From contig NZ_OMPQ01000008.1 of the NCBI RefSeq assembly GCF_900313025.1, positions 289,432 to 353,431 of the forward strand: a stretch of 64,000 bases of DNA, given 5' to 3'. The position numbers and the translations under genes were made by a program. This DNA is from Pseudophaeobacter sp. EL27 (GTDB taxonomy: Bacteria; Pseudomonadota; Alphaproteobacteria; Rhodobacterales; Rhodobacteraceae). The notes under the pieces were generated by a model. That model worked only from the letters and a program-made list of their open reading frames with translations, was not told the origin of the DNA and searched no databases. This document shows positions 1 to 64,000 of this stretch, piece by piece; position 1 is the first letter of the stretch; the number at the start of each line of letters is the position of its first letter.

Positions 1-87
1 TATCCCCAAGAGCGACGCAGCTCCGGTCACGGTGCCGGTCTCGATCACCGAATGAAAGGCCTGCAACTGTCTAAAACGTAGGTTCAT
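1..87 (-). CDS. LysR-family transcriptional regulator, N-terminal fragment cut by the window edge
   Basis: The reverse strand from position 87 to the window edge encodes 29 residues beginning MNLRFRQLQAFHSVIETG and continuing TVTGAASLLGI. This is the first part of the winged helix-turn-helix of LysR regulators (an F-x-x-V-x-x-x-G-S/T-x-x-x-A-A pattern). A G-run immediately upstream of the ATG can act as ribosome binding site. The rest of the gene lies outside the window. It diverges from the oxidoreductase/TRAP operon starting at 261, the usual position of a LysR regulator of the neighbouring operon. Family assignment is firm; the regulated target is inferred. Confidence 0.85.
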   Translation of the reverse strand, partial: MNLRFRQLQAFHSVIETGTVTGAASLLGI

Positions 88-260
88 CCCCCCATGTATC
101 ACTTTTCCTTATGGATGACATCCAAATTTATATTTGAAATGATGTGCCTGGCTGGGCATGGTCAGGGAAAGACCGGTACTGCAACAGGGCGAGGCATACG
201 CGATATGCACAGCCTCCTGCTTCTTCCCGCGTCTCCAAGAACGTAAACAAAGCGACGCGA

Positions 261-1502
261 ATGAAAACAGAACATATTATCATTGTCGGCGCAGGTATTG
301 TGGGCGCTGCCACGGCGCTTTGGCTGAAGCGGGCTGGACAAGAGGTCACGCTGATCGACAAGGGTGAGCCCGGCATGGGCGCCTCCTATGGCAATGGCTG
401 CCTGCTGGCCAGCTGCGCCATGGTGCCTGTGACAACGCCCGGCTTGATCCCCAAGGGACCAAAGTACCTGCTGGATCCAAAATTCCCCCTGTTCATGCGC
501 TGGGGATACACGCCCAAACTGCTGCCCTGGCTGATGAAATACCTCTCCCACGCCAATGACAGCGACACCCGTCGCATTGCCAAATCGTTAACCCATATTG
601 TCGGCGACAGTGTTGAACAGCACCAGGCCCTGACTGCGGGCACTCCTGCGGCAAAATGGATCAAAGAGACCGATTATAACTTTGCCTATAAAGACCGTGC
701 CGCCTTTGACGCGGACGCCTATGTCTGGGCGCTGCGCCGCGAGGCGGGATTTGTCCCTGAAATCATCGAGGGCGCGGCGGTTCAAGAGCACGAACCGATC
801 CTGGGCAAGAACACCTCTCTTCTGGCGGTGAACAAAAATCATGGCTTTATCCTGAACCCTGCCAATTACGTCAAAGATCTGGTCAAGCTGCTGGTCGAGA
901 TGGGTGGCACCTTCCTCCAGGCTGAGGTCAAGGATTTCGACCTCAGCGGGGGGCGCATTTCAGCCGTCGAGACCGATCAGGGGCGCATTGACTGTGACAA
1001 GGCGGTGATCTCTGCCGGGATCTGGTCCAAGCCCCTGATGCAGAAACTGGGGCTCAAAGTGCCGATGGAGGCCGAACGCGGCTATCACATCCTATTCAAA
1101 TCCCCCAGCATTACCCCCCGCTATCCGATGATGGTGGCAGCTGGCAAATTTGTTGCCACCCCGATGGATCAGGGGCTGCGCTGTGCAGGTGTGGTAGAGT
1201 TTGGCGGCCTGGATGAGACCCCGTCCAAGGCGCCGCTGGCCCTGCTGCGCCGTACTGTGGCTGAGACCTTTCCGCAGATGCAGGCCGTTGAGGAGGAAGA
1301 ATGGCTCGGCTTTCGCCCTGCCCCTACCGATAGCCTGCCGCTGATTGGCGAGGTCGCAGCCTCAGGTGTCTTTACCGCCTTTGGCCATCACCACATCGGC
1401 CTGACTGGCGGCGCAAAAACCGGGCGTATGGTGGCCAGTCTGATTACCGACCAGCCCATGAACCTTGACATGCGCCCCTTTGAGCCGGATCGTTTCGCCT
1501 AA
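261..1502 (+). CDS. FAD-dependent D-amino-acid dehydrogenase-like oxidoreductase (DadA family)
   Basis: This 413-residue protein starts at ATG 261; longer in-frame starts give a low-quality N-terminus, while at 261 the Rossmann fold begins at once (IIIVGAGIVGAATALWLKRA, residues 5-24, a GxGxxG FAD fingerprint). The C-terminal part has the DAO-family pattern GFRPAPTDSLPLIG followed by HHHIGLTGG, which closes over the isoalloxazine. The family oxidises D-amino acids or N-methylated and other secondary amines at the membrane face, passing electrons to the respiratory chain. It is first in a probable operon with a TRAP transporter, suggesting that the imported solute is its substrate. The substrate cannot be read from the sequence. 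Confidence 0.85.
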   Translation: MKTEHIIIVGAGIVGAATALWLKRAGQEVTLIDKGEPGMGASYGNGCLLASCAMVPVTTPGLIPKGPKYLLDPKFPLFMRWGYTPKLLPWLMKYLSHANDSDTRRIAKSLTHIVGDSVEQHQALTAGTPAAKWIKETDYNFAYKDRAAFDADAYVWALRREAGFVPEIIEGAAVQEHEPILGKNTSLLAVNKNHGFILNPANYVKDLVKLLVEMGGTFLQAEVKDFDLSGGRISAVETDQGRIDCDKAVISAGIWSKPLMQKLGLKVPMEAERGYHILFKSPSITPRYPMMVAAGKFVATPMDQGLRCAGVVEFGGLDETPSKAPLALLRRTVAETFPQMQAVEEEEWLGFRPAPTDSLPLIGEVAASGVFTAFGHHHIGLTGGAKTGRMVASLITDQPMNLDMRPFEPDRFA

Positions 1503-1568
1503 CGATTGTAGAACAACCCAATCAATAAAAAGCTGAAAACAGCAAAACCAACCACCAGGGAGACAACT

Positions 1569-2549
1569 ATGACTGCTAAATTCTCACTCAAAATGACCCT
1601 CACGGCTTCTGCGCTGGCACTTGCGGCCTCAAGCGCCACTGCGGAAAACTGGGATATGCCGATGGCCTATGCCGCGACCAATTTCCACTCTGAGATGGGC
1701 GTGGTTTTTGCCGATAAGGTGCGCGACTACACAGGCGGTGACATCGACATCACCGTTCATGCCGGGGGCTCCCTGTTCAAGGGCGGCGAGATCAAACGCG
1801 CGGTACAGACAGGCCAAGCCCCCATTGGGGAACGTTTCATGTCCGCCCATGCCAATGAGGCGCCGCTCTTGGGTTGGGATAACCTGCCCTTTGTTGCCAC
1901 CACCTATGCGGACAACGAAAAACTGTGGCACGCCGCCAAGGATCGGGTGAACGCTCAGCTCTCTGACCTCAATCTGGTGGCGCTTTATACCTGCCCATGG
2001 CCAGGCCAGGGCTTCTATTTCAACAAGGAAGTGACCTCTTCTGGCGACACCCAGGGGATCAAATTCCGCAGCTATAACACCGCCACAGCCACCTTTGCCG
2101 AAAAGCTCGGCATGATCCCGGTACAGGTGGAAGCAGCCGAGCTGAGCCAGGCGCTGGCCACTGGCGTTGCCGAGGCCTTTATCTCTTCCGGCTCCACCGG
2201 TTATGACCGCAAGGTATGGGAACATCTGAGCCACTACTACAAGGTCAACGCTTGGCTGCCGCGCAACTATGTCATGGTCAACAAACAGGTCTGGGAAGGC
2301 CTCAGCGCCGAAACCCAAGGCCAGGTTCAACAGGCTGCGGATGAAACCGGGGCCGCCTGTTCTGCCAAATCGGAAGAACTGGCCAACTGGTACTTTGAGC
2401 AGCTCTCGGGCAACGGCATGGCCGTGACCGATGCGGGCCCGGAATTCTTGGGCGAGCTGCAGGAAATCGGCGCCACGATGACAGCCGACTGGCTGGCAGC
2501 TGCCGGCGACGACGGGCAGGCCATCTTGGACGCCTATAACGCCAACTAA
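1569..2549 (+). CDS. dctP: TRAP transporter substrate-binding protein (DctP family)
   Basis: This 326-residue protein carries a cleavable signal peptide (K-rich start, hydrophobic stretch to about residue 25, cleavage near ATAEN) and is periplasmic. The sequence from DMPMAYAATNFHSEMG through the FRSYN motif (around residue 168), where family members hold a substrate carboxylate with arginine, is typical of DctP-type receptors. An AGGGAG-like ribosome binding site lies seven bases before the ATG. It lies 66 bases after the oxidoreductase and 70 bases before dctQ. A strong hairpin follows, which would raise its expression over the membrane subunits. The ligand is unknown; an amino-acid-like carboxylate is plausible from the context. 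Confidence 0.9.
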   Translation: MTAKFSLKMTLTASALALAASSATAENWDMPMAYAATNFHSEMGVVFADKVRDYTGGDIDITVHAGGSLFKGGEIKRAVQTGQAPIGERFMSAHANEAPLLGWDNLPFVATTYADNEKLWHAAKDRVNAQLSDLNLVALYTCPWPGQGFYFNKEVTSSGDTQGIKFRSYNTATATFAEKLGMIPVQVEAAELSQALATGVAEAFISSGSTGYDRKVWEHLSHYYKVNAWLPRNYVMVNKQVWEGLSAETQGQVQQAADETGAACSAKSEELANWYFEQLSGNGMAVTDAGPEFLGELQEIGATMTADWLAAAGDDGQAILDAYNAN

Positions 2550-2564
2550 ACCCACCACTCACCT

Positions 2565-2604
2565 GACGGCTCCTGCTCTTAACAGGTAGGAGCCGTCTCT
2601 TATT
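2565..2604 (+). terminator. Intercistronic hairpin between dctP and dctQ
   Basis: A perfect 10-bp inverted repeat (GACGGCTCCT at 2565-2574 and AGGAGCCGTC at 2588-2597) is followed by TCTTATTT. It forms a partial terminator or RNA-stabilising stem. In TRAP operons such a stem after the binding-protein gene explains the excess of binding protein over permease. Confidence 0.75.
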
Positions 2605-2619
2605 TCAGCACTTCGGGGG

Positions 2620-3339
2620 ATGGGCATGCGTGACTGGCAACCGTTTCTGGGCCTGCCGCTCTGGGCTTGGCTTTTTGTTATTCCAACTGTTTTGGCGCTG
2701 GCCTGTCTGGCAGTCCCAGGGCCACTGAGCCGGGCTCTGCGACCACTGCAGGCCATATTGGACCGGATTTACCTGTGGTCTGGTGTACTGGCCGCGATCT
2801 GTATGGTGTCGATCCTACTGCTGATCGTGGCCCAGATGCTGGCCCGCTGGAGCAACCTGACCTTTCCCGGCTCTACTGAATATGCCGGCTATGCCATGGC
2901 AGCGACGTCCTTTTTTGCCCTGGCCCATGCGCTGACCCGCGGCGCCCATATCCGGGTGTCGGTCTTTCTTAACATGGGGCATCATTTTGGGTTGTGGCTG
3001 GATGCATTTGCCATGTGGATCGCCGCTATTACTGCCACCTATTTTGCCCGCTACGCCATCAAAACCAACATCATGTCCGAGATGCTGAATGATCGCACCC
3101 AGGGGCAGGATTTCACCCCGGAATGGCTGATCTCCGCCCTGAAGATGTTTGTCACCGCTCCCGCTGACTGGGGCAATCTTTGGGCGCAAACCGGCTCGGA
3201 CTGGGTCTATACCCCGGTCTGGCTGCCACAATTGCCAATGTCGATTGGCACCGTGCTGCTGGCGCTGGCGCTTTGGGACTATCTGTACCGTCTGCTGACC
3301 ACCCGCCGGGCCAGCATCACTTCGGAGGCCGTGGAATAA
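2620..3339 (+). CDS. dctQ: TRAP transporter small permease (DctQ family)
   Basis: This 239-residue integral membrane protein has hydrophobic segments near residues 15-35, 48-72, 85-105, 120-140 and 205-225, matching the four-helix DctQ fold with an extra N-terminal helix. The loop after the third segment (RGAHIRVSV) is the conserved DctQ signature. Start 2620 is preceded by a G-run; ATG 2626 is an alternative with better spacing. It is about 60 residues longer than a minimal DctQ. The stop overlaps the dctM start by one base (TAATG), implying translational coupling and equimolar QM assembly. Confidence 0.9.
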   Translation: MGMRDWQPFLGLPLWAWLFVIPTVLALACLAVPGPLSRALRPLQAILDRIYLWSGVLAAICMVSILLLIVAQMLARWSNLTFPGSTEYAGYAMAATSFFALAHALTRGAHIRVSVFLNMGHHFGLWLDAFAMWIAAITATYFARYAIKTNIMSEMLNDRTQGQDFTPEWLISALKMFVTAPADWGNLWAQTGSDWVYTPVWLPQLPMSIGTVLLALALWDYLYRLLTTRRASITSEAVE

Positions 3340-4655
3340 TGAGCGAGATTTACGCAACCCTTATCTTTGTCTTTGTGCTCTTTGCCCTCTTGGGCAGTTC
3401 GGTCTGGATTGGCCTTGCATTGATGGGCGTCGCTTGGGTCGGGATGGAGCTGTTCACCACGCGCCCTGCGGGCGATGCCATGATCACCACCATCTGGACA
3501 GGGGCCTCCAGCTGGACCCTGACGGCACTGCCGCTGTTCATCTGGATGGGTGAGATCCTCTATCGTACCCGGCTGTCGCAGGACATGTTCCGCGGGCTTG
3601 CGCCCTGGATGCGCTGGTTGCCCGGCGGGCTGCTGCATACCAATATCGCTGGTTGCACCATCTTTGCTGCCGTCTCTGGCTCCTCCGCAGCGACGCTGAC
3701 CACGGTGGGAAAGATGTCGATCCCCGAGCTGCGCAAACGCGGCTATCCCGAATACATGATCGTTGGCACCTTGGCTGGCGCTGCCACCCTGGGGCTGATG
3801 ATCCCGCCCTCGCTGACGCTGATCGTCTATGGGGTGTCGATCAATGAATCCATTACCAAGCTGTTCATGGCCGGTATCTTTCCCGGCCTGGTGCTGGCGA
3901 GCCTGTTCATGGCCTATATCATGTGCTGGCATTTCTTTGCCAAGGATCAGCGCCCTGCCCCTGAGCCTGCGATGTCCTTTGGCGAGATGCTCTCCGAGAG
4001 CCGGTTTCTGATCCCGGTGCTGATGTTGGTCACCGTGGTGATTGGCTCGATGTATCTCGGCCTTGCCACCGCCACTGAGGCCGCTGCTGTTGGCGTTTTA
4101 GGCGCGCTGACGCTAGCGCTCTTCCAAGGTTCGCTCAGCTGGAGCACCTTTACCGAGTCTCTGATGGGGGCGACGCGCACCTCTGCAATGATTGCCCTGA
4201 TCCTGATGGGGGCGTCTTTCCTGTCATTGGCAATGGGCTTTACCGGATTGCCCCGGGCTCTCGCCGCTTGGATCGATCAGATGAACCTGTCACCGCTGGT
4301 GCTGATTGTCGCGCTCACCCTGTTCTACGTGGTGCTGGGCATGTTCCTGGATGGCATCTCATCTGTGGTGCTGACCATGGCCATTGTTGAGCCGATGATC
4401 CGTCAGGCTGGCATTGATGTGATCTGGTTTGGGATCTTCATCGTGGTGGTGGTCGAGATGGCGCAGGTCACACCGCCGATCGGCTTCAACCTCTTTGTGC
4501 TGCAAAGCATGACCCGCCACGAGATCTCCTATATTGCCAAGACCGCCATTCCCATGGTCGGCTTGATGATGCTGATGGTGGTGATCCTGGTCGCCTGGCC
4601 CGAGCTCGCCACCTGGTTGCCCAATAACCTGCGCAGCGGGCCTGTCGGCGGGTAG
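3339..4655 (+). CDS. dctM: TRAP transporter large permease (DctM family)
   Basis: This 438-residue, about 12-helix membrane subunit starts at ATG 3339, inside the dctQ stop; an upstream in-frame start at 3180 would overlap dctQ by 160 bases and is rejected. Family landmarks are GCTIFAAVSGSSAATLTTVG near residue 105, GAATLGLMIPPSLTLIVYG near 145, and MAQVTPPIGFNLFVL near 375. With DctQ it forms the sodium-driven transport unit. The length is normal and no damage is visible. Confidence 0.95.
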   Translation: MSEIYATLIFVFVLFALLGSSVWIGLALMGVAWVGMELFTTRPAGDAMITTIWTGASSWTLTALPLFIWMGEILYRTRLSQDMFRGLAPWMRWLPGGLLHTNIAGCTIFAAVSGSSAATLTTVGKMSIPELRKRGYPEYMIVGTLAGAATLGLMIPPSLTLIVYGVSINESITKLFMAGIFPGLVLASLFMAYIMCWHFFAKDQRPAPEPAMSFGEMLSESRFLIPVLMLVTVVIGSMYLGLATATEAAAVGVLGALTLALFQGSLSWSTFTESLMGATRTSAMIALILMGASFLSLAMGFTGLPRALAAWIDQMNLSPLVLIVALTLFYVVLGMFLDGISSVVLTMAIVEPMIRQAGIDVIWFGIFIVVVVEMAQVTPPIGFNLFVLQSMTRHEISYIAKTAIPMVGLMMLMVVILVAWPELATWLPNNLRSGPVGG

Positions 4656-4659
4656 CAGG

Positions 4660-5604
4660 ATGATCAAGCTGCTGACCATTGTCGCCCGCCACGGGCAGGT
4701 GGCAATGATACTGGGGCTACTGGCTGGTTTCCTGCTCAAGGATCTGGCCAGCGCCCTCAAACCCTGGCTGCCAGAAATGGTGGCCGGGCTTTTGTTTCTC
4801 ACCGCCTTTCGCATCGGAGCCCCACGCGCCTTTGGGGGCCTGAAAGACGGGCTTTCCGGCCTCAAATCGATACTGATCCTCCAGATGCTGCTGCCGCTTC
4901 TGGCTGTTGCCCTGTTCTGGGTTATGGGCATCGCTGCCACGCCTCTGGCTGTGGCGCTGGTGCTGATGCTTTCGGCGCCCTCGGTCACCGGCAGCCCCAA
5001 TATCACATTGCTGCTGGGCCATGCGCCGGAACCCGCCTTTCGCCTGTTGATCCTTGGCACCGCATTGATGCCCCTAACGGTGATCCCGGTGTTTCTGCTC
5101 TCACCCGAACTAGGCAGCCTGTGGAACGTGCTCAGCGCCTCGCTGCGTCTAACGGGAACAATTGGTGTGACCGTCGGACTGGCCTTTGCCTGTCGCCACC
5201 TGCTGGCCCCCAACCTAGCTGAACGTACCGCCCGGGCGGTGGATGGGCTGACCATCCTGGCGCTGGCGGTGATTGTCATCGGATTGATGGCCGCCCTTGG
5301 CCCAGCGCTATACCGCGCGCCTGTTGAGGTCGCCAAATGGCTCGGCATCACCTGTGTGGCCAACCTCGGGCTGCAGTATCTGTGTTTTCGCTGGTTGATG
5401 TGGCGCGGTGCCAAAGACATCGCGGTGCCCACATCCATAGTGGCCGGGAACCGCAACTTTGCGCTGTTCCTGATTGCCCTGCCCGCCAGTACCACCGACC
5501 CTTTGCTGATCTTTCTGGGCTGCTATCAGGTGCCGATGTATATGACCGCGCTGGTCATGCGCCGCCTTTATGCCCGAGCCCTAACACCGGAAAGCCCGGC
5601 CTGA
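4660..5604 (+). CDS. Bile acid:sodium symporter-like (BASS) membrane protein
   Basis: This 314-residue protein with about ten hydrophobic segments begins four bases after dctM, in the same operon. The segment SAPSVTGSPNITLLLG (around residue 107) and the late SIVAGNRNFALFLIALP followed by GCYQVPMYMT resemble the two crossover regions of the BASS/ACR3 superfamily. Members export or import organic anions with sodium. The assignment rests on topology and these loops. An AEC-type transporter is the main alternative. A role in efflux of the product of the DadA-like enzyme is only a guess from position. Confidence 0.6.
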   Translation: MIKLLTIVARHGQVAMILGLLAGFLLKDLASALKPWLPEMVAGLLFLTAFRIGAPRAFGGLKDGLSGLKSILILQMLLPLLAVALFWVMGIAATPLAVALVLMLSAPSVTGSPNITLLLGHAPEPAFRLLILGTALMPLTVIPVFLLSPELGSLWNVLSASLRLTGTIGVTVGLAFACRHLLAPNLAERTARAVDGLTILALAVIVIGLMAALGPALYRAPVEVAKWLGITCVANLGLQYLCFRWLMWRGAKDIAVPTSIVAGNRNFALFLIALPASTTDPLLIFLGCYQVPMYMTALVMRRLYARALTPESPA

Positions 5605-5610
5605 TCAGGT

Positions 5611-6381
5611 TCAACTGGGAAAAATCCGCGCCATCTCTGCATCAAAATGCGCCCAGGTCATGGTCGCGCGATTGCCTGCATAGCCGTGATAATAGCTTTT
5701 GCCGCTTGAGGTCGGCAATCCGGCCCAGATCTTGGCCAGATTGTTCATGAAATCGGTGCGGCTCATATCCTTGGCCATCATTGCGCTGAGCCCCGCTTCT
5801 TCAAGCAGCTGATGTGCCAACCGGTCCTGCATCTTGGCCGAGAAGAGATCCTCGCGCTTCGCGCCGGCATGACGGGCCAGACGTTTCAACGTCGCAGGAA
5901 TGAACTGATAGCGCCCGATGGCGTGTTGCTGCCCCGGCGTGCGGGCGATCCAGTCGTAGATCTCTCCCAGGGTCATCGAGGTTGGAGGTTTGCTCGGTTT
6001 GATCTTGGCTGCATGTTGTACCGCATCATACTGGGCGCCGCCGGCCTCAGCACTGGCGATCAGGGTCATCAGCTTGGCCACCGCTCCTCTGGCAACGCCG
6101 CGTGGCACCGCCCGAAACAGGCTGGTACCGCGGCGATCGGCAAAAAGACTGGCAAGATTGGCCTGCACCGCCTCCATCTCGGCCTCAAGCCCCTCCGGCA
6201 CAGGCTGGGCTGTCAGTACAGAGCTCGGAGAATGGCGCGCCAATATAGGCTGCGCTGCAGAGCTGCGCTGGCCAAAAAAACTCTCGTTTACAATGGAAAA
6301 CCGCTCAGCGGTGTTGCCTTGCGCCGCGCTGAGCACAAGGAAAGTGGTGGTTAGGGGCAAAGCGAGGCAGGTTTTGCTCAT
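5611..6381 (-). CDS. Exported muramidase-like protein related to lambda lysozyme (GH104-like)
   Basis: Counting from ATG 6381, the product of 256 residues has a signal peptide (MSKTCLALPL onward, cleavage near residue 23-25). The C-terminal 150 residues follow the lambda R endolysin pattern: a glutamate in LIASAEAGG (candidate catalytic acid), AIGRYQFIPATLKRLARHAG, LFSAKMQDRLAHQLLEE and KIWAGLPTSSG near the end. Such enzymes cleave the glycan strand of peptidoglycan. No holin or phage gene is adjacent, so this is probably a chromosomal cell-wall hydrolase. It is convergent with the BASS-like gene, six bases away. A start at 6432 is possible but would place charged residues before the signal. 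Confidence 0.7.
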   Translation of the reverse strand: MSKTCLALPLTTTFLVLSAAQGNTAERFSIVNESFFGQRSSAAQPILARHSPSSVLTAQPVPEGLEAEMEAVQANLASLFADRRGTSLFRAVPRGVARGAVAKLMTLIASAEAGGAQYDAVQHAAKIKPSKPPTSMTLGEIYDWIARTPGQQHAIGRYQFIPATLKRLARHAGAKREDLFSAKMQDRLAHQLLEEAGLSAMMAKDMSRTDFMNNLAKIWAGLPTSSGKSYYHGYAGNRATMTWAHFDAEMARIFPS

Positions 6382-6904
6382 ATTCAGCCTTCTGTCTGAA
6401 ACCGCAGGTCTGTTGCACCCTATCGCGAGCAAATTGAGAATTCCTTTACCGCCTCGCAGGGATCAGAAATGCGCGTGCTGTTGACCAAGCTCCCTCACCA
6501 CGTTGCCCTCGTCACAACGCCATGCCAAATCTTTGGCAATGCTTCAGATCACCTTTGCGAGGCAAGGCTGTCGCTTACCGGCAATGATAACTTACTAATT
6601 CTTCCGATTTCCTTGGAACCACCGACCTTCACAGGAAACGGGGCGCCCATGGTACCCAAGACGTTTCATGCTGACGCAGTTCTCCAAGCCTCCAGCTCTG
6701 CTGTGGGCATCTGCGCATTCTCCGATCGTGGCCAGCGGCCCCGCTCGTTTCAAAAAACACAGGCAGGGCCCCAACAACCGCCGCGCGCCATAAACGCTAT
6801 ATAAACCTCTCTTTTACGTAATCTTATCAACCTTCCTCTACGTTCTCCAATGGGTCAATTTCTGTCGCAGCTGAAAACTTTGCGGGGGCCCAGAATGAAA
6901 GAGT
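6382..6904 (+). other. Intergenic stretch before the RTX gene
   Basis: About 520 bases without a convincing gene separate the muramidase from the RTX protein. It must hold the promoter of one or both divergent genes. AT-rich blocks lie at 6585-6600 and 6800-6840. No repeat or RNA structure was recognised. Confidence 0.5.
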
Positions 6905-9900
6905 TTGCCGACCTGGTCATGGCCGGACGAAGTTGAGGGTAGTAATTTGACGAGCGCCAAAGACCAAGCACAAGCGATAAAAGAGGCTGAAGAAGCAGCG
7001 AAGGCAGCCGAAGAGGCGTCAATCGTCGCAACGGAAGCCCAGCTGGCCTGGGAAGAGGCCGAAGCGGTTGCAGAGGCGGCAAAAGAGGCAAAAGAAGCTG
7101 CAGAAGACGCCGCTGATGAGGCAAAGGACGCAGCAAAAGACGCTCAAAAAGCTGCTGAAGAGGCGGTCGAAGCCCTAGAAGACGCAGCCGAAAGCGGCGA
7201 TGCCTCTGCGATTGAGGCCGCAACCGAAGCGGCGGAGACTGCTGTTGATGCGGCAGAGGCTGCCGAAGCGGCTGAAGAGGCCGCAAAGCTGGCAGAAAAG
7301 GCTGCAAAGGACGCCGAAAAAGAGGCCAAGGACGCCGAAAAAGACGCCGAAAAAGAGGCAAAGGACGCTGAGAAAGACGCCGAAAAAGCCGAAAAAGAAG
7401 CCGAAAAGGCGGCTGAAGAAGCTTATGATGACAAGATGGGCGGATCTACTGGAGATGACACTCTTGATGCTGGAATGGGTGACGACACCGTTGCAGGTGA
7501 AGAGGGCAGTGACAGCATCGATGGCGGTGAAGGAAACGACGTTCTTTATGGTGACATGGGCGATGGCTTTGATCAGGGCGTTGATGCCTCGCCCCTGTCG
7601 CTTGAGCTCGGCAATATGGAAAGCGTTTCACACGATGGCTGGCTAGGCTCTGCTGGTAACTTTGCTGTCTTCAGCGATATTGCAACCCTGGAAGACGGCA
7701 GCAAAGTCTGGGGCAAGCTGGTTCTGGTGGAAAAATCCAACCCAGATATGTGGGTGGAGTTTGGCTACACGAACGGCGCTGAAGTTCTGCTGGAGGGCGA
7801 TACCGCTGGCGATCAAGCGACTTTCCGGCTGGAGTTTTTTGACCCAATCACAGGTGACCCGGTATTCCTAAACTCTACCGCAACTTTCAATGACATTGAC
7901 GACAATAGCAACGTCGGCGACGCCGAAGCCGTCATCATCGACGGCAATAGTTTCACCTCATTTGGCGTGGCATCCGACACCTCTCTGACCACCGCTGTTG
8001 ACGGCAATATGGTGACGGCAACGGGCTCTGAGTTGAACGGTTATACCGACCAGGACGCCTGGTTTTCTGCTGAGTTTGAAGACAAGTCCTCGATTGAGTT
8101 CACCCTGCAAACCCGTGATGGCTATTCGGGATTCACCCTGTCTGGTGATGTCATTGATGACCCGGTTGTTACCATCATTGAGCAAGGCGATGACACCATC
8201 ACGGCAGGCGAAGGGGACGACGTTGTCTATGGGCAGGGCGGCGACGATTCTCTTTCTGGCGAAGAAGGCGATGACAGCCTTGATGGCGGCGAAGGCAATG
8301 ATGTCATGGACGGCGGAACTGGCGCTGACACCCTGATTGGTGGCGCCGGTGGTGATACGCTGTCTGGTGGCGAAGGCGACGATTACATCGAGGGCGGTGC
8401 AGGCGACGACTTTCTCTCTACCGGTATTGGTGATGATACACTGATCGGTGGTGAAGGGGATGATACCCTACACAATTCGGCTGGGGACGACAGCCTGGTT
8501 GGCGGGGTTGGCAATGACAGCATTGTTGCAACGGATGGCAACGACACTCTGGAAGGGGGTGACGGTGCCGACACCATGTATGGCGGCAATGATAACGACC
8601 AGATCCTTGGCGGGATCGGCGACGATCACATGCATGGTGAGCTTGGGGATGACAGTCTCGATGGTGGCGATGGCGATGATGTCATGTCAGGGGGCGCGGG
8701 TTCCGACACGCTGATCGGTGGCGACGGCGGCGATACGATCTCGGGTGGTGACGGCGATGACTACATCGAGGGGGGCCTCGGTAACGACAGTCTTACAACC
8801 GGCTTAGGCAATGACACACTGATCGGCGGCGCAGGTGACGACACGCTGCGAAACTCTGCGGGCGACGACAGCCTGGTTGGCGGGATCGGCAACGATAGCA
8901 TCGTTGCAACTGACGGTAACGATACGCTCGAAGGCGGTGATGGCGCCGACACCATGTTTGGCGGCAATGACAACGACCTCCTCATTGGCGGCGCCGGTGC
9001 AGATGTGATGCACGGCGAGTCTGGCGCTGATACGTTCCAAATGTCCGACGGTTTTGGCAATGACACTCTGACCGGTGGGGAGGCCGGGGTCGACCAGGAT
9101 ACCGTCGATCTTACCGGGGTGACCTCTTCAGGTGTTACCGTATCCTACACCGGGGACGAGGCGGGCACCATCTCTGATGGCAGTGACACGATTACCTTCT
9201 CCGAGATCGAGTCTCTAAAGCTGACTGGAAATGACGATCGTGTCGATGCCTCGGCAGACAGTGCTGGGGTTGTCATCGACGCAGGCGCAGGCGACGACAG
9301 GATCACATTTGGTGCTGGCAACGACTACATTGCGGGGGGCGATGGCTATGATGACTTTGTCCTGACCTCCACCGGAGGCGTTGATACCGTTAGTGATTTC
9401 AGCATCTCCGATGACGATGATGATGGCTTCTTCAATGATCAGCTTGATGTCTCCGATCTGATCGGTGGGACCGGACCAAGCGGCGGTGTCCGAGTTCAGG
9501 ATGTGTCGGTCTCCGATGACGGTTTTGGCAATGCTCTGCTGTCTTTTCCGGGAGGCGAAAGCCTTGTTTTGCAAGGGGTGACTCCGGCCCAGATCTCCAG
9601 TCAGGCCCAGCTCCATTCTGCTGGCATCCCCTGTTTCACGCCCGAGGCTCTATTGGCAACCAAGCGTGGTGCAGTGCCTGCAGGGCACATCAAAGTGGGG
9701 GATCTGTTGCAGACCGCCGACAATGGGTATCAACCGGTGATCTGGGTTGGAAAACGGACATTATCCCCGGCGGAGCTGGCCGAGCGGCCTCACCTCAAAC
9801 CCTTTTGTCTGCGCCCGGACGGGCTGCTCTCGCCTGAGCGTCCCCTGCTTTTGTCGCCCCAACATCGCCTGCTGCTCAACCGCAAGACCTTTGAGCGGGA

Positions 9901-10252
9901 CATATCCTTCGGTGAGAGCTTTGTTTCAGCCAAATTGCTGGCCGAAATTGATGGGAACTGCCGGCAGCAGACCGAGAGCTCGCATGGGGTCACCTATGTT
10001 CATCTCATGACGGAACACCATGAGGTGGTGTTTGCAGAAGGGATCGCAACAGAGACCTTTTGGCCGGGCCCCGAGGCCATTCGTGGCCTGTCAGCCAATG
10101 ATATGCGGGAGATGTTTGATCTTTTCCCAGAGCTGGCAGCGACTTACGGGCTTGTCGGGTCCTATGGGCGTAGCCATGTCGAACAGGTCTATGGCGTTTT
10201 GGCGCGTCAAAGCCTGAAACGGCGTGATCTATCGGGTTTGCGCGCCGCCTAG
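6905..10252 (+). CDS. Very large secreted protein: Ala/Glu/Lys coiled coil, RTX calcium-binding repeats, C-terminal Hint domain
   Basis: This 1115-residue protein uses a TTG start; the ATG at 6895 is out of frame and closes after 13 codons. Residues 15-175 are an almost pure A/E/K/D helix (units such as KDAEKEAKDAEKDAEK), predicted to be a long rigid coil. Residues 179-215 and 425-710 are GGxGxD-type RTX nonapeptides that bind calcium after type I secretion, separated by a non-repeat domain (225-420). From Cys910 (IPCFTPEALLATKRG) to about 1060 lies a Hint_2 domain, expected to self-cleave at Cys910; YVHLMTEHHEVVFAEG is its late block. A 126-residue block is tandemly duplicated. No type I secretion genes are in the window. 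The adhesive or enzymatic role is unknown. Confidence 0.85.
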   Translation: MPTWSWPDEVEGSNLTSAKDQAQAIKEAEEAAKAAEEASIVATEAQLAWEEAEAVAEAAKEAKEAAEDAADEAKDAAKDAQKAAEEAVEALEDAAESGDASAIEAATEAAETAVDAAEAAEAAEEAAKLAEKAAKDAEKEAKDAEKDAEKEAKDAEKDAEKAEKEAEKAAEEAYDDKMGGSTGDDTLDAGMGDDTVAGEEGSDSIDGGEGNDVLYGDMGDGFDQGVDASPLSLELGNMESVSHDGWLGSAGNFAVFSDIATLEDGSKVWGKLVLVEKSNPDMWVEFGYTNGAEVLLEGDTAGDQATFRLEFFDPITGDPVFLNSTATFNDIDDNSNVGDAEAVIIDGNSFTSFGVASDTSLTTAVDGNMVTATGSELNGYTDQDAWFSAEFEDKSSIEFTLQTRDGYSGFTLSGDVIDDPVVTIIEQGDDTITAGEGDDVVYGQGGDDSLSGEEGDDSLDGGEGNDVMDGGTGADTLIGGAGGDTLSGGEGDDYIEGGAGDDFLSTGIGDDTLIGGEGDDTLHNSAGDDSLVGGVGNDSIVATDGNDTLEGGDGADTMYGGNDNDQILGGIGDDHMHGELGDDSLDGGDGDDVMSGGAGSDTLIGGDGGDTISGGDGDDYIEGGLGNDSLTTGLGNDTLIGGAGDDTLRNSAGDDSLVGGIGNDSIVATDGNDTLEGGDGADTMFGGNDNDLLIGGAGADVMHGESGADTFQMSDGFGNDTLTGGEAGVDQDTVDLTGVTSSGVTVSYTGDEAGTISDGSDTITFSEIESLKLTGNDDRVDASADSAGVVIDAGAGDDRITFGAGNDYIAGGDGYDDFVLTSTGGVDTVSDFSISDDDDDGFFNDQLDVSDLIGGTGPSGGVRVQDVSVSDDGFGNALLSFPGGESLVLQGVTPAQISSQAQLHSAGIPCFTPEALLATKRGAVPAGHIKVGDLLQTADNGYQPVIWVGKRTLSPAELAERPHLKPFCLRPDGLLSPERPLLLSPQHRLLLNRKTFERDISFGESFVSAKLLAEIDGNCRQQTESSHGVTYVHLMTEHHEVVFAEGIATETFWPGPEAIRGLSANDMREMFDLFPELAATYGLVGSYGRSHVEQVYGVLARQSLKRRDLSGLRAA
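8275..9030 (+). repeat. Tandem duplication of a 378-bp block within the RTX region
   Basis: Two copies of a 126-residue block (about 8275-8652 and 8653-9030) follow each other with a period of exactly 378 bases. Aligned landmarks at 8333/8711 and 8528/8906 confirm the period. The protein copies are nearly identical in stretches such as NSAGDDSLVGG and SIVATDGNDTLEGGDGADTM, while third codon positions differ. The duplication is therefore old, or maintained by selection. Confidence 0.85.
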
Positions 10253-10755
10253 TGCAAGCGCTCGCCTGAGCCACGACCTTGATATGTTGAGTCAGGCAGG
10301 AAACTGAGCGCCCTTTCATACAAGCAGGTAACTGGCCTCATCCAATCGAGGAGGAGGCTGGGTTTTCCTAAGCTGCCAGACGTTCTCAACCAGGTCCTGT
10401 CCACACCGGGACGGGAGGCAGCGTCACCGCTGAAGGTGCTTACGACATTGGCAAAGGCCAAGTTGTTGAAGCTCCACACATCTGGAGCCAGAGCACAGGA
10501 GGACGCAGTTCGCTCCTGCGCAAGTGTCCGGCCTACGCTTTGTGGAGACAGGTGGCCGGAAACCACGTTAAGTCACCCTACCGGGATCATGCCGCGCCTC
10601 TAAACGAGCCTCACAGCGCCTGGAATAGCAAAATCCCCTGCCCTAGGCTAAGCCCCACTGTGGCACGGGCGGTCATACTCTCATACGGGGTCCCCTAAAG
10701 ATCAGTTAAGCGCAGCGCGCTGGCCTTGCTCAGCTCTGTGCCTAACCCTGCACGT
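10253..10755. other. Intergenic stretch between RTX gene and chemoreceptor terminator
   Basis: Roughly 500 bases with no supported gene. Short stop-rich reading frames exist on both strands. The sequence near 10350-10366 shares a 15-base stretch with the decayed element at 30432, but the similarity does not extend far enough to call a repeat. Nothing else was recognised. Confidence 0.5.
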
Positions 10756-10756
10756 G

Positions 10757-10788
10757 AAAAGGTCGCTGAGCTTTGCAGCGCAGCGACC
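10757..10788 (-). terminator. Rho-independent terminator of the chemoreceptor gene
   Basis: On the reverse strand a perfect 8-bp stem (GGTCGCTG / CAGCGACC, 10761-10788) is followed by TTTT (10757-10760), about 50 bases after the chemoreceptor stop. Confidence 0.85.
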
Positions 10789-10840
10789 CTTGTCTTCTAA
10801 GTGGTCATAGCAAATTACGTCCTGCTGTTCACCTCAATCC

Positions 10841-13186
10841 TCAGAAGTCTTGCCACTGGTTAGCGCCCGCATCGTTTGTGCCTGTTGCGGCACGGGGCTG
10901 CTCTGCGAGCTCAACATCCCAATCGTCCGCACCATGCGCTGAAGGCGCAACAGTTGGTTCCGAATTGGGGGTTGCAGCCCTCTCCGAGCGGCCAGAGAGT
11001 TGGAAATTGCCAACCAGCTTGGTGAGTTCAGCGGCGTCGCCTTTCAGCAAATGACCCGCCGCAGTTGCTTCTTCGACCATGGCAGCATTCTGCTGAGTAA
11101 CCTGGTCCAACTGCACGACGCCTGTATTGATTTCGCCCAGCCCGGTGGATTGTTCAACCGCGCCCCGTGCAATGTCGGTGACCAATGAGGAGATATGTCC
11201 GACCCGCTCAACGATATTTTGCAATGCGTCACCAGCGCGACCAACCAGGTCGACGCCATGTTCCACCTGCTTGGTACTATCGCCAATCAGAGCCTTAATC
11301 TCCAATGCCGCGTCTGAGGACCGCTGAGCAAGCGCGCGCACTTCTGAAGCAACCACCGCAAACCCACGACCAGCTTCACCGGCACGTGCGGCTTCTACAC
11401 CCGCATTGAGCGCCAAGAGGTTGGTCTGGAAAGCGATGTCATCGATCACACCAATGATCTGCGAAATATGAGTCGAGGATTGCTCGATCTCGGTCATAGC
11501 CGCGACTGCGCTTTTTACCACGGCGCCACTGGTTTCTGCTTCGCCTTTAGCTTCATCAACAATTTTTTCAACGCTGCTCGCACCATCTGCTGCGGATTTC
11601 ACGCTCACTGTCATCTGTTCCAGGGCCGCAGCTGTTTCCTCCAGAGTGGCAGCCTGACTTTCGGTTCGTGTCGACAAATCATCAGACGACTGGCTGATTT
11701 CATCCGCGCCGTTTGCGATACTGCTGGCGGAATCCACCACCTGGGACAGGGTCTCATTCAGAGTCCTGACAGTGGTGTTAAAATCAGCGCGCAGCTTTTC
11801 ATGTTCGCGGGAAAAAACCTCTTCGATGTTTTGGGAGAAATCCCCCTCAGACAGGCGCAACAGACCAGCGCTGAGCGTTTCCACCACATGTTGCTGCTGT
11901 CTTTGCTGTTCGGCACGCTCCTCTTCGGCGCTGCGCGCTTGTTTCAGGTCGCCCTGCATCGAGACCAGTGTTTTACCAATCTGGCCAATTTCATCGCCTC
12001 GGCTTGCCTCTGTAACATCAGTATCCAGAGCCCCTGAGGCAATTGCCTCCATGTTCTCACAGATCCGGGCAATCGGCTTGGTAATGGAACGGGCAAAGAT
12101 CCAACCCAAGAGCGACATCAACAGGGTGATCCCCAGGCCAATCATCACCAGAACATTACGCTTTTGGGTTACTGGCCCCATGATCTCGGCAATATCCTGT
12201 TCAGCCACAATCACCCAGTCAGCATAGCTAAGGCCCAGAGGGGCTGCATAGGCGGCCACCTGCTGTCCACGGATGCCAGTATTGTCGGCGCCATAGGTAT
12301 TTTCGCCTGCCTGAGCGGTGCCGATATGGTCGCTTTGGGGCAAGGATTGCAGGACCTGGTAGCCCTCCTCAAAACGCGAGGTCGTACGCGCCAGACCATC
12401 TTGACCAACAAGAAGGATTTCGGTGGTTTCACCAAGCCCATCGGAATTATTGACGATCTCACCCAGCATCGCGACAGGGATTTGCAAAGCAACCACCCCC
12501 AAGAGCGCACCGCTGGTATCAAAAACGGGGGTAGCGACAAAGGCAGCCGCCGCCCCAAAGCTGGGTGCATAGGGTTCCATATCAACAAAATAGAGTTTGC
12601 CGGCCTGGCCTTTGGCGGCCTGACGAAACAAAACGCCCAGACCAGAGTCCTTGTAAGCGCCAGTGGTCAAGCTTGTGGCGTAGTCCATTTCCTTGAACAC
12701 CGAATAAACGATATCCCCGGCAGGACTAATCAGAAAGGCATCGTAATATCCCTTGGTGTCGATGAGCGTCCGCAAACCAGGATGATAAATACCATGTTCC
12801 GTATGATAGGCCTGATCCCCAGAGGCGCGGTCAAGCAGGTGCTTTTCACCGGTCTTGTTTGGATTGTTGGTTATATAGGCTTTGGTCAGGTCAGTCGCCG
12901 CATTGTCCAACTCGCCCCAGGTTTGCTCAAAAGCTGACAAGGCTCTGCCAGTTGCCGGCGAAGCGCCAAGGGTCAACAGGTCGGATTGAATGCCGTTCAT
13001 CAACTGCTGAACGGCTGCCCTGCGGTCTGCGACCATCGACGACATTTGCTGTTGGACACTTTGAAAAGCCTGGCGTTGAAAGCTCACCAAACTGAACGCA
13101 ATAAGGGTCGCCCCGATGAGAAAGCTGAAACCTACAATGAAGAGTGGAAGCTTCTTTGAAAGCTGTACTGACCTTAGATTTAGCAT
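10841..13186 (-). CDS. Methyl-accepting chemotaxis protein with periplasmic sensor, HAMP and C-terminal CheR-docking-like tail
   Basis: This 781-residue chemoreceptor has TM1 at about residues 13-35, a 300-residue periplasmic domain resembling double-Cache sensors (YYDAFLISPAGDIVYSVFKE near 150), TM2 near 345-368, a HAMP domain (SITKPIARICENMEAIASG), and a cytoplasmic signalling coil. The conserved hairpin tip is IAFQTNLLALNAGVEAARAG with GRGFAVVASEVRALAQRS. The last residues, QWQDF, match the xWxxF pentapeptide that tethers CheR/CheB, and a flexible 60-residue linker precedes them. The gene is monocistronic, ends at a good terminator, and has no other chemotaxis genes nearby. The ligand is unknown. 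Confidence 0.95.
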   Translation of the reverse strand: MLNLRSVQLSKKLPLFIVGFSFLIGATLIAFSLVSFQRQAFQSVQQQMSSMVADRRAAVQQLMNGIQSDLLTLGASPATGRALSAFEQTWGELDNAATDLTKAYITNNPNKTGEKHLLDRASGDQAYHTEHGIYHPGLRTLIDTKGYYDAFLISPAGDIVYSVFKEMDYATSLTTGAYKDSGLGVLFRQAAKGQAGKLYFVDMEPYAPSFGAAAAFVATPVFDTSGALLGVVALQIPVAMLGEIVNNSDGLGETTEILLVGQDGLARTTSRFEEGYQVLQSLPQSDHIGTAQAGENTYGADNTGIRGQQVAAYAAPLGLSYADWVIVAEQDIAEIMGPVTQKRNVLVMIGLGITLLMSLLGWIFARSITKPIARICENMEAIASGALDTDVTEASRGDEIGQIGKTLVSMQGDLKQARSAEEERAEQQRQQQHVVETLSAGLLRLSEGDFSQNIEEVFSREHEKLRADFNTTVRTLNETLSQVVDSASSIANGADEISQSSDDLSTRTESQAATLEETAAALEQMTVSVKSAADGASSVEKIVDEAKGEAETSGAVVKSAVAAMTEIEQSSTHISQIIGVIDDIAFQTNLLALNAGVEAARAGEAGRGFAVVASEVRALAQRSSDAALEIKALIGDSTKQVEHGVDLVGRAGDALQNIVERVGHISSLVTDIARGAVEQSTGLGEINTGVVQLDQVTQQNAAMVEEATAAGHLLKGDAAELTKLVGNFQLSGRSERAATPNSEPTVAPSAHGADDWDVELAEQPRAATGTNDAGANQWQDF

Positions 13187-13741
13187 TTAGAACTCCGTAG
13201 ACTAGCTAGGTATCTCTATGAAATGGCAGCTCAATCCTTAAGAAGACGAAAATGGCAATCAGAGGGTGTTTTGCAAATTAACAAAGGCGAGCTTGGGTTG
13301 AAAAGAAAGATCAAACTGACATTTCACACTCCATTTAAGACGAGCAAATAGACTTAACTCACCCCAGGCGCGCATCGTGAAGGAACCGTAAAATGGGGTG
13401 AAAAAGTGATTCGCCTGTCTTTTGGATCCATATCTGACAACAGACTGTCGCGCGTGCGGTAAGGTTCCCCTGCGCCCGCGCCGTTGTCCGGAAAGGGCTA
13501 GCAACAGTCGCGCGTGATGGCCTCAACTCTGTACAGACAGCCACACCACTTTGCGCGACCAAACGGATCTGCTGTCGCGCGCGCTGGGGCGCAAATCCTT
13601 CGCCCGCCCCCAGCCAGAACGATTTTTTGTTGCTTTCCACCAAATAAGACTGAGGCGCCCAGCTTAAGACCGTTTGCAGGGCGCTTTCATACCCATTGAC
13701 ACAACTAAGATTGCGCTCATACATACCCCAGATGGTTTTTC
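13187..13741. other. Intergenic region upstream of chemoreceptor and cobalamin riboswitch
   Basis: About 550 bases between two divergent units. It holds the chemoreceptor promoter (reverse strand) and the promoter of the B12 transport operon. Three copies of the GC-rich motif CWGTCGCGCGYG lie at 13445-13456, 13505-13516 and 13572-13583. Reading frames crossing it overlap the riboswitch and are not supported. Confidence 0.5.
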
Positions 13742-13918
13742 CCGGGGTCACTCCGGGAAAATGAAAAGGGAATACGGTGTGGTGTAGCCAACAGGCGCCA
13801 AATCCGTGACTGCCCCCGCAACTGTGAGCGGAGAGCACTGCTGCAACAAGCCACTGCCCATCAGGGTGGGAAGGCGTAGCAAGGCCTCGACCCGCGAGTC
13901 AGGAGACCTGCCATCCAG
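13742..13918 (+). ncRNA. Cobalamin riboswitch (AdoCbl/B12 element) of the corrinoid transport operon
   Basis: The order of conserved blocks fits the cobalamin riboswitch: an AAAGGGAA-like start with GGTG, then GACTGCCCCCGCAACTGT with following GAGCGG (about 13808-13833), AGCCACTG with GGGAAGG, and the 3' block CGCGAGTCAGGAGACCTGCC, which contains the B12 box. It ends about 45 bases before a strong AAGGAGG ribosome binding site, with no T-run in between, suggesting translational control. It governs the following leader ORF, DUF1636-type protein and BtuDFC-like transporter. Confidence 0.93.
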
Positions 13919-13961
13919 TAGTTCACCCAACCCGGGACGGGGAGTCCTGAAGGAGGCTTAG

Positions 13962-14048
13962 ATGGCACGTAGAAACCGTGTTTGCAGAACCGACATCCGT
14001 TCGCTTTGTGTGCCTTTCAGCGAGGCGAGACATGACCGGCAGCAGTGA
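13962..14048 (+). CDS. Possible 28-codon leader peptide behind the cobalamin riboswitch
   Basis: The best ribosome binding site after the riboswitch (AAGGAGG, 13950-13956, five bases of spacing) points to ATG 13962, not to the DUF1636-type gene. The frame encodes 28 residues rich in Arg and Cys (MARRNRVCRTDIR, then SLCVPFSEARHDRQQ) and ends with TGA at 14046-14048, overlapping the next start (14032) by 17 bases. This arrangement would couple translation of the transport operon to the leader. A frameshift that detached a true N-terminus is the alternative. No homologue is recognised. Confidence 0.45.
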   Translation: MARRNRVCRTDIRSLCVPFSEARHDRQQ

Positions 14049-14388
14049 TCATTCCATTTTGATTTGCACTTCGTGTAAAGGCGGGGGCGAAGCGAACAAA
14101 CTGCGTGCAGCATTGGCTGAGCGTGTCTCCGAACGCTTCACCCTGCGCGCCGTCGACTGCATGGCGGGCTGCGACCACCCCATAGCTGTTGGGCTGCAGG
14201 GACCTGGCAAGACACAGTATCTCTTTGGTGAGATCGAAGCACAGGACGATATTGAGGCGATTGCCTGTTTTGCCGAACAATTCCTGGCGAGTGAAACCGG
14301 CTGGAGTAACGCGTCGCAACGCCCCCAAAGACTATACAACAAAACCCTGGCCCGGCTTCCGGCCTACAGGCATGGGGGCAAGGTATGA
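14032..14388 (+). CDS. DUF1636-family metal-binding protein of a cobalamin transport operon
   Basis: From ATG 14032 (GAGG seven bases upstream) the product has 118 residues. It opens with a thioredoxin-like metal or Fe-S site: ILICTSCKGGG (CxxC) and, 40 residues later, DCMAGCDHP (CxxxC). This pattern belongs to the DUF1636 family of small ferredoxin-like proteins often found beside cobalt or cobalamin genes. A GTG at 13978 would add 18 residues but has no ribosome binding site. The stop overlaps the ABC ATPase start (ATGA). Its exact role is unknown; metal or corrinoid handling is inferred from the riboswitch and the neighbours. Confidence 0.8.
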   Translation: MTGSSDHSILICTSCKGGGEANKLRAALAERVSERFTLRAVDCMAGCDHPIAVGLQGPGKTQYLFGEIEAQDDIEAIACFAEQFLASETGWSNASQRPQRLYNKTLARLPAYRHGGKV

Positions 14389-15203
14389 CAAGCGTTTCGC
14401 CCCTCCCTGCCCCCTTTCTCTGCGTGCGCGATCTGGAGTATTTTGCGCTCAACGGGGATCCCCTGGTATCTGGAGTATCCTTTGATTTGCAGCAGGGATC
14501 GATCCTTGCCATTGCCGGACCAAATGGCGCTGGTAAATCGACCCTGTTGAATCTGCTCTCAGGGAGCGAACCTCTGGCGCTTGGCGAGGTTCAGATTGGC
14601 GGCTCTTGCCTGGGCAAGATGAAGGCCCATGAGCGGGCGGGATTGATCGCGCTGGTTAGCCAGCAAAGCGCCCCTGATGGACGGCTGCGGCTTCAGGACT
14701 ATGTGGCCCTGGGGCAATTGCCAATCGTTGCGCGCCGTTCTGCCAGTGAAAACAGCCAGGTAATTCAGTCCATTCTGGAACTCACCGGACTGTCACGACT
14801 GGCCAAAAAACCAATGGCGCAGCTATCAGGCGGGGAGTGCCAACGCGCCCATATCGCCCGCGCCCTTGCGCAGGAGCCTGAGCTTTTATTTCTGGACGAG
14901 CCCACCAATCACCTGGATCCGGATGCCAAAGGGCGCATGTTATCCCTAGTGGCCTCGCTGGGCATCACCGTTGTCATGGTGGTTCATGATCTGGTGATGA
15001 TCCCGGAATTTGCCACCCATGCTGCCTTGATGAAATCGACCCGGCTTGTTGCCTTTGGCCCGACCTCCGAAGTGCTCACCCCGGAAAACGTCCAGTCAAC
15101 CTTTGGCGTCCGCTATCTGAGCCTCCCCCACGAGGGCCGGATGATCCCTGCTCTCGACATCCGCAAAACCAATTTTCAAAATCTGAAGGAAAACGCGCAA
15201 TGA
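14385..15203 (+). CDS. btuD: Cobalamin/iron-chelate type ABC transporter ATP-binding protein
   Basis: This 272-residue ATPase has Walker A GPNGAGKST, Q-loop SQQSAPDGRL, signature LSGGECQRAHIARAL, Walker B LLFLDEP and a switch histidine in VVHDL. The order and the FecE/BtuD-like length place it in the iron-chelate/B12 importer class. It overlaps both neighbours by four bases (ATGA), so the unit is strictly co-translated. Control by the upstream cobalamin riboswitch makes corrinoid the most likely cargo; siderophore is the alternative. Confidence 0.85.
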   Translation: MTSVSPLPAPFLCVRDLEYFALNGDPLVSGVSFDLQQGSILAIAGPNGAGKSTLLNLLSGSEPLALGEVQIGGSCLGKMKAHERAGLIALVSQQSAPDGRLRLQDYVALGQLPIVARRSASENSQVIQSILELTGLSRLAKKPMAQLSGGECQRAHIARALAQEPELLFLDEPTNHLDPDAKGRMLSLVASLGITVVMVVHDLVMIPEFATHAALMKSTRLVAFGPTSEVLTPENVQSTFGVRYLSLPHEGRMIPALDIRKTNFQNLKENAQ

Positions 15204-16147
15204 AATCTCTCTGGTCAGCTGCACTCCTCCTGAGTGTCGCAAGCGGTGTTTCCGCATCTGAGGTAAAAGTCGACAACTGCGGGACGCCGCTGGTTTTTGA
15301 AACCACGCCTGAGCGCTTGGTGGTGCATGATATCAACATGTCCGAAATGGCCTTCGCGCTTGGCCTGCAAGACAAGATGGTTGGTGTCACCGGCATTACC
15401 GGCTGGTACAAAACCAGCCCCGAATTCGATGCCGCCCGTGGAGAAATCCCCGAGCTTGCCCCCAAATATCCGAGCATCGAGAACCTGGTCTCAGCCTCCG
15501 CAGATCTGTTCTTCGCCGGCTGGTACTATGGCATGAAGCCCGGTGGAGACGTCACGCCGAATACGCTCGCCCCGTTTGGGATCAAGACCATGGTCCTGAC
15601 CGAAAGCTGCGTGCATCTGGACAAAGACCGCCCCGAAGCAAGCATGGATTTGTTGTTCAACGATGTGATGCGTCTCGGCCAGGTCATGCAGGTGGAAGAC
15701 AAGGCAGAGGCCTTGATAGCAGGCTGGCAGCAGCAATTGGCCAGCATTGAAGCCAAGACAGCCGAGCAGCCCAAACCACGGGTCTTCCTGTTGGATGGTC
15801 CTGCGGATGCGCCCTTCACTGCCGGCAAGTTTGCAATCCCCGACGCGATGATCACAGCAGCCGGTGGCACCAGCGTCACCCATGACATGGACACCAGCTG
15901 GGGGCGCACCTCCTGGGAAGCCGTCGCGGCGGCCAACCCCGAGTTCCTGGTGCTGCTGGACTACCAGAACGGCAATGGCGCCGAAGACACCTTCAAGTTC
16001 CTGCAGGAGCATCCGGTCATGGCCCATACAGATGCGGTCAAGAACGAACGTTGGGTAGGGCTGCGGTACGAAGAACTGACGCCTGGGCCTGCCAATATTG
16101 CAGCGATCGAGAAAATGGCCAAGGCAATGCACCCGGGGCTCAACTAG
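15200..16147 (+). CDS. btuF: Periplasmic binding protein of a corrinoid ABC importer
   Basis: This 315-residue protein has a signal peptide cleaved near residue 20 (SGVSASEV). The two-lobed helical-backbone receptor fold is seen in RLVVHDINMSEMAFALGL at the start of lobe one and in the ITAAGGTSV and WEAVAAANPEFLVLLDY segments of lobe two, as in BtuF and FhuD. It starts inside the ATPase stop and precedes the permease by one base. B12 or a B12 precursor is inferred from the riboswitch. Confidence 0.85.
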   Translation: MKSLWSAALLLSVASGVSASEVKVDNCGTPLVFETTPERLVVHDINMSEMAFALGLQDKMVGVTGITGWYKTSPEFDAARGEIPELAPKYPSIENLVSASADLFFAGWYYGMKPGGDVTPNTLAPFGIKTMVLTESCVHLDKDRPEASMDLLFNDVMRLGQVMQVEDKAEALIAGWQQQLASIEAKTAEQPKPRVFLLDGPADAPFTAGKFAIPDAMITAAGGTSVTHDMDTSWGRTSWEAVAAANPEFLVLLDYQNGNGAEDTFKFLQEHPVMAHTDAVKNERWVGLRYEELTPGPANIAAIEKMAKAMHPGLN

Positions 16148-16148
16148 C

Positions 16149-17162
16149 ATGGGCCGATTTGGCCTATCACTACTCTTAGGGGCGGCCACCTTGGTCGCCC
16201 TTATCTTGCTGTCGGTTCTTTACGGATCGACAGATGTACCGGTTTCAGAGGTCTTTGCCGCCATCTCATATGGGCTTGGTTTCAGCAGTTTGGACCCGGA
16301 ACCGATCCATCGGATCATCTTTGATCTGCGGCTGCCACGCGCGCTGTTCGCCGCTCTGATCGGCGCAGGATTGGGGCTTGTTGGCGTGGTGTTGCAAACC
16401 ACAACCCGAAACGACCTGGCGGATCCGTTTCTGTTTGGTCTTTCATCCGGTGCCGCTGCCGGAGCGGTTCTGGTCATCACCGTAACCGGGGATGTTCTTG
16501 GCATTTGGACCCTGCCCCTTGCGGCCTTTAGCGGTGGTCTTGTCGCCTCAGGAATCGTTCTTTTTCTGGTGCGAACACTACAAAGCAGTGCGCCGGAAAA
16601 ACTGATTCTGGCCGGGCTCGCCGTCTCCTTTCTGTTTGCTGCCATCACGAACTATTTGATCTTTTCCGGTGATAACCGAGCGGCGCATTCGGTGATTTTC
16701 TGGATGCTCGGCGGGCTTGGACTGGCCCGATGGGAAACCCTGCCGTTGGTGACCGCTGGACTGGCCCTGATCGCCAGTTATGCGATGTGGCGGAGCCGCT
16801 GGCTTGACGCGCTTTTGGCAGGGGATATCACCGCCGCCAGCCTTGGCGTGCCAGTTGGCGCGCTGCGGACCCGCATGTTTTTGATCTCTGCGCTGGCCAC
16901 GGCCGCGTTTGTGTCAGTTGCTGGCGTCATTGGCTTTGTTGGCCTCATGGTACCACATGTTGCCCGCGGTCTTGCAGGACCCATGCACCGCAATCTCCTA
17001 CCAATGGCCGCACTCATCGGCGCCGTTCTTCTCACCGCTTCTGATATCGTTTCCCGGTTACTTCTGGCGCCACAGGAGCTCCCTGTGGGGATCGTGACCA
17101 CCTCCGTTGGTTCAGGGTTTGTTTTCCTTTTGCTGTTGGGAACAAAACAGCGGCGGCGATGA
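16149..17162 (+). CDS. btuC: FecCD/BtuC-type ABC transporter permease
   Basis: Starting at ATG 16149, one base after the btuF stop, this 337-residue permease has about ten membrane segments. RLPRALFAALIGAGLGLVGV (around residue 55) and VGLMVPHVARGL (near 255, the coupling-helix loop that meets the ATPase) are FecCD landmarks. An upstream in-frame ATG at 16098 would overlap btuF and is rejected. It ends the riboswitch-controlled operon. No TonB-dependent outer membrane receptor is present in the window. Confidence 0.9.
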   Translation: MGRFGLSLLLGAATLVALILLSVLYGSTDVPVSEVFAAISYGLGFSSLDPEPIHRIIFDLRLPRALFAALIGAGLGLVGVVLQTTTRNDLADPFLFGLSSGAAAGAVLVITVTGDVLGIWTLPLAAFSGGLVASGIVLFLVRTLQSSAPEKLILAGLAVSFLFAAITNYLIFSGDNRAAHSVIFWMLGGLGLARWETLPLVTAGLALIASYAMWRSRWLDALLAGDITAASLGVPVGALRTRMFLISALATAAFVSVAGVIGFVGLMVPHVARGLAGPMHRNLLPMAALIGAVLLTASDIVSRLLLAPQELPVGIVTTSVGSGFVFLLLLGTKQRRR

Positions 17163-17180
17163 CAAACTTAGAACGGACCT

Positions 17181-18107
17181 CTATGTGCGTGCGTTCTTTG
17201 CAAACTTTGAGCGTTGGTTCTTCTTCATGTAGGTCCAGGCGATAAACCGGCTTGTCTTTTGCCCCTGTGCCATTTCGACGATTTTATACTCATCGACCCT
17301 GGCCTTCCCCAGAATGCGATCGAGGGGTTGGAGGTTTGCCTTTTTCGACACCAAAGAGGTAAACCACAGGCATTGATCGGCGAACTCCGTGCTCTGTTCA
17401 ACCATGCGGGCGATAAACTTTATCTCACCACCAGGGCACCAAAGTTCAGCATTTTGGCCACCAAAGTTGAGTTTGGTTGAACGCCCTTTGCCAAGGTTCG
17501 CCCACTTGCGTTGTGTCCCCTTGTTCGCCGCTTCGGTAGAGCTATGGAAAGGTGGGTTGCACATGGTCAGATGAAACACATCTTTGGGCTGGATCACGCC
17601 GCGAAAGATATTCTCACGTTTGCTTTGTCGCCTCAGGGTAATTGCCAATTTGTTGAAGTCACAAATTTGCCCCGCCGATTTGATCGCACCTGCGTCTATG
17701 TCGACACCAGTGAAGTCCCAGCCGTATTCGCTCTGGCCCGTCAGCGGGTACACCAGGCTGGCACCGGTGCCGATATCCAGCACCTTGATATGACGCCCAC
17801 GCGGGATTTCCTGATTGTTGCTGTCAGCAAGCAGATCCGCGAGGTAGTGGATGTAGTCAACCCGGCCAGGAATTGGGGGGCACAAATACCCGGCGGGAAT
17901 ATCCCAATAATCGATGTTGTAATGGGTCTTTAGCAGTGCCCGATTAAGCATACGGACCGCGCCCACGTCTTGGAAGTCAATCGTCGTCTGGCCGGTTGGG
18001 TTACAGATGGTGAAGGCCTCAAGCTCAGGCGTCTGCGCCACCAATCGCGCGAAATCGTAGCCTTCTGCGTGCTGGTTGCGGGGATGCAGTTTCGTCTTGG
18101 TGGCCAT
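17181..18107 (-). CDS. rlmF: 23S rRNA (adenine-1618-N6)-methyltransferase
   Basis: From ATG 18107 the product has 308 residues and starts KTKLHPRNQHAEGYDF, matching the LHPRNRH start of the E. coli enzyme. The SAM site is VLDIGTGASLVYPL, and the N6-adenine methylase motif NPPFHSS lies near residue 189. PIPGRVDYIHYLADLL and the end MAQGQKTSRFIAWTYM are also family hallmarks. Methylation of A1618 of 23S rRNA is the known function. A longer start at 18179 would add 24 Lys/Gln-rich residues with no counterpart. Monocistronic and convergent with btuC. Confidence 0.95.
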   Translation of the reverse strand: MATKTKLHPRNQHAEGYDFARLVAQTPELEAFTICNPTGQTTIDFQDVGAVRMLNRALLKTHYNIDYWDIPAGYLCPPIPGRVDYIHYLADLLADSNNQEIPRGRHIKVLDIGTGASLVYPLTGQSEYGWDFTGVDIDAGAIKSAGQICDFNKLAITLRRQSKRENIFRGVIQPKDVFHLTMCNPPFHSSTEAANKGTQRKWANLGKGRSTKLNFGGQNAELWCPGGEIKFIARMVEQSTEFADQCLWFTSLVSKKANLQPLDRILGKARVDEYKIVEMAQGQKTSRFIAWTYMKKNQRSKFAKNART

Positions 18108-18415
18108 GGGGACGCCTTCATGTTGTGTTTGTAGACGTCCCTCACCAGACGATTGTCGCTTTTTAGGCCCTTCGGCCATAATAGTAAAATCAGAAGCTCT
18201 TCAGCTCCTCAGATCATACAACGGCGCAACGTTGACAGACCCTTGTTTCATCCGATGCGACGTCGCCTCAACGATCTGTTTCGAACCCTGTTAGTATTAT
18301 GTCCCGGTGGGTGCAGGTGGTGGCGAATGTCAGTAGAGAGCCGCAAAACGTATCCTGCAGCGAAGGTCGGCTTAGAGCCCGAAGCGGACATGAAACTCTA
18401 ATCTACCAGAAATAA
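18108..18415. other. Intergenic stretch upstream of rlmF
   Basis: About 300 bases holding the rlmF promoter on the reverse strand. No gene or structured element was recognised. Confidence 0.4.
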
Positions 18416-18640
18416 TCAATCACGATTTTTAACACAGGCTTTAGTGGGGTCCACCTCAACAACAATTGGTCCATCAATGGTAAATCTATCAGGCTGTTTG
18501 CTCCACAAGAACATCACAGAAAGCGGCGAGGCTGTATCGTTGTCCCTGTGGATGCCATAAAATTTGTAGAAAAATTTCGGGTTGGTAAGCTTTAGATGCT
18601 TCTCGGCAATTTGACGGGCCTCCAAATCTGAAATCAACAC
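18416..18640 (-). CDS. Small orphan protein of unknown function (74 residues)
   Basis: A GTG start at 18640 is preceded by GAAGGTGAGTT, a good ribosome binding site. The protein is soluble and mixed alpha/beta (ARQIAEKHLKLTNPKFFYKF, later VVEVDPTKACVKNRD). It has less GC-rich codon use than the neighbouring metabolic genes. No domain is recognised. It lies between rlmF and another orphan gene on the same strand, in a loose region of decayed sequence; the pair may be a recently acquired unit. Confidence 0.6.
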   Translation of the reverse strand: MLISDLEARQIAEKHLKLTNPKFFYKFYGIHRDNDTASPLSVMFLWSKQPDRFTIDGPIVVEVDPTKACVKNRD

Positions 18641-18820
18641 AACTCACCTTCAAACCTTGTTCTGCTCTAGTACATGACGAGGACATACATCGCCGAAAGT
18701 CAACGACCGCTAGGTCCGCTGAGCAGCCGCTCAAGCTGATCAACGCCGCCGCGCTCCCGCTAATGTCCGCAGGGAGCCCTAAGTGCGAATGCTGCCATTC
18801 AGAAAGCCGGCTGCCTCAAA

Positions 18821-19432
18821 TCATGCAAAAAGGTCGCTTAACAGATCTTCATCGAAGGGACGATTCAGTTTCTTGTCTTCGGGGTGAACGGCGAGCCATT
18901 TTGCAAACACCTTCTTTGGGCGATAGTCGCCCTCCATCCTCCAATCATGAGTCTGCGGGTCTTCAACACTGGGGATGAGGTCTCCGCCTGTCACAGCAGA
19001 GTAAGAATAATAACAGCCATACAGCTGCTCCGCCTCGATACCATCCGCAACGAATTGGACACAGAAACTTTCATCCATTTCCCGCCCCACATCCTCCATC
19101 CATCGAGTAATGGCATAGTATGCCACATGGTCGCCTCTCGCCCCTAATTCGGCATAAGCAGCTGTGAGAAAACGAAACTCTTGTTCTTCACTTAGAGGTT
19201 TCCAACTGAGAGATGCCAGAAAACCTCCCAATTTCGCTAGCATCTCAAAATAGTTTAGTTCCGGGTTTGCAAGGTAGGCAAATTCATCCGCGTAAATCCC
19301 AATGTTCATCAAGCTATCGATGACTGGCGCGACTTCTGCTGAGTCTACTTTTCTAATATTTGTCTCGGGCGTTGGCCGGAAACGTGCAGCTAACCGTAGC
19401 AATCGAAAGTGAGGTTCGTCGAAAACTTTCAT
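18821..19432 (-). CDS. Orphan cytosolic protein of unknown function (203 residues)
   Basis: The protein starts MKVFDEPHFRLLRLAARFRP and is acidic and mostly helical, with many aromatic residues (EQLYGCYYSYSAVTGGDLIP around 135-154, WRMEGDYRPKKVFAKWL near the end). There is no signal peptide or membrane segment and no motif I recognise. GC content is lower than in flanking operons, as for the 74-residue gene downstream. An immunity or phage-type protein would be compatible, but nothing in the sequence shows it. Confidence 0.6.
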   Translation of the reverse strand: MKVFDEPHFRLLRLAARFRPTPETNIRKVDSAEVAPVIDSLMNIGIYADEFAYLANPELNYFEMLAKLGGFLASLSWKPLSEEQEFRFLTAAYAELGARGDHVAYYAITRWMEDVGREMDESFCVQFVADGIEAEQLYGCYYSYSAVTGGDLIPSVEDPQTHDWRMEGDYRPKKVFAKWLAVHPEDKKLNRPFDEDLLSDLFA

Positions 19433-19846
19433 TTCTCTTGTACTTATGGCTATTCCGCTAGGTGGAGCTTCTATCTGTTAGCCCTTAAAATAGTGACAAA
19501 CAGTGAGATGATGCAACTTAAACGAACGGCAGTATAGTTCGCAGTTTGCCAGTTCGCGATCGGCGCACTGAAGGGCAGCTATCACAATTTTCGCTCTATC
19601 GTCTTGAGACCGCTTTGGGCATTGAGCTGCCTTACCAAAACAGTGGCTCACGGGATGAACGGCTGGATGCCGTGGCCCCTATCGGGCCTTTCTGCCAACC
19701 ACCGCAGATGACCGATCCCAGTACCAATAGGACGCAATTTGTGGGATCATGGGCGCAAGGTCGGTAGCGGAGAGAGGCGAAAGGCGGTCAGTCAAAGCAG
19801 CTCCTCACCAGGCCTGCTTTGGCGGCCCTTCGGGTTTCAGAGGGGC
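19433..19846. other. Intergenic stretch between orphan gene and LysR regulator
   Basis: About 410 bases of apparently decayed sequence. It includes phrases such as GACCGCTTTGGGCATTGAGC that look like dispersed alphaproteobacterial intergenic debris. No gene is supported. Confidence 0.4.
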
Positions 19847-20761
19847 TCAATTCATTTGCTCGGCATCAACGCGGCTCACTTCCTGATACAGGGATTGCAC
19901 CCAATTGCAGAACAGCCTGACTTCCTCTCTGGGTTGGGCGCGATCGTTTACAATCAGATAGTGCGACCGCCGCTTGGGCAAGCGGTAGGGAACGGGCGCA
20001 ATCAAAAGCCCCTGATCCAGATATTGTCTGGCAAAACTCTCCAGCACCATGGTGACACCCTGCCCGGCAGACACCGTCTGCAGGGCGATCAGTGATGAAT
20101 CCGCCTTCAGCCAATCGGTCGTCACCGTCAGGCCAAGATTATGTAGCTCCGACAGCTTGCCCCAATCGGTCTCGGACCCGATGATCTGAACCACATCGCC
20201 AGCGGCCAGGGATTGGATCGTCAGATCCTCGCCAAAGCTCTGGGCATAGTCCGCCCGGCACACGGGCACTGCAGATTCATGACCAAGATGCACAATCTGC
20301 GCCTCACCCCAATTGCCCAGCCCGTAGCGGATATCAATATCCAGTGTCTCGTCATCAAAACGATCCGCCCAGACCGATGTTGTCATTTGCACCAGAATAT
20401 CCGGATGCACCGCCTTGAATTCCGCGAGCCGCGGGCCAATCACCAGCGCCGCGCAGGAAATAGACGCACGCACCCGTAGAATTCGGGTGCGTTTTTTACC
20501 AAACAACCCGTTGGTGGCCAGTGCCATGTCTTCAAAGGATTTTCCAATCGTCTGCGCATAGGCCTGACCGATGTCTGTCAGGGTCACACCGCGCGGCAAG
20601 CGTTTGAACAACTGCGCGTCCAGATGTTGCTCGAGGTGTCTGATTTGCTGGCTGATTGCGGCAGGGGTCAGGCCCAACTCGCTCGCCGCCGCAGCAAAGC
20701 TGTTATGGCGGGCTGCGGATTCAAAGGCCTTGAGCCAGGTCACATGCGGCAGGGTATTCAT
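19847..20761 (-). CDS. LysR-family regulator (GcvA-like), divergent from the sulfatase-cluster oxidoreductase
   Basis: This 304-residue regulator has an N-terminal winged helix (WLKAFESAARHNSFAAAASE with LTPAAISQQIRHLEQHL) and the substrate-binding domain from about residue 92. PHVTWLKAFEAAARH-like starts and the LFKRLPRGVTLTDIG wing are typical of the GcvA subgroup. It diverges from the GMC oxidoreductase gene with 101 bases between starts, and probably controls it. The intergenic space carries TAACCTT (20771-20777) and the inverted AAGGTTA (20842-20848). Confidence 0.9.
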   Translation of the reverse strand: MNTLPHVTWLKAFESAARHNSFAAAASELGLTPAAISQQIRHLEQHLDAQLFKRLPRGVTLTDIGQAYAQTIGKSFEDMALATNGLFGKKRTRILRVRASISCAALVIGPRLAEFKAVHPDILVQMTTSVWADRFDDETLDIDIRYGLGNWGEAQIVHLGHESAVPVCRADYAQSFGEDLTIQSLAAGDVVQIIGSETDWGKLSELHNLGLTVTTDWLKADSSLIALQTVSAGQGVTMVLESFARQYLDQGLLIAPVPYRLPKRRSHYLIVNDRAQPREEVRLFCNWVQSLYQEVSRVDAEQMN

Positions 20762-20862
20762 ACAGATACTTAACCTTAATGATGCCTATGGGTGAAAACC
20801 CGTTGTTTGATTTACGCCTAATACTGCTTTCATGTTCTGGCAAGGTTAGGAAAGCACCCACC

Positions 20863-22521
20863 ATGCAAACATTCGACTTCATAATCGTCGGCGCCGGCTC
20901 AGCTGGCTGTGTATTGGCCGACAAGCTCAGCCAATGTGGGCGCCATCAGGTGCTTTTGCTGGAGGCCGGCGGAAGTGATCGTCGCGCTTGGATCAAGATA
21001 CCGGTCGGCTATGGCTTCACTTTTTCGGATCCGGCGGTGAATTGGCGCTTTTCGGCAGAGCCCGACCCTGGGCTGCAGAACCGCAGGGGCTATTGGCCGC
21101 GCGGCAAGGTCATCGGCGGTTCCAGCTCCATCAATGCCATGGCCTATGTGCGGGGGCTGCCCCATGATTTCGATGATTGGGAAGAGGCTGGCGCGCATGG
21201 CTGGGGCTGGGATGCCGTTCAGCAAATCTTTGATGCCCTGGAGAGCAACGACGAAACCGATCCGGAAGGCAACAGACGCCTGCGCGGAGATGGCCCCATT
21301 CGGGTCGCCGATCTGCAGGATCGAATGCATCCCTTTTCGCAGAATTTCCTGGCAGCGGCACGGGATATGGGCTGGCCCACTTCCACCGATATGAATGCCC
21401 TGCCTGGCGAGGGCAGCAATCAAGTCCCCGGCGAAGGTTTGAGCTATGTCCGTAGCACCGTACGCAACGGGTTTCGCTGGTCGGCAGCCGATGCTTTCCT
21501 GCGCCCTGCCCTGTCGCGCCCAAACCTCACCGTTATCCGTCAGGCCCAGGTTGAGAAGATCGTGATGCAAGGCACACGCGCCACAGGCCTGCGCTATTGC
21601 AAGGCAGGCAAGGTCCACGAGGTCACAGCCGCACGAGAGGTTATCCTGAGCGCAGGCGCCGTTAGCTCGCCGCACATCCTGCATCTGTCCGGGATTGGTC
21701 CGGCAGAAATGCTGAAAACCCACGGAATTGAAGTTACCCATAACCTGCCTGAGGTCGGTCGCGGGCTTCAGGACCATTTGGCGCTGTCGCATTTCTTCTG
21801 GTCCAAATCGGAGACCTTGAATGCCACCCTGGGCAATCGCTGGGGCCAGTTCAAGGCGGGGCTGCGCTATGTGCTGACCCGCCGTGGCCCATTGAGCGTC
21901 CCGGTCAATCAATGCAGTGGGTTTGCCCGCACCAGAGGTGCCCTGCTCCCGGATGTGCAGATCTATTGCAACCCGGCCTCCTATGCGACATTGCCCAATG
22001 GAAAACCGCAGATCGACCGGGACAACGGATTTTTGCTCTGTGTGCAGCCTAGCCGCCCGACCAGCCGGGGCGAGATCACCCTGCGCTCTGCCAATCCCAA
22101 CGATGCTCCCGTGATCCAGCCGAACTCACTGGCGACCGAAGAAGATCGCCAGACAGCCATCCGCGCCAGCCACCTGTTGCAAGACCTGGCACAGGCCCCA
22201 TCGATACAGGCTGTCACCCGAGCACGGCGGGATCCCGACATTTTGACCATGGATGACGAAGCACTGCTGGAAAACTTCCGCGCGCGCGCCGGGACCGTTT
22301 TCCACCCCACCTGCACCTGTCGCATGGGCAAGGATGCGGGCGATTCAGTATTGGACGCCCGGTTGCGGGTACACGGGCTAACGGGGTTGCGGGTGATTGA
22401 TGCCTCAGCCTTTCCCAACATCACATCCGGCAACACCAATGCCCCAACCATGATGCTCGCGGCACGTGCCGCCGATCTGGTGCTCGAAGACAATTCAAAC
22501 CTTGCTCAAGCGGCTGAATAA
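20863..22521 (+). CDS. GMC-family FAD-dependent alcohol oxidoreductase (choline dehydrogenase-like)
   Basis: Starting at ATG 20863, the product has 552 residues. It shows the FAD fingerprint DFIIVGAGSAGCVLADKLS, GMC signature 1 (KVIGGSSSINAMAYVRG), signature 2 (GAVSSPHILHLSGIGP), the FHPTCTCRMG block with a candidate catalytic His, and the closing SGNTNAPTMMLAARAAD. The family oxidises primary alcohols or polyols to aldehydes. It is first of a run of four genes (dehydratase-like, aldehyde dehydrogenase, sulfatase). Desulfation followed by alcohol and aldehyde oxidation is a consistent order. The substrate is unknown; choline is not specifically indicated. Confidence 0.9.
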   Translation: MQTFDFIIVGAGSAGCVLADKLSQCGRHQVLLLEAGGSDRRAWIKIPVGYGFTFSDPAVNWRFSAEPDPGLQNRRGYWPRGKVIGGSSSINAMAYVRGLPHDFDDWEEAGAHGWGWDAVQQIFDALESNDETDPEGNRRLRGDGPIRVADLQDRMHPFSQNFLAAARDMGWPTSTDMNALPGEGSNQVPGEGLSYVRSTVRNGFRWSAADAFLRPALSRPNLTVIRQAQVEKIVMQGTRATGLRYCKAGKVHEVTAAREVILSAGAVSSPHILHLSGIGPAEMLKTHGIEVTHNLPEVGRGLQDHLALSHFFWSKSETLNATLGNRWGQFKAGLRYVLTRRGPLSVPVNQCSGFARTRGALLPDVQIYCNPASYATLPNGKPQIDRDNGFLLCVQPSRPTSRGEITLRSANPNDAPVIQPNSLATEEDRQTAIRASHLLQDLAQAPSIQAVTRARRDPDILTMDDEALLENFRARAGTVFHPTCTCRMGKDAGDSVLDARLRVHGLTGLRVIDASAFPNITSGNTNAPTMMLAARAADLVLEDNSNLAQAAE

Positions 22522-22534
22522 CAGGATAAAACCG

Positions 22535-23743
22535 ATGAAACTCGACAAGATCGAAACCTTTGTCTTTGGCAACCCACCCCCGCGCCACGGCGGCCGCTAT
22601 TTCATCTTTGTGCGGCTGACCACCGCCTGCGGCATTACCGGAGTGGGCGAGATCTACAACGCCACATTTGGGCCCGATCTGTGCTGCGCCATGGCGGAAG
22701 AGATGTTTGCGCGGCAATTTTATGGGGCAGATCCGCACCATATCGAAAAGCTCTGGCGGCAATCCTATGGCGCCGGCTTTACCCTGCGCCCGGATGTGAC
22801 CGTGATGGGCGTGCTCAGCGGTTTGGAAATGGCCTGTTGGGACATCATCGGCAAGGCGGCGGGCAAACCGGTCTACGAGCTGATGGGCGGCAAGGTGCAT
22901 GAGCGACTGCGCAGCTATACCTATCTCTACCCGACTGAGGGCGATGTATACCCCGACCCGGACGCGCCCAATGTCTACAACGATCCGGACATGGCTGCTG
23001 AGGTTGCTTTGCAGCGGGTGAATGAGGGCTTTACCGCCATCAAATTTGACCCGGCCGGCCCCTATACCATCTATGACGGGCACCAGCCCCGCATGGAGGA
23101 TCTGGAGCGCAGTGAACAGTTCTGCAAACGCATCCGTGAGGCTGTGGGCACCCGCGCCGACCTGTTGTTCGGCACCCATGGTCAATTCACCGTCTCCGGT
23201 GCCAAACGCATGGCGCGACGGCTGGAGCCCTATGAACCCCTGTGGTTCGAAGAACCCACAACGCCGGAAAACCCCGCCGATATGGCCGAGATTGCCCGCT
23301 TCACCTCTGTCCCGATTGCCACCGGGGAGCGGCTGTGTACCAAGCATGAATTTGCCCGTGTTCTGGAAACAGGGGCTGCCTCGATCCTGCAACTGGATCT
23401 GGGACGTGTTGGCGGGCTACTCGAGGCGAAAAAGATCGCAAGTATGGCGGAAACCCGGCAGGCGCAGATTGCGCCGCATCTCTACTGTGGCCCTGTGGTG
23501 GCGGCTGCGAACATTCAGATCGGCACCTGTAGCCCCAATTTTTTGATCCTGGAGAGCATCGGCACCTTTGAAGGGCCCTACATGTCCGGCCTGAAATCCT
23601 CGATCACCTGGGAAGAGGGCTATGTCATCCCCTCCACCGAGCCGGGGCTAGGAGTTGAACTTGATGATGCCGCCATTGCCGCAAGCCCTTACACTGGCAC
23701 AAAACTCCACCTCGAACTGGCCCACGAGCCCGTCGTTCAGTGA
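22535..23743 (+). CDS. Enolase-superfamily protein (mandelate racemase/galactonate dehydratase-like) with an altered metal site
   Basis: This 402-residue protein starts at ATG 22535. It aligns without gaps in spacing to the galactonate dehydratase pattern: a His in THGQ (His215), Glu239 in WFEEP, Glu265 in TGERL and His315 in APHLYCGP keep the spacing 24/26/50. The residue two before His215 is Gly213, where family members carry the first metal-ligand Asp. The FDPAGPY segment (171-177) replaces the usual KxK/K-M-N strand. It probably still acts on a sugar acid, but the altered ligand makes the reaction uncertain. It is followed by the aldehyde dehydrogenase after 22 bases. Confidence 0.8.
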   Translation: MKLDKIETFVFGNPPPRHGGRYFIFVRLTTACGITGVGEIYNATFGPDLCCAMAEEMFARQFYGADPHHIEKLWRQSYGAGFTLRPDVTVMGVLSGLEMACWDIIGKAAGKPVYELMGGKVHERLRSYTYLYPTEGDVYPDPDAPNVYNDPDMAAEVALQRVNEGFTAIKFDPAGPYTIYDGHQPRMEDLERSEQFCKRIREAVGTRADLLFGTHGQFTVSGAKRMARRLEPYEPLWFEEPTTPENPADMAEIARFTSVPIATGERLCTKHEFARVLETGAASILQLDLGRVGGLLEAKKIASMAETRQAQIAPHLYCGPVVAAANIQIGTCSPNFLILESIGTFEGPYMSGLKSSITWEEGYVIPSTEPGLGVELDDAAIAASPYTGTKLHLELAHEPVVQ

Positions 23744-23765
23744 CATCTAGAGAAAAGACAACAGC

Positions 23766-25226
23766 ATGATCCTTTGTGACAAGTTCTACATTGACGGCGC
23801 CTGGGTCGATCCCGTTGACCCCAGCGCCTTCCCCATCATGAACCCGGCGACCAACAGCCAGATCGGCAGCGTCTCGCTCGGTACCGGAGCGGATGTCGAC
23901 CGCGCCGTTGCCGCCGCCTCCCGCGCCTTTGAGAGCTTTTCAAAAACCTCCAAATCCGAGCGCTTGGCGCTGTTGCGGCGCCTGCGTGATGTCATGGAGG
24001 CGCGTAACGAGGAAATGGCCAAGGCGATCAGCCAGGAGATGGGCGCTCCGCTCACCATGGCCCGCGAAGAACAGGCCGCCTGTGGCATCGCCTATGCCGA
24101 GGACTTCGCCGATATTCTGGAGGCGATGGAAGACCAAGAGACCCTGCCCAATGGCGACGTTGTGCTGCGCGATCCCATTGGCGTTTGCGGGCTGATCACC
24201 CCCTGGAACTGGCCGATCAACCAGATCACCCAAAAGGTGCTGCCGGCCCTGGCCGTTGGCGCAACCTGCGTGTTGAAACCTTCAGAATATACGCCACTTT
24301 CTGCGGCCCTCTTTGCTGAGATGGTAGATGAAGCGCGCTATCCTGCTGGTGTGTTTAACCTGGTCTTTGGCAACGGACCCGAGGTCGGTGCCGCGCTGTC
24401 TAAACATCCCGATATCACCATGATGTCCTTTACCGGATCAACCCGAGCTGGCGTTCTGGTTTCCAAGGATAGCGCTGACACCGTCAAGCGCGTGGCGCTG
24501 GAGCTGGGCGGCAAATCGCCCAACCTGCTGTTTGCCGACTGCGATCTTGAGACGCGTGTCACCGCTTCGGTGCAGGAGTGTTTTCACAATACCGGCCAGT
24601 CCTGCAATGCGCCGACCCGCCTGTTGGTGGAACGGAGCTGCTACGCCGAGGCGCTGGAAATCGCAAAACGCGCGGCTGAGGCTCAGCAGATTGGCAATCC
24701 AACAGAGGAAGGTGACCACATCGGCCCTCTGTTCGATCAGATGCAATATGACCGTGTCCAGGCCATGATCCAGATCGGCATTGATGAAGGCGCAACGCTC
24801 CTGGCTGGCGGATTGGGCAAGCCGGAAGGTTTTGAGCAGGGTTGGTACGCACGGCCAACAGTGTTTGCCGATGTCCACAATGACATGCGCATCGCCCGCG
24901 AAGAGATCTTTGGCCCTGTACTGGTGGTAATCCCCTTTGACAGCGAAGAGGAAGCCATCGCCATTGCCAACGACAGCGACTTTGGCCTCTACGCCTATGT
25001 GCAGACCGGCAGCAAGGCGCGCGCAGCGCGGGTCTCTGGCGAATTGCGTGCCGGTGCGGTGGCCATCAACGGCTGCGGCACATCGTATGGGTCGCCTTAT
25101 GGTGGCTATAAACAGTCCGGAAATGGTCGCGAGGGCGGGAAGTTTGGCCTTGAGGAGTATCTGGAAGTAAAAGTGCTGCCCTCTCTGGATCAGCTAGACC
25201 GTGATGGCTGCTTTTCGCAGCCCTGA
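23766..25226 (+). CDS. NAD(P)-dependent aldehyde dehydrogenase
   Basis: This 486-residue enzyme has the full ALDH set: TPWNWPINQITQKVLPALA with the KPSE block (cofactor site), FTGSTRAG, the general base Glu246 in LELGGKSPN, nucleophile Cys280 in NTGQSCNAPTR, and the C-terminal PYGGYKQSGNGREGG. Length and motifs are intact. It is expected to oxidise the aldehyde made by the GMC enzyme to a carboxylate. The neighbourhood, with two sulfatases, suggests a carbohydrate- or polyol-derived aldehyde. Confidence 0.93.
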   Translation: MILCDKFYIDGAWVDPVDPSAFPIMNPATNSQIGSVSLGTGADVDRAVAAASRAFESFSKTSKSERLALLRRLRDVMEARNEEMAKAISQEMGAPLTMAREEQAACGIAYAEDFADILEAMEDQETLPNGDVVLRDPIGVCGLITPWNWPINQITQKVLPALAVGATCVLKPSEYTPLSAALFAEMVDEARYPAGVFNLVFGNGPEVGAALSKHPDITMMSFTGSTRAGVLVSKDSADTVKRVALELGGKSPNLLFADCDLETRVTASVQECFHNTGQSCNAPTRLLVERSCYAEALEIAKRAAEAQQIGNPTEEGDHIGPLFDQMQYDRVQAMIQIGIDEGATLLAGGLGKPEGFEQGWYARPTVFADVHNDMRIAREEIFGPVLVVIPFDSEEEAIAIANDSDFGLYAYVQTGSKARAARVSGELRAGAVAINGCGTSYGSPYGGYKQSGNGREGGKFGLEEYLEVKVLPSLDQLDRDGCFSQP

Positions 25227-25259
25227 GCCCGCAAACGTGACGACCTGAAAGGTGCAACC

Positions 25260-26867
25260 ATGACCCGCAGACCCAATGTTATCTTAATCCTTGCAGACGA
25301 CATGGGCTTTGCCGATCTCGGTTGCACCGGATCAGAAATCCAAACCCCAAACATCGACGGGCTGGCAAGGGACGGCGCCTTGCTGACCTCCATGTATAAC
25401 TGCGCCCGCTGCTGCCCCACGCGGGCCTCCCTGTTGACCGGGCTTTACCCGCATGACGCAGGGGTTGGCCACATGGGTGCAAACCTTGGCACCCCTGCCT
25501 ATCAGGGCTTTTTGCGCAATGACGGCGCAACCATCGCCGAACACCTGCGCGACGCGGGCTACCGCACCTTGATGTCCGGAAAATGGCATGTCGCCGGGGA
25601 TTTTGATGCGCGTGACTACGACAGCTGGCGCCCCGGTGAGGTCGAGCACCCAACGCCGCGCCAGCGGGGGTTTGACCGGTTCTATGGCATCATGGACGGC
25701 GCCACCCATTTCTTTTCACCGCACTACATGATGGAGGACGACAGCCGCGTCCAGGTGGTGCCCGATGATTTCTATTTCACCGATGCAATCACCGATAAGG
25801 CCATCGGCATGATTGAGGATTCCGTGGAGGACGAAAAACCGTTTTTCCTCTATCTCGCCCATACTGCGCCGCATTGGCCCCTGCATGCCCATCCCGAAGA
25901 TATTGCCCGCTACGACGGTGTGTATAGCAAAGGATGGGACGCTACCCGCACGGCGCGGCACGAAACCATGAACGCAAAAGGTCTGTTCCATACGCAGTGG
26001 GATATCTCCGCCCGTGACAAAGACGTTCATCCCTGGCAGGCGGAAACCCATCAGGACTGGGAGGCCAGCAAAATGGCGACCTATGCTGCAATGGTCGACC
26101 GGATGGATCAATCCATTGGCACCTTGATAGCAGCACTCAAACGGCTGGATCAGTTCGACGATACGCTGATCCTGTTTTTGTCTGACAATGGCGGCTGCGC
26201 CGAATTCATGGCCGAAGACGGCTGGGCGCAGTTTTATCCCGATGTCACCCAGGACGGACGAAAAATCACCATGGGCAATGTCCCCGACCTGCGCCCCGGC
26301 AATGCCCAGACCTTCCAAAGTTATGACAAGCCCTGGGCCAATGTCTCAAATGCGCCCTTCCGGCTGTTCAAACACTATGTCCATGAGGGCGGCATCTCGA
26401 CCCCACTCGTGGCCCATTGGCCCAAAGGGTTTGGCGCCCGTGGCCCCGCGCAGGCGGCCTGTCATGTGGTTGATATTCTGCCCACCATCCTCGAAGCCAC
26501 CGGCGCCAGCTACCTGAAGGAACTCGGTGGACACGAGATCCAGCCGATGCAGGGGGAAAGCCTGCTTGATCTGTTCCGGGATCACGCCTGGGATCGCGAA
26601 CAGCCGATCTTCTTTGAACACGAAGGCAATGCAGCGATCCGCCAGGGTCAGTTCAAGCTCGTGCGCCTGCATGACCATGACTGGGAACTCTATGACATAG
26701 AGGCGGATCGCACCGAGCTGAACAACATCATCAAAGGTGACGAGGCCCGGGCCCGCGACATGATCCGGCAATATGAGGACTGGGCTGCCAAATCCGGTGT
26801 CATGGACTGGAATATCGCATTGCCCAAGCTGCTGAAGGCCTGGGGGATGGAAACCCACGAAGGATAA
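25260..26867 (+). CDS. Type I (formylglycine) arylsulfatase, cysteine type
   Basis: This 535-residue enzyme opens PNVILILADDMGFADLGC, providing the calcium-binding Asp13/Asp14. The sulfatase signature CCPTRASLLTG gives Cys51 as the residue to be converted to formylglycine (CxPxRxxxxTG). SGKWHVAG and the late SDNGG block are also present. There is no signal peptide, so it is cytoplasmic and acts on an imported sulfate ester. Formylglycine-generating enzyme is encoded two genes downstream. The substrate is not readable; arylsulfatase in the family sense only. Confidence 0.9.
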   Translation: MTRRPNVILILADDMGFADLGCTGSEIQTPNIDGLARDGALLTSMYNCARCCPTRASLLTGLYPHDAGVGHMGANLGTPAYQGFLRNDGATIAEHLRDAGYRTLMSGKWHVAGDFDARDYDSWRPGEVEHPTPRQRGFDRFYGIMDGATHFFSPHYMMEDDSRVQVVPDDFYFTDAITDKAIGMIEDSVEDEKPFFLYLAHTAPHWPLHAHPEDIARYDGVYSKGWDATRTARHETMNAKGLFHTQWDISARDKDVHPWQAETHQDWEASKMATYAAMVDRMDQSIGTLIAALKRLDQFDDTLILFLSDNGGCAEFMAEDGWAQFYPDVTQDGRKITMGNVPDLRPGNAQTFQSYDKPWANVSNAPFRLFKHYVHEGGISTPLVAHWPKGFGARGPAQAACHVVDILPTILEATGASYLKELGGHEIQPMQGESLLDLFRDHAWDREQPIFFEHEGNAAIRQGQFKLVRLHDHDWELYDIEADRTELNNIIKGDEARARDMIRQYEDWAAKSGVMDWNIALPKLLKAWGMETHEG

Positions 26868-26908
26868 CCCGGTTGGACAAGCAAGCGCCATATCCTACAG
26901 TAGGAGTT

Positions 26909-27829
26909 ATGAAACGGCGCCTGATCGATATTGTCTCTCTTGATGCGCTGCGCGTGTTTGACTGTACGGCCCGACTGATGAGCTTTTCGGCTGCGGCGCG
27001 GGAATTGTCGGTCACGCAGGCAGCTGTCAGCAGGCGGATCAAACACCTGGAAGACATGCTGGGGTTTACCCTCTACTCCCGCAACGGACGGCAGTTGACC
27101 CTGACGCCCAAGGGAGAGCGGTTGTTTCTGCGGGTGCAGGCTTCGTTAGAGTATCTGGGCAGTGAACTGGACGAGTTGACCGCAACTCAAACCCACACGA
27201 CCCTGTCAATTTCCGCCTCAGCGGCGATTTCACATCTGTGGTTGGGCCAGCGCCTGCAACGCTTCAATGAAAAATTTCCCGAGATCTCGGTTCGGTTGAC
27301 CACCACCGACAATCTGAGTGAGTTGGCACAATCCGATAGCGAACTGGCAATCGTGTTTTCCAAGGGGACACACCCGGATTGGAAGCTCTCGCCACTGTTG
27401 AGCGAGGAGCTGATCCCGGTGGCATCCCCCGATTTTCTACAGAGATCAGGGATCAAGGATCGCCCCGCCAACCTATGTGCCAGTGACCTTTTGAGGCTGG
27501 CTCTGTATGACTACGGCCGATCCGGCGTAAACAGTGTGACCCTGCTGGATTGGTTTGAATGGGCCGGTGTTGATCCCGCCGGTTTGTCGCCGCGGATCGT
27601 GTTTTCCGACTACATCCTGGCGGTGGATGCTGCCGTCAGAGGCGATGGGGTCATTTTGGGCAGCCGCGCCTTGCTACAGGCCCATTTGAACAGCGGCACG
27701 CTGGTAGAGCTTACGGACAATGCGCTGGTCACGGGTTTTGGGTATTACCTGGGCCTGCCGCGTCATGTCACAACCGGACAATCGGCTGAAAATCTCGCCA
27801 GCTTTTTAGTGGGTTCTGTTTCATCATAA
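26909..27829 (+). CDS. LysR-family regulator between the two sulfatase genes
   Basis: This 306-residue protein starts at ATG 26909, preceded by TAGGAG two bases upstream; a TTG at 26873 would add 12 residues without a better site. HTH: SLDALRVFDCTARLMSFSAA with LSVTQAAVSRRIKHLEDMLG; effector domain from about residue 90. The GcvA-like wing (YSRNGRQLTLTPKGERL) is present. It follows the first sulfatase by 41 bases on the same strand and precedes the FGE/sulfatase pair, so it could be autoregulated within the cluster. Confidence 0.88.
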   Translation: MKRRLIDIVSLDALRVFDCTARLMSFSAAARELSVTQAAVSRRIKHLEDMLGFTLYSRNGRQLTLTPKGERLFLRVQASLEYLGSELDELTATQTHTTLSISASAAISHLWLGQRLQRFNEKFPEISVRLTTTDNLSELAQSDSELAIVFSKGTHPDWKLSPLLSEELIPVASPDFLQRSGIKDRPANLCASDLLRLALYDYGRSGVNSVTLLDWFEWAGVDPAGLSPRIVFSDYILAVDAAVRGDGVILGSRALLQAHLNSGTLVELTDNALVTGFGYYLGLPRHVTTGQSAENLASFLVGSVSS

Positions 27830-27899
27830 TATTTTGTGCAGGGAAAAGTTGAGATTTTCGTGGATTTGGTTACTGGGTTACCGGTGCTACACATGAGAA

Positions 27900-28763
27900 A
27901 TGACAGGATTTTCCAATACAGCCTCGCTTGACTGCGTCTCTTTGAAAGGCGGCCGGTTCCGCATGGGGGCCAAACGCAGCTGCCAGAAAGATGACGGCGA
28001 AGAACCCGTACGCAGTATCTCAGTCTCCGGTTTTGGGATGACCCCTGGCACGATCACCAATGCGCAGTATCAGCGGTTCATCGACGAAACCGGCCATGTC
28101 TCAACGGCAGAGGGTTTTGGCTGGTCCTTTGTGTTTGATCCAACAGAGGCTGAGCTGGAAAGATCAGGGTCATGGTGGCGCAAAACCGAAGGCGCCTGCT
28201 GGCGGGCCCCCACCGGGCCGGGATCAGACGTTACAGGTAAAGAAACCCATCCGGTTGTTCATGTCTCATGGCACGATGCCGTTGCATATGCCGACTGGGC
28301 CGGTGGACGTCTGGCAACCGAAGCCGAATGGGAATTCGCCGCCAGAGGCGGGCTTGATCAGAAACGCTACCCCTGGGGCGATGCCTCACCTGTGGACAGC
28401 TTTCGATGCAATATCTGGCGCGGCAAATTCCCTCGCGAAAACACGGCCGCCGATGGCTATGCTGGCACCTGCCCGGTGGATGCGTTCAAGCCCAATCGCT
28501 TGGGTCTGTACAATATGGTTGGCAATGTCTGGGAATGGACTGCCGACTGGTTCAGCCGTGACTTCCATATCCTGAGCCGATCAGATCGGGAGCCAAAGGG
28601 GCCACCCTTTGGCGAAGGCAAGGTCCTGAAAGGTGGCTCGCATCTGTGCCACAAATCCTATTGCGCGCGTTACCGGGTTTCGGCCCGTAGCGCTTCCGCC
28701 CCTGACATGACCACCGGACATATCGGTTTCCGGGTGGTGTTTGATAAAAAGGACCCCGTCTGA
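27900..28763 (+). CDS. Formylglycine-generating enzyme (sulfatase-activating)
   Basis: This 287-residue FGE-sulfatase domain protein retains both copper-binding catalytic cysteines: Cys250 and Cys255 in SHLCHKSYCARYR, the same spacing of five as human SUMF1 (336/341). VVHVSWHDAVAYADWAGGRL with TEAEWEFAARGG and NMVGNVWEWTADWF are further family blocks. It oxidises the cysteine of CxPxR sulfatases to formylglycine with oxygen. Its stop overlaps the next sulfatase start (TGATG), so enzyme and client are made together. Many FGE-like proteins lack the cysteines; here function is well supported. Confidence 0.93.
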   Translation: MTGFSNTASLDCVSLKGGRFRMGAKRSCQKDDGEEPVRSISVSGFGMTPGTITNAQYQRFIDETGHVSTAEGFGWSFVFDPTEAELERSGSWWRKTEGACWRAPTGPGSDVTGKETHPVVHVSWHDAVAYADWAGGRLATEAEWEFAARGGLDQKRYPWGDASPVDSFRCNIWRGKFPRENTAADGYAGTCPVDAFKPNRLGLYNMVGNVWEWTADWFSRDFHILSRSDREPKGPPFGEGKVLKGGSHLCHKSYCARYRVSARSASAPDMTTGHIGFRVVFDKKDPV

Positions 28764-30322
28764 TGAAAGCCATTGTTGTCATGTTCGACACCCTCAGCCG
28801 CCATTTTTTGCCGAGCTACGGGAACGACTGGGTGCATGCCCCCAACTTCCAGCGTCTTTCAGACCGCGCCGTGACATTTGATACCTCCTATGTCTGCTCC
28901 ATGCCCTGCATGCCGGCGCGCCGAGACTGGCACACGGGCCGTCCGAATTTTCTGCATCGCAGCTGGGGTCCGCTGGAGCCCTTCGACGACAGCATGCCCA
29001 AAATGCTAAGCGACGCAGGGGTCCACACCCATTTGACCACTGACCACAATCACTATTTTGAAGATGGCGGTCTGAACTACCATACCCATTACACAACTTG
29101 GCAATACTGGCGCGGACAGGAAGGTGACCCCTGGATCGGTGACCTGAATGAGCCCCAAATTCCCAAAGGCGCCTTTGGGAAAAACGGCATCTATTCTGAA
29201 GAAAAGGTTTTCGAAGACTACCGAAAAGTCTTTCCTGAAGAAAGCGATGCATCCATGGATCGGCTGCGATACCTGACCCGACAGGATTGGGTCAACCGCG
29301 GCTTCATGAATGTTGAGGAGAACCAGCCGCAAGCGCTGACCTTCAAAGCAGGACTGGATTTCATCGATAGGAATGCAGATCACGACAACTGGATGCTGCA
29401 TATCGAAACCTTTGACCCACACGAGCCCTTTTATACGCTGGACCGTTATAAGGAACTCTACCAAGAGCACCACGATGCTTATGACGGGCCCTTCTTTGAC
29501 TGGCCAATGTACGCGCGGACCAATGATCATCCGGAAGAAAACAAACATCTGCGCGTCGAATATGCTGCGCTTGTGAGCATGTGCGACGAATATCTGGGCA
29601 AGGTCATGGATATGATGGATGCCAAGGGTCTGTGGGACGACACCATGCTGATTGTTTGGACGGACCACGGCTTTCTTCTGGGTGAGCACGACTGGTGGGG
29701 CAAGATGTCGATGCCTATGTACCAGGAAATTGCCCACACACCGTTCTTCATCTGGGATCCACGTGTTGGCATTTCCGGTGAGAGACGCCAATCCCTTGTA
29801 CAACCCTCAATTGACCTCGCGCCAACCCTGCTCAATTTCTTTGGCCTTCAGCCCACCAAAGACATGACGGGGCAGGATCTGGCGTGTGTTATCGCCAGCG
29901 ATACGCCAGTAAGGGAGGCCGCAATTTTTGGGATGCATGGCGCGCATGTGAACATCACCGATGGGCGATATGTTTACATGCGCGCTCCGCAAAATCCCGA
30001 GAACAAGCCGCTTTACCAATACACCCTCATGCCAACCCATATGCGGGCGCATTTCGCGGTTGAGGATTTCTACGACCTCCAGGTAGCCGAGCCTTTTGAT
30101 TTTCAAAAGGGTGCCAAAACCATGAAGATCGAAAACGTCACCTGGGTCGCGCGGGATCGGCAGTTTGATACCATGCTGTGGGATACACAGGAAAACCCAA
30201 GCCAAACGGTGGGGTTAGTGAGCTTTGAGGTGGAAGAGTGCCTTAAGAGCCAGATGATTGAGTTGATGAAAAACATCGACGCCCCGAGCGAGCAATTTGT
30301 AAGGCTGGGTCTTGACGCATAG
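28763..30322 (+). CDS. Second type I sulfatase, cysteine type
   Basis: This 519-residue protein has Asp9 in MFDTLSRHFLPSYG and signature CMPARRDWHTG, giving Cys49 as the formylglycine site. HIETFDPHEPF and WTDHGFLLGEHDWWGK supply further active-site His and Asp residues. It belongs to a different sulfatase subfamily from the neighbour at 25260 (single Asp, N-sulfoglucosamine-sulfohydrolase/phosphonate-hydrolase-like architecture). It has no signal peptide and is translationally coupled to FGE. Two unlike sulfatases in one cluster point to a substrate with more than one sulfate, or to two related substrates. Confidence 0.9.
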   Translation: MKAIVVMFDTLSRHFLPSYGNDWVHAPNFQRLSDRAVTFDTSYVCSMPCMPARRDWHTGRPNFLHRSWGPLEPFDDSMPKMLSDAGVHTHLTTDHNHYFEDGGLNYHTHYTTWQYWRGQEGDPWIGDLNEPQIPKGAFGKNGIYSEEKVFEDYRKVFPEESDASMDRLRYLTRQDWVNRGFMNVEENQPQALTFKAGLDFIDRNADHDNWMLHIETFDPHEPFYTLDRYKELYQEHHDAYDGPFFDWPMYARTNDHPEENKHLRVEYAALVSMCDEYLGKVMDMMDAKGLWDDTMLIVWTDHGFLLGEHDWWGKMSMPMYQEIAHTPFFIWDPRVGISGERRQSLVQPSIDLAPTLLNFFGLQPTKDMTGQDLACVIASDTPVREAAIFGMHGAHVNITDGRYVYMRAPQNPENKPLYQYTLMPTHMRAHFAVEDFYDLQVAEPFDFQKGAKTMKIENVTWVARDRQFDTMLWDTQENPSQTVGLVSFEVEECLKSQMIELMKNIDAPSEQFVRLGLDA

Positions 30323-30770
30323 AGCGGTTCTCTAATTTGATCGGTGGACATCGAAGGAGGCACGTTGGTTCAGGACCAGGCAACCGCCCTAGGTTCGTCA
30401 GCCGATCCACTAAGCGGATGATCGACCTCAAGAGGCTAGGTTTTCCACCACCCCAGCCAGTACTTCCTAACATGATCTAGGTAGGACATTTCTGGCTCAG
30501 AGGGGTTCAGAATGCCCCTTCTGCCCCCACCAGCATGTGACTCTATCAGGTTCCCTAACGGGGCTCTGAAGTGGATCTGAGACATCGTGGGCCAAGGATT
30601 CAAGCCCTCCAGGAGCTCGTTTTCAACCTGCTCCGAGACCTGTGATGGTGTCTGACCCAGCCTTTCCTTCATCTCTACTAGTCAGTCATGACATATTGCC
30701 CCCGATGCTAGGGGAGAGATCGCCTACACTGAGCACAAAAGAGCACCAGCGCAGTCGGCGCCGCCTGCAC
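30323..30770. other. Intergenic region containing decayed element A
   Basis: About 450 bases between the sulfatase and the cobalt transporter end. The central part (30432-30613) is a decayed repeat with a relative at 49541. The remainder shows no gene. Confidence 0.5.
30432..30613 (-). repeat. Decayed dispersed element, copy A
   Basis: The reverse strand resembles positions 49541-49727 of the forward strand. Shared blocks include CTAACATGATCTAG, GGTTCAGAATGCCCCT, CCCCCACCAG and CAAGCC. Translation of the two gives matching ends: LIESHAGGG, RGILN and LDHVRKYWLGWW here; LIEAHTGGG, RGILN and LDHVSKYWLRW in the other. It is therefore probably the 3' end of a lost, once-coding mobile gene. The protein family is not recognised. 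Confidence 0.55.
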
Positions 30771-31421
30771 TCAGGTTCGTTCGAGACGCCGCCCAACCAG
30801 CTGGTAACCTCCCGGTGCCAGTTTGGCACGAAACTCAGGGTCATGGCTGACCAGCAAGATCGCCTGATCAAGCCCGGTCAGGATCTCGGTGAGCCGCGCA
30901 TAATTGTCGGGGTCCAGCGCATTTGTGGGCTCATCTAGGATCAGAACCTCGGGCTCCATGGCCAGAACGGTAGCCAGAGTGACCAGGCGCTTTTCGCCAC
31001 CCGACAGCTTATGCGTCACCCGGTCCCGCAGATGCACGAGATCCAGACGGGACAGCACCCTGTCGACAATCGCAAGTGCTTCGGCCTTGGATTTTCCCAG
31101 GTTCAGCGGGCCAAAGGCCACGTCTTCGGCAACGGTGGGGCAGAACAACTGGTCATCGGCATCTTGAAACACGAAGCCAACCCGCCGGCGCATGTCGTGG
31201 AAATCGGCCTCGGCCAGGCAGGGTTTGCCAAAGGCGGTGACGCTGCCGCTGGTCGGCGTCAAAAGCCCCATGATGATCTTCAGCAGGGTCGACTTTCCCG
31301 CACCGTTAGGGCCGATGAGCGATAGACGCTCGCCGGGCTGCAACTGCATCGTGGCCCCCTCGAGCACGGGGTCAAGGCCAGGGTAGCCAAAATGAATGTC
31401 TTGCAGATCAAGAAGTGGCAT
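30771..31421 (-). CDS. cbiO: Cobalt ECF transporter ATPase
   Basis: This 216-residue ATPase has Walker A GPNGAGKST, Q-loop FQDADDQLF (typical of ECF ATPases), signature HKLSGGEKRLVTLA, Walker B VLILDEP and SHDPEF. At 216 residues it is short, because CbiO proteins often have a C-terminal extension. Its start overlaps the cbiQ stop by 14 bases. It is last of the five-gene operon read leftward from a cobalamin riboswitch, which favours cobalt over nickel. Confidence 0.9.
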   Translation of the reverse strand: MPLLDLQDIHFGYPGLDPVLEGATMQLQPGERLSLIGPNGAGKSTLLKIIMGLLTPTSGSVTAFGKPCLAEADFHDMRRRVGFVFQDADDQLFCPTVAEDVAFGPLNLGKSKAEALAIVDRVLSRLDLVHLRDRVTHKLSGGEKRLVTLATVLAMEPEVLILDEPTNALDPDNYARLTEILTGLDQAILLVSHDPEFRAKLAPGGYQLVGRRLERT

Positions 31422-32196
31422 AGTGCACCTCGGCCCAGATCAGGGTGGCAAGAGCTGCGCCCAGGGTCAGAGCAAAGAGCAGATCGGCGCGCCGCAACTG
31501 AAAGGCTTCCAGCAGGATGATGCGACCGGAAAACCCCCGGCATTTCATCGCCGCCAGGATACGTTCAGAGCGTTCAATCGCCCGCACCAGCATCATGCCG
31601 ATCAGATAGCCATAGCTGCGGTAGGTGTGCCAGTTGGTGCCAGGGCGAAAGCCGCGCAGCTTCATCGAGGTGCGCAGGCGTTGGTATTCTTCGCGCAATA
31701 CGTCGATGTAGCGAATGGTGAACATCATCAGATGCACCAGCCGCTCAGGCGTTTTCAGCGCAAACAGGGCATGTCCCATGGTGACGGGCTCCATGGTGCC
31801 AACCAGGGTCATCACCGCCAGGATAACCGCATTGGCCGTAAGCGCGATCTCAACCGCGCGCCACAGGCCTTGCCAGCTGGCCTCGAGCCCCCAGAGCGAA
31901 AACATCGCATCACCGGGCATGGTAAAGGGCAAAAGCAGCAGCATGAAGATGATGAAACTGTCCATCATTGCCATGCGTTTCAGTGTTTTGCGTGGGGGAA
32001 GGCCGGACAGCGCCAATAGCGACAGCGACAGACCTAAGGCAGAGGTCAGAACCCATAGATTGCTGAGCCCGACCACCACCACGGCGTAGAGCGCCGTCAT
32101 CACGATACGCATACGCGGATCCAGCGTGGAAACCTTGGCACGCATCCCGGCAAAGCCGCTGAGGGAGTCGTTTTCACCTGTCAGCACATAGGTCAT
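31408..32196 (-). CDS. cbiQ: Cobalt ECF transporter T component
   Basis: This 262-residue membrane protein has about five to six helices. SLSGFAGMRAKVSTLDPRMR at the start and the coupling motifs EEYQRLRTSMKLRGF and SERILAAMKCRGF (paired A-R-G helices that dock onto the ATPase) are the CbiQ hallmarks. It overlaps cbiL (ATGA) and cbiO. It transmits ATP hydrolysis to the CbiM substrate component. Confidence 0.92.
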   Translation of the reverse strand: MTYVLTGENDSLSGFAGMRAKVSTLDPRMRIVMTALYAVVVVGLSNLWVLTSALGLSLSLLALSGLPPRKTLKRMAMMDSFIIFMLLLLPFTMPGDAMFSLWGLEASWQGLWRAVEIALTANAVILAVMTLVGTMEPVTMGHALFALKTPERLVHLMMFTIRYIDVLREEYQRLRTSMKLRGFRPGTNWHTYRSYGYLIGMMLVRAIERSERILAAMKCRGFSGRIILLEAFQLRRADLLFALTLGAALATLIWAEVHYATS

Positions 32197-32771
32197 GTGT
32201 TGTTGTCCATCTTGCGGCGGGCAGCGATGTAAAAGCCGAGACCAAAGAGGCCAAAAATATAACCAATACCCCCCAGAACAGACTGGAAGTTGGATTTGTT
32301 CTTAAAGGCAGTCAATTCCTGGCGCAGAGGTCGCAGCTCGTTGCGGATCATGGTGGCCAGCTCGGCGCGGGATTGATCAGACAGGGCTGTGTCGGCTGAA
32401 ACCGTTGCCGCTTGCCCTGAGGCGCTGGCAGCCGGGGTGGCGATGCTTTGACCCAGCAGTTCCGCCACCTCATTGGCCGCCATCTGCACCTCGGCCACAT
32501 GGCCGGCACCAAGATCGCCGCGAAAGATATGCGTCACGGGCTCTTTGGGTGTGAACAGGAAAAATCCATCAGCATCGGTCCGGGTTTCGCCCAATTTGGT
32601 GCCCGCCTCGTCAAAGACCTCGATCAGCAGGTCGACCGCCATGTCGCCATTGGAAAAACCGACCTCGCCTTCGATATCGGTACCTGAGGGGAAGACCGAA
32701 GAAATCACATTATGAGCCAGCGCGGGAAGCGGAGCCAGCAAGGCCAGGCTCAGGACAATGGAGCGGATCAT
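32193..32771 (-). CDS. cbiL: Cobalt transporter accessory protein (CbiL/NikL type)
   Basis: This 192-residue protein has a signal peptide (cleavage near LPALAHN, leaving an N-terminal His-Asn), a beta-sandwich region (GEVGFSNGDMAVDLLIEVFD, DADGFFLFTPKEPVTH) and a C-terminal membrane anchor (VLGGIGYIFGLFGLGFYIAA) followed by positive residues. This architecture is that of the membrane-anchored carboxypeptidase-regulatory-like subunits of alphaproteobacterial Co/Ni ECF systems. It overlaps cbiM and cbiQ by four bases each. Confidence 0.8.
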   Translation of the reverse strand: MIRSIVLSLALLAPLPALAHNVISSVFPSGTDIEGEVGFSNGDMAVDLLIEVFDEAGTKLGETRTDADGFFLFTPKEPVTHIFRGDLGAGHVAEVQMAANEVAELLGQSIATPAASASGQAATVSADTALSDQSRAELATMIRNELRPLRQELTAFKNKSNFQSVLGGIGYIFGLFGLGFYIAARRKMDNNT

Positions 32772-33385
32772 GCCAGGCGTCCTTTTGTGTCGATGAACAG
32801 TTCCGGCTTGACCCGTCGGGCCAGGAAAATGGCGGCCGCAGAGAGCAGCCCTTCGATCACCATCACCGGGATATGGGAGAAAAACACCAGTTTGGCTGCC
32901 AGGGTGAATTCATCCCCCGACAACATCAGCGATACCGCCACGGCCAAAGTGGTCAGTGCAATCGCCATTGCGCCACCAATGCCACCCCAGATTGCCCCCT
33001 GCAGTGGCGAACCACGCGCCACCAAAGGACGGAAAGCCAGACCGACCAATACGGCCGGCAGGGCGATATTGACAGCATTGACGCCCAATACGGTGAGACC
33101 GCCAAAGCCAAAGAACACCGCCTGCAAAAGCAACCCGACAAAGAGCGCAGGGAAGGCCGCCCAGCCCAGCACCAGCCCGGCCAACCCGTTCAGGATCAGA
33201 TGCACTGAACTGGGACCGACCGGCACATGGATCAGCGAGGCGACAAAGAAACTGGCGGAGAGAACACCTGCCGCAGGAATACGCTCCAGCGGCAGGCTGC
33301 GCAGCCCCATGGCGATACCGCCGACAGCGGCAACCGCGCCAGCGATCACAACCGGGTTCGACAATGCGCCATCTACGATATGCAT
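32768..33385 (-). CDS. cbiM: Cobalt ECF transporter substrate-binding component
   Basis: This 205-residue membrane protein begins MHIVDGALSNPVV. The N-terminal Met-His, with the amino terminus, forms the metal site in CbiM/NikM, and the start is fixed by it. HVPVGPSSVHLILNGLAGLVLG (around residues 53-74) is the second conserved metal-site region. About six helices. It lies ten bases after cbiK and is translationally coupled to cbiL. Nickel cannot be excluded from the protein alone; the riboswitch decides for cobalt. Confidence 0.93.
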   Translation of the reverse strand: MHIVDGALSNPVVIAGAVAAVGGIAMGLRSLPLERIPAAGVLSASFFVASLIHVPVGPSSVHLILNGLAGLVLGWAAFPALFVGLLLQAVFFGFGGLTVLGVNAVNIALPAVLVGLAFRPLVARGSPLQGAIWGGIGGAMAIALTTLAVAVSLMLSGDEFTLAAKLVFFSHIPVMVIEGLLSAAAIFLARRVKPELFIDTKGRLA

Positions 33386-33395
33386 GGGGTCAGCC

Positions 33396-34193
33396 TCACT
33401 TCAGATCAGTGGCTTCGATCCAGATCACCGCATCCTGGCTGAGTTCCTTGCCCTCATGCTCGGTTGCAGGTCCGGACCCCAGAGCTGCAAAGCCCCAGTA
33501 TCCTGCCTTGGGAATGCCAAAGGTAAAGACGCCATTGGCATCCGAGATGGCAACAATCGCGCCGCCTGGCATTTCTCCGGTGGTGGGATCTGTGGTGGCA
33601 AAGGTTTCGAGATCAGGCTCTGATGCCATGAATTCAATCTCGATTTCAGCGCCTGCGACAGGCTTGCCATCGGCCAGAACCTGACCCGAGAAGGTGGAGC
33701 CAACAATGACGTTATAGGGCTTGTTCAGCGGCAGGATCTCGGTTGGCAGCCCCACTGGCTGGTCCCAATCGGTGGGCAGCGTGTTGCGGTTCAGAACAGA
33801 TTTGGTGATCTGCTGAATGTAGATGTCTTCGCTTTCCTCATAATAGGGCGCGGGAACAGTGACCACGACATAGTCACCCGAACGCTTGACCGGAATCGAA
33901 GCGGTATAGGCCGCGGACTCATTTTCCGCACCCTTGAAGGTGGCTGGCTGCAGGCGATCAGACAGGTCGGTCTTTTCGCCATTGTGGATCATGTAGAACT
34001 CTTCCGGCTTGCCCATATCCATGGCGTGGCCATTGGCCATGGGGTGCCAAAAAATCAGACCAACCGGCACATCGCCGGGGCGTTCGATCAGTGAGCTATC
34101 GGTGTAGTGCAACAGGAAGTGCGCTGAAGCCGCAACCGGGCTCAGCAATGTTGCAGAGGTGGCCAGCAGAGCGGCCAGGGATTTAAATTTCAT
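33396..34193 (-). CDS. cbiK: Periplasmic DUF4198-type metal transporter accessory protein (CbiK/NikK)
   Basis: From ATG 34193 (GAGGACGAC just upstream), the product has 265 residues. A signal peptide ends near SPVAASAHF, so mature protein begins at or just before a His (AHFLLHYTDSSL). Further His/Met residues follow in FWHPMANGHAMDMGKPEEF, which suits metal binding. The DUF4198 beta-sandwich ends with DANGVFTFGIPKAGYWGF. It is first in the riboswitch-controlled operon and probably delivers or buffers cobalt for CbiM. Confidence 0.85.
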   Translation of the reverse strand: MKFKSLAALLATSATLLSPVAASAHFLLHYTDSSLIERPGDVPVGLIFWHPMANGHAMDMGKPEEFYMIHNGEKTDLSDRLQPATFKGAENESAAYTASIPVKRSGDYVVVTVPAPYYEESEDIYIQQITKSVLNRNTLPTDWDQPVGLPTEILPLNKPYNVIVGSTFSGQVLADGKPVAGAEIEIEFMASEPDLETFATTDPTTGEMPGGAIVAISDANGVFTFGIPKAGYWGFAALGSGPATEHEGKELSQDAVIWIEATDLK

Positions 34194-34320
34194 GTCGTCC
34201 TCATTCGACGATACAGGCATGCCTGCGATCAGGAATGAACAACGGGGAGTAGTGGCACAGGATCGGCAGATAGCCAAACGCGCCAGACGCGCACCCCGGC
34301 GTCCGGTGGAAAAGGGTCAA

Positions 34321-34338
34321 AACTCCGCAAACGGAGTC
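34321..34338 (-). terminator. Attenuator hairpin after the second cobalamin riboswitch
   Basis: On the reverse strand, ACTCCG-TTTG-CGGAGT is followed by TTTGACCCTTTT, 15-30 bases after the B12 box and about 130 bases before cbiK. This looks like the transcriptional expression platform of the riboswitch. Confidence 0.6.
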
Positions 34339-34351
34339 TCAATCCTTGTGT

Positions 34352-34520
34352 CCGGCAGGTCTCCTGACTCGCGGGTCATTGGTCAGCTGGCCTTCCCGGG
34401 AATGTCCCAGTGGCTTGTTCAGCGTCACTCACCGCTCACAGTTGCGGGGGCAGTCACGGATTTGGTCCCTTTTGGGTACGCCTCACCGTGTTCCCTATTG
34501 CTTCCGCTGTGCATTGAAAC
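34352..34520 (-). ncRNA. Cobalamin riboswitch of the cobalt transporter operon
   Basis: Read on the reverse strand, the blocks GACTGCCCCCGCAACTGT, GAGCGG, AGCCACTG, GGGAAGG, and CGCGAGTCAGGAGACCTGCC appear in the correct order, as in the riboswitch at 13742. It precedes cbiK and so represses cobalt uptake when B12 is plentiful. The two riboswitches in the window share the core but differ in peripheral stems and in the downstream platform. Confidence 0.93.
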
Positions 34521-34746
34521 ACGCACGGAACCGATCACTCTGGTTCAATGACAAAACGGGAAATACGAGTCAAGCGCCATGATGGCCTTTTAGTCTGTCA
34601 TGAGGCATGGGCTTTTATCCCAGCAGTTTCCAGATACCGTTCAACAGATCGGCGGGTTGCGCCGGTTTCATCAGCGGATGCCTTCTGGCTGCAATCCCGT
34701 TCCACGCGGGGTGGCTTCGCTTGCGTAGTGGCGCCTTAACAACCAA

Positions 34747-34938
34747 GTGTGGCCCTTCAAGTACGCGTATTTCATGACGCTGGCGGAGCTTTCCAAGAAG
34801 TACGGCGTCCACGCCATCCAGATCGGGAGGTGGAAGTGTGCAGCGATAGAAAATATGGCGACGGCTTTTATGCGCCGAGGTGCTGCACCCAAGCAGGTGA
34901 GCGCGGCAGAAGTCGACAAGCTGCTGACGCTGACCTGA
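34747..34938 (+). pseudogene. IS3-family transposase OrfA fragment
   Basis: The encoded sequence LAELSKKYGVHAIQIGRWKC followed by AAIENMATAF and QVSAAEVDKLL is the helix-turn-helix segment of IS3-family OrfA proteins. The N-terminal part is shortened (FK is followed almost directly by TLAEL) and the frame closes after EVDKLL, where intact proteins continue with the leucine zipper. It is a decayed fragment, convergent with the OrfB pseudogene. Confidence 0.75.
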
Positions 34939-35065
34939 TCCATTTGGTCCTATGAGCCGAAGGGCGAGAGCGCCGAGTCGACAACGTGAACCTGATCACA
35001 TCCTGACGCCTGCCAAGCCAAGTCCAGCGTGTCAGTCACGTCTTCGCCCTCATGTTTGTGCAGAG

Positions 35066-35116
35066 TTTTCACTCTCTCAGGACATTGCTGCGCAATACCC
35101 TGCCGGGCAGAGGAGC
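35066..35116 (-). repeat. Micro-insertion of type 2 (copy 1) in the OrfB pseudogene
   Basis: Between SRYI and the expected KLCTTM-type sequence lie 51 bases where intact genes have about 11 (net gain near 40). The core on the reverse strand is CCGGCA, a stem GGGTATTGC/GCAATGTCC with loop GCA, and then TGAGAG. It resembles the reverse complement of the segment at 35543-35583. Confidence 0.55.
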
Positions 35117-35141
35117 TGATGTAGCGACTGTAATCGTCGAG

Positions 35142-35185
35142 GAATGAGACCCTGTCCGCCATCAGTCCGAGGACACTGGACGAAG
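35142..35185 (-). repeat. Micro-insertion of type 1 (copy 1) in the OrfB pseudogene
   Basis: Between GWGWFYLS and LDDYSRYI there are 44 bases where intact IS3 genes carry about six (two codons). The segment includes TGTCCTCGGA, ATGGCGGA and GGTCTCATT, and matches the insert at 48923-48966 in 36 of 44 positions. Confidence 0.7.
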
Positions 35186-35542
35186 GCTGAGATAGAACCA
35201 GCCCCACCCCAGAATCTTGATGTAGGTAAAGTCGGTCTGCCAGAGTTGATTGATGGCAATGGTTTTGTCTTTGAACTCGCTTGCTGCCTTGACCATAAGG
35301 AAGGCCGGGCTAGTGATCAAGTCATGCGCTTTCAGAACCCAATACACCGAAGCTTCTGATACAAAGTCACTTTCTGTATCCATGAACGTCACTGCGAGTT
35401 CACGCGGCGACAGCTCTGTTTCCTTCAATGCCAGCTTCACGACTCTGCGCTGCACCTAGTCACGGTTGAGGCTTCAGACATCCTTTGGCTTGGAAGCTTA
35501 ATCCTCAGGGCCAGCCTCGCCACGCTGCAGATACCGATCATA

Positions 35543-35583
35543 TCCCCTTGACCGGCAGGGCATCAAAGATGCCCGAGAGGGGA
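35543..35583 (+). repeat. Micro-insertion of type 2 (copy 2, inverted) in the OrfB pseudogene
   Basis: Between TTFYR and YDRYLQ there are 41 bases where intact genes have about four. The forward strand reads CCGGCA, then the perfect hairpin GGGCATC-AAA-GATGCCC, then GAGAGG, the same architecture as 35066-35116 in the other orientation. Confidence 0.55.
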
Positions 35584-35769
35584 CGGTAGAATGTGGTGCG
35601 AGGAATGCCGAGTTTGGCCAGTGTCAGGCCTGCTGACATACAGCTTTCTTCAACCGACCTGATGATCTCCAGCTTCTCAAAAGCAGGAGATGGCTAAAGC
35701 GGCTAGGACAGTCTCGGGGTTAACCGGCACCAAAAAACAGCCTGCCCAAATATCAGCCGGTCCCAGATA

Positions 35770-36609
35770 TCAGAGCGCCAACGCACCAATACCACCAAAG
35801 GCCAGCATACAGCCCAGCCATTGTAGCGCCGTCATCCGTTCGCGCAGGATCATCCAAGCCAGCACCACGGTGAGCATCCCAAAAACAGAAGAAGACACAG
35901 CCGCGTACTCTGCATGCGGCATCCCGCCAGCCTTCAGAACATTTTGCAACGCCATGCCATCCAACACCCCCATGGTGACCAACAGGGGGAGTGCGCGCCA
36001 GCCTGGCCACACCAAGTTTCGGGTCAGCGCCATCAAGCACAACAACCCGATCAGTGCCGTAATTCGGGTGGCCAGATTTGCCTGTGGCGCTCCAAACTCT
36101 GCCGCGTATTGACCCAGAGCGAAGGTAGAGGCAAACCCCGCAGCCCCCAGCAAAGACAGGGCAACTGTTGCTTTCCAAGCCCCTGTTACGCCAGTTTCCT
36201 GAGGTCGGCCCGCAGCAGCGCCAACGCCCAGAACAATCACGACAACCGCCAGCCACTGCCAGGATGAGACCTCAACCCCGCGCCAGATCGCAAAACCCAC
36301 CGACAGTACGGGGTAGCTGGCAACAAGTGGTGCCACCAATGCCACGGGCCCACGCCGGAACGCGGCATAAAGCGCCAGATCCGCAATCAAGAAACTCCCC
36401 CCTGCTGCAATGGCATAGCCCAGAGCCTGACTAGGCAGGGCCAGTTCTGCTCCGGACAGGCTGATCCCAGCCAGTTGAAACACAGTTCCCACAGCCAGAA
36501 CCACCATCAAGGAGCCCATAAGCGGCACTGAATCCTTCAGGTAGCGCACCGAAAAATCATGCAAGCCCCAACATAGGGCCGCAATGAGACCCAAGCCCAG
36601 CGCGCTCAA
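35770..36609 (-). CDS. EamA-family (DMT superfamily) transporter
   Basis: This 279-residue protein has ten predicted membrane helices arranged as two EamA repeats. The start is GLGLIAALCWGLHDFSVRYL; the second repeat ends with VLAWMILRERMTALQWLGCM, the typical RE-containing loop before the last helix. DMT exporters remove amino acids, nucleobases or other small metabolites; the cargo is unknown. It is monocistronic between the IS3 debris and the haemoglobin gene. Confidence 0.85.
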   Translation of the reverse strand: MSALGLGLIAALCWGLHDFSVRYLKDSVPLMGSLMVVLAVGTVFQLAGISLSGAELALPSQALGYAIAAGGSFLIADLALYAAFRRGPVALVAPLVASYPVLSVGFAIWRGVEVSSWQWLAVVVIVLGVGAAAGRPQETGVTGAWKATVALSLLGAAGFASTFALGQYAAEFGAPQANLATRITALIGLLCLMALTRNLVWPGWRALPLLVTMGVLDGMALQNVLKAGGMPHAEYAAVSSSVFGMLTVVLAWMILRERMTALQWLGCMLAFGGIGALAL

Positions 36610-36742
36610 GCGGTGTGCTCCTGTGTCAGGGGTATTGCCGTCATTACAACCTCATGAGTGTTGCGAAGAGAACCAACTCCGCACTACTGTTGTTAAATAT
36701 ATATTCCCACCAGGCAACCCAGAAACCCACTAGGATCCATCT

Positions 36743-37171
36743 ATGACTTCGCCCCGAATCTCACCTCTGGATCAAATCGGTGGAGAGGATAAGCTGCGGC
36801 AGGTGGTCGAGCGGTTTTATGACCTGATGGAAACCGATCCCGCCGCTGAAACCTTGCATCGTTTGCATTTTCGCGGCCATGGACTGGACCATACGCGGCA
36901 GGCTCAGTTTGAATTCCTTTGTGGATTTCTTGGTGGTCGCAGTTACTACAAAGAACGCCTTGGTCAAATGAACCTGCGTGAGATCCATGGCCATATTCCC
37001 ATTCGTGAGGCTGATGCCGAACTCTGGTTGACTCTCTTTGACAGCGCACTGGCCGATTGCAACATCGGTGGTCCAGCCCTGAACACTTGGCGGGCGGCTT
37101 TGCGTCGCGCAGCGTTCTCTTTGGTCAACGATGTATCCGATTGGCGACTGGACAGCCCGACAAGGAAATGA
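36743..37171 (+). CDS. Group II truncated haemoglobin
   Basis: This 142-residue protein has the 2/2 globin pattern: the B-helix FYDLME with a Tyr at B10, YYKERLGQMNLREIHGHIPI (E-F region containing the proximal His, as in the group II YxERYGHxxLRxxHxxFxI motif), and AELWLTLFDSAL with Trp at G8. Such globins bind O2 or NO and are usually associated with NO or oxidative-stress protection. It is monocistronic, and convergent with gmaS. A bidirectional use of the downstream hairpin is unlikely because there is no T-run on this strand. Confidence 0.85.
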   Translation: MTSPRISPLDQIGGEDKLRQVVERFYDLMETDPAAETLHRLHFRGHGLDHTRQAQFEFLCGFLGGRSYYKERLGQMNLREIHGHIPIREADAELWLTLFDSALADCNIGGPALNTWRAALRRAAFSLVNDVSDWRLDSPTRK

Positions 37172-37182
37172 TCGCCACATAA

Positions 37183-37214
37183 TGAAAAATGCCCCGACCA
37201 CAGAGGGCCGGAGC
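37183..37214 (-). terminator. Rho-independent terminator of the mgs-gmaS operon
   Basis: On the reverse strand, GCTCCGGCC-CTCTGT-GGTCGGGGC (nine pairs including two G-T wobbles, 37191-37214) is followed by ATTTTTCATT, 25 bases after the gmaS stop. Confidence 0.8.
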
Positions 37215-37238
37215 AGTGAGGGGGTGTAAAATCTCGGA

Positions 37239-38567
37239 CTAGATATCCAGAGTGTTCTCGCGTTCCCAGCGACTGAAGTGGCTGACAAATGAATTCCACT
37301 CCTGGTGCTTCATCTTCAGATAGGCGTTCGAGAACTCTTCGCCCATCATCGCCTTCAGCTCACTGTCTTGATCATACTGGCGCAAAGCATCCAGCATGTT
37401 CAGCGGCAGCTTGGGCGCATCGGTGATCGACTGACCCTCTGCATACATATCAATGTCGTGGCGCTGGCCAGGATCCGCCTTGGAGCGAATGCCCGATAGC
37501 CCTGCGGCAATGATCACCGCTTGCAGCAAATAGGGGTTTGTCGCCCCATCTGGCAGCCGCAATTCAAACCGGCCCGGCCCCGGTACACGCACCATGTGGG
37601 TCCGATTGTTACCGGTCCAGGTCACCGTATTGGGGGCCCAGGTCGCTCCAGAAATCGTCCGTGGCGCGTTGATCCGCTTGTAGCTGTTCACCGTTGGGTT
37701 GGTGATCGCTGCCAGCGCACTGGCGTGCTTCATGATGCCGCCAAGGAAGTGTTTTCCACGCTCACCAAGCCCAACTTCACCGGTCTGGCCTTCGCCGTCC
37801 CCGGCAAAGACATTGACCCGCGAATCCGCACCAGGTGCGTCCCAGACCGAGATATGCGCATGGCAGCCATTGCCGGTTAGCCCCTCGATGGGTTTGGGCA
37901 TAAAGGTGGCGCGGAAACCGTGTTTTTCCGCCACCGATTTGGTCATGAATTTAAAAAAGGAATGTTTGTCGGCGGTCTGCAGGGCATCGTCAAATTCCCA
38001 GTTCATCTCAAACTGGCCATTCGCATCCTCATGATCGTTTTGATACGGCCCCCAACCCAGATCGAGCATGTAGTCGCAAATCTCGCGTACGACCTCGTAA
38101 CGACGCATCACCGCCTGTTGGTCATAACAGGGTTTCACTGCAGTATCGAAAGGGTCACTGATCTCGGTGCCCTCAGGCGTCAGCAAAAAGAACTCAGCCT
38201 CGATGCCGGTCTTTACATGCATACCCTCGGCGGCGGCCTCATCAATCAAGCGACGCAACACATTGCGCGGCGCCTGGGCCACATCCTGACCTTCCATCAC
38301 GCAATTGCCAGCCACCCAGGCCACTTCGGGCTTCCAGGGCAGTTGGATCACCGATGAAGGATCCGGCACCGCCAGCATATCGGGATGCGCCGGGGTCATA
38401 TCCAACCAGGTGGCAAAACCGGCAAAGCCCGCACCATCTTCCTGCATGCCTGCGATGGCCTGTGCCGGCACCAGCTTGGCTCTTTGTCCACCGAACAGAT
38501 CGGTGAACGATATCATGAAATACTTGACGCCTTTTTCTTTGGCGAAAGCAGCCAGATCTACCGTCAT
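37239..38567 (-). CDS. gmaS: Gamma-glutamylmethylamide synthetase (glutamine synthetase family)
   Basis: This 442-residue glutamine-synthetase fold enzyme has TGIEAEFFLLTP (metal-binding Glu pair), QFEMNWEFDDALQTADKHSF and FMPKPIEGLTGNGCHAHISV (ATP and metal site) and NSYKRINAPRTISGATWAPN. Length and sequence fit GmaS/type III-like GlnT rather than ammonia-assimilating GlnA. It ligates methylamine to glutamate with ATP, the first step of the N-methylglutamate pathway. Position downstream of mgsABC and opposite dmmDABC supports this strongly. An intercistronic terminator at 38600-38634 suggests additional, separate expression. Confidence 0.88.
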   Translation of the reverse strand: MTVDLAAFAKEKGVKYFMISFTDLFGGQRAKLVPAQAIAGMQEDGAGFAGFATWLDMTPAHPDMLAVPDPSSVIQLPWKPEVAWVAGNCVMEGQDVAQAPRNVLRRLIDEAAAEGMHVKTGIEAEFFLLTPEGTEISDPFDTAVKPCYDQQAVMRRYEVVREICDYMLDLGWGPYQNDHEDANGQFEMNWEFDDALQTADKHSFFKFMTKSVAEKHGFRATFMPKPIEGLTGNGCHAHISVWDAPGADSRVNVFAGDGEGQTGEVGLGERGKHFLGGIMKHASALAAITNPTVNSYKRINAPRTISGATWAPNTVTWTGNNRTHMVRVPGPGRFELRLPDGATNPYLLQAVIIAAGLSGIRSKADPGQRHDIDMYAEGQSITDAPKLPLNMLDALRQYDQDSELKAMMGEEFSNAYLKMKHQEWNSFVSHFSRWERENTLDI

Positions 38568-38599
38568 GGTCTGATTTCCCTTCCCTGTTGTCTTGTTTT

Positions 38600-38634
38600 C
38601 AAAAGAAAAGGCGCAGCCCGTGTTGTGCTGCGCC
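38600..38634 (-). terminator. Terminator-like hairpin between mgsC and gmaS
   Basis: On the reverse strand GGCGCAGC (38627-38634) pairs with GCTGCGCC (38610-38617) and is followed by TTTTCTTTT. It lies 14 bases after the mgsC stop and about 30 bases before the gmaS start, so only part of the transcripts should enter gmaS. Confidence 0.75.
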
Positions 38635-38648
38635 TGTCATCATTTCAC

Positions 38649-39986
38649 TCAGAAACCACCTTTTCCGGGGTACCATTCGGTGCCCGCCAAAGGCACCTGC
38701 GCCATGGCAGCGGCTTCCATTGTCAGCGCACAAAGATCCTCGGGTTCAAGGTTGTGCAGATGGTTGTGACCGCAGGCACGGGCAATGGTCTGGGCCTCTA
38801 GCGTCATCACGTTTAGATAGTTGCGCAAGCGTCGCCCGGCCTCGACCGGATCAAGCCGGGCCGCCAACTCCGGATCCTGGGTGGTAATGCCCGCTGGGTC
38901 CAGCCCTTCGTGCCAATCATCATAGGCTCCAGTTGTGGTGCCCAGTTTCTGATACTCGGACTCCCATTTGGGATCATTGTCACCAATCGCCACCATGGCC
39001 GCAGTACCGATCGAGACTGCGTCGGCTCCCAGTGCCAGGGCCTTGGCCACATCCGCGCCGGTGCGAATACCACCCGAGATCACCAGCTGTACCTTACGGT
39101 GCATACCCAGGTCCTGCAGCGCTTTCACCGCCGGGCGAATACAGGCAAGCGTCGGCTGGCCCACATGTTCGATGAACACGTCCTGTGTCGCAGCCGTGCC
39201 GCCCTGCATCCCATCCAGAACCACAACATCGGCCCCAGCCTTGATCGCCAGCGTGGTATCAAAATAGGGCCGCGCACCTGCGATTTTTACATAGATCGGC
39301 ACGCGGCCATTGGTAATCTCGCGCAGTTCCAGAATTTTGATCTCCAGATCATCCGGGCCGGTCCAATCCGGGTGCCGACAAGAGGAGCGCTGATCAATGC
39401 CTTTTGGCAGGGTACGCATTTCGGCCACCCGGTCCGAGATCTTCTGCCCCAGAAGCATACCGCCGCCACCGGGTTTGGCGCCCTGCCCCACCACGATCTC
39501 AATTGCATCGGCCTTGCGCAGATCATTGGGGTTCATACCATAGCGCGAAGGCAGATATTGATAGACCAACTGTTTGGAGTGGCCGCGCTCTTCCGGGGTC
39601 ATGCCGCCATCACCCGTGGTCGTCGAGGTGCCTGCCAATGAAGCGCCACGTCCCAGCGCTTCCTTGGCCGGGCCGGACAGAGCGCCAAAGCTCATCCCAG
39701 CGATGGTGATCGGGATGTCCAGTTTGATCGGGTTCTTGGCAAAGCGGGTGCCCAATAGCACGCTGGTGTCGCATTTCTCGCGATACCCTTCTAATGGGTA
39801 ACGCGACACCGAAGCGCCAAGGAACAATAGATCATCAAAATGCGGTACCTTACGTTTGGCACCGCCGCCGCGAATGTCATAAATTCCGGTTGCCGCAGCC
39901 CGACGGATCTCGGCATTGATCTCGTTGGTGAATGTCGCCGACTGGATCGGCATCGTGCGAGGAATGTTGTGAGTATCGTCTGTCAT
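38649..39986 (-). CDS. mgsC: N-methylglutamate synthase FMN/Fe-S subunit (glutamate synthase-like, GlxD/MgsC)
   Basis: From ATG 39986, 11 bases after mgsB (SD GAGGGA), the product has 445 residues. It corresponds to the FMN-binding barrel of glutamate synthase: ITIAGMSFGALSGPAKEALG, GEGG-like TGDGGMTPEE, GQGAKPGGGGMLLGQKIS, VVLDGMQGGTAAT, and the C-terminal IGTAAMVAIGD. An upstream in-frame start at 40085 would overlap mgsB. With MgsA and MgsB it makes N-methylglutamate from gamma-glutamylmethylamide. Confidence 0.88.
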   Translation of the reverse strand: MTDDTHNIPRTMPIQSATFTNEINAEIRRAAATGIYDIRGGGAKRKVPHFDDLLFLGASVSRYPLEGYREKCDTSVLLGTRFAKNPIKLDIPITIAGMSFGALSGPAKEALGRGASLAGTSTTTGDGGMTPEERGHSKQLVYQYLPSRYGMNPNDLRKADAIEIVVGQGAKPGGGGMLLGQKISDRVAEMRTLPKGIDQRSSCRHPDWTGPDDLEIKILELREITNGRVPIYVKIAGARPYFDTTLAIKAGADVVVLDGMQGGTAATQDVFIEHVGQPTLACIRPAVKALQDLGMHRKVQLVISGGIRTGADVAKALALGADAVSIGTAAMVAIGDNDPKWESEYQKLGTTTGAYDDWHEGLDPAGITTQDPELAARLDPVEAGRRLRNYLNVMTLEAQTIARACGHNHLHNLEPEDLCALTMEAAAMAQVPLAGTEWYPGKGGF

Positions 39987-39996
39987 GTCCATTCCC

Positions 39997-40674
39997 TCAG
40001 TAGGCGTTGTCGATGTTGAAATTATAAAGCCCACGGGCTGAACCGTAGCGTTTGAACTCTTCTGGTTTGGCGTCACAGCCACCACGGATCAGCAGCTCAG
40101 ACAGCAATTCCAGATGTTCGGGTCGCATTTCCTTTTCAACGCAATCCGCTCCCAAGGACTTGACCGAGCCGCGTACAAACAGTCGTGCTTCATAGAGGGA
40201 ATCCCCCAGTGCGTCGCCCGCGTCACCGCAGACCACAAGATTGCCGGACTGCGCCATAAAGGCGGACATATGGCCGATGTTGCCATGCACAATGATGTCG
40301 ATACCCTTCATGGAGATACCACAACGTGAGGAGGCATTGCCCTTGATCACCAAGGTGCCGCCATGGCCAGTGGCCCCGGCATATTGCGAAGCATCACCTT
40401 CGACTACGACCATGCCGCTCATCATGTTTTCTGCAGCGCCAGGGCCGACAGAGCCATGCACATGCACGGTCGCCTGCTGGTTCATTCCGGCGCAATAATA
40501 GCCGGTAGAGCCTTTGACGTTGACCTCAATCGGTGCGTCCAACCCCACGGCAATCGCGTGACTGCCCTTTGGGTTTATCACTTCCCAATGGGTCTGATTG
40601 GTGTTTTCTGCCTGGCTGTGCAGGGTCGAGTTGAGGGCGCGCAGGCCCTCAGCTTCCAGATCAAATACCTGCAT
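39997..40674 (-). CDS. mgsB: N-methylglutamate synthase GXGXG subunit (GlxC/MgsB)
   Basis: Starting at ATG 40674, one base after the mgsA stop, the 225-residue product consists of the right-handed beta-helix found at the C-terminus of glutamate synthase. Repeated turns such as GSTGYYCAGMNQQATVHVHG and GDASQYAGATGHGGTLVIKG show the GxGxG pattern. It has no catalytic residues and serves as structural core of the complex. An earlier in-frame start at 40713 overlaps mgsA and is rejected. Confidence 0.87.
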   Translation of the reverse strand: MQVFDLEAEGLRALNSTLHSQAENTNQTHWEVINPKGSHAIAVGLDAPIEVNVKGSTGYYCAGMNQQATVHVHGSVGPGAAENMMSGMVVVEGDASQYAGATGHGGTLVIKGNASSRCGISMKGIDIIVHGNIGHMSAFMAQSGNLVVCGDAGDALGDSLYEARLFVRGSVKSLGADCVEKEMRPEHLELLSELLIRGGCDAKPEEFKRYGSARGLYNFNIDNAY

Positions 40675-40675
40675 C

Positions 40676-41605
40676 TCAGGCTGCCTTCTCGTGAGTGGTC
40701 GGAGCGCTGTCATGGCTCCAGAAATAGACCGTTGCAGGCTCAGGCTCCCAAACCCGGGCCTCTTCGATCCCCGGCAGATTCACCAGAGCACGGTATTCCG
40801 AACCAAAGGCAACGTATTGATCGGTTTCCGCCATCACCGCAGGTTTGCAAGCAATCGGATCACGCACCACGCCAAAGCCATCCTTGGTGCCGACCACAAA
40901 GGTGAAGAACCCGTCCAGATCATCCAGGCTGGCCTCAAGCGCCTGGCCCAGGCTGGCGCCTTCGCGCATTTTCCAGGTCAGATAGGCCGCACCGACTTCG
41001 GTGTCGTTTTCAGTCTGGATATGCACCCCTTCGCGGCGCAGCTTGCGACGCAACGAGTTGTGGTTCGACAAAGAGCCATTGTGCACCAGGCACTGGTCGG
41101 ATCCAGTATTAAACGGATGCGCGCCCATGGTGGTTACCGCTGATTCAGTTGCCATCCGGGTGTGGCCAATGCCGTGGGTGCCCGTCATGCTGCTCAGCGC
41201 AAAACGTTCCGCAACAGAACGTGGCAGACCGACTTCTTTGTAGATCTCAAGGCTTTCACCCTGACTCATGACCCTCACAGTGGGCCGGAGCTCAGCCAAG
41301 GCTGCGCGTGCCGCATCCAATTCAGCTGCGGGAACATCCAGTACAGCATGTGTATCTACCACCGAGATGGCAACCTCGCCCTGCAAGGCTGCAGTCAAAT
41401 CGCTTGCCAGCGTGGCAAAATCGGCCTCAGGCGTTGCAGATTGAACTGTCAGCTTGACTGTTCCGTCTTCGCCCGAACCGTAGATGGCAATACCGGCACT
41501 GTCTGGTCCCCGGTCTGTCATGGTGATCAACATATCCGTCAGCATCGCGCCCAGCTGTGGCGCCAGTGACTGGTCTTTGAGGAATAATCCTACAATCCCG
41601 CACAT
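40676..41605 (-). CDS. mgsA: N-methylglutamate synthase amidotransferase subunit (class II, GlxB/MgsA)
   Basis: This 309-residue protein begins MCGIVGLFLKD, with Cys2 becoming the N-terminal nucleophile of Ntn amidotransferases. GHTRMATESAVTTMGAHPF, CLVHNGSLSNHNSLRRKL and NDTEVGAAYL are the glutamine-site loops. The expected role is release of methylamine from gamma-glutamylmethylamide for transfer to 2-oxoglutarate on MgsC. It is first of mgsABC; the 146-base gap upstream contains a terminator hairpin and probably its own promoter. Confidence 0.87.
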   Translation of the reverse strand: MCGIVGLFLKDQSLAPQLGAMLTDMLITMTDRGPDSAGIAIYGSGEDGTVKLTVQSATPEADFATLASDLTAALQGEVAISVVDTHAVLDVPAAELDAARAALAELRPTVRVMSQGESLEIYKEVGLPRSVAERFALSSMTGTHGIGHTRMATESAVTTMGAHPFNTGSDQCLVHNGSLSNHNSLRRKLRREGVHIQTENDTEVGAAYLTWKMREGASLGQALEASLDDLDGFFTFVVGTKDGFGVVRDPIACKPAVMAETDQYVAFGSEYRALVNLPGIEEARVWEPEPATVYFWSHDSAPTTHEKAA

Positions 41606-41704
41606 GGATAATGGCCCTCCGTCAGGTTGTTTCGTTGAGTCGAGGCTAGCACCAACGCAAAGCCGTTACAATAATTTTAGGAAAGTATTTTTCCCCATAA
41701 GAAA

Positions 41705-41729
41705 GGCGCGACTACTGAGTAGCCGCGCC
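41705..41729 (-). terminator. Hairpin between the small membrane protein gene and mgsA
   Basis: GGCGCG-a-CTAC-tga-GTAG-c-CGCGCC forms a near-perfect 11-pair stem. On the reverse strand it is followed by TTTCTTAT, consistent with termination of the amt transcript. Confidence 0.65.
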
Positions 41730-41751
41730 CCACTATCGCTGATGTTTTAGC

Positions 41752-41967
41752 TCAGTATCGTTCGAGCTGAGCGTGAACCTTATCCGGATCTCCGGTACGT
41801 TTGGCCTCCTCCAGATGTTTGCCTTCGCGGACAAATTGTATCCGGTGCCAGATGATCCAAAAGGCAATCCCGACCAGCGCCATCAGAAACTCTGAGCCCT
41901 GCAAGGGATAGATCGGGCCGACTTCCGCCAGATCCACCGCCCAGCTTTCAATTCCTATCGTTGACAT
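41752..41967 (-). CDS. Small single-span membrane protein following amt
   Basis: This 71-residue protein has one predicted helix (EFLMALVGIAFWIIWHRIQF, residues 26-45) followed by a charged cytoplasmic tail ending KVHAQLERY. It lies 12 bases after amt on the same strand and before mgsA, so it is co-transcribed with the ammonium transporter. I do not recognise a family. A small accessory subunit for Amt is plausible from position alone. Confidence 0.75.
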   Translation of the reverse strand: MSTIGIESWAVDLAEVGPIYPLQGSEFLMALVGIAFWIIWHRIQFVREGKHLEEAKRTGDPDKVHAQLERY

Positions 41968-41979
41968 GTCGCTGTCTCC

Positions 41980-43353
41980 TCACTCTGCTGGGGTTACTTT
42001 GGCGGCCAGATGGGCCTTATCTGCTTCGATGATTTCGGCCTTTGCGTCCTCGTAAGCATGGTGTTCCGCGTAATCGAGACCCATCAGTTCAACCTCTTCT
42101 GGGATCCGCAGCACACCTGCGCGCGCTTGTAGTTTGGCTACGCACCAGGCCGGGAGGAACCCTAAACCGAAGAACATGATCACCGCACCCAGGGTCTGGC
42201 CAAGTGGGTTTACGGCGGCATAGCCCTCAAACGGAGACGATGGTGCGCCCCAAAGGACAAACCCCGAGATGATCAGGCCAACAACACCAGCATATCCATG
42301 CACCGCAACAGCCCCGACTGCATCGTCCAGCTTGAATCGGCGTTCGACCCAGTAGTGCAGGTTGTAGACGATCACGACCCCGACAGCTGCGACCAGCATC
42401 GCCTGAATCGGGTGATACAGATCGTTGCCCGCAGAGGCGGTAATGACACCAGCCAATCCACCTGAGAAGGTCCAGAAAGCATCGCCTTTGGAGACCACAT
42501 AGGCCGCCATCAATCCACCAGACAGCGACATCAGGAAGTTAAATGTGATGGCCGAAAGCGAGGTTGGCGCCAGATAGATATTGGTCGCGGTCCATGTTGT
42601 GCCGGTAATCTGGCCACCAATGGCTTCGGGAGAAATGATCGGCACGTTACAGGCCGCATAAAAGCCCCAGAAACCAGTGTAGATCAAAAAGATCCCGATG
42701 GTCAGCATCCAGGGGTTGTGCGGAGGAATGTCGCGCGGTGTGCCGTCTTTGGCGAATTTGCCAATCCGTGGCCCCAGTACCATGATCACACCCAGCGCAT
42801 AGCCACCAGCAATCGCGTGGATCACCCCGGATGCATAGGCGTCGTGATAGCCCAAATATTTCACCATCCAGCCTGCATAGTGCCAGCCCCAGGCTGCATC
42901 AATGATCCACCAGACCGAACCGATCAGCACCGCATGCACCCAGAGCGCTGAGGAGCGGATACGCTCGATCACCGAACCAGACACGATCGACGCCGCGGTC
43001 CAAGAGAACAACAGGAAGGCCGCCCAGAACACTCCGGTGATTCGGTCACTCAGGTTTGGCCCCATGGTTTCAGACCATGGCAGATTCGCGTTACCCATTT
43101 CGTGGTTCAAGCCTCCAAAGAATGGAAAATCTGGGAAGGCCCAGTAGATCCACCACCCGAAGAAGTAGAAGGTCACGGTAACCAGAGGGATAACCATGAC
43201 ATTTTTCATCAGCGTATGCATGTGGTTGCGTCGCCGACTGGCGCCAACTTCATACATGCAAAATCCAACGTGAATTAGGAACATAAAGACAATTGTCACC
43301 CAGTAGTAAAACTCGGTGAACACTGTCGTAAGTGCATTTAGATTACCGTCCAC
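41980..43353 (-). CDS. amt: Ammonium transporter (Amt family)
   Basis: This 457-residue, 11-helix protein keeps the twin pore histidines (SGVIHAIAGG and VAVHGYAGVVG) and the Asp eight residues before the first His (DAYASGVIH), as in AmtB. It has an extended C-terminal tail rich in charged residues (EVELMGLDYAEHHAYEDA). Its place between the mgs genes and divergent dmm genes indicates a role in recovering ammonium, or in methylammonium movement, during growth on methylated amines. No glnK gene is adjacent. Confidence 0.92.
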   Translation of the reverse strand: MDGNLNALTTVFTEFYYWVTIVFMFLIHVGFCMYEVGASRRRNHMHTLMKNVMVIPLVTVTFYFFGWWIYWAFPDFPFFGGLNHEMGNANLPWSETMGPNLSDRITGVFWAAFLLFSWTAASIVSGSVIERIRSSALWVHAVLIGSVWWIIDAAWGWHYAGWMVKYLGYHDAYASGVIHAIAGGYALGVIMVLGPRIGKFAKDGTPRDIPPHNPWMLTIGIFLIYTGFWGFYAACNVPIISPEAIGGQITGTTWTATNIYLAPTSLSAITFNFLMSLSGGLMAAYVVSKGDAFWTFSGGLAGVITASAGNDLYHPIQAMLVAAVGVVIVYNLHYWVERRFKLDDAVGAVAVHGYAGVVGLIISGFVLWGAPSSPFEGYAAVNPLGQTLGAVIMFFGLGFLPAWCVAKLQARAGVLRIPEEVELMGLDYAEHHAYEDAKAEIIEADKAHLAAKVTPAE

Positions 43354-43614
43354 GGCATCCTCTCCCCACTAGTTTCGTCTATTATTTTATCTCTCTGGTC
43401 ACGCTTCAAACTTTCCCTTCAGGAAACAGTTTGCACTATGGGGATACGCGCAAAGGGCTTCTGTCAACATTTTTGTGAGCCATTATCCGTGCCGCATTTG
43501 CACAATGAAGCGGCGGAAATCTGTCCAAATCCTCCGAAAACGTGGGCGCAAACCTCAACCAAATATGCACTTTATCGCAAATGCTACCCTGCAGAAATTG
43601 CCGACTCAGCCTCC

Positions 43615-43637
43615 AATTTTTCCTGTTAGGAAAAATT
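43615..43637. promoter_or_regulatory. Palindrome in the amt-dmmD divergent promoter region
   Basis: AATTTTTCCT-GTT-AGGAAAAATT is a perfect 10-bp inverted repeat about 80 bases before dmmD. A looser TTTCC-CTTCA-GGAAA copy lies at about 43412-43425 near amt. It is a candidate operator, possibly for the XRE-cupin regulator at 47928. The assignment is an inference. Confidence 0.5.
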
Positions 43638-43719
43638 ACTGCACAAGAGTATTGATTTTACCGTCAATCTCGGCCTCAATATCGACAACAAGCAAAAAGA
43701 CATCAGGGAGACGTGAGCT

Positions 43720-44865
43720 ATGGCCATTCTGTGGAGAAGGTCCGCCTTGGCGCAGCGCCATGCGGAAATTGGCGGCGAGCTGGAAGACTGGAATGGTATG
43801 GGAACCGCTTGGTTCTACGATAACACGCCGGAACGCGCCAAAGCCGACTACGAGGCCATTCGCACCAAGGCAGGATTGATGGATGTCTCCGGCCTAAAAA
43901 AGGTTCACTTGGTCGGTGAACATGCGGCGCAGGTGATTGATCGGGTCACCACCCGCAATGTCGACAAGATCATGCCAGGGCGCTCGACCTATGCCTCGAT
44001 CCTGAATGAGCAGGGAAAATTCATCGATGACTGCATCATTTACCGGTTGTCAGTGAATACTTGGATGGTTGTGCACGGCACGGGTGCTGGCATGGAGCAG
44101 CTCTCGGCTGTGGCAGCATCAAAAAACTGCGCTGTAATCTTTGATGATGACCTGCACGACATGTCCCTGCAGGGGCCGGTTGCCGTGGATTTTCTGGCGG
44201 ATCATGTGCCGGGGATTCGCGATCTGGCCTATTTTGGCATCCTGCAGACCAAACTTTTTGGCAGACCCGTGATGATCTCGCGTACCGGCTATACAGGGGA
44301 GCGCGGTTACGAGATCTTCTGTCAGGCCCAAGACGCGGTGCACCTGTGGGACAGCATTCTGGCGGGCGGCAAAGACATGGGCATTCGCCCGGTTCAGTTC
44401 TCGACCCTCGATCTGCTGCGCACCGAAAGCTACCTGTTGTTTTACCCCGGCGACAACTCGGAAACCTACCCCTTTGATGATGGTCCCTGCGGCGACACTC
44501 TGTGGGAATTGGGGCTAGAGTTCACCGTTTCGCCCGGCAAAACCGGGTTTATCGGGGCGGAAAACCACTATGCCGCGAAAGGTAAGGAACGGTTCAAGAT
44601 CTATGGCGTCGTGCTAGAAGGCACCACACCTGCAGATGAAGGCGCGGCCCTTTTGCAGAACGGCGAAAAGGTCGGCGTCGTGACCTTTGGCATGTATTCC
44701 GAGATCAACAACCACAACGTCGGCATTGCCCGTATGCCCGTTGCCTGCGCCACACCCGGCACCGAGCTGACGGTGCGCAATGGCGATGGCACTGAGATCG
44801 CAGCCAAGGCCGCCGAAATGCCGTTTTACGATCAGGATAAATCCATCCGCACCGCAAAAGGCTAA
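43720..44865 (+). CDS. dmmD: Folate-binding GcvT-like protein of dimethylamine oxidation (DmmD)
   Basis: This 381-residue aminomethyltransferase-fold protein has LMDVSGLKKVHLVGEHAAQV, IDRVTTRNV, MISRTGYTGERGYEIF (folate-binding region) and a C-terminal barrel (FKIYGVVLEGTTPADEG). GcvT-like proteins take up C1 units on tetrahydrofolate, here probably the formaldehyde released by N-demethylation. The order dmmD-dmmA-dmmB-dmmC matches the dimethylamine monooxygenase operon described in Ruegeria pomeroyi. It diverges from amt with a 366-base promoter region between. Confidence 0.85.
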   Translation: MAILWRRSALAQRHAEIGGELEDWNGMGTAWFYDNTPERAKADYEAIRTKAGLMDVSGLKKVHLVGEHAAQVIDRVTTRNVDKIMPGRSTYASILNEQGKFIDDCIIYRLSVNTWMVVHGTGAGMEQLSAVAASKNCAVIFDDDLHDMSLQGPVAVDFLADHVPGIRDLAYFGILQTKLFGRPVMISRTGYTGERGYEIFCQAQDAVHLWDSILAGGKDMGIRPVQFSTLDLLRTESYLLFYPGDNSETYPFDDGPCGDTLWELGLEFTVSPGKTGFIGAENHYAAKGKERFKIYGVVLEGTTPADEGAALLQNGEKVGVVTFGMYSEINNHNVGIARMPVACATPGTELTVRNGDGTEIAAKAAEMPFYDQDKSIRTAKG

Positions 44866-44934
44866 CCCAGCTAGCAAAGGCGCGCGGGTTTGCCCATGCG
44901 CCTTTGCCCATGCGAGGCCCCACACGAGGACACA

Positions 44935-45531
44935 ATGTCAAAGTTTGAATTCCCCCCCTCGATCCTAAGCCGCCCCATCTGGGGGCAGCTTGAGCCCCGC
45001 CCCGGCACGTATCACCTGATGATCGCTGATGCCGAAGGTGCCGAAGCAATCCTGGATGTCGCCACACCTGAATTGATGGCTCAATGCCACATCATCCACA
45101 TCCCCAAGGGCACCGATTTTGCCGCAAGGCTGAGCAAACTCAATCCAGCGCAACTCTATGAAGGCCCCAGCTATGAAGCGGCACTGCCACGCATTCGGCG
45201 TGTCTTGGGTGATGGCCACATGGGGCTGCAGATCTATCTTGCGGGTACCGAGGGGCTGATGGGGCAAGCCATGGCGGAAGCCATGCGGGCCGGAATTCCG
45301 CACAGTGCAATCCAGACTGAACATCGCGGCTCCACCGGCCGCCGGATGCAATGTGTGCATTGCAAAGGCATCACGGAGGATGTGGAAACAGACCCCTTTG
45401 TCTGCAGCCATTGCGGTTTGAACCTGTTTGTGCGCGATCACTATTCCCGCCGCATCGCCGCCTATCAAGCCGTCTGCGTCGACGCCGAAGACCACGGCAA
45501 CATTCCTGAACAAAAGGGGATCTACCAATGA
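44935..45531 (+). CDS. dmmA: Dimethylamine monooxygenase subunit DmmA
   Basis: Starting at ATG 44935 (GAGGA nine bases upstream), the product has 198 residues. Near the C-terminus it carries a zinc-ribbon-like site: MQCVHCKGITEDV and FVCSHCGLNLFVRDHYSRR (two CxxC pairs). The N-terminal half (RPGTYHLMIADAEGAEAILD) resembles a degenerate reductase-like domain. It is named from operon context and from the conserved DmmA-type organisation. It overlaps dmmB by four bases (ATGA). Confidence 0.82.
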   Translation: MSKFEFPPSILSRPIWGQLEPRPGTYHLMIADAEGAEAILDVATPELMAQCHIIHIPKGTDFAARLSKLNPAQLYEGPSYEAALPRIRRVLGDGHMGLQIYLAGTEGLMGQAMAEAMRAGIPHSAIQTEHRGSTGRRMQCVHCKGITEDVETDPFVCSHCGLNLFVRDHYSRRIAAYQAVCVDAEDHGNIPEQKGIYQ

Positions 45532-46490
45532 GCGGTGCAGAAAAACTCCGCGTCCGGGTCAGCGAGATCACCCCCATCAACGCCCTGGTCACCCGCTTTC
45601 GGTTTGAACGCTGTGATGACAAGGAACTACCAACCTTCTCTGGCGGCGCCCACACCGTGGTCGAGATGCAGGATGATGGCGTCACCCGGCTCAATCCCTA
45701 TTCGCTGATGTCGGACCCGTATGATCAGAGTTCATATACGATCTCGGTCAGGCGTGATGACACAGGGCGAGGAGGATCGCTGTTCATGCACCAACGGGTC
45801 AAGGCTGGTGATGAGATGACCATCAGCTATCCGGTCAATCTGTTCTCGCTGGATCTACGCGCCCGCAAACATCTGTTCATTGCAGGCGGTATTGGTATCA
45901 CGCCTTTCCTGGCGCAAATCCATCAACTCGAGCGCTTCAATTCTCAGTGGGAACTGCACTACGCCTGCCGCGGTAAAAGCCTGGGCTCTTATGCGGATGA
46001 GCTGACCTCCCGCCACCCAAACCAGACCCATATCTATTTTGACGACCAATCCCAAACCATTGATCTGCCGCATCTGTTAGAGGGGCAGCCTCTGGGTACC
46101 CATGTCTATGTCTGCGGCCCCAAAGGAATGATCGACTGGGTGCGCAACACGGCATCAGCCCAAGGCTGGCCACAGGACAATATCCACTACGAAGAGTTCG
46201 TCTCGCCGCAACCGGGGAAACCCTTTGAAGTAAAACTGTCCGTGTCGAACAAGACCATCCAGGTCGGCGAACATGAAAGCCTGCTGGAGGCAATGGAACG
46301 CGAAGGCGTTGACGCACCCTACCTGTGCCGTGGCGGCGCCTGCGGCCAATGCGAAACAGCAGTGATTGGCTACGACGGAAAATTCATCCACCGCGACCAT
46401 TGGCTAGAGCCGCAAGAGCACAAAAGCGGACAGAAAATAATGCCCTGCGTGTCCCGATTTGAGGGCAAGACCCTCGTGCTGGACCGCTGA
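45528..46490 (+). CDS. dmmB: Dimethylamine monooxygenase reductase subunit DmmB (FMN/FAD and 2Fe-2S)
   Basis: This 320-residue phthalate-dioxygenase-reductase-type protein has a flavin domain (RLNPYSLMSDPYDQSSYTIS), an NAD domain (HLFIAGGIGITPFLAQIHQL, then YVCGPKGMIDWV) and a C-terminal plant-type ferredoxin with cysteines in CRGGACGQC and a fourth in MPCVSRF. It passes electrons from NAD(P)H to the haem subunit DmmC. Intact in length and motifs. Confidence 0.9.
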   Translation: MSGAEKLRVRVSEITPINALVTRFRFERCDDKELPTFSGGAHTVVEMQDDGVTRLNPYSLMSDPYDQSSYTISVRRDDTGRGGSLFMHQRVKAGDEMTISYPVNLFSLDLRARKHLFIAGGIGITPFLAQIHQLERFNSQWELHYACRGKSLGSYADELTSRHPNQTHIYFDDQSQTIDLPHLLEGQPLGTHVYVCGPKGMIDWVRNTASAQGWPQDNIHYEEFVSPQPGKPFEVKLSVSNKTIQVGEHESLLEAMEREGVDAPYLCRGGACGQCETAVIGYDGKFIHRDHWLEPQEHKSGQKIMPCVSRFEGKTLVLDR

Positions 46491-46503
46491 GAGGAGGCAG
46501 AAG

Positions 46504-47571
46504 ATGACCATTCAATTCAACGACGAAAGCTTTCGCGACGACTATAGCTTTCACAATTCTGAGCGTGCACTAAAGCGCTTTCCTTTCCCCTTCCACGAAG
46601 ACAGTTACATGTACTCGGTCAATATGGAGCAACACCGGGGAGGACCCGCTGATTCAGTCTATGAGATGCGTTTCGACGTTGACGAACACTATGTGTCCGA
46701 GATGAAAGACCGCGCGATTGTGCTGGATCAGGATCCGCTGCGCTGCCAGTCCCTGCCCCATATGACGCTTGCCGGCTGGGATCTGCTGGAATTGATTATG
46801 GTGTCCAAATCCGAAGACTACCCGGATTTGTTTGAGCTTCACCGCGATGGCGATCACTGGCGCTGGATCAACAGGCCCTTGGGAATCGATGACAGCTTTA
46901 CCTTTCTGGATGAAACCACCCTGCCCTATGGGCCGATGGAATATATCACCCGGCAGGCGCAGGGCGATTTTGCGGTTCTGGATCAACGCGATGACATGTT
47001 GTGGATGGATGCCGGCATGGTCACCACGCAGGCCGACTGGAGCCTGGACTTCGACATTGGCATGAACTTCTTTGAGTGGCACGCGCCAGTTCCCAAAGCC
47101 CATGAAATGGGCATCTTTGTTCGCGCCCTCAAATTTCTGCTGAACATTCAGCAAGGTGCACCCGCGCGACGGTTAAATTGGACCATGACAGTCAATCCCC
47201 TGCTGGATACCAGCCCGGAAAACTATCACAAATGGGGGATCCAGAAGACCACTCTGACGCCGGAAAACATCGGCCGCAAACAGCACCTCCGCGTCGAGCT
47301 GCAGACCTTTTACAGGCTGCCGCGCTCAAATGCGCTGGTGTTCCCGATCCGCTGCTATCTCTGCGCCTTTGAGGATCTTACCGCAGTGCCAAAATGGGGC
47401 CGCCGCCTGCACCGGGTGGTGCGGGACCTACCGGTTGAACTGGCCACCTACAAAGGCTTTATCGACAACCGCCCCTTGATGCTGGACTACCTCAGTCAGT
47501 TTGACGACGGGCTGCCCACCTCGTCGGGGATCTGGCCAGACCGCGAAAGCGAACCGCCACTGCAGAAATGA
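46504..47571 (+). CDS. dmmC: Dimethylamine monooxygenase haem-dependent subunit DmmC (DUF3445/HODM family)
   Basis: From ATG 46504 (GAGGAGG upstream), the product has 355 residues. KRFPFPFHEDSYMYSVNMEQ at the start and the later FFEWHAPVPKAHEMGIFVRA and RLNWTMTVNPLLDTSPENYH identify the haem-dependent oxidative N-demethylase family. LFELHRDGDHWRWINRPLGI contains candidate haem-ligand or substrate residues. It completes dmmDABC, converting dimethylamine to methylamine and formaldehyde. An in-frame start at 46459 overlaps dmmB and is not preferred. Confidence 0.87.
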   Translation: MTIQFNDESFRDDYSFHNSERALKRFPFPFHEDSYMYSVNMEQHRGGPADSVYEMRFDVDEHYVSEMKDRAIVLDQDPLRCQSLPHMTLAGWDLLELIMVSKSEDYPDLFELHRDGDHWRWINRPLGIDDSFTFLDETTLPYGPMEYITRQAQGDFAVLDQRDDMLWMDAGMVTTQADWSLDFDIGMNFFEWHAPVPKAHEMGIFVRALKFLLNIQQGAPARRLNWTMTVNPLLDTSPENYHKWGIQKTTLTPENIGRKQHLRVELQTFYRLPRSNALVFPIRCYLCAFEDLTAVPKWGRRLHRVVRDLPVELATYKGFIDNRPLMLDYLSQFDDGLPTSSGIWPDRESEPPLQK

Positions 47572-47576
47572 TGCGA

Positions 47577-47610
47577 CAAAAAAGACCCCGCTTCGCGCTG
47601 AGTTTTTTTC
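47577..47610. terminator. Probable degenerate terminator after dmmC
   Basis: AAAAAAGACCCCGC-TTC-GCGCTGAGTTTTTTT lies between convergent dmmC and the broken membrane gene. The A and T tracts and the central CGC/GCG pair fit a bidirectional terminator, but the middle of the stem is mismatched. Confidence 0.45.
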
Positions 47611-47889
47611 TTACATACGGGCAAGTAAGACCCAAGAATTCGCTACAACAACTGTCGATCCAACCATGAGGCAAGCCACACCAACAATTCGCAATAGCAC
47701 TCTGTTGAACAGGTTTGACCGGCAGTAATATGAGGGCCACCGATTCTTGATCCGTTGATAGTATGGCCGACGCTCCAGCACCCAGTCTTCACGTGCGGCC
47801 CATCGCGTTGGGTCTGTCATGACATAAAAGATCAGACCTAAAACAGCAGCCACTCAGCCAAGCACGATTGGGAAAACGATATCCAGCAT
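47611..47889 (-). pseudogene. Small membrane protein gene with an in-frame TGA
   Basis: Reading from ATG 47889 gives MLDIVFPIVLG, then TGA (47854-47856), then VAAVLGLIFYVMTDPTRWAA and further to a last hydrophobic segment (VLLRIVGVACLMVGSTVVVA). The first transmembrane helix is continuous across the stop, so a Trp or similar codon was probably lost. Restart at the GTG directly after the stop lacks a ribosome binding site. No family is recognised. A sequencing error is the alternative. Confidence 0.55.
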
Positions 47890-47927
47890 GGGAAGAGGCC
47901 TCAGAAAACTCGTGTCACTCCGAAACC

Positions 47928-48578
47928 TCAGGTATTCTGCGGATAACTGATCACTGACAGGTAGCGAGCTGGCAATTGTACCAGTTTCTCCGGACCATGC
48001 GGTGCATCCGCATCAAAGAACAGGGTGTCACCAGGTTTCAAAGGGTAGACCTCATCTCCATGGCGGTAATCCACTTGCCCCTCGAGCATATAGATCGTCT
48101 CAATTCCAGCGTGCTGAAAGGTCGGGAAGACATCGGATTCCTCGCTCAACGTGATCAAGTAGGGTTCGACAATAACCCCCGAAGCATTGGCGCCGATATG
48201 GCCCAGAAGATTATACTGATGGTTGGCACGGGTACCTTCGCGTTCCAGCTCCACGCCTTCCCCAGATTTGGTGTGCACCGCCTCACGACGCTCCTCAAAA
48301 CGACGGAAAAAACTGGTCATAGGCACCGACAGGGCATTCGCAAGTGTTTGCAAGGTGGTCAATGAGGGCGAGGTATTGCCGTTCTCGATCTTGGACAACA
48401 TGCCGATAGACAGGCCGGTAATTTGCGCCAAATCAGCCACGGTGATTTCCTTTTGCCGCCTAAACGCTCGAACTTCGCGGCCAATCGCCACCTCAAGCAC
48501 CTTCTCTCGCTCTCCGTTGCGCAGGCTATGAGGATCTTGTTTTAGTAGAGAACGTCCCTCCGGATTTTGCTTGCCCAA
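47928..48578 (-). CDS. XRE-type regulator with C-terminal cupin domain
   Basis: This 216-residue protein joins a helix-turn-helix (ITVADLAQITGLSIGMLSKI with ENGNTSPSLTTLQTLANALS, residues 45-84) to a cupin sensor (ETIYMLEGQVDYRHGDEVYP, LKPGDTLFFDADAPHGPEKL, about 140-198). Members of this PuuR-like class sense amines, amino acids or related metabolites. It is convergent with dmmC and is the only regulator in the methylamine region, so it is the best candidate controller of dmm/amt/mgs. The binding site is not proven. Confidence 0.85.
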   Translation of the reverse strand: MGKQNPEGRSLLKQDPHSLRNGEREKVLEVAIGREVRAFRRQKEITVADLAQITGLSIGMLSKIENGNTSPSLTTLQTLANALSVPMTSFFRRFEERREAVHTKSGEGVELEREGTRANHQYNLLGHIGANASGVIVEPYLITLSEESDVFPTFQHAGIETIYMLEGQVDYRHGDEVYPLKPGDTLFFDADAPHGPEKLVQLPARYLSVISYPQNT

Positions 48579-48817
48579 TTTGCATCCTTTCTGCCCATTA
48601 CTTGCGCACCTTAGACTGTCTGAAACGCTCTGTGTACACAGATGATGCCAATAGAAAGTATATCAAAGCCAATAACTGGTGGGAAAATCCTTTGCTATGA
48701 AACAAAATGAATCTGGGATACCACACAGGTTGAGCAATAGAGGTTTTCTGGAGAATGGATGCCCCATTTTTCCAGGTGGGTTTGTCCCATAACCCTGGTG
48801 GCAAGTATGGGCTTTGT

Positions 48818-49485
48818 GGCTTTGTAGCGCAAATCGCGAGAGGGCCAGACTTCCCCTTACCCCGGACGGACTTATCCTACGGGCTCTGTGACAGGTATGC
48901 CGATTGCCGTGTAGCGGTTGAGCAATGAGACCTTTTCCGCCATTGGTCCGAGGACAATGGTCGAATGATGCGGATTTGGATCTCCGCAACCTGCGTTTCT
49001 AAGTCCCTTGCCATGAGCGATTGACCGAGAAGTTTCACACAATGCATCTTTGTTTCGACGCGGCTTCGGCGGTGGTACCCGGTCAATTTTCGCCACAGCG
49101 CCCGGCCCAGGTACTGTGATGCGCGCACAGCTTCGTTTCTGGCGATGGCACCAGCGCTCGTCGACCCCAGGGCTTGGCGTTTTTGCGCGGTGGAATGATG
49201 GCGTCAGCACCACGTACGGCAATCGCCTCGTGACATTTGCGGGTGTTAAAGGCCCCGTCCGCCGTGACTGATCCGAGCTTCTGGTCGGACGGGATTTGAT
49301 CCAGCTGGTCTGGCAACATGGGCGCATCAAACCAGATTGCCAGCGATCCACGACGCTTCAATGCCGTGTTGTAGGTCGTCCAGTTCGTGGTCTTGTACTC
49401 CGCAGGTGTCCAACTGCTCATGGCCTCCAGCTATCATGCTGGATTTACGTCGTAAATCCTCTCAACCCATTTGCTCAACAAAGCC
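48818..49485 (-). mobile_element. IS5-family insertion sequence remnant with internally deleted, frameshifted transposase
   Basis: Imperfect terminal inverted repeats (GGCTTTGTAGCGCAAAT at 48818 and, inverted, GGCTTTGTTGAGCAAAT ending at 49485) enclose a decayed transposase. Recognisable parts are YKTTNWTTYNTALKRRGSLA, LPDQLDQIPSDQKLGSVTAD, IIPPRKNAKPW, YLGRALWRKLTGYHRRSRVE and YTAIGIPVTEPVG. WFD is joined directly to the APxLPDQLDQIP region, so about 110 residues with part of the DDE site are deleted. Frameshifts follow, and a 44-base insert (48923-48966) interrupts the last part. No target duplication is clear. Confidence 0.85.
48923..48966 (-). repeat. Micro-insertion of type 1 (copy 2) in the IS5 transposase remnant
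   Basis: Between QVAEIQIRI and LNRYTAIG there are 44 bases where intact IS5 genes have about six. The segment contains the hairpin CCATTGTCC-TC-GGAcCAATGG and ends GGTCTCATT. It matches 35142-35185 at 36 of 44 positions despite lying in an unrelated transposase gene. Confidence 0.7.
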
Positions 49486-49540
49486 GGAGGGCTGCCTAGG
49501 AGGCGCTACGAAAGAGCCACAGAGTGGGCCTAGAGGGACC

Positions 49541-49727
49541 CCTAGAAGGCTTGGATCCCTGGACCCGAATTACGCTCATCCCACCACAGAGCCCCCTTAG
49601 AGAGCTTGATCGAGGCACATACTGGTGGGGGCATTACGAGGGGCATTCTGAACCACACCAGGTCAGAAGTCGCGTCTCTAGATCATGTTAGTAAGTACTG
49701 GCTGAGGTGGTAGGATTAAGGAGCCGC
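49541..49727 (+). repeat. Decayed dispersed element, copy B
   Basis: The forward strand matches the reverse strand of copy A at 30432-30613, both as DNA and as translated sequence (LIEAHTGGG, RGILN, LDHVSKYWLRW). A frameshift lies near 49580. It sits directly beside the IS5 remnant, whose end is at 49485. Confidence 0.55.
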
Positions 49728-50318
49728 GATAAATCAATTAAAATCAATACAATGGATGAATTTTTGGGGTGCGCCGTTGATCAAAAAGTTGATGGATTGC
49801 GAAACATTGTCGATCCTCTTCCAATCAAGTCCTGCAACACATTAGATCACCAAGAAACGAGCTACTGCTTCGGGCCAAAAGGCGGTTAGGAACACCGGCA
49901 AACTCGATCGATAACAACACGAACAAGGCCCAGTTGACGACCCTGCGAAAATTCGAGAACGGCTGTGAGGCTGATTGCAACGACTGTTCGCAACCCAAAG
50001 AGGTCACCACACTGAGTGCCAAGCCATCCATGCCGCAATTGCGAGGTTTGAGAGTCAGTTGCCCGAATGCGGTCCACCCTGGCATTGGATTGCCACTGCT
50101 ACAGTCAACACCAGCGACAGCTATGCGCAGAGAGGAACCTTTGCAAAGTCCGCCTTTCGGCCTGGGGACACAGACCTCGCCCGCTGCGGTGCCGCGTGAA
50201 AAGCGGTTGTTGATGCGAGGTGCAGCGATTTTCTAGGCTTGGACGGCAGGACTGCGGACTTTTCTGCCGTTCGTCTTCTTGCTAGTTTTGGACAAAGACT
50301 GACATTTAAAGAGATGCT
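49728..50318. other. Gene-poor stretch after the IS5 remnant
   Basis: About 590 bases. A 60-codon frame at 49707-49889 and its opposite-strand partners have no ribosome binding site or recognised motif. The part from 50100 to 50290 looks like decayed intergenic debris. No gene is called. Confidence 0.4.
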
Positions 50319-50543
50319 ATGTACAATAAAATTGAACTCGGAGCGGCTATTCAAAAACTCCTCTCGCATAAGATGTCGGAGGAAGACGAGAGCATTCATA
50401 TCTCTGAAATGTCGGACAAAATCTTAGACCCTGAGTGGATGGACTACATTTTCCAAACTGACGAGTATTGCGACCATGAGGGTAATCTTGACGTCGAACG
50501 CGTCTGCGACAAGATACTCTCGTACAAACCAATTATGCTCTAA
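50319..50543 (+). CDS. Small acidic orphan protein (74 residues)
   Basis: The protein MYNKIELGAAIQKLLSHKMS, with later EDESIHISEMSDKILD and ICDKIL-like end VCDKILSYKPIML, is strongly acidic and helical, with no signal peptide or membrane segment. Codon use is AT-richer than in the surrounding operons, and an AAAGAG-type ribosome binding site lies upstream. No family is recognised. It stands alone between decayed sequence and the ECF41 unit. Confidence 0.55.
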   Translation: MYNKIELGAAIQKLLSHKMSEEDESIHISEMSDKILDPEWMDYIFQTDEYCDHEGNLDVERVCDKILSYKPIML

Positions 50544-50745
50544 TAAATCGATGCTGCTTTGGGCTCGAAGCCGCCGTTCTCTGCACTAGCTCACCAAATC
50601 GGTACTGAGGCAGGAGGTCAAGGTCGGCTGAGCGAACGAAGTGACAGTTCCATGTAAGTACGCCAAGGTTTGTTTTTTGCCCGAGTTCGTCACAAACTCG
50701 GCTTGCAGATCGTCATATCCCTGAACACTTACAGTCGGAGATGAT

Positions 50746-51132
50746 ATGCGAAAAACCGTTTTGATAGCTGTTGGAGGGCTTTCCCTTGTTACAGCTGCCT
50801 ACATTTGGACCGCCACAAATCACTGGTACGACAGCATACCCGGTGTATCACTGACCGGTCCTCTCAATTTTCACTTTGCCAAGGACGTCGCGCTTGCCTA
50901 CCTGGCCAGTGGTGCGGCGCTGGTTTGGGCGGGTGTAAAACATGACAGGTCAGCAGGCCTATGTGGCGCGTTATGGCTTGTGTTTCATGCAGTCTTTCAC
51001 ATCTGGATCTGGATACATCGCGGCAGCCCCATGGACGTCGTCGCCCTAACAAATCTGACCGGCATTCAGCTACCTGCCTTTCTGGCGATGTGGGCGGCCA
51101 TCAGCGTTCCAACTGAGAGGGTAACAGCATGA
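50746..51132 (+). CDS. Four-helix membrane protein of the ECF41 unit
   Basis: This 128-residue protein has hydrophobic segments at about 4-22, 47-62, 70-90 and 104-122, with FHAVFHIWIWIHRGS between the last two. It resembles small uncharacterised inner-membrane proteins. Its stop overlaps the next start (ATGA), so it is co-translated with the AhpD-like gene and the sigma factor. The function is unknown; a membrane partner of the redox protein is possible. Confidence 0.75.
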   Translation: MRKTVLIAVGGLSLVTAAYIWTATNHWYDSIPGVSLTGPLNFHFAKDVALAYLASGAALVWAGVKHDRSAGLCGALWLVFHAVFHIWIWIHRGSPMDVVALTNLTGIQLPAFLAMWAAISVPTERVTA

Positions 51133-51671
51133 TACGCGCGTTGTTAAAAATAGGCGCCCAGCGGTTCGCGCAACGCTACAACTATGATACGGGTTTCATG
51201 TCGCATATTGTTGACACCTCTACGGCAGCGGGTCTGCGACTATCCACCCTGTCGCTCTACAGTCAGTTTCGCGGCCCAAAACAGGCCCGTGACGTCTGGG
51301 CCGGGGCGATGCTTGGATCGACGCAAGAAGGGGACTGTGGACCATGCGTGCAGTTGATCGTTGATATGGCGCTTGAAGCGCATGTCCCGGCAAAGCAGGT
51401 TGCCCTGTGCCTTGAAGGGAACGCCCATGGGGCAGGTGACGTAGGCCTTGGGTATAGGTTTGCGCAGGCCGCCATCGCCGATACGCCTGACCTGGCCGAT
51501 CTGCGGGACGCGATTGAAACACGTTTTGGTGCAACCGCTCTGATTGCAGCTTCATTCGCAGCCTCTAGTGGGCGCATTTATCCGGTATTGAAACGCGGAC
51601 TGGGGCATGGGCAAACCTGCCAAAGTGTTCAGATTGACAGCACGACAATACAGGTCCGGCAGCAGACATGA
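51129..51671 (+). CDS. AhpD/carboxymuconolactone-decarboxylase-like protein
   Basis: This 180-residue protein contains STQEGDCGPCVQLIVDMALE, with Cys70 and Cys73 in a CxxC preceded by Glu, the arrangement of AhpD-type peroxidase partners. The rest is helical. It sits between a membrane protein and an ECF41-like sigma factor, overlapping both by four bases. ECF41 sigma factors are typically encoded with carboxymuconolactone decarboxylases, oxidoreductases or epimerases, so this is the expected partner gene. Confidence 0.75.
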   Translation: MIRALLKIGAQRFAQRYNYDTGFMSHIVDTSTAAGLRLSTLSLYSQFRGPKQARDVWAGAMLGSTQEGDCGPCVQLIVDMALEAHVPAKQVALCLEGNAHGAGDVGLGYRFAQAAIADTPDLADLRDAIETRFGATALIAASFAASSGRIYPVLKRGLGHGQTCQSVQIDSTTIQVRQQT

Positions 51672-52543
51672 ACATGGCCACAGACATATTTGAATTCGAG
51701 CGCTCAAAACTGATTTCCCTGTGCTATCGTATGATTGGCGAGCGCGCAGGCGCGGAGGACGCCGTGCAGGACACCTGGCTGAAATGGGCGGCAGCAGATA
51801 CCAGCCAAATTGAAAACCCCTCAGCCTGGCTGCGTCGCGTCGCGACAAATATAGCCATCGACACATTGCGGTCTGCGCATCGCAAGCGCGAGGTCTATGT
51901 GGGCCCCTGGCTTCCTGAACCTCTTATTCAAATGGAGGTTCAGGAGCCAAACCATCAGTTTGAACTGGCGCAGGAATGTGAACTGGCCTTGCTCTGGGCC
52001 ATGGAGCGCCTTACCGAGCGCGAGCGCGCAGCCTTCATTCTCAGAGAGGCCTTTGATGCCAGTTACTCTGAAATTGCGAACACGCTTGGCACAAGCGAGG
52101 CCGCCTGTCGCCAGCTGGTCAGCAGGTCCCAGAAGAAACTACAAAACTCTGGCCCCCGGTTCGATGCCACGCCAGAGGATGTTGCCGATTTGAGCCAGCG
52201 CTTTTTTATGGCGGTTATGTCGGAAGACTTTGATCAGGCGCTGTCGCTTCTTACCCCCAATTCTGTTGCGCTGTCAGATGGTGGGGCCAAGAGAAGAGCT
52301 GCGCGGCGCCCATTGGTGGGTGGCAGCGAAATCATACAGGTATTCCGTGCGCTGTATGAAAAGGCGAAGGCAGAACAGGGGTGGACGACCCAGTTGTCTA
52401 TGGTGAATGCCAAGCCCGCTTTCCTGCGCAGACAGTTCGGCGTTTTGGATTCCATCACTACGCTTGCCCCGGACCAAAACGGCAAAATTGCATGGCTCTA
52501 TATCATGAGAAACCCTGACAAACTGGGACAGGGAGCCCCATAG
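51668..52543 (+). CDS. ECF41-type RNA polymerase sigma factor with SnoaL-like C-terminal domain
   Basis: This 291-residue protein has region 2 (LISLCYRMIGERAGAEDAVQ with DTWLKWAA), region 4 (MERLTERERAAFILREAFDA with YSEIANTLGTSEAACRQLVS) and a fused C-terminal NTF2/SnoaL-like domain of about 110 residues. The inter-region WLPEPL, the DGGAK near residue 203 and the terminal NPDKL correspond to the conserved ECF41 motifs (WLPEPLL, DGGGK, NPDKL). In ECF41 the C-terminal domain replaces an anti-sigma factor. It probably controls its own operon. Confidence 0.88.
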   Translation: MNMATDIFEFERSKLISLCYRMIGERAGAEDAVQDTWLKWAAADTSQIENPSAWLRRVATNIAIDTLRSAHRKREVYVGPWLPEPLIQMEVQEPNHQFELAQECELALLWAMERLTERERAAFILREAFDASYSEIANTLGTSEAACRQLVSRSQKKLQNSGPRFDATPEDVADLSQRFFMAVMSEDFDQALSLLTPNSVALSDGGAKRRAARRPLVGGSEIIQVFRALYEKAKAEQGWTTQLSMVNAKPAFLRRQFGVLDSITTLAPDQNGKIAWLYIMRNPDKLGQGAP

Positions 52544-52598
52544 GCACCCCGTCAAAGGCAAATGTTTACAAGTGCTCTAATCGATGGATTTCACAGAT

Positions 52599-53291
52599 AT
52601 GAAAGCGATAACCGTGCTGCCCAAAGGACAATTTGATATCGGAGACATGCCAAGATTTGGCCTGTCCCAATTTGCAGACCGGTTTCCTGCCCAAACGCAG
52701 TGTCCGCAGCTTCAGGTTTCAGGGGACATGCGGCAGGAAATCACCATAGGGCCTGAGTTGTCAGAACTGCCCCAGACACAAGTTGTTGCCGATTTTCATT
52801 GCGTTACAACATGGAGCTCCCTGAACTTGAAATGGGAAGGGGTTCTATTCAAGGACGTTTTTGAACATTTCGTTCAGCCGCTTGGGATGCCAGACAAACA
52901 GGCGCGGTTTGTCATCCTCAGAGGACAAGACGGGGACAAAACCAGTCTGCCACTGGACGATCTGCTGAAAAGTAATGTGATCTTAGCCACCAGATTGAAT
53001 GATGAACCCCTTTCAATGGCGCATGGCGCGCCCTTGCGCCTGGTTGCGCCGGATCACTATGGATACAAGAGTATCAAGTATTTGAACCGGATGTCCCTGC
53101 ATGTTGAGAACCCCGGCTACAGGCCTTCTGGGTTCCGCTTTATGGAGCACCCCCGCGCGCGGGTTTCTTTTGAAGAACGGGGACAGTTCTTCCCGGGTTG
53201 GTTCTTGCGCTACTCCTATAGGCCGTTGATCAAGCCGACCGCCAAGTTGTTTGCGAATGCGGCTGAGCTTCACTCTGGAAAAAACAGGTGA
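52599..53291 (+). CDS. Molybdopterin-dependent oxidoreductase (sulfite oxidase/MsrP-like catalytic domain)
   Basis: Taken from ATG 52599 (52584 is also possible), the product has 230 residues. VADFHCVTTWSSLNLKWEGV carries Cys68, the expected molybdenum ligand, and GAPLRLVAPDHYGYKSIKYL is the conserved cofactor-binding block of the sulfite oxidase fold. There is no signal peptide or Tat motif, so it is cytoplasmic, unlike MsrP. It follows the ECF41 gene by about 55 bases and may belong to its regulon. Confidence 0.82.
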   Translation: MKAITVLPKGQFDIGDMPRFGLSQFADRFPAQTQCPQLQVSGDMRQEITIGPELSELPQTQVVADFHCVTTWSSLNLKWEGVLFKDVFEHFVQPLGMPDKQARFVILRGQDGDKTSLPLDDLLKSNVILATRLNDEPLSMAHGAPLRLVAPDHYGYKSIKYLNRMSLHVENPGYRPSGFRFMEHPRARVSFEERGQFFPGWFLRYSYRPLIKPTAKLFANAAELHSGKNR

Positions 53292-53800
53292 ACCGTAGTC
53301 GTGTTCTCCAGACCATTGCTACTTTTACTTACACAGGGTCCAGCTGGGGGCGTAGTTTTTATTGGCACTCAGCACTTCGGTCTCATTGCCGACATTGAGA
53401 GCAAGAAGCCGCGTTTGACCGCTTGAATGTCCGGTTCTGGGAAGTCGAGGCGCGATATGTGCATGTGCGGCAACGAGAGCCAACCTCGCTTCACATCGGT
53501 CACTTTGGGCTGACAGCAGTCATCCGCAACCTGGACGGATCGGCGCCAGCCGCGTAGCCCCTGCTACGTCGGCTATGCGCAGTAAGCGAGCTTTGCAAAG
53601 TGTGGCCCACTTCCCGACAGCGGACCTTCGTGCTCTGCGCGGCGAATTCGGGCTTGGAGCCCAATTTGTCTGATACCGCACTGAGTATGAACGACCGCTT
53701 CGGAATGCTTGATTCAATGTGTTGCGGACGGCAGCTCAATGGCGGGCGCGGATTCGACAATGAAACCTTTTCATCCCGCCTTTGCTTAGGCACGTAAAAA
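53292..53800. other. Gene-poor stretch between oxidoreductase and PEBP gene
   Basis: About 510 bases without a supported gene. Phrases such as GCGGACCTTCG and GACCGCTTCGGAATG resemble dispersed alphaproteobacterial intergenic sequence that recurs, weakly, near 59780. No hairpin terminator was identified for the upstream gene. Confidence 0.4.
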
Positions 53801-54346
53801 TTAGCGCGTATAGACTGCGGTTAGCTCCGCCGTCGCGATGGTGTTGGCACCTGTCATGAAGCCAACAAGCGCAGCACTGGCGTTTTCATCTAGGCCGAGC
53901 GTCTTGACGCCCAATGCATGCACCTTGAACTGGTAGCGGTGAACTTCTCCAGCCGGGGGGCACGCACCGCCATAACCGGGCACACCAAAATCTGTGGAGA
54001 TTTGAATCGTGCTTTCGGGCATGTCACCATCTGCGGAACCGGCACCTTGGGCCAGCGAGTTTATATTGGCAGGGATATTAAAAGCCACCCAATGCCACCA
54101 ACCAGATCCTGTTGGCGCGTCTGGGTCATAAACCGTTAACGCCAGACTCTTGGTGCCTTCTGGAACACCGCTCCACTCGAGAGCAGGAGAAACGTTGCCT
54201 CCTTCACACCCGAACCCATTCAGGATGAATTGATTGTCCAACTCCTGCCCCTCGGCAATGTCGGGACTCGTCAGAACGAACCCACCTTCGGCCAATGCAG
54301 ATGTTGAAAGTGTGGCACAAAGGCCTGCTGTTACTAGGAACTTCAT
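53801..54346 (-). CDS. Exported phosphatidylethanolamine-binding-like protein (YbhB/YbcL family)
   Basis: This 181-residue protein has a signal peptide (MKFLVTAGLCATLSTSALA). The mature part shows the PEBP fold: FVLTSPDIAEG, GGNVSPALEWSGVPEGTKSL, YDPDAPTGSGWWHWVAFNIP, and GYGGACPPAGEVHRYQFKVH, containing the DPDAP and HRY ligand-pocket motifs. Bacterial members are periplasmic or cytoplasmic proteins of unclear role, originally grouped with Raf kinase inhibitor protein. Monocistronic. Confidence 0.9.
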   Translation of the reverse strand: MKFLVTAGLCATLSTSALAEGGFVLTSPDIAEGQELDNQFILNGFGCEGGNVSPALEWSGVPEGTKSLALTVYDPDAPTGSGWWHWVAFNIPANINSLAQGAGSADGDMPESTIQISTDFGVPGYGGACPPAGEVHRYQFKVHALGVKTLGLDENASAALVGFMTGANTIATAELTAVYTR

Positions 54347-54398
54347 ATTTGATCTCCGTTAGAAGTGTTGATCGGCCGGATTGGCCATTTGAGTGGCA

Positions 54399-54421
54399 AG
54401 AAAAGACGCGTTTCACGCGTC
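54399..54421 (-). terminator. Rho-independent terminator of the CitE operon
   Basis: GACGCG-TTTCA-CGCGTC (54405-54421; loop TGAAA on the reverse strand) is followed on the reverse strand by TTTTCTT, about 65 bases after the lyase stop and before the PEBP gene. Confidence 0.75.
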
Positions 54422-54486
54422 AGGTCTTGTGCTCGGCGGGTAGGTCATGACCCGGACTTCTGGCAGGCGATTGAGTTTGAGGTCGC

Positions 54487-55314
54487 TCATGGTCGGTGAC
54501 CTTGAAGGGCGACAAGGGTGCCCTGAGCCCGATCCAGCACAGGTTTATCCACCATTTTTCCGCGAAACAGGAAGCTTCCCTTCTGCTCTTCGGAAGCCAA
54601 GACAACGGCCTGCGCCCACTCCACTTCCGCCTCACTTGGGGCAAACGCAGCATGGACAACTGATGTTTGGCGCGGGTGTATGCACATCATGCCCCCCATG
54701 CCTGATGCACATGCGTGCTCTGTTGCGTTTTGAAGTCCGGTCGTGTCGTCCAAATTTGTGAACACGCCATCGATTGGTGGTGGCAGATCGCCCAGACGTG
54801 AGTTTGTCACCAACATAAAACGCGCTGCGTCCAAGGCCGTTTGCCCGCCGGGATGGTCCATTTCCAGACCAAGATCCAGAGATAGGTCAATCGTTCCCAA
54901 AAGAAGTCGGCCAAGGTCCGATAGGCTCACGATTTCTCTAAGATCAACAAGGCCTCGCACGGTTTCGATCAGGGGCCAGACTGGGTTTTCCAGTTTCTGG
55001 ACAACTTTTGAACAACTCTCCGCATCCGCCTTGGGGAGTATTACGCCAGACAAGCTTGGATGGTTGGCTAAGGCTAAATCCGCTTCGAAAAATGTGCTCT
55101 CAATGCCATTAATCCGCACAAGAACTTTCTCAACCGTCACTTGATCAAGGAATTTTTTGGCGTGATGGCGCGCCTTCATCTTGGCCTCGGGCGCAACTGC
55201 ATCTTCAAGATCAATGATAATTGCATGCGCACCGGATGCTGCCGCTTTTCCAAAACGCTCAGGGCGGTCGCCGGGAACAAATAGAAAACTGCGGGCAGAT
55301 GTTAGATCAGTCAT
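54487..55314 (-). CDS. CitE/HpcH-family lyase, probably citramalyl-CoA or malyl-CoA type
   Basis: This 275-residue TIM-barrel lyase starts SFLFVPGDRPERFGKA and has IIIDLEDAVAPEAK (metal-site Glu/Asp), PLIETVRGLVDLREI (second metal Glu), the LLLGTIDLSLDLG block and GMMCIHPRQ near the end. It cleaves or forms a C-C bond of a 3-hydroxyacyl-CoA. With the upstream CoA-transferase, acyl-CoA dehydrogenase and hydratase, cleavage of citramalyl-CoA to acetyl-CoA and pyruvate is the most coherent reading. The ATG overlaps the CoA-transferase stop. Confidence 0.82.
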   Translation of the reverse strand: MTDLTSARSFLFVPGDRPERFGKAAASGAHAIIIDLEDAVAPEAKMKARHHAKKFLDQVTVEKVLVRINGIESTFFEADLALANHPSLSGVILPKADAESCSKVVQKLENPVWPLIETVRGLVDLREIVSLSDLGRLLLGTIDLSLDLGLEMDHPGGQTALDAARFMLVTNSRLGDLPPPIDGVFTNLDDTTGLQNATEHACASGMGGMMCIHPRQTSVVHAAFAPSEAEVEWAQAVVLASEEQKGSFLFRGKMVDKPVLDRAQGTLVALQGHRP

Positions 55315-56489
55315 CAGATGACCTTTTCTTCAAGTAGTTTAGCAATGTCTTCTTTGGAGTATCCGATCTCGGCCAGTAGCGCGGACGAGTGCTCTCCCAG
55401 CGCGGGCACAGCATCCATGCGTGGTTCGGTCCCAATTCCCCCCGGAGGCAGAAGTGCCGGAACACGCCCGGCTGGAGTGTCAATTTCGCGCCAACGATTG
55501 CGGGCTTCGAACTGGACGTGGTTCCAGACGTCTGCCATCTCATTCATATTCGCATTGGCGATGCCCGCGCGATCCAGCCGCGCGATGACATTCTCGGTGG
55601 TCAAATCTGAAAAACTACCGGTGATAATCTCCGTCAGCACCACTTTGTTCTTGGCACGCAGGCTGTTTGACGAAAACTGCGGGTCGGCGGTCAGCTGTGG
55701 CTCTTCAAGCACAACATCGCAAAACGCTTTCCATTCGCGTTCGTTTTGCAGACCAAGAATAACCGTGCGCCCGTCACCAACGGTAAATGGCCCATAGGGA
55801 AAGATCGTTGCATGGCTGGCACCAGCACGTACCGGTGGCTCGGCACCTTCGTAGGAATAGTAGAGCGGGTAACCCATCCACTCGGTCATCGAATCAAGCA
55901 TCGACAGGTCGACCTGACAGCCTTTGCCTGTTTGTCCGCGTTGCATAAGGGCCGCAAGAATATTGGTATAGGCATACATTCCCGCAGCAATGTCTGCGAT
56001 CGAGATCCCTGCTTTGCTTGGGCTGTCCGGGGTGCCCGTCGTTGTAAGAAAACCCGCTTCTGACTGTATCAGAAGGTCATAGGCTTTGCGTTTCTCATCA
56101 GGGCCGCCCGTTCCATATCCGGAAATATTGCAAACGATAACACTGGGGTTTTCTTTCGACAGTTCTTCATACCCCAAGCCAAGCCGCGCGGCGGCCCCGG
56201 GTGCGAGGTTTTGCACAACGACGTCGGCCTCTGCTGCCAGCTTTTTCAAGATCGTAGCACCTTCAGCGTGTTTGACGTCCAGCGTCAGGCTTTCCTTGGA
56301 ACGGTTGGTCCAGACGAAATGCGACGCCATCCCATTGACGCGGCTGTCATAATCCCGAGCAAAATCCCCAACACCGGGACGTTCGATTTTGATAACCCGC
56401 GCCCCCAGGTCCGCCAGTTGCCGCGTGGCAAAAGGCGCTGCAATCGCGTGTTCAAGGCTAACAACAGTAATTCCTTTAAGTGGCAGCAT
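55314..56489 (-). CDS. Family III (CaiB/BaiF) CoA-transferase
   Basis: This 391-residue protein starts LPLKGITVVSLEHAIAAPFA and continues DLGARVIKIERPGVGD, the usual family opening. The catalytic Asp is expected in ISIADIAAGMYAYTNILAAL (around residue 170). It moves CoA between carboxylic acids. In this operon it probably activates a C5 dicarboxylate such as mesaconate, methylsuccinate or itaconate with succinyl-CoA. Coupled by one-base overlaps to both neighbours. Confidence 0.87.
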   Translation of the reverse strand: MLPLKGITVVSLEHAIAAPFATRQLADLGARVIKIERPGVGDFARDYDSRVNGMASHFVWTNRSKESLTLDVKHAEGATILKKLAAEADVVVQNLAPGAAARLGLGYEELSKENPSVIVCNISGYGTGGPDEKRKAYDLLIQSEAGFLTTTGTPDSPSKAGISIADIAAGMYAYTNILAALMQRGQTGKGCQVDLSMLDSMTEWMGYPLYYSYEGAEPPVRAGASHATIFPYGPFTVGDGRTVILGLQNEREWKAFCDVVLEEPQLTADPQFSSNSLRAKNKVVLTEIITGSFSDLTTENVIARLDRAGIANANMNEMADVWNHVQFEARNRWREIDTPAGRVPALLPPGGIGTEPRMDAVPALGEHSSALLAEIGYSKEDIAKLLEEKVI

Positions 56490-57640
56490 CAGAAAGACCT
56501 CGGCAGGCCGAGAACATGCTCAGCGACATAAGACAGGATGAGATTGGTTGAGATCGGCGCGACCTGATAAAGTCGCGTTTCGCGGAACTTTCGCTCGACG
56601 TCGTATTCGTCAGCGAATCCATATCCGCCATGAAACTGTAGGCACGCATTCGCCGCCTCCCAACTGGCCTTGGCGGCAAGATATTTCGCCATATTGGCTT
56701 CGGTGCCGCATGCTTGGCCCGCGTCGAAAAGCGCACACGCTTTGAACCGCATCAGGTTCGCGGCCTCCAATTCGATCTTGGCCTCGGCGATCGGGAACTG
56801 GACGCCTTGGTTTTGGCCAATGGGCCGTCCAAAGACTTCGCGTTCTTTGACGTAATTGGTCACCTTATCGATGAACCAATAGCCGTCACCAATACACTCC
56901 GCCGCAATCAACGTGCGCTCGGCATTGAGGCCATCCAGAATGTAGTGAAAGCCCATCCCCTCTTCACCGATCAGATTTTCGGTGGGAATTTCAAGATTGT
57001 CGAAGAACAGCTCGTTGGTCTCGTGATTGACCATGTTAGGAATGGGTTTAACCTCCAGCCCGTTGCCGATGGCATCCTTCAGATCCACAATGAAAATGGA
57101 CATCCCAAGCGACTTTTTCTTGACCTGATCCAATGGCGTGGTCCGAGCCAACAGGATCATCAGATCGGAATGCTGCACACGGCTGATCCAGACCTTTTGG
57201 CCGTTAACCACATAGTGATACCCTTTGCGCACCGCTGTGGTCTTGATCTTGGTGGTGTCAGTTCCGGTTGTGGGTTCAGTGACTGCCATGGATTGCAGGC
57301 GCAGTTCGCCGCTTGAAATACGGGGTAGATAGCGTTGCTTCTGTTCCTCAGAACCGTGGCGCAGCAAAGTGCCCATATTATACATCTGGCCGTGGCAGGC
57401 ACCGGAATTGCCACCCGCCCGGTTGATTTCTTCCATGATGATGCTGGCCTCGGTGAGGCCAAGCCCCGAGCCGCCGTAATCTTCCGGGATCATGGCCGCG
57501 AGCCAGCCCGCTTCGGTCAAAGCGTCGACAAATTCCTCCGGGTAGCCACGCTTTTCATCAATCTTGCGGTGGTATTCGGGCGGGTAGGTTGCGCATAGCG
57601 CTTGAACGGCATCACGGATATCTTGGTGATCAAAATCCAC
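56489..57640 (-). CDS. Acyl-CoA dehydrogenase of a C5-dicarboxylate operon
   Basis: This 383-residue flavoprotein has a GTG start (57640) with GAGGA six bases upstream. LQSMAVTEPTTGTDTTKIKT is the flavin/substrate loop, and CLQFHGGYGFADEYDVERKF the C-terminal helix. Where many members have the catalytic Glu in a YEGT motif, this protein reads LYQVAPIST, so the base must be elsewhere, as in isovaleryl-CoA dehydrogenases, or the activity is altered. Dehydrogenation of methylsuccinyl-CoA to mesaconyl-CoA would fit the neighbours. Confidence 0.85.
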   Translation of the reverse strand: MDFDHQDIRDAVQALCATYPPEYHRKIDEKRGYPEEFVDALTEAGWLAAMIPEDYGGSGLGLTEASIIMEEINRAGGNSGACHGQMYNMGTLLRHGSEEQKQRYLPRISSGELRLQSMAVTEPTTGTDTTKIKTTAVRKGYHYVVNGQKVWISRVQHSDLMILLARTTPLDQVKKKSLGMSIFIVDLKDAIGNGLEVKPIPNMVNHETNELFFDNLEIPTENLIGEEGMGFHYILDGLNAERTLIAAECIGDGYWFIDKVTNYVKEREVFGRPIGQNQGVQFPIAEAKIELEAANLMRFKACALFDAGQACGTEANMAKYLAAKASWEAANACLQFHGGYGFADEYDVERKFRETRLYQVAPISTNLILSYVAEHVLGLPRSF

Positions 57641-57649
57641 AGCTTGTCC

Positions 57650-58498
57650 TCACTCGATGATTGCTTTGGCGTTCATTGCCAATGTACCGTCTTTGCGCCG
57701 CGCCCAAAGTTGGAACGTTTTTCCATCTTGTTCGGCTGCGCCATGAACTGAGAATGTTTCATTGTCGAAAACCGTGGACACGGCACGGAATTCAAAACTA
57801 CGAACGATTGCTTCGGGAGCTTCGCGACGCAACAAATCAAGAAGCAGCGTGGCAAGCAGCGGCCCATGCACAACAAGGCCCTGATATCCCTCGGACCCAA
57901 CGCAGAACGGCTGGTCATAATGAATGCGATGGCCATTGAAGGTCAGCGCGGAATAGCGAAACAGAAGCACTGGGGAGGGATCAATATCGCGCGAGAAATC
58001 CCATTGCGCAGGCGCAGGTGGCGGCGTTTGTACGGGCGCGTCTGGGCGGGGCTCTTCACGATAAACGATGTCATGTTCTTCATCGATGCCGAGCATGTCG
58101 CCGTCAAACATTTGATGTCCAACGGTGACAAAAACCAGTTTCCCGGAACGGCCATCCTTGGTTTTTACAGATTTGATCGTTGAAACCTTTTTTAACTCAC
58201 TGCCGATTGACAGCGGCGCGAGGAAATTCAGGCGACTTCCGGCCCACATGCGCCGCGGCAGTGGCACCGGAGGCAGGAAGCCTCCGAGTGCGGCATGGCC
58301 ATCATACCCGACCTCTGACAGATTGAAGAGTTGAAGGAAATGCATCCAGTGCCAGAGCGGCGGCAGGGGTGTTCCGTCTGTATAATGCGGATCATCGCGA
58401 TCCAGCGTTGCTGCAAGAGCGTTTGATGGAAAGGGAGCGATCCGCTCGACGTGGGATTCAGATTTGCCGATCCACTTTTCCAATTGCGCAATGTCCAT
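57650..58498 (-). CDS. MaoC-like hydratase, mesaconyl-C4-CoA hydratase type
   Basis: This 282-residue double hot-dog protein shows TLDRDDPHYTDGTPLPPLWH in the N-terminal domain, PRRMWAGSRLNFLAPLSIGS between, and VLLFRYSALTFNGHRIHYDQ, the active-site helix with Asp/His of MaoC enzymes, then GLVVHGPLLATLLLDL. The arrangement is that of HTD2/mesaconyl-C4-CoA hydratases. It would hydrate mesaconyl-C4-CoA (or a relative) to citramalyl-CoA for the CitE-type lyase. First gene of the four-gene operon. Confidence 0.83.
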   Translation of the reverse strand: MDIAQLEKWIGKSESHVERIAPFPSNALAATLDRDDPHYTDGTPLPPLWHWMHFLQLFNLSEVGYDGHAALGGFLPPVPLPRRMWAGSRLNFLAPLSIGSELKKVSTIKSVKTKDGRSGKLVFVTVGHQMFDGDMLGIDEEHDIVYREEPRPDAPVQTPPPAPAQWDFSRDIDPSPVLLFRYSALTFNGHRIHYDQPFCVGSEGYQGLVVHGPLLATLLLDLLRREAPEAIVRSFEFRAVSTVFDNETFSVHGAAEQDGKTFQLWARRKDGTLAMNAKAIIE

Positions 58499-58550
58499 CT
58501 TCGCCTCGCTTTCGTATCTCTGTGCCCATCTGTGTCAAATTCGTCGTATT

Positions 58551-58569
58551 CTGAAAATTCGCATTTCAG
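58551..58569. promoter_or_regulatory. Candidate LysR operator in the divergent promoter
   Basis: CTGAAA-ATTCGCA-TTTCAG is an inverted repeat with T-N11-A character between the hydratase operon and its divergent LysR gene. It lies 25 bases before the LysR start. The function is inferred from position and symmetry. Confidence 0.45.
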
Positions 58570-58593
58570 TAATGCGGCGTTCGTGGTAGGCGA

Positions 58594-59508
58594 ATGCAGA
58601 TGAATGTTGAATTTGTTGACCTCAGACTCTTTGTGAACGTGGCCGAATGCGGCAACCTCACGCGTGGTGCAGAGAGATCCTATCTTTCGCCGCCTTCTGC
58701 CAGTGCGCGGATGAAATCGCTGGAACTGGAAATTGGCCAACAGCTTTTCAATCGGGGCAACAAGGGGGTCACACTGACCCGGCCCGGAGAGCTGTTTCTG
58801 AAACAAGCGCGTCTGGTGCTGCGGCAGTTAGATTTCCTCAAGGATGAGATGTCTAACGCAGTGGATGGCCACATAAGACTGTACGCAAACACAACCGCCA
58901 TAACCGAGTTTCTGCCTGAGCTGCTTGCGCAATTCCTATCTGAACGTCCTGGCGTGACGGTGGATCTTCAGGAACGGCTTACAAATGAAATCGTGCGATC
59001 TGTTGTCGATGGCACGGCGGATCTTGGTATCATTTCAGGCGATATTGAGGACCAAGGGCTGCAGGTCATACCGTTTTCGACGGATCGTCTTGTATTGGCA
59101 ACGCCAAGCGATCACCCGCTTGCGCTCCGAAAACAGGTGCAATTTGCGAAAACACTGGAATTCGAACACATAAGTTTGCACGAGGGCAGTACATTGCTGG
59201 ATTTTCTGCGTCGGCAGTTTCGGCGTAGTGGCTACGATCGCAGCCTGCGCATTCAAGTTCGAAGTTTCGAAGCCATGTGCCGGCTTGTCGAAGCGGGTGT
59301 CGGGATCGGGGTGGTGCCGGAAACTGCAGCCAAACGCCATGAGAAGACGATGGATATCGCCTTGCTCAACCTGTGCGATAATTGGGCAATCCGGACCAGA
59401 TCGGTCTTGGTAAGAGACCGCGAAACTTTACCTCGTACGGCACTTGGCCTCATTGACCTGTTGGTTGATTCAAGCGCCGGAGGCAAGCGTCTAAAAGTAG
59501 ATGGGTAA
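58594..59508 (+). CDS. LysR-family regulator of the CoA-ester operon
   Basis: This 304-residue protein starts at ATG 58594 (58600 is equally possible). HTH: FVDLRLFVNVAECGNLTRGA with YLSPPSASARMKSLELEIG; effector domain from about residue 90, ending in GIGVVPETAAKR. It diverges from the hydratase/CoA-transferase/lyase operon, the arrangement of RipR-type regulators of itaconate pathways. The inducer is probably one of the C5 dicarboxylates or CoA esters, which is an inference. Confidence 0.88.
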   Translation: MQMNVEFVDLRLFVNVAECGNLTRGAERSYLSPPSASARMKSLELEIGQQLFNRGNKGVTLTRPGELFLKQARLVLRQLDFLKDEMSNAVDGHIRLYANTTAITEFLPELLAQFLSERPGVTVDLQERLTNEIVRSVVDGTADLGIISGDIEDQGLQVIPFSTDRLVLATPSDHPLALRKQVQFAKTLEFEHISLHEGSTLLDFLRRQFRRSGYDRSLRIQVRSFEAMCRLVEAGVGIGVVPETAAKRHEKTMDIALLNLCDNWAIRTRSVLVRDRETLPRTALGLIDLLVDSSAGGKRLKVDG

Positions 59509-60123
59509 TGGTGTCCTTTGTTTGTCTTTTCAAAAACTCTGCCTTTGCAAACTAATGATTTCCAGCCTGTGTCGACGCAAAAGCTGTCATTAGCATCTGA
59601 TGCAGTGAATTGGTGCTTCGTTCGCGTTGCCGCCCTTAGAGCCTTAAAGTCGCAATTCTTCCTGACTGATGTTGTCGGATCACCGGTTTGAGTCCACTGC
59701 AGTCACTGCCTGGCCGTCTGAATGCTGCGAACACACGAGGCCACTCGCAGCCCGCAGTGGACCCATGGTCCTCGGTGCGAATTTGCAATAGTTGACCTTC
59801 GCCGCGCAGGTCGCGAAATCACACAATGCGGGACGAAGCGGGCTTTCGCCTCAGCTGTACGAACGACTGCTTTAGGTTCAAAATTTGTTTGGCCGAACCA
59901 AACAAAAACCGTCAATCGCATCGATGAATTGTCGCAGAGCGACAGGCAAATCAACGCATAGAAATTCAACTTTTTGAGAAGTTCTTGCAGTACTTTTATG
60001 AGAATTGGAGGAGGATCAGAGAGCTTTGGAAAACCCAAATTGAATGCATGCGGTTATTCAGACCGGACATTGCAGCTTCGAAACGTTGGAATACCGACGA
60101 GCTCCTACCCAACAAAACTAGCC
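59509..60123. other. Gene-poor stretch between LysR and class C26 peptidase
   Basis: About 615 bases. The stretch from 59700 to 59880 looks like decayed intergenic sequence (GTTGACCTTCGCCGCGCAGGT). Two short frames on each strand lack ribosome binding sites. No RNA gene or repeat is supported. Confidence 0.4.
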
Positions 60124-60909
60124 TCACAAAACGTATGGAGCGCTTTCTTTGCGGTCCTTCATGAGCCGTGCAAAATAGTTGAACAAAGTCGCGGATAGTG
60201 GTCTCTCTGCCGCCCGGTACTCTGGGTGCCATTGAACCCCAATAATCATTTCCTCCGAACTTAGTTCAAAGGCTTCAACAATCCCATCATCGGATAGTGC
60301 CACGGGTTCCAACTCACCGGCAAGCTTGTCAACAGCCTGAACATGCACGGAGTTCACCAGTACACGGGGCTTGCCAATTGCCTCGCCAAGCTTGGTCTTT
60401 TGGTTGACCTTGATCGGATGCGCTTCCCGATAGACAAGGTCGGGGTCCGTTACCTTGGGCAGTTCGGGGTGATCTGGATAATCAGCAGTTCCGGCAAATC
60501 CGGTGCGGATGGAGCCTCCAAGTGCAACATTTATCTCCTGCATGCCGCGGCAAATGCCAAGCAAAGGCAGCTTCCTTTTGCGGGCCGCATTTACCAAATA
60601 GAAGGCGGTGGCATCTCGTTGCGAGTCAAAAGGGCCGTGGCTCTGACTGTTGCCAACTACGCCATAGGCATCGGGGGCGATGTTCGATTGATCGCCGGTC
60701 AGAATGACACCATCAACCAGGTCAAGGAAGGCGTCCAATTGCATCTTGCCGGACAGTGTCGGAACAATGATCGGTAGGGAGCCGCAACCTTCAAGCACCG
60801 CTGTCAGGTATTTGTCGTCTAGGGTTTGCCGTGTCAGGCCAATGTCGGTGTCAAACCCCGAGTTGGCCATCAGAGCTACTCTCAACGGAGGGTCAGTATA
60901 CGCAGTCAT
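60124..60909 (-). CDS. Class I glutamine amidotransferase-like hydrolase (peptidase C26, PuuD-like)
   Basis: This 261-residue protein has nucleophile Cys120 in LPLLGICRGMQEINVALGGS and the partner His in IGVQWHPEYR. The N-terminal MANSGFDTDIGLTRQTLDDK region and GVILTGDQSNIAPDAYG fit gamma-glutamyl hydrolases such as PuuD, which releases GABA from gamma-glutamyl-GABA. It follows the amino acid ABC permease by 29 bases on the same strand, so the transported compound may be gamma-glutamylated or processed here. Confidence 0.88.
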   Translation of the reverse strand: MTAYTDPPLRVALMANSGFDTDIGLTRQTLDDKYLTAVLEGCGSLPIIVPTLSGKMQLDAFLDLVDGVILTGDQSNIAPDAYGVVGNSQSHGPFDSQRDATAFYLVNAARKRKLPLLGICRGMQEINVALGGSIRTGFAGTADYPDHPELPKVTDPDLVYREAHPIKVNQKTKLGEAIGKPRVLVNSVHVQAVDKLAGELEPVALSDDGIVEAFELSSEEMIIGVQWHPEYRAAERPLSATLFNYFARLMKDRKESAPYVL

Positions 60910-60938
60910 CTTGACAATACTTCTTTCTGTGCTGACGG

Positions 60939-61913
60939 TTAGCGGATCAGAGATTTGGAGAAATGCAGCTCAATCCGCTTTTGGACGAGCTCCAGGACAA
61001 TCGACATCAGCCAGTAGACAATCGAGGCTGTGATCAGCATTTCGAGGATTTTGAAGTCAGACCGTCCAACGGTACGGGCCAGGAACATCAGGTCCCAAAC
61101 CCCCACAACACTTACAAGGGAGCTGTCCTTGAGCATGGCGATGAACTGGTTGCCTGTCGGAGGGATGATCACGCGCATGGCCTGCGGCAGGATCACCTTT
61201 CGGAAGGTCACCATGCGGTGCAAACCCAGCGCGTCGGCAGCCTCCCACTGTCCTTCGGGCAGCGATTGAATTCCAGATCGGAAGATCTCGGTCATGTAGG
61301 CGCCATAGACCAGCGAAAGTGCTGCAATGGCTGCGGGCACCGGATCTACGACTATGCCAATCTGGGGCAGCCCCAGGTAAATCAGGAACAGCTGCACCAG
61401 CAGCGGCGTGCCGCGAAAATAAGAGGTGTAGAACGCTCCGATGCCTTCAAGAATGCCAATGCCGGAGAGTTTTGCCGTTGCCCCGGCGAGGGCAAAGACA
61501 AATGCCAGGGTGATCGAAATCGCAGAGACATAGAGCGTTGTGACAGCCCCCTGCGACAAGAGATAGGGCAGTTTCTTGCTGATGAAGCCGAAGCTCAGAT
61601 CAAAGGAATAGAATAACCCGAGCGCAATTGCCGCTAATACGGCCCAGATCAGATAGGCTTGCAAGCGGCGTTGAAGGCCGAGGAGGGCGTAGGCCACGCC
61701 CCCCGCGATGAGAAAGGCCACCAATGCCGCCGAAAAGCGCCCCCAGTTTCCGGCCAGAGTCTCAGGGCGCATGGCGGGCAAGAGCATCTCGCCCAAGGCC
61801 CCTTGATTGGCCGACAGTAGGAAGGCTGCCGCAAAGACCGACAGCGCCAAACCGGATGCCAGTTTCAGACGCTCCGGCCCATGCTGGAAGCTGCTTTTGA
61901 ACAATGTGACCAT
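60939..61913 (-). CDS. Polar amino acid ABC transporter permease
   Basis: This 324-residue protein has an N-terminal part with about three helices (to residue 110) that is longer than in simple HisM proteins, followed by the His/Glu-type permease domain: GAVTTLYVSAISITLAFVFA, YFRGTPLLVQLFLIYLGLPQ and the coupling-loop EAADALGLHRMVTFRKVILPQAMR. It is ten bases after the binding-protein gene. No ATPase gene of the system occurs in the window. Confidence 0.9.
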   Translation of the reverse strand: MVTLFKSSFQHGPERLKLASGLALSVFAAAFLLSANQGALGEMLLPAMRPETLAGNWGRFSAALVAFLIAGGVAYALLGLQRRLQAYLIWAVLAAIALGLFYSFDLSFGFISKKLPYLLSQGAVTTLYVSAISITLAFVFALAGATAKLSGIGILEGIGAFYTSYFRGTPLLVQLFLIYLGLPQIGIVVDPVPAAIAALSLVYGAYMTEIFRSGIQSLPEGQWEAADALGLHRMVTFRKVILPQAMRVIIPPTGNQFIAMLKDSSLVSVVGVWDLMFLARTVGRSDFKILEMLITASIVYWLMSIVLELVQKRIELHFSKSLIR

Positions 61914-61922
61914 TGGCTTGCC

Positions 61923-62759
61923 TTATTTGGTGCTGACGAGGTCAGTGCCGTGCCATTTGACCGACAGATTGGCCAATGTGCCGTCGCTCCGCATCTCTTC
62001 GATAATGTCATGCAGGCGGGCATTCAGCTCTGCGTCCCCCTTGTCGGTGGCTAGGGCAAGTGGTTCAAAGAAGACTGGCTCTCCCAGCTGTTTGATCGGA
62101 AGGCCAACGGAGACCGCCTCGGCAATAACTGGCACCGATTGCAATACTGCATGAAGTCGCGCGCCATCGCCAAGGGCGAGGTCATCAAACTCGTTCACAT
62201 CGCTATAGGCCCGGATCTCACCGGGGGTGACATCATAGGTAAAGGCAGGCATCCCCACCACGTCGAGCTTCAGATCGTGCTCCAGATACCGGTTGTAGGT
62301 TGAGGCAGAGACCACGCCCACGGTTTTTCCGTCCAGATCCCCCGGTTTTTCGGCAGGCGATGTCTTATGCACCGCAAAAGCAGCGGGGCTAAAGTAATAG
62401 ATTGCTGGAAAATCCAGGATCTCGGCGCGGGCCTTAGTGGGCGTCATCGAGCCAACAACCATGTCCCAGCGGCCAGCCCAGCGTCCTGCGGTCATGACCT
62501 CCCAGCCAGGGGTTACGAATTTGACGTCGACGCCCAGGCGTGCTGCAACTTCTTTGGAGACCGCGATATCAAAACCGTCGAGTTCATTATTGTCATTCAT
62601 AAAAGAATTGGGGCGGTAGTCTGAATTGGTGCCGACGGTCAGCACGCCATTGTTCAGAATACGATCAAGCGTTTCTCCGGCCTGAGCGGCCAATCCATAG
62701 AAGCTCACTGAAAGTGCCGTAGCGAAGCCTGTGATCACCGCTCTACTTGAAATTGTCAT
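61923..62759 (-). CDS. Amino acid ABC transporter substrate-binding protein
   Basis: This 278-residue protein has a signal peptide (cleavage near GLAAQAGE). The solute-binding family 3 fold shows GVLTVGTNSDYRPNSFMNDN at the start of lobe one, LDGFDIAVSKEVAARLGVDV, and GKTVGVVSASTYNRYLEHDL at the second lobe. WAGRWDMVVGSMTPTKARAE is the typical ligand-contact segment. It is first of a three-gene unit with permease and C26 peptidase. The ligand is unknown. Confidence 0.9.
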   Translation of the reverse strand: MTISSRAVITGFATALSVSFYGLAAQAGETLDRILNNGVLTVGTNSDYRPNSFMNDNNELDGFDIAVSKEVAARLGVDVKFVTPGWEVMTAGRWAGRWDMVVGSMTPTKARAEILDFPAIYYFSPAAFAVHKTSPAEKPGDLDGKTVGVVSASTYNRYLEHDLKLDVVGMPAFTYDVTPGEIRAYSDVNEFDDLALGDGARLHAVLQSVPVIAEAVSVGLPIKQLGEPVFFEPLALATDKGDAELNARLHDIIEEMRSDGTLANLSVKWHGTDLVSTK

Positions 62760-62845
62760 GTCTATCCTCCCGTCTCGACGAAAACAAAAATCTGGCTGAT
62801 CATTCGCCTAGCGGGTGGGATTTCGCAAATCAGTAAAGTTGAAAG

Positions 62846-62855
62846 TTCTATAGAA
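62846..62855. promoter_or_regulatory. Palindrome in the LysR/ABC divergent promoter
   Basis: TTCTATAGAA is a perfect 10-bp palindrome 18 bases before the LysR start at 62874, in an AT-rich divergent promoter region of 114 bases. It could be the LysR operator or part of a promoter. Confidence 0.35.
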
Positions 62856-62873
62856 AACCTCTATGGATCAGAC

Positions 62874-63821
62874 ATGAGCGCCTCACGAAGATTCATCCCA
62901 ACACTGCAGGAGGCACGATCTCTCGATGCGGTATCACGGCTGAACTCTGTTTCTGCCGCTGCGCGCGAACTCAATTTGTCACAGCCGACTGTATCATATC
63001 ATATCAGGAAGTTAGAGGAGAGGTGGAACGCAAAGCTATTTCGTGCGAAGGGGCGAAATCTGGAGCCAACAGAGTTTCTGCGCGCCATCATCCCAGAGGT
63101 CCGCAGCGTGACACACCAGTTGGAACATATTGGTCATTTGGTGGGGAGTCAGTATCATCAAAAGGTTCTTTCAATAGGAATTGCCCCATCTTTGGCCTCA
63201 ATCGTTTTGCAGCCAAGACTCGCTGCTTTTCTGAAGCGTTCCCCAGAAATCAACGTCAGACTCTGTGCTGCAAACCGTTTTGTGGATCTGGAGGAAGAGC
63301 GGATCGACGTCGCGCTGCGCCTGCTTCCATGCCCAAATTCAAAAGAAACAGAAGTTAATGGAAATACTTTGGTTCCCTTACCCAGTGAATACATGAGGGT
63401 GGTTTGTTCACCGAATTACCTAGCCTCCTTGACAGGTCAGTTGCAGCCAAGTGACAACTCGGATGCCAGGGTGCTTTCACAGGCGCAACTCATCCACGAA
63501 GACGAAACCGTTCATTGGGCCAACTATTTTGCTACCTATCTGGCAGGGTATCCCTTCGAATCGCGTCCGCGCTTGACCTTCAACAATGCGGACATGATCC
63601 TACAGGCCGCAATCTCCGGGCAAGGCTTTGCCTTGCTTCGCGACATCTATGTGATGGATGCGCTTAGAAGAGGGGAGTTGATTGAACCCTATGCGTCGCG
63701 CTTATCCTGCGAGCGCGTCTTTCAGTTCGTTGCTCCTGAAGCCATCGGTTTCACTCAACCCGCATCCAGCTTCGTCGCCTGGTTTGGGGCTGAGTTGAAA
63801 GCCCTGCTAAGCCAAGCTTGA
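62874..63821 (+). CDS. LysR-family regulator divergent from the amino acid ABC unit
   Basis: This 315-residue regulator has HTH LDAVSRLNSVSAAARELNLS with QPTVSYHIRKLEERWNAKLF, and an effector domain from about residue 95 (LSIGIAPSLASIVLQPRLAA) to FNNADMILQAAISGQGFALL. It resembles GcvA-group regulators. It diverges from the binding-protein gene and probably controls the ABC/C26 operon. The remaining 180 bases to the window end hold no recognisable gene. Confidence 0.88.
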   Translation: MSASRRFIPTLQEARSLDAVSRLNSVSAAARELNLSQPTVSYHIRKLEERWNAKLFRAKGRNLEPTEFLRAIIPEVRSVTHQLEHIGHLVGSQYHQKVLSIGIAPSLASIVLQPRLAAFLKRSPEINVRLCAANRFVDLEEERIDVALRLLPCPNSKETEVNGNTLVPLPSEYMRVVCSPNYLASLTGQLQPSDNSDARVLSQAQLIHEDETVHWANYFATYLAGYPFESRPRLTFNNADMILQAAISGQGFALLRDIYVMDALRRGELIEPYASRLSCERVFQFVAPEAIGFTQPASSFVAWFGAELKALLSQA

Positions 63822-64000
63822 AATCGATTCCTGCTTTCGTTGCGGCCGCACATCAAGATGCTTGGCTGGCGCGCTGCTAAAGGCACGATTAGCAAAGCCC
63901 GTTTTCTGCGCATCGCGACCGTTCGACTAGGGCGCTGCATTTGCCAGCGTCTTAACCAGCCGCTGAATGGTAGCTTACCGGAAAATCATTCAACCGCTTC

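Follow-up and report, generated by a model that had tools for sequence, protein, structure and literature searches.

A miniature palindromic element, probably mobile, inside transposase pseudogenes of Pseudophaeobacter sp. EL27

The window analyzed here, a stretch of 64,000 nucleotides of Pseudophaeobacter sp. EL27 (contig NZ_OMPQ01000008.1, positions 289,432 to 353,431), holds an IS3-type and an IS5-type transposase pseudogene, each interrupted by 44 bases of similar sequence (Table 1). How did much the same short sequence come to lie in both genes? A preliminary description, made from the letters alone, held that the 44 bases replace about six, that the two inserts have equal length and agree at 36 positions, and that about 38 bp were gained. 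Each of these statements was borne out: the two 44-mers, both on the minus strand, align without gaps and share 36 of 44 bases, relatives of either host gene have 5–7 bases at the insert position, and the net gain against empty relatives is 38 at both window sites. In the IS3-type gene, the window reads CTCAGC, the 44 bases and CTCGAC, where relatives have the native CTCAGCACGATCCTGGAC or CTCAGCACGGTTCTAGAC. In the IS5-type gene, it reads CGCATC, the 44 bases and CTCAAC, against the native CGCATTGCCGTGCTCAA in relatives from elsewhere and CGCATCGCTATCCTGAAC in an empty IS5 relative that this genome also carries (L270, identity 82%). The claim would have failed if intact relatives carried the 44 bases, or if these occurred nowhere else and their match fell to chance level; they are absent from the relatives and widespread beyond the window.

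Table 1. Features of the two inserts and their host pseudogenes (window positions).
Feature	Positions	Strand	Remarks
Element copy 1 (family 1)	35142..35185	-	In IS3-type orfB pseudogene; arms decayed
Element copy 2 (family 1)	48923..48966	-	Close to 3' end of IS5-type transposase pseudogene
Copy 2, left arm GACCATTGTCC	48952..48962	-	Sequence reading; pairing at family level
Copy 2, right arm GGAAAAGGTC (common family form GGACAAGGTC)	48929..48938	-	Sequence reading
IS3-type orfB remnant, upstream part	35162..35455	-	ORF list, homology and phase; open until stop within copy 1
IS3-type remnant, downstream part, different frame (LDDYSRY...)	34950..35141	-	ORF list; split by family 2 insert
IS5-type transposase remnant hosting copy 2	48872..49421	-	ORF list, sister-copy comparison
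Second palindromic insert (family 2), unrelated to family 1	35073..35116	-	In the same IS3 pseudogene

Both window copies reside in dead IS remnants and shift their frame. The IS5 remnant lacks an internal stretch that is present in sister copies, and copy 2 shifts the frame of its final ~17 codons. The family 2 insert in the IS3 pseudogene, which is missing from the preliminary description, comprises 44 bases where a relative (L013) has 4. Rfam covariance models gave no match in window positions 34800–49600 at E up to 1.

The 44-mers are members of a dispersed repeat family. A 33-base pattern spanning both copies had 2 matches in the window with up to three mismatches, against none in 100 dinucleotide shuffles, and a pattern search of the genome recovered the core of copy 1 (G000:C8:324574-324606). 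This genome holds 8 copies according to two patterns. At the level of the order, the element was found in 69 of 390 genomes, and the reversed pattern, used as a control, had no match across the genomes searched. A sample of the class yielded the element in 2 of 385 genomes, this genome and one other member of the same family, so that no match in this sample lay beyond one bacterial family. Exact stretches were found 13 times among genome contigs, on 12 contigs. At E up to 10, 39 plasmid records matched (coverage of at least 80% in 15), and 8 viral contigs carry the element; phage records gave 7 weak matches, none of which reached a coverage of 80%. The set collected for further analysis comprised 145 insertions at 63 sites; the insertions L141 and L053 were retained though they are possibly chance matches.

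Comparison of these insertions revealed that the element is an imperfect palindrome of 42–45 bp whose closing pair covaries. Its common form is CRYTCG-N-CCATTGTCC-TCGGACCAATGGC-GGACAATGG-N'-CTCRYY (or GGACAAGG-N'), where N and N' are complementary; it comprises a hairpin of ~10 bp with a 13-base loop, and a direct repeat of 3–4 bases lies on the flanks. For the closing pair, formed by the base after the left TCG and the base before the right CTC, 95 of 104 cases are Watson-Crick (A-T 47, C-G 40, G-C 7, T-A 1), against a mean of 40 and a maximum of 55 over 2000 shuffles. The six inner stem pairs show little covariation, with 5–18 one-sided breaks per pair; double Watson-Crick changes are confined to two of the six outer-stem pairs, with 1 and 5 cases, and pairing of the left arm with the middle arm is equally good. 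The IS3 copy of the window is decayed and folds no better than shuffled sequence (147 of 200 shuffles equally good). The IS5 copy folds only slightly better (35 of 200), and the in-frame form reaches -10.2 kcal/mol, with 5 of 200 shuffles as good. A C occupies position -3 at 47 of 48 usable sites. The end logos rest on these 48 of the 63 sites, which were selected for TCG and CTC, and are informative only outside those positions.

An empty relative was found for 94 of the 145 insertions and was lacking for 51. The net gain in the 94 comparisons was 34–41 bp, mostly 36–38 bp: 37 in 32 comparisons, 38 in 29, 36 in 24, 35 in 6, and 34, 39 and 41 in 1 each. The perfect form gives about 36, and forms with an extra base give 37–38. 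At the cleanest sites, ~6 bp were swapped for 42; a terminase gene and a site beside a malic-enzyme gene are clean cases, with a net gain of 36 each. Judged from these alignments, the element looks as though it took the place of ~6 bp that come after a C. The net gain proposed earlier holds, but the event resembles replacement of ~6 bp by 42–44 bp and not a simple insertion. In most of the comparisons listed (45 of the 94), bases were lost and the flanking repeats are element-like; since the relatives in these comparisons are only ~67–90% identical, the borders are good to 1–2 bp only. Hairpin-shaped native targets were considered and rejected, as palindromy at the 63 compared was 4.11, not above the background of 3.95.

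The explanation that competes best is an ordinary MITE: an internally deleted larger IS with the same ends, moved by the transposase of that IS, whose short target duplication has been blurred by divergence. Terminal inverted repeats, the absence of coding room and the many copies fit this explanation, as do CTCG or CATT at both ends, which some natives already possess (CTCG for L139 and L127 against L021; CATT for L051). These natives could reflect a target duplication minus 2–3 bases. We nevertheless consider the MITE explanation unlikely, as the net gain is below the element length in the 94 comparisons and the flanking repeats differ from the native target at most sites. Furthermore, a search of 15 genomes for longer elements with YTCGNCCATTGTCC as their left end gave none: of the 18 places, 17 were full short elements and 1 was unrelated, and 7 of these genomes lacked any such place, with the limitation that the pattern misses the in-frame form.

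The hosts are mainly transposase genes, which contain 44 of 49 site representatives as judged by eye. Transposase families were also the commonest in a scan of 142 of the 145 flanks, 66 of which matched one transposase PHROG. Other hosts are genes of phage type, namely terminase, DUF6900 and a probable capsid fusion. One copy is intergenic, in the hairpin beside the malic-enzyme gene, and congeners are empty at this chromosomal position. The proposal of a tiny hairpin element that targets transposase genes or survives in them is thus supported, with the qualification that phage-type genes and one intergenic hairpin are also occupied. The reading as a moving hairpin is supported by the many unrelated sites and genomes, the covarying ends, the empty relatives and the predominance of transposase hosts.

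Not every copy represents a separate move. Six IS5 copies of this genome, including that of the window, are filled at one common site and hence represent one event; in one genome (G490), four IS3 copies are filled and an empty copy of full length is lacking, and many sites recur across several genomes. Since copies in amplified IS lineages are inherited, there were fewer moves than the copy number suggests. These observations fit passive spread alone, in which one or a few ancient insertions were followed by IS transposition, phage spread and gene conversion. We regard this as improbable, because the 63 sites lie in unrelated IS types and phage-type genes that are hard to link by homologous recombination and the copy beside the malic-enzyme gene occupies its otherwise empty chromosomal place. 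In addition, filled IS481 copies lie scattered among empty ones, which conversion between IS481 copies could also explain. The IS481 tree requires 5 changes, of which at least 2 are forced, and a single origin appeared in 0% of 200 bootstrap trees; however, shuffling of the labels gave an equally low count in 59 of 500 trials, the tree leaves 12 of its 24 inner branches open, and rows of at most 330 bases, the filled copies L097 and L099 among them, were excluded. One IS481-type site was probably filled more than once.

In terminase genes the element lies in frame and supplies 14 residues for 2 native ones, and full-length terminase frames carry the added peptide GEPLSAIGPRTMAS. The in-frame position was established against natives at two terminase sites, and the frame is open through the element in two further genes for which no native was compared. 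The frame is mostly shifted in transposase hosts. General selection for in-frame insertion was rejected, since 29 of the 97 insertions with confident frames (among 145) were in frame, about the number expected by chance. Codon phase per site was skewed in two of four end and orientation sets (18/26 and 9/13) and less so in the remaining sets (8/14; 12, 11 and 4 of 27).

An action at the RNA level within the host gene, such as translational bypass, a frameshift signal or a tiny intron, could keep the transposases active. The multiplication of element-bearing IS lineages and the covariation of the closing pair speak for it, as does the constrained downstream frame of filled IS481 copies (downstream differences at codon positions: 141, 144, 505). 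This explanation, too, is improbable. Net gains of 36, 37 and 38 are each frequent, and one and the same hop would not bring every frame back. The filled IS481 copies are not one lineage, so the constraint can predate recent insertions; the element also occurs in a non-coding hairpin, and the window hosts are otherwise broken. Chance similarity and normal IS sequence are ruled out for practical purposes by the shuffles, the unmatched reversed pattern and the relatives without the element, among them L270 in the same genome.

We therefore favor, with a probability of roughly 0.7, the interpretation that each of the 44-mers is a copy of one miniature mobile element, which occurs in the bacterial family to which this genome belongs. 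Since its host genes belong mainly to other mobile DNA, namely transposons and phages, the element resembles a genetic parasite that lives in other genetic parasites. Too small to hold an enzyme, the element would have to be moved in trans, an inference from its size. The mover may be a recombinase, as yet unidentified, which takes the folded hairpin as its substrate and swaps it for a short target segment; neither an enzyme nor an intermediate was found. Accumulation in transposons and phages is presumed to arise since the element is tolerated there and carried between genomes. Only tentatively, and with the odds against it, do we suggest a distinct ultra-small class, in which a hairpin is exchanged for a nearly fixed ~6 bp at reusable sites in the genes of other mobile elements and which comprises at least two unrelated sequence families.

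Such an element would matter in several respects. Transposition usually leaves a duplication, a signature with which the replacement of a short target segment is at odds, so that identifying the enzyme that moves the element could bring a new recombination route to light. In full-length phage terminases, the in-frame copies suggest a mobile peptide that is tolerated, and they offer a direct way to test how such insertions are accommodated by proteins. The element, whose hosts are themselves mobile elements, may also account for some of the broken transposase annotations in this group. With its 42–45 bp it would, to our knowledge, rank with the smallest bacterial mobile DNA elements. As far as titles and abstract openings tell, the literature describes no such element for this group, in agreement with the earlier statement that none of this size and sequence is described in Rhodobacterales.

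Several known systems share some of these features. GC clusters and byps of fungal mitochondria are mobile palindromes of similar size; they resemble the present element in size and palindromy and differ in residing in other genomes, a likeness that involves no sequence comparison. REP sequences are short, extragenic hairpin repeats of bacterial genomes, whereas the present element is mainly intragenic. In one review, REP stands for repetitive extragenic palindromes, and prokaryotic MITEs are described as normally intergenic (PMC10969869). The present element is like a MITE in being short and non-coding, with inverted repeats (including the closing pair) and presumed movement in trans; it differs in lying within genes, in showing no clean target duplication against relatives that are ~67–90% identical, and in that no parent transposon was found for the one end form searched. 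According to the same review, Rickettsia palindromic elements (RPEs) are ~150 bp long and form ten families, with 44 integrations in R. conorii, a conserved peptide each, and nearly half of them in genes (PMC10969869). Like RPEs, our element is alphaproteobacterial, palindromic, multi-copy and located in protein genes; in some hosts it lies in frame with a recurring peptide, although only 29 of the 97 insertions with confident frames are in frame. Unlike RPEs, it measures 42–45 bp, against ~150 bp, gives a net gain below its own length, had no match beyond one bacterial family in the sample of the class, and resides mainly in mobile-element genes, where it usually breaks the frame of transposases.

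The two transposase pseudogenes of the window had been described as sharing an equal-length insert at a position where relatives hold about six bases. Sequence comparison bears this out: the inserts, listed in the table, are identical at 36 of 44 positions without a gap, and a pattern spanning both matched twice in the window and not once in 100 dinucleotide shuffles. Relatives of both host genes are without the 44 bases, which removes the refuting case that intact genes normally carry them; 5-7 bases stand at the insert position, and the net gain is 38 for the IS3-type and 38 for the IS5-type host. In L270, a further IS5 relative from the same genome that is 82% identical over the compared stretch, CGCTATC corresponds to 45 bases of the window copy. 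The window also contains two cobalamin riboswitches (Rfam RF00174), at 13716-13930 on the plus strand and 34337-34550 on the minus strand.

Palindromic inserts in the transposase pseudogenes of the window
Feature	Position	Strand	Length
Family 1 copy in IS3-type host	35142-35185	minus	44 bases
Family 1 copy in IS5-type host	48923-48966	minus	44 bases
Family 2 insert in IS3 pseudogene	35073-35116	minus	44 bases vs 4 in relative L013

The element, family 1, is not confined to these two genes, as it would have been had the other refuting case, that the 44-mers occur nowhere else and match only at chance level, been true. Two patterns together found 8 copies in the window's genome: six in IS5-type copies at one common site (the window copy among them), one in the window IS3 pseudogene and one at C8:17542. 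With up to 3 mismatches allowed, the longer pattern matched 22 of 394 genomes of the bacterial family, the window's genome counted, and the shorter one 69 of 390 genomes of the order, spread over 45 of 139 genera. The class sample gave 2 of 385 genomes, the window's and one other of its family, and family 1 was found in 0 of 380 class genomes outside that family. A reversed-pattern control gave no match in any of these searches. In genome_contigs, 12 contigs carry 13 exactly matching stretches, and their titles name Rhodobacteraceae or roseobacter genera; exact matches were also present in 8 viral contigs, and phage records gave weak partial matches only. Plasmid records with similar, not exact, matches numbered 39 at E up to 10, in 15 of which the match covers at least 80%; their organism names belong to this group as well. 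The 145 distinct insertion contexts clustered into 63 sites, a number closer to the count of independent places because copies within one IS lineage are inherited; a few may be chance matches (L141, L053). At L039 and L125 the element lies at the junction of an IS remnant and unrelated sequence and may mark rearrangement points. Near position 604 of a Paracoccus pantotrophus plasmid (L157), a related-looking palindrome, GTTGTCCATTGGTCCTCGGACCAATGG...CAATGGACAAC, lies between two metabolic genes and is possibly a divergent subfamily.

The proposed residence in transposase genes applies to most sites, although not to all. Among 49 site representatives whose translated flanks were inspected by eye, 44 were transposase-like, of the IS3, IS5, IS21, IS256, IS66, IS110/IS3 and IS481 types, 1 was unclear and 4 were not. 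Flank reading frames were scanned for 142 insertions, 3 of the 145 having no usable frame. Among the best 25 of 29 Pfam families, of which one flank may match several, the most frequent were transposase ones (HTH_21 30, rve 26, rve_3 16, HTH_Tnp_1 14, rve_2 9, DDE_Tnp_1 6, Transposase_mut 4, Mu-transpos_C_2 4), and a single PHROGs transposase family matched 66 flanks (best 25 of 52 families). The exceptions were terminase (3 in Pfam, 4 in PHROGs), DUF6900 (2) and an intergenic site beside malic enzyme (1). Acyl-CoA_dh_M, QueC, NMO, Asn_synthase and others were each matched once, and these matches may reflect neighbours or chance.

One IS481-type site was filled in seven copies, from genomes G188, G589, G414 (three) and G474 and from one plasmid. 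Differences among these at codon positions 1, 2 and 3 numbered 141, 144 and 505 in the downstream frame, which was therefore under constraint; on the upstream side (338, 348, 612) constraint is less clear because two copies are rearranged there. A stop occurred in 3 of 14 half-frames. Among 254 order genomes, 45 matched the joined flanks fully or partially, with filled and empty sites counted together. In a tree of 29 rows (filled L097 and L099 omitted for length, two filled copies entered twice), the filled label required 5 changes, at least 2 of them forced by supported branches, and had a single origin in 0 of 200 bootstrap trees. In this tree, however, 12 of the 24 inner branches are drawn open, and shuffling the labels gave a count as low in 59 of 500 trials. 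The simplest reading is that the same site was filled repeatedly, though this leaves room for conversion between copies or for loss.

The ends were compared at 48 of 63 sites, selected for a left TCG and a right CTC. They read CRYTCG at the left end and CTCRYY at the right, and position -3 is C in 47 of 48. The interior consists of GNCCATTGTCC (or GCCATTGTCC), then the loop TCGGACCAATGGC, then GGACAATGGN'C or GGACAAGGN'C. Of 104 copies, 95 have a Watson-Crick pair between the closing base N and its partner (A-T 47, C-G 40, G-C 7, T-A 1); when partners were shuffled 2000 times, the mean was 40 and the highest value 55. This is not a probability, since related copies were each counted. Rarer forms have both sides of the inner stem altered (TTGTTC/GAACAA, TTGTGC/GCACAA). 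In the outer stem TTGTCC/GGACAA, on the other hand, pairing-preserving double changes affect only 2 of 6 pairs (1 and 5 cases), each pair has 5-18 one-sided breaks, and the left arm can pair with the middle arm about as well. The in-frame form folds into a single hairpin of -10.2 kcal/mol, which 5 of 200 shuffles equalled; for the window copies themselves 147 and 35 of 200 shuffles were as good. Rfam gave no match (E up to 1) over 34800-49600 of the window.

Insertion was in frame in 29 of 97 cases with confident frames on both sides, about one third. Two of four sets had a skewed codon phase of the ends (18 of 26 and 9 of 13 sites), and the skew was weaker in the other two (8 of 14; 12, 11 and 4 of 27); target preference within coding DNA could be the cause. 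In the phage-type genes examined, the frame remains open through the element. Terminase sites lie between the ATPase and nuclease domains (L175, L209, L211) or right after the FLDE motif (L210), as placed partly by Pfam and partly by eye. Compared with natives, the net gain is 36, with 14 residues in place of 2: TGE-AP-DWQ becomes TGE-GEPWSAIGPRTMAS-DWQ at the first site, and FLDE-VD-AYPAS becomes FLDE-AEPLSAIGPRTMAK-AYPAS at the second. The frame is likewise open in the DUF6900 genes (L101, L102) and in the 735-residue frame of L205, by eye a protease-capsid fusion, whose stretch L206 and L207 also hold; no native was compared for either.

Empty relatives were available among the fetched loci for 94 of 145 insertions, and the net gain was 37 (32 cases), 38 (29), 36 (24), 35 (6), or 34, 39 and 41 (one each). 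Two of these comparisons stand out as clean cases. In genome G397 the filled copy of a phage-type terminase gene has CAGTC, 42 bases, CTCGCC, where empty relatives, about 90% identical to it, have CAGTCGGGCGCCTCGCC. Beside the malic-enzyme gene of G616, 42 bases replace CGCTGC in the loop of a hairpin, GAGGGGCGCTGCCCCTC or nearly so in 6 of 13 other aligned loci of the genus (closest relative 84% identical). Because of these net gains and both clean cases, about 6 bp following a C appear, from such alignments, to be lost on insertion. Borders are uncertain by 1-2 bp, since relatives are only about 67-90% identical where printed. Native target hairpins were not enriched (4.11 versus 3.95).

The unrelated family 2, of a form near CTGCCCGGCAGGGTATTGCGCAGCAATGTCCCGAGAGGGG, looks, as far as sequences can tell, like another replacement of a few bases, about 4. 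In two IS5 copies of the window's genome, a related palindrome of 44 bases takes the place of the AAAG present in two others. An 11-base start with at most 1 mismatch matched 98 places in the fetched loci, many by chance; about 40 continue by eye as family 2. A strict pattern found 1 place in the window's genome, and a second pattern matched 2 of 15 genomes, the window's not among them. Family 2 also occurs in L001, L005 and other fetched loci. Compared with L001, L004 and L005, what lies between two family 2 inserts is absent from L006 and L007, both IS5 copies of the window's genome, as though the repeats had recombined. One IS3 orfA remnant on a Pontibrevibacter plasmid (L144) has a family 2 type insert a short distance from a family 1 element. 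Over 35073-35185, the two inserts of the window's IS3 pseudogene add 38 + 40 = 78 bases, or 26 codons, probably by coincidence.

We read family 1 as a miniature mobile element, with a probability of about 0.69, its mover and movement being inferred. The small moving hairpin of the preliminary description agrees with what was observed: the copies are dispersed, the ends covary, the net gain is smaller than the element, the hosts are mostly mobile DNA, and frames stay open in phage-type genes. Movement would occur in trans, by an as yet unidentified recombinase working on the folded form. That family 1 is instead an ordinary MITE derived from a parent transposon with the same ends seems unlikely. 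Its short end direct repeats are unlike the native target at most sites; at some, the repeat is already present in the native sequence (L139 and L127 versus L021; L051), which favors a MITE and could be read as duplication with 2-3 bases lost. Scanning 15 genomes for YTCGNCCATTGTCC as left end gave 18 places and no larger element: 15 full elements and 1 unrelated place among 16 viewed, the remaining 2 being copies known from the order search. A parent transposon is not excluded, because this pattern misses the in-frame form, which slightly lowers the probability of the miniature mobile element and raises that of the MITE. The literature titles and abstract openings listed, with subscription papers outside coverage, gave no description of such an element in this bacterial group. 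Family 1 differs from the known systems that it resembles, the Rickettsia palindromic elements and MITEs, in length, in hosts and in the change made to the target.
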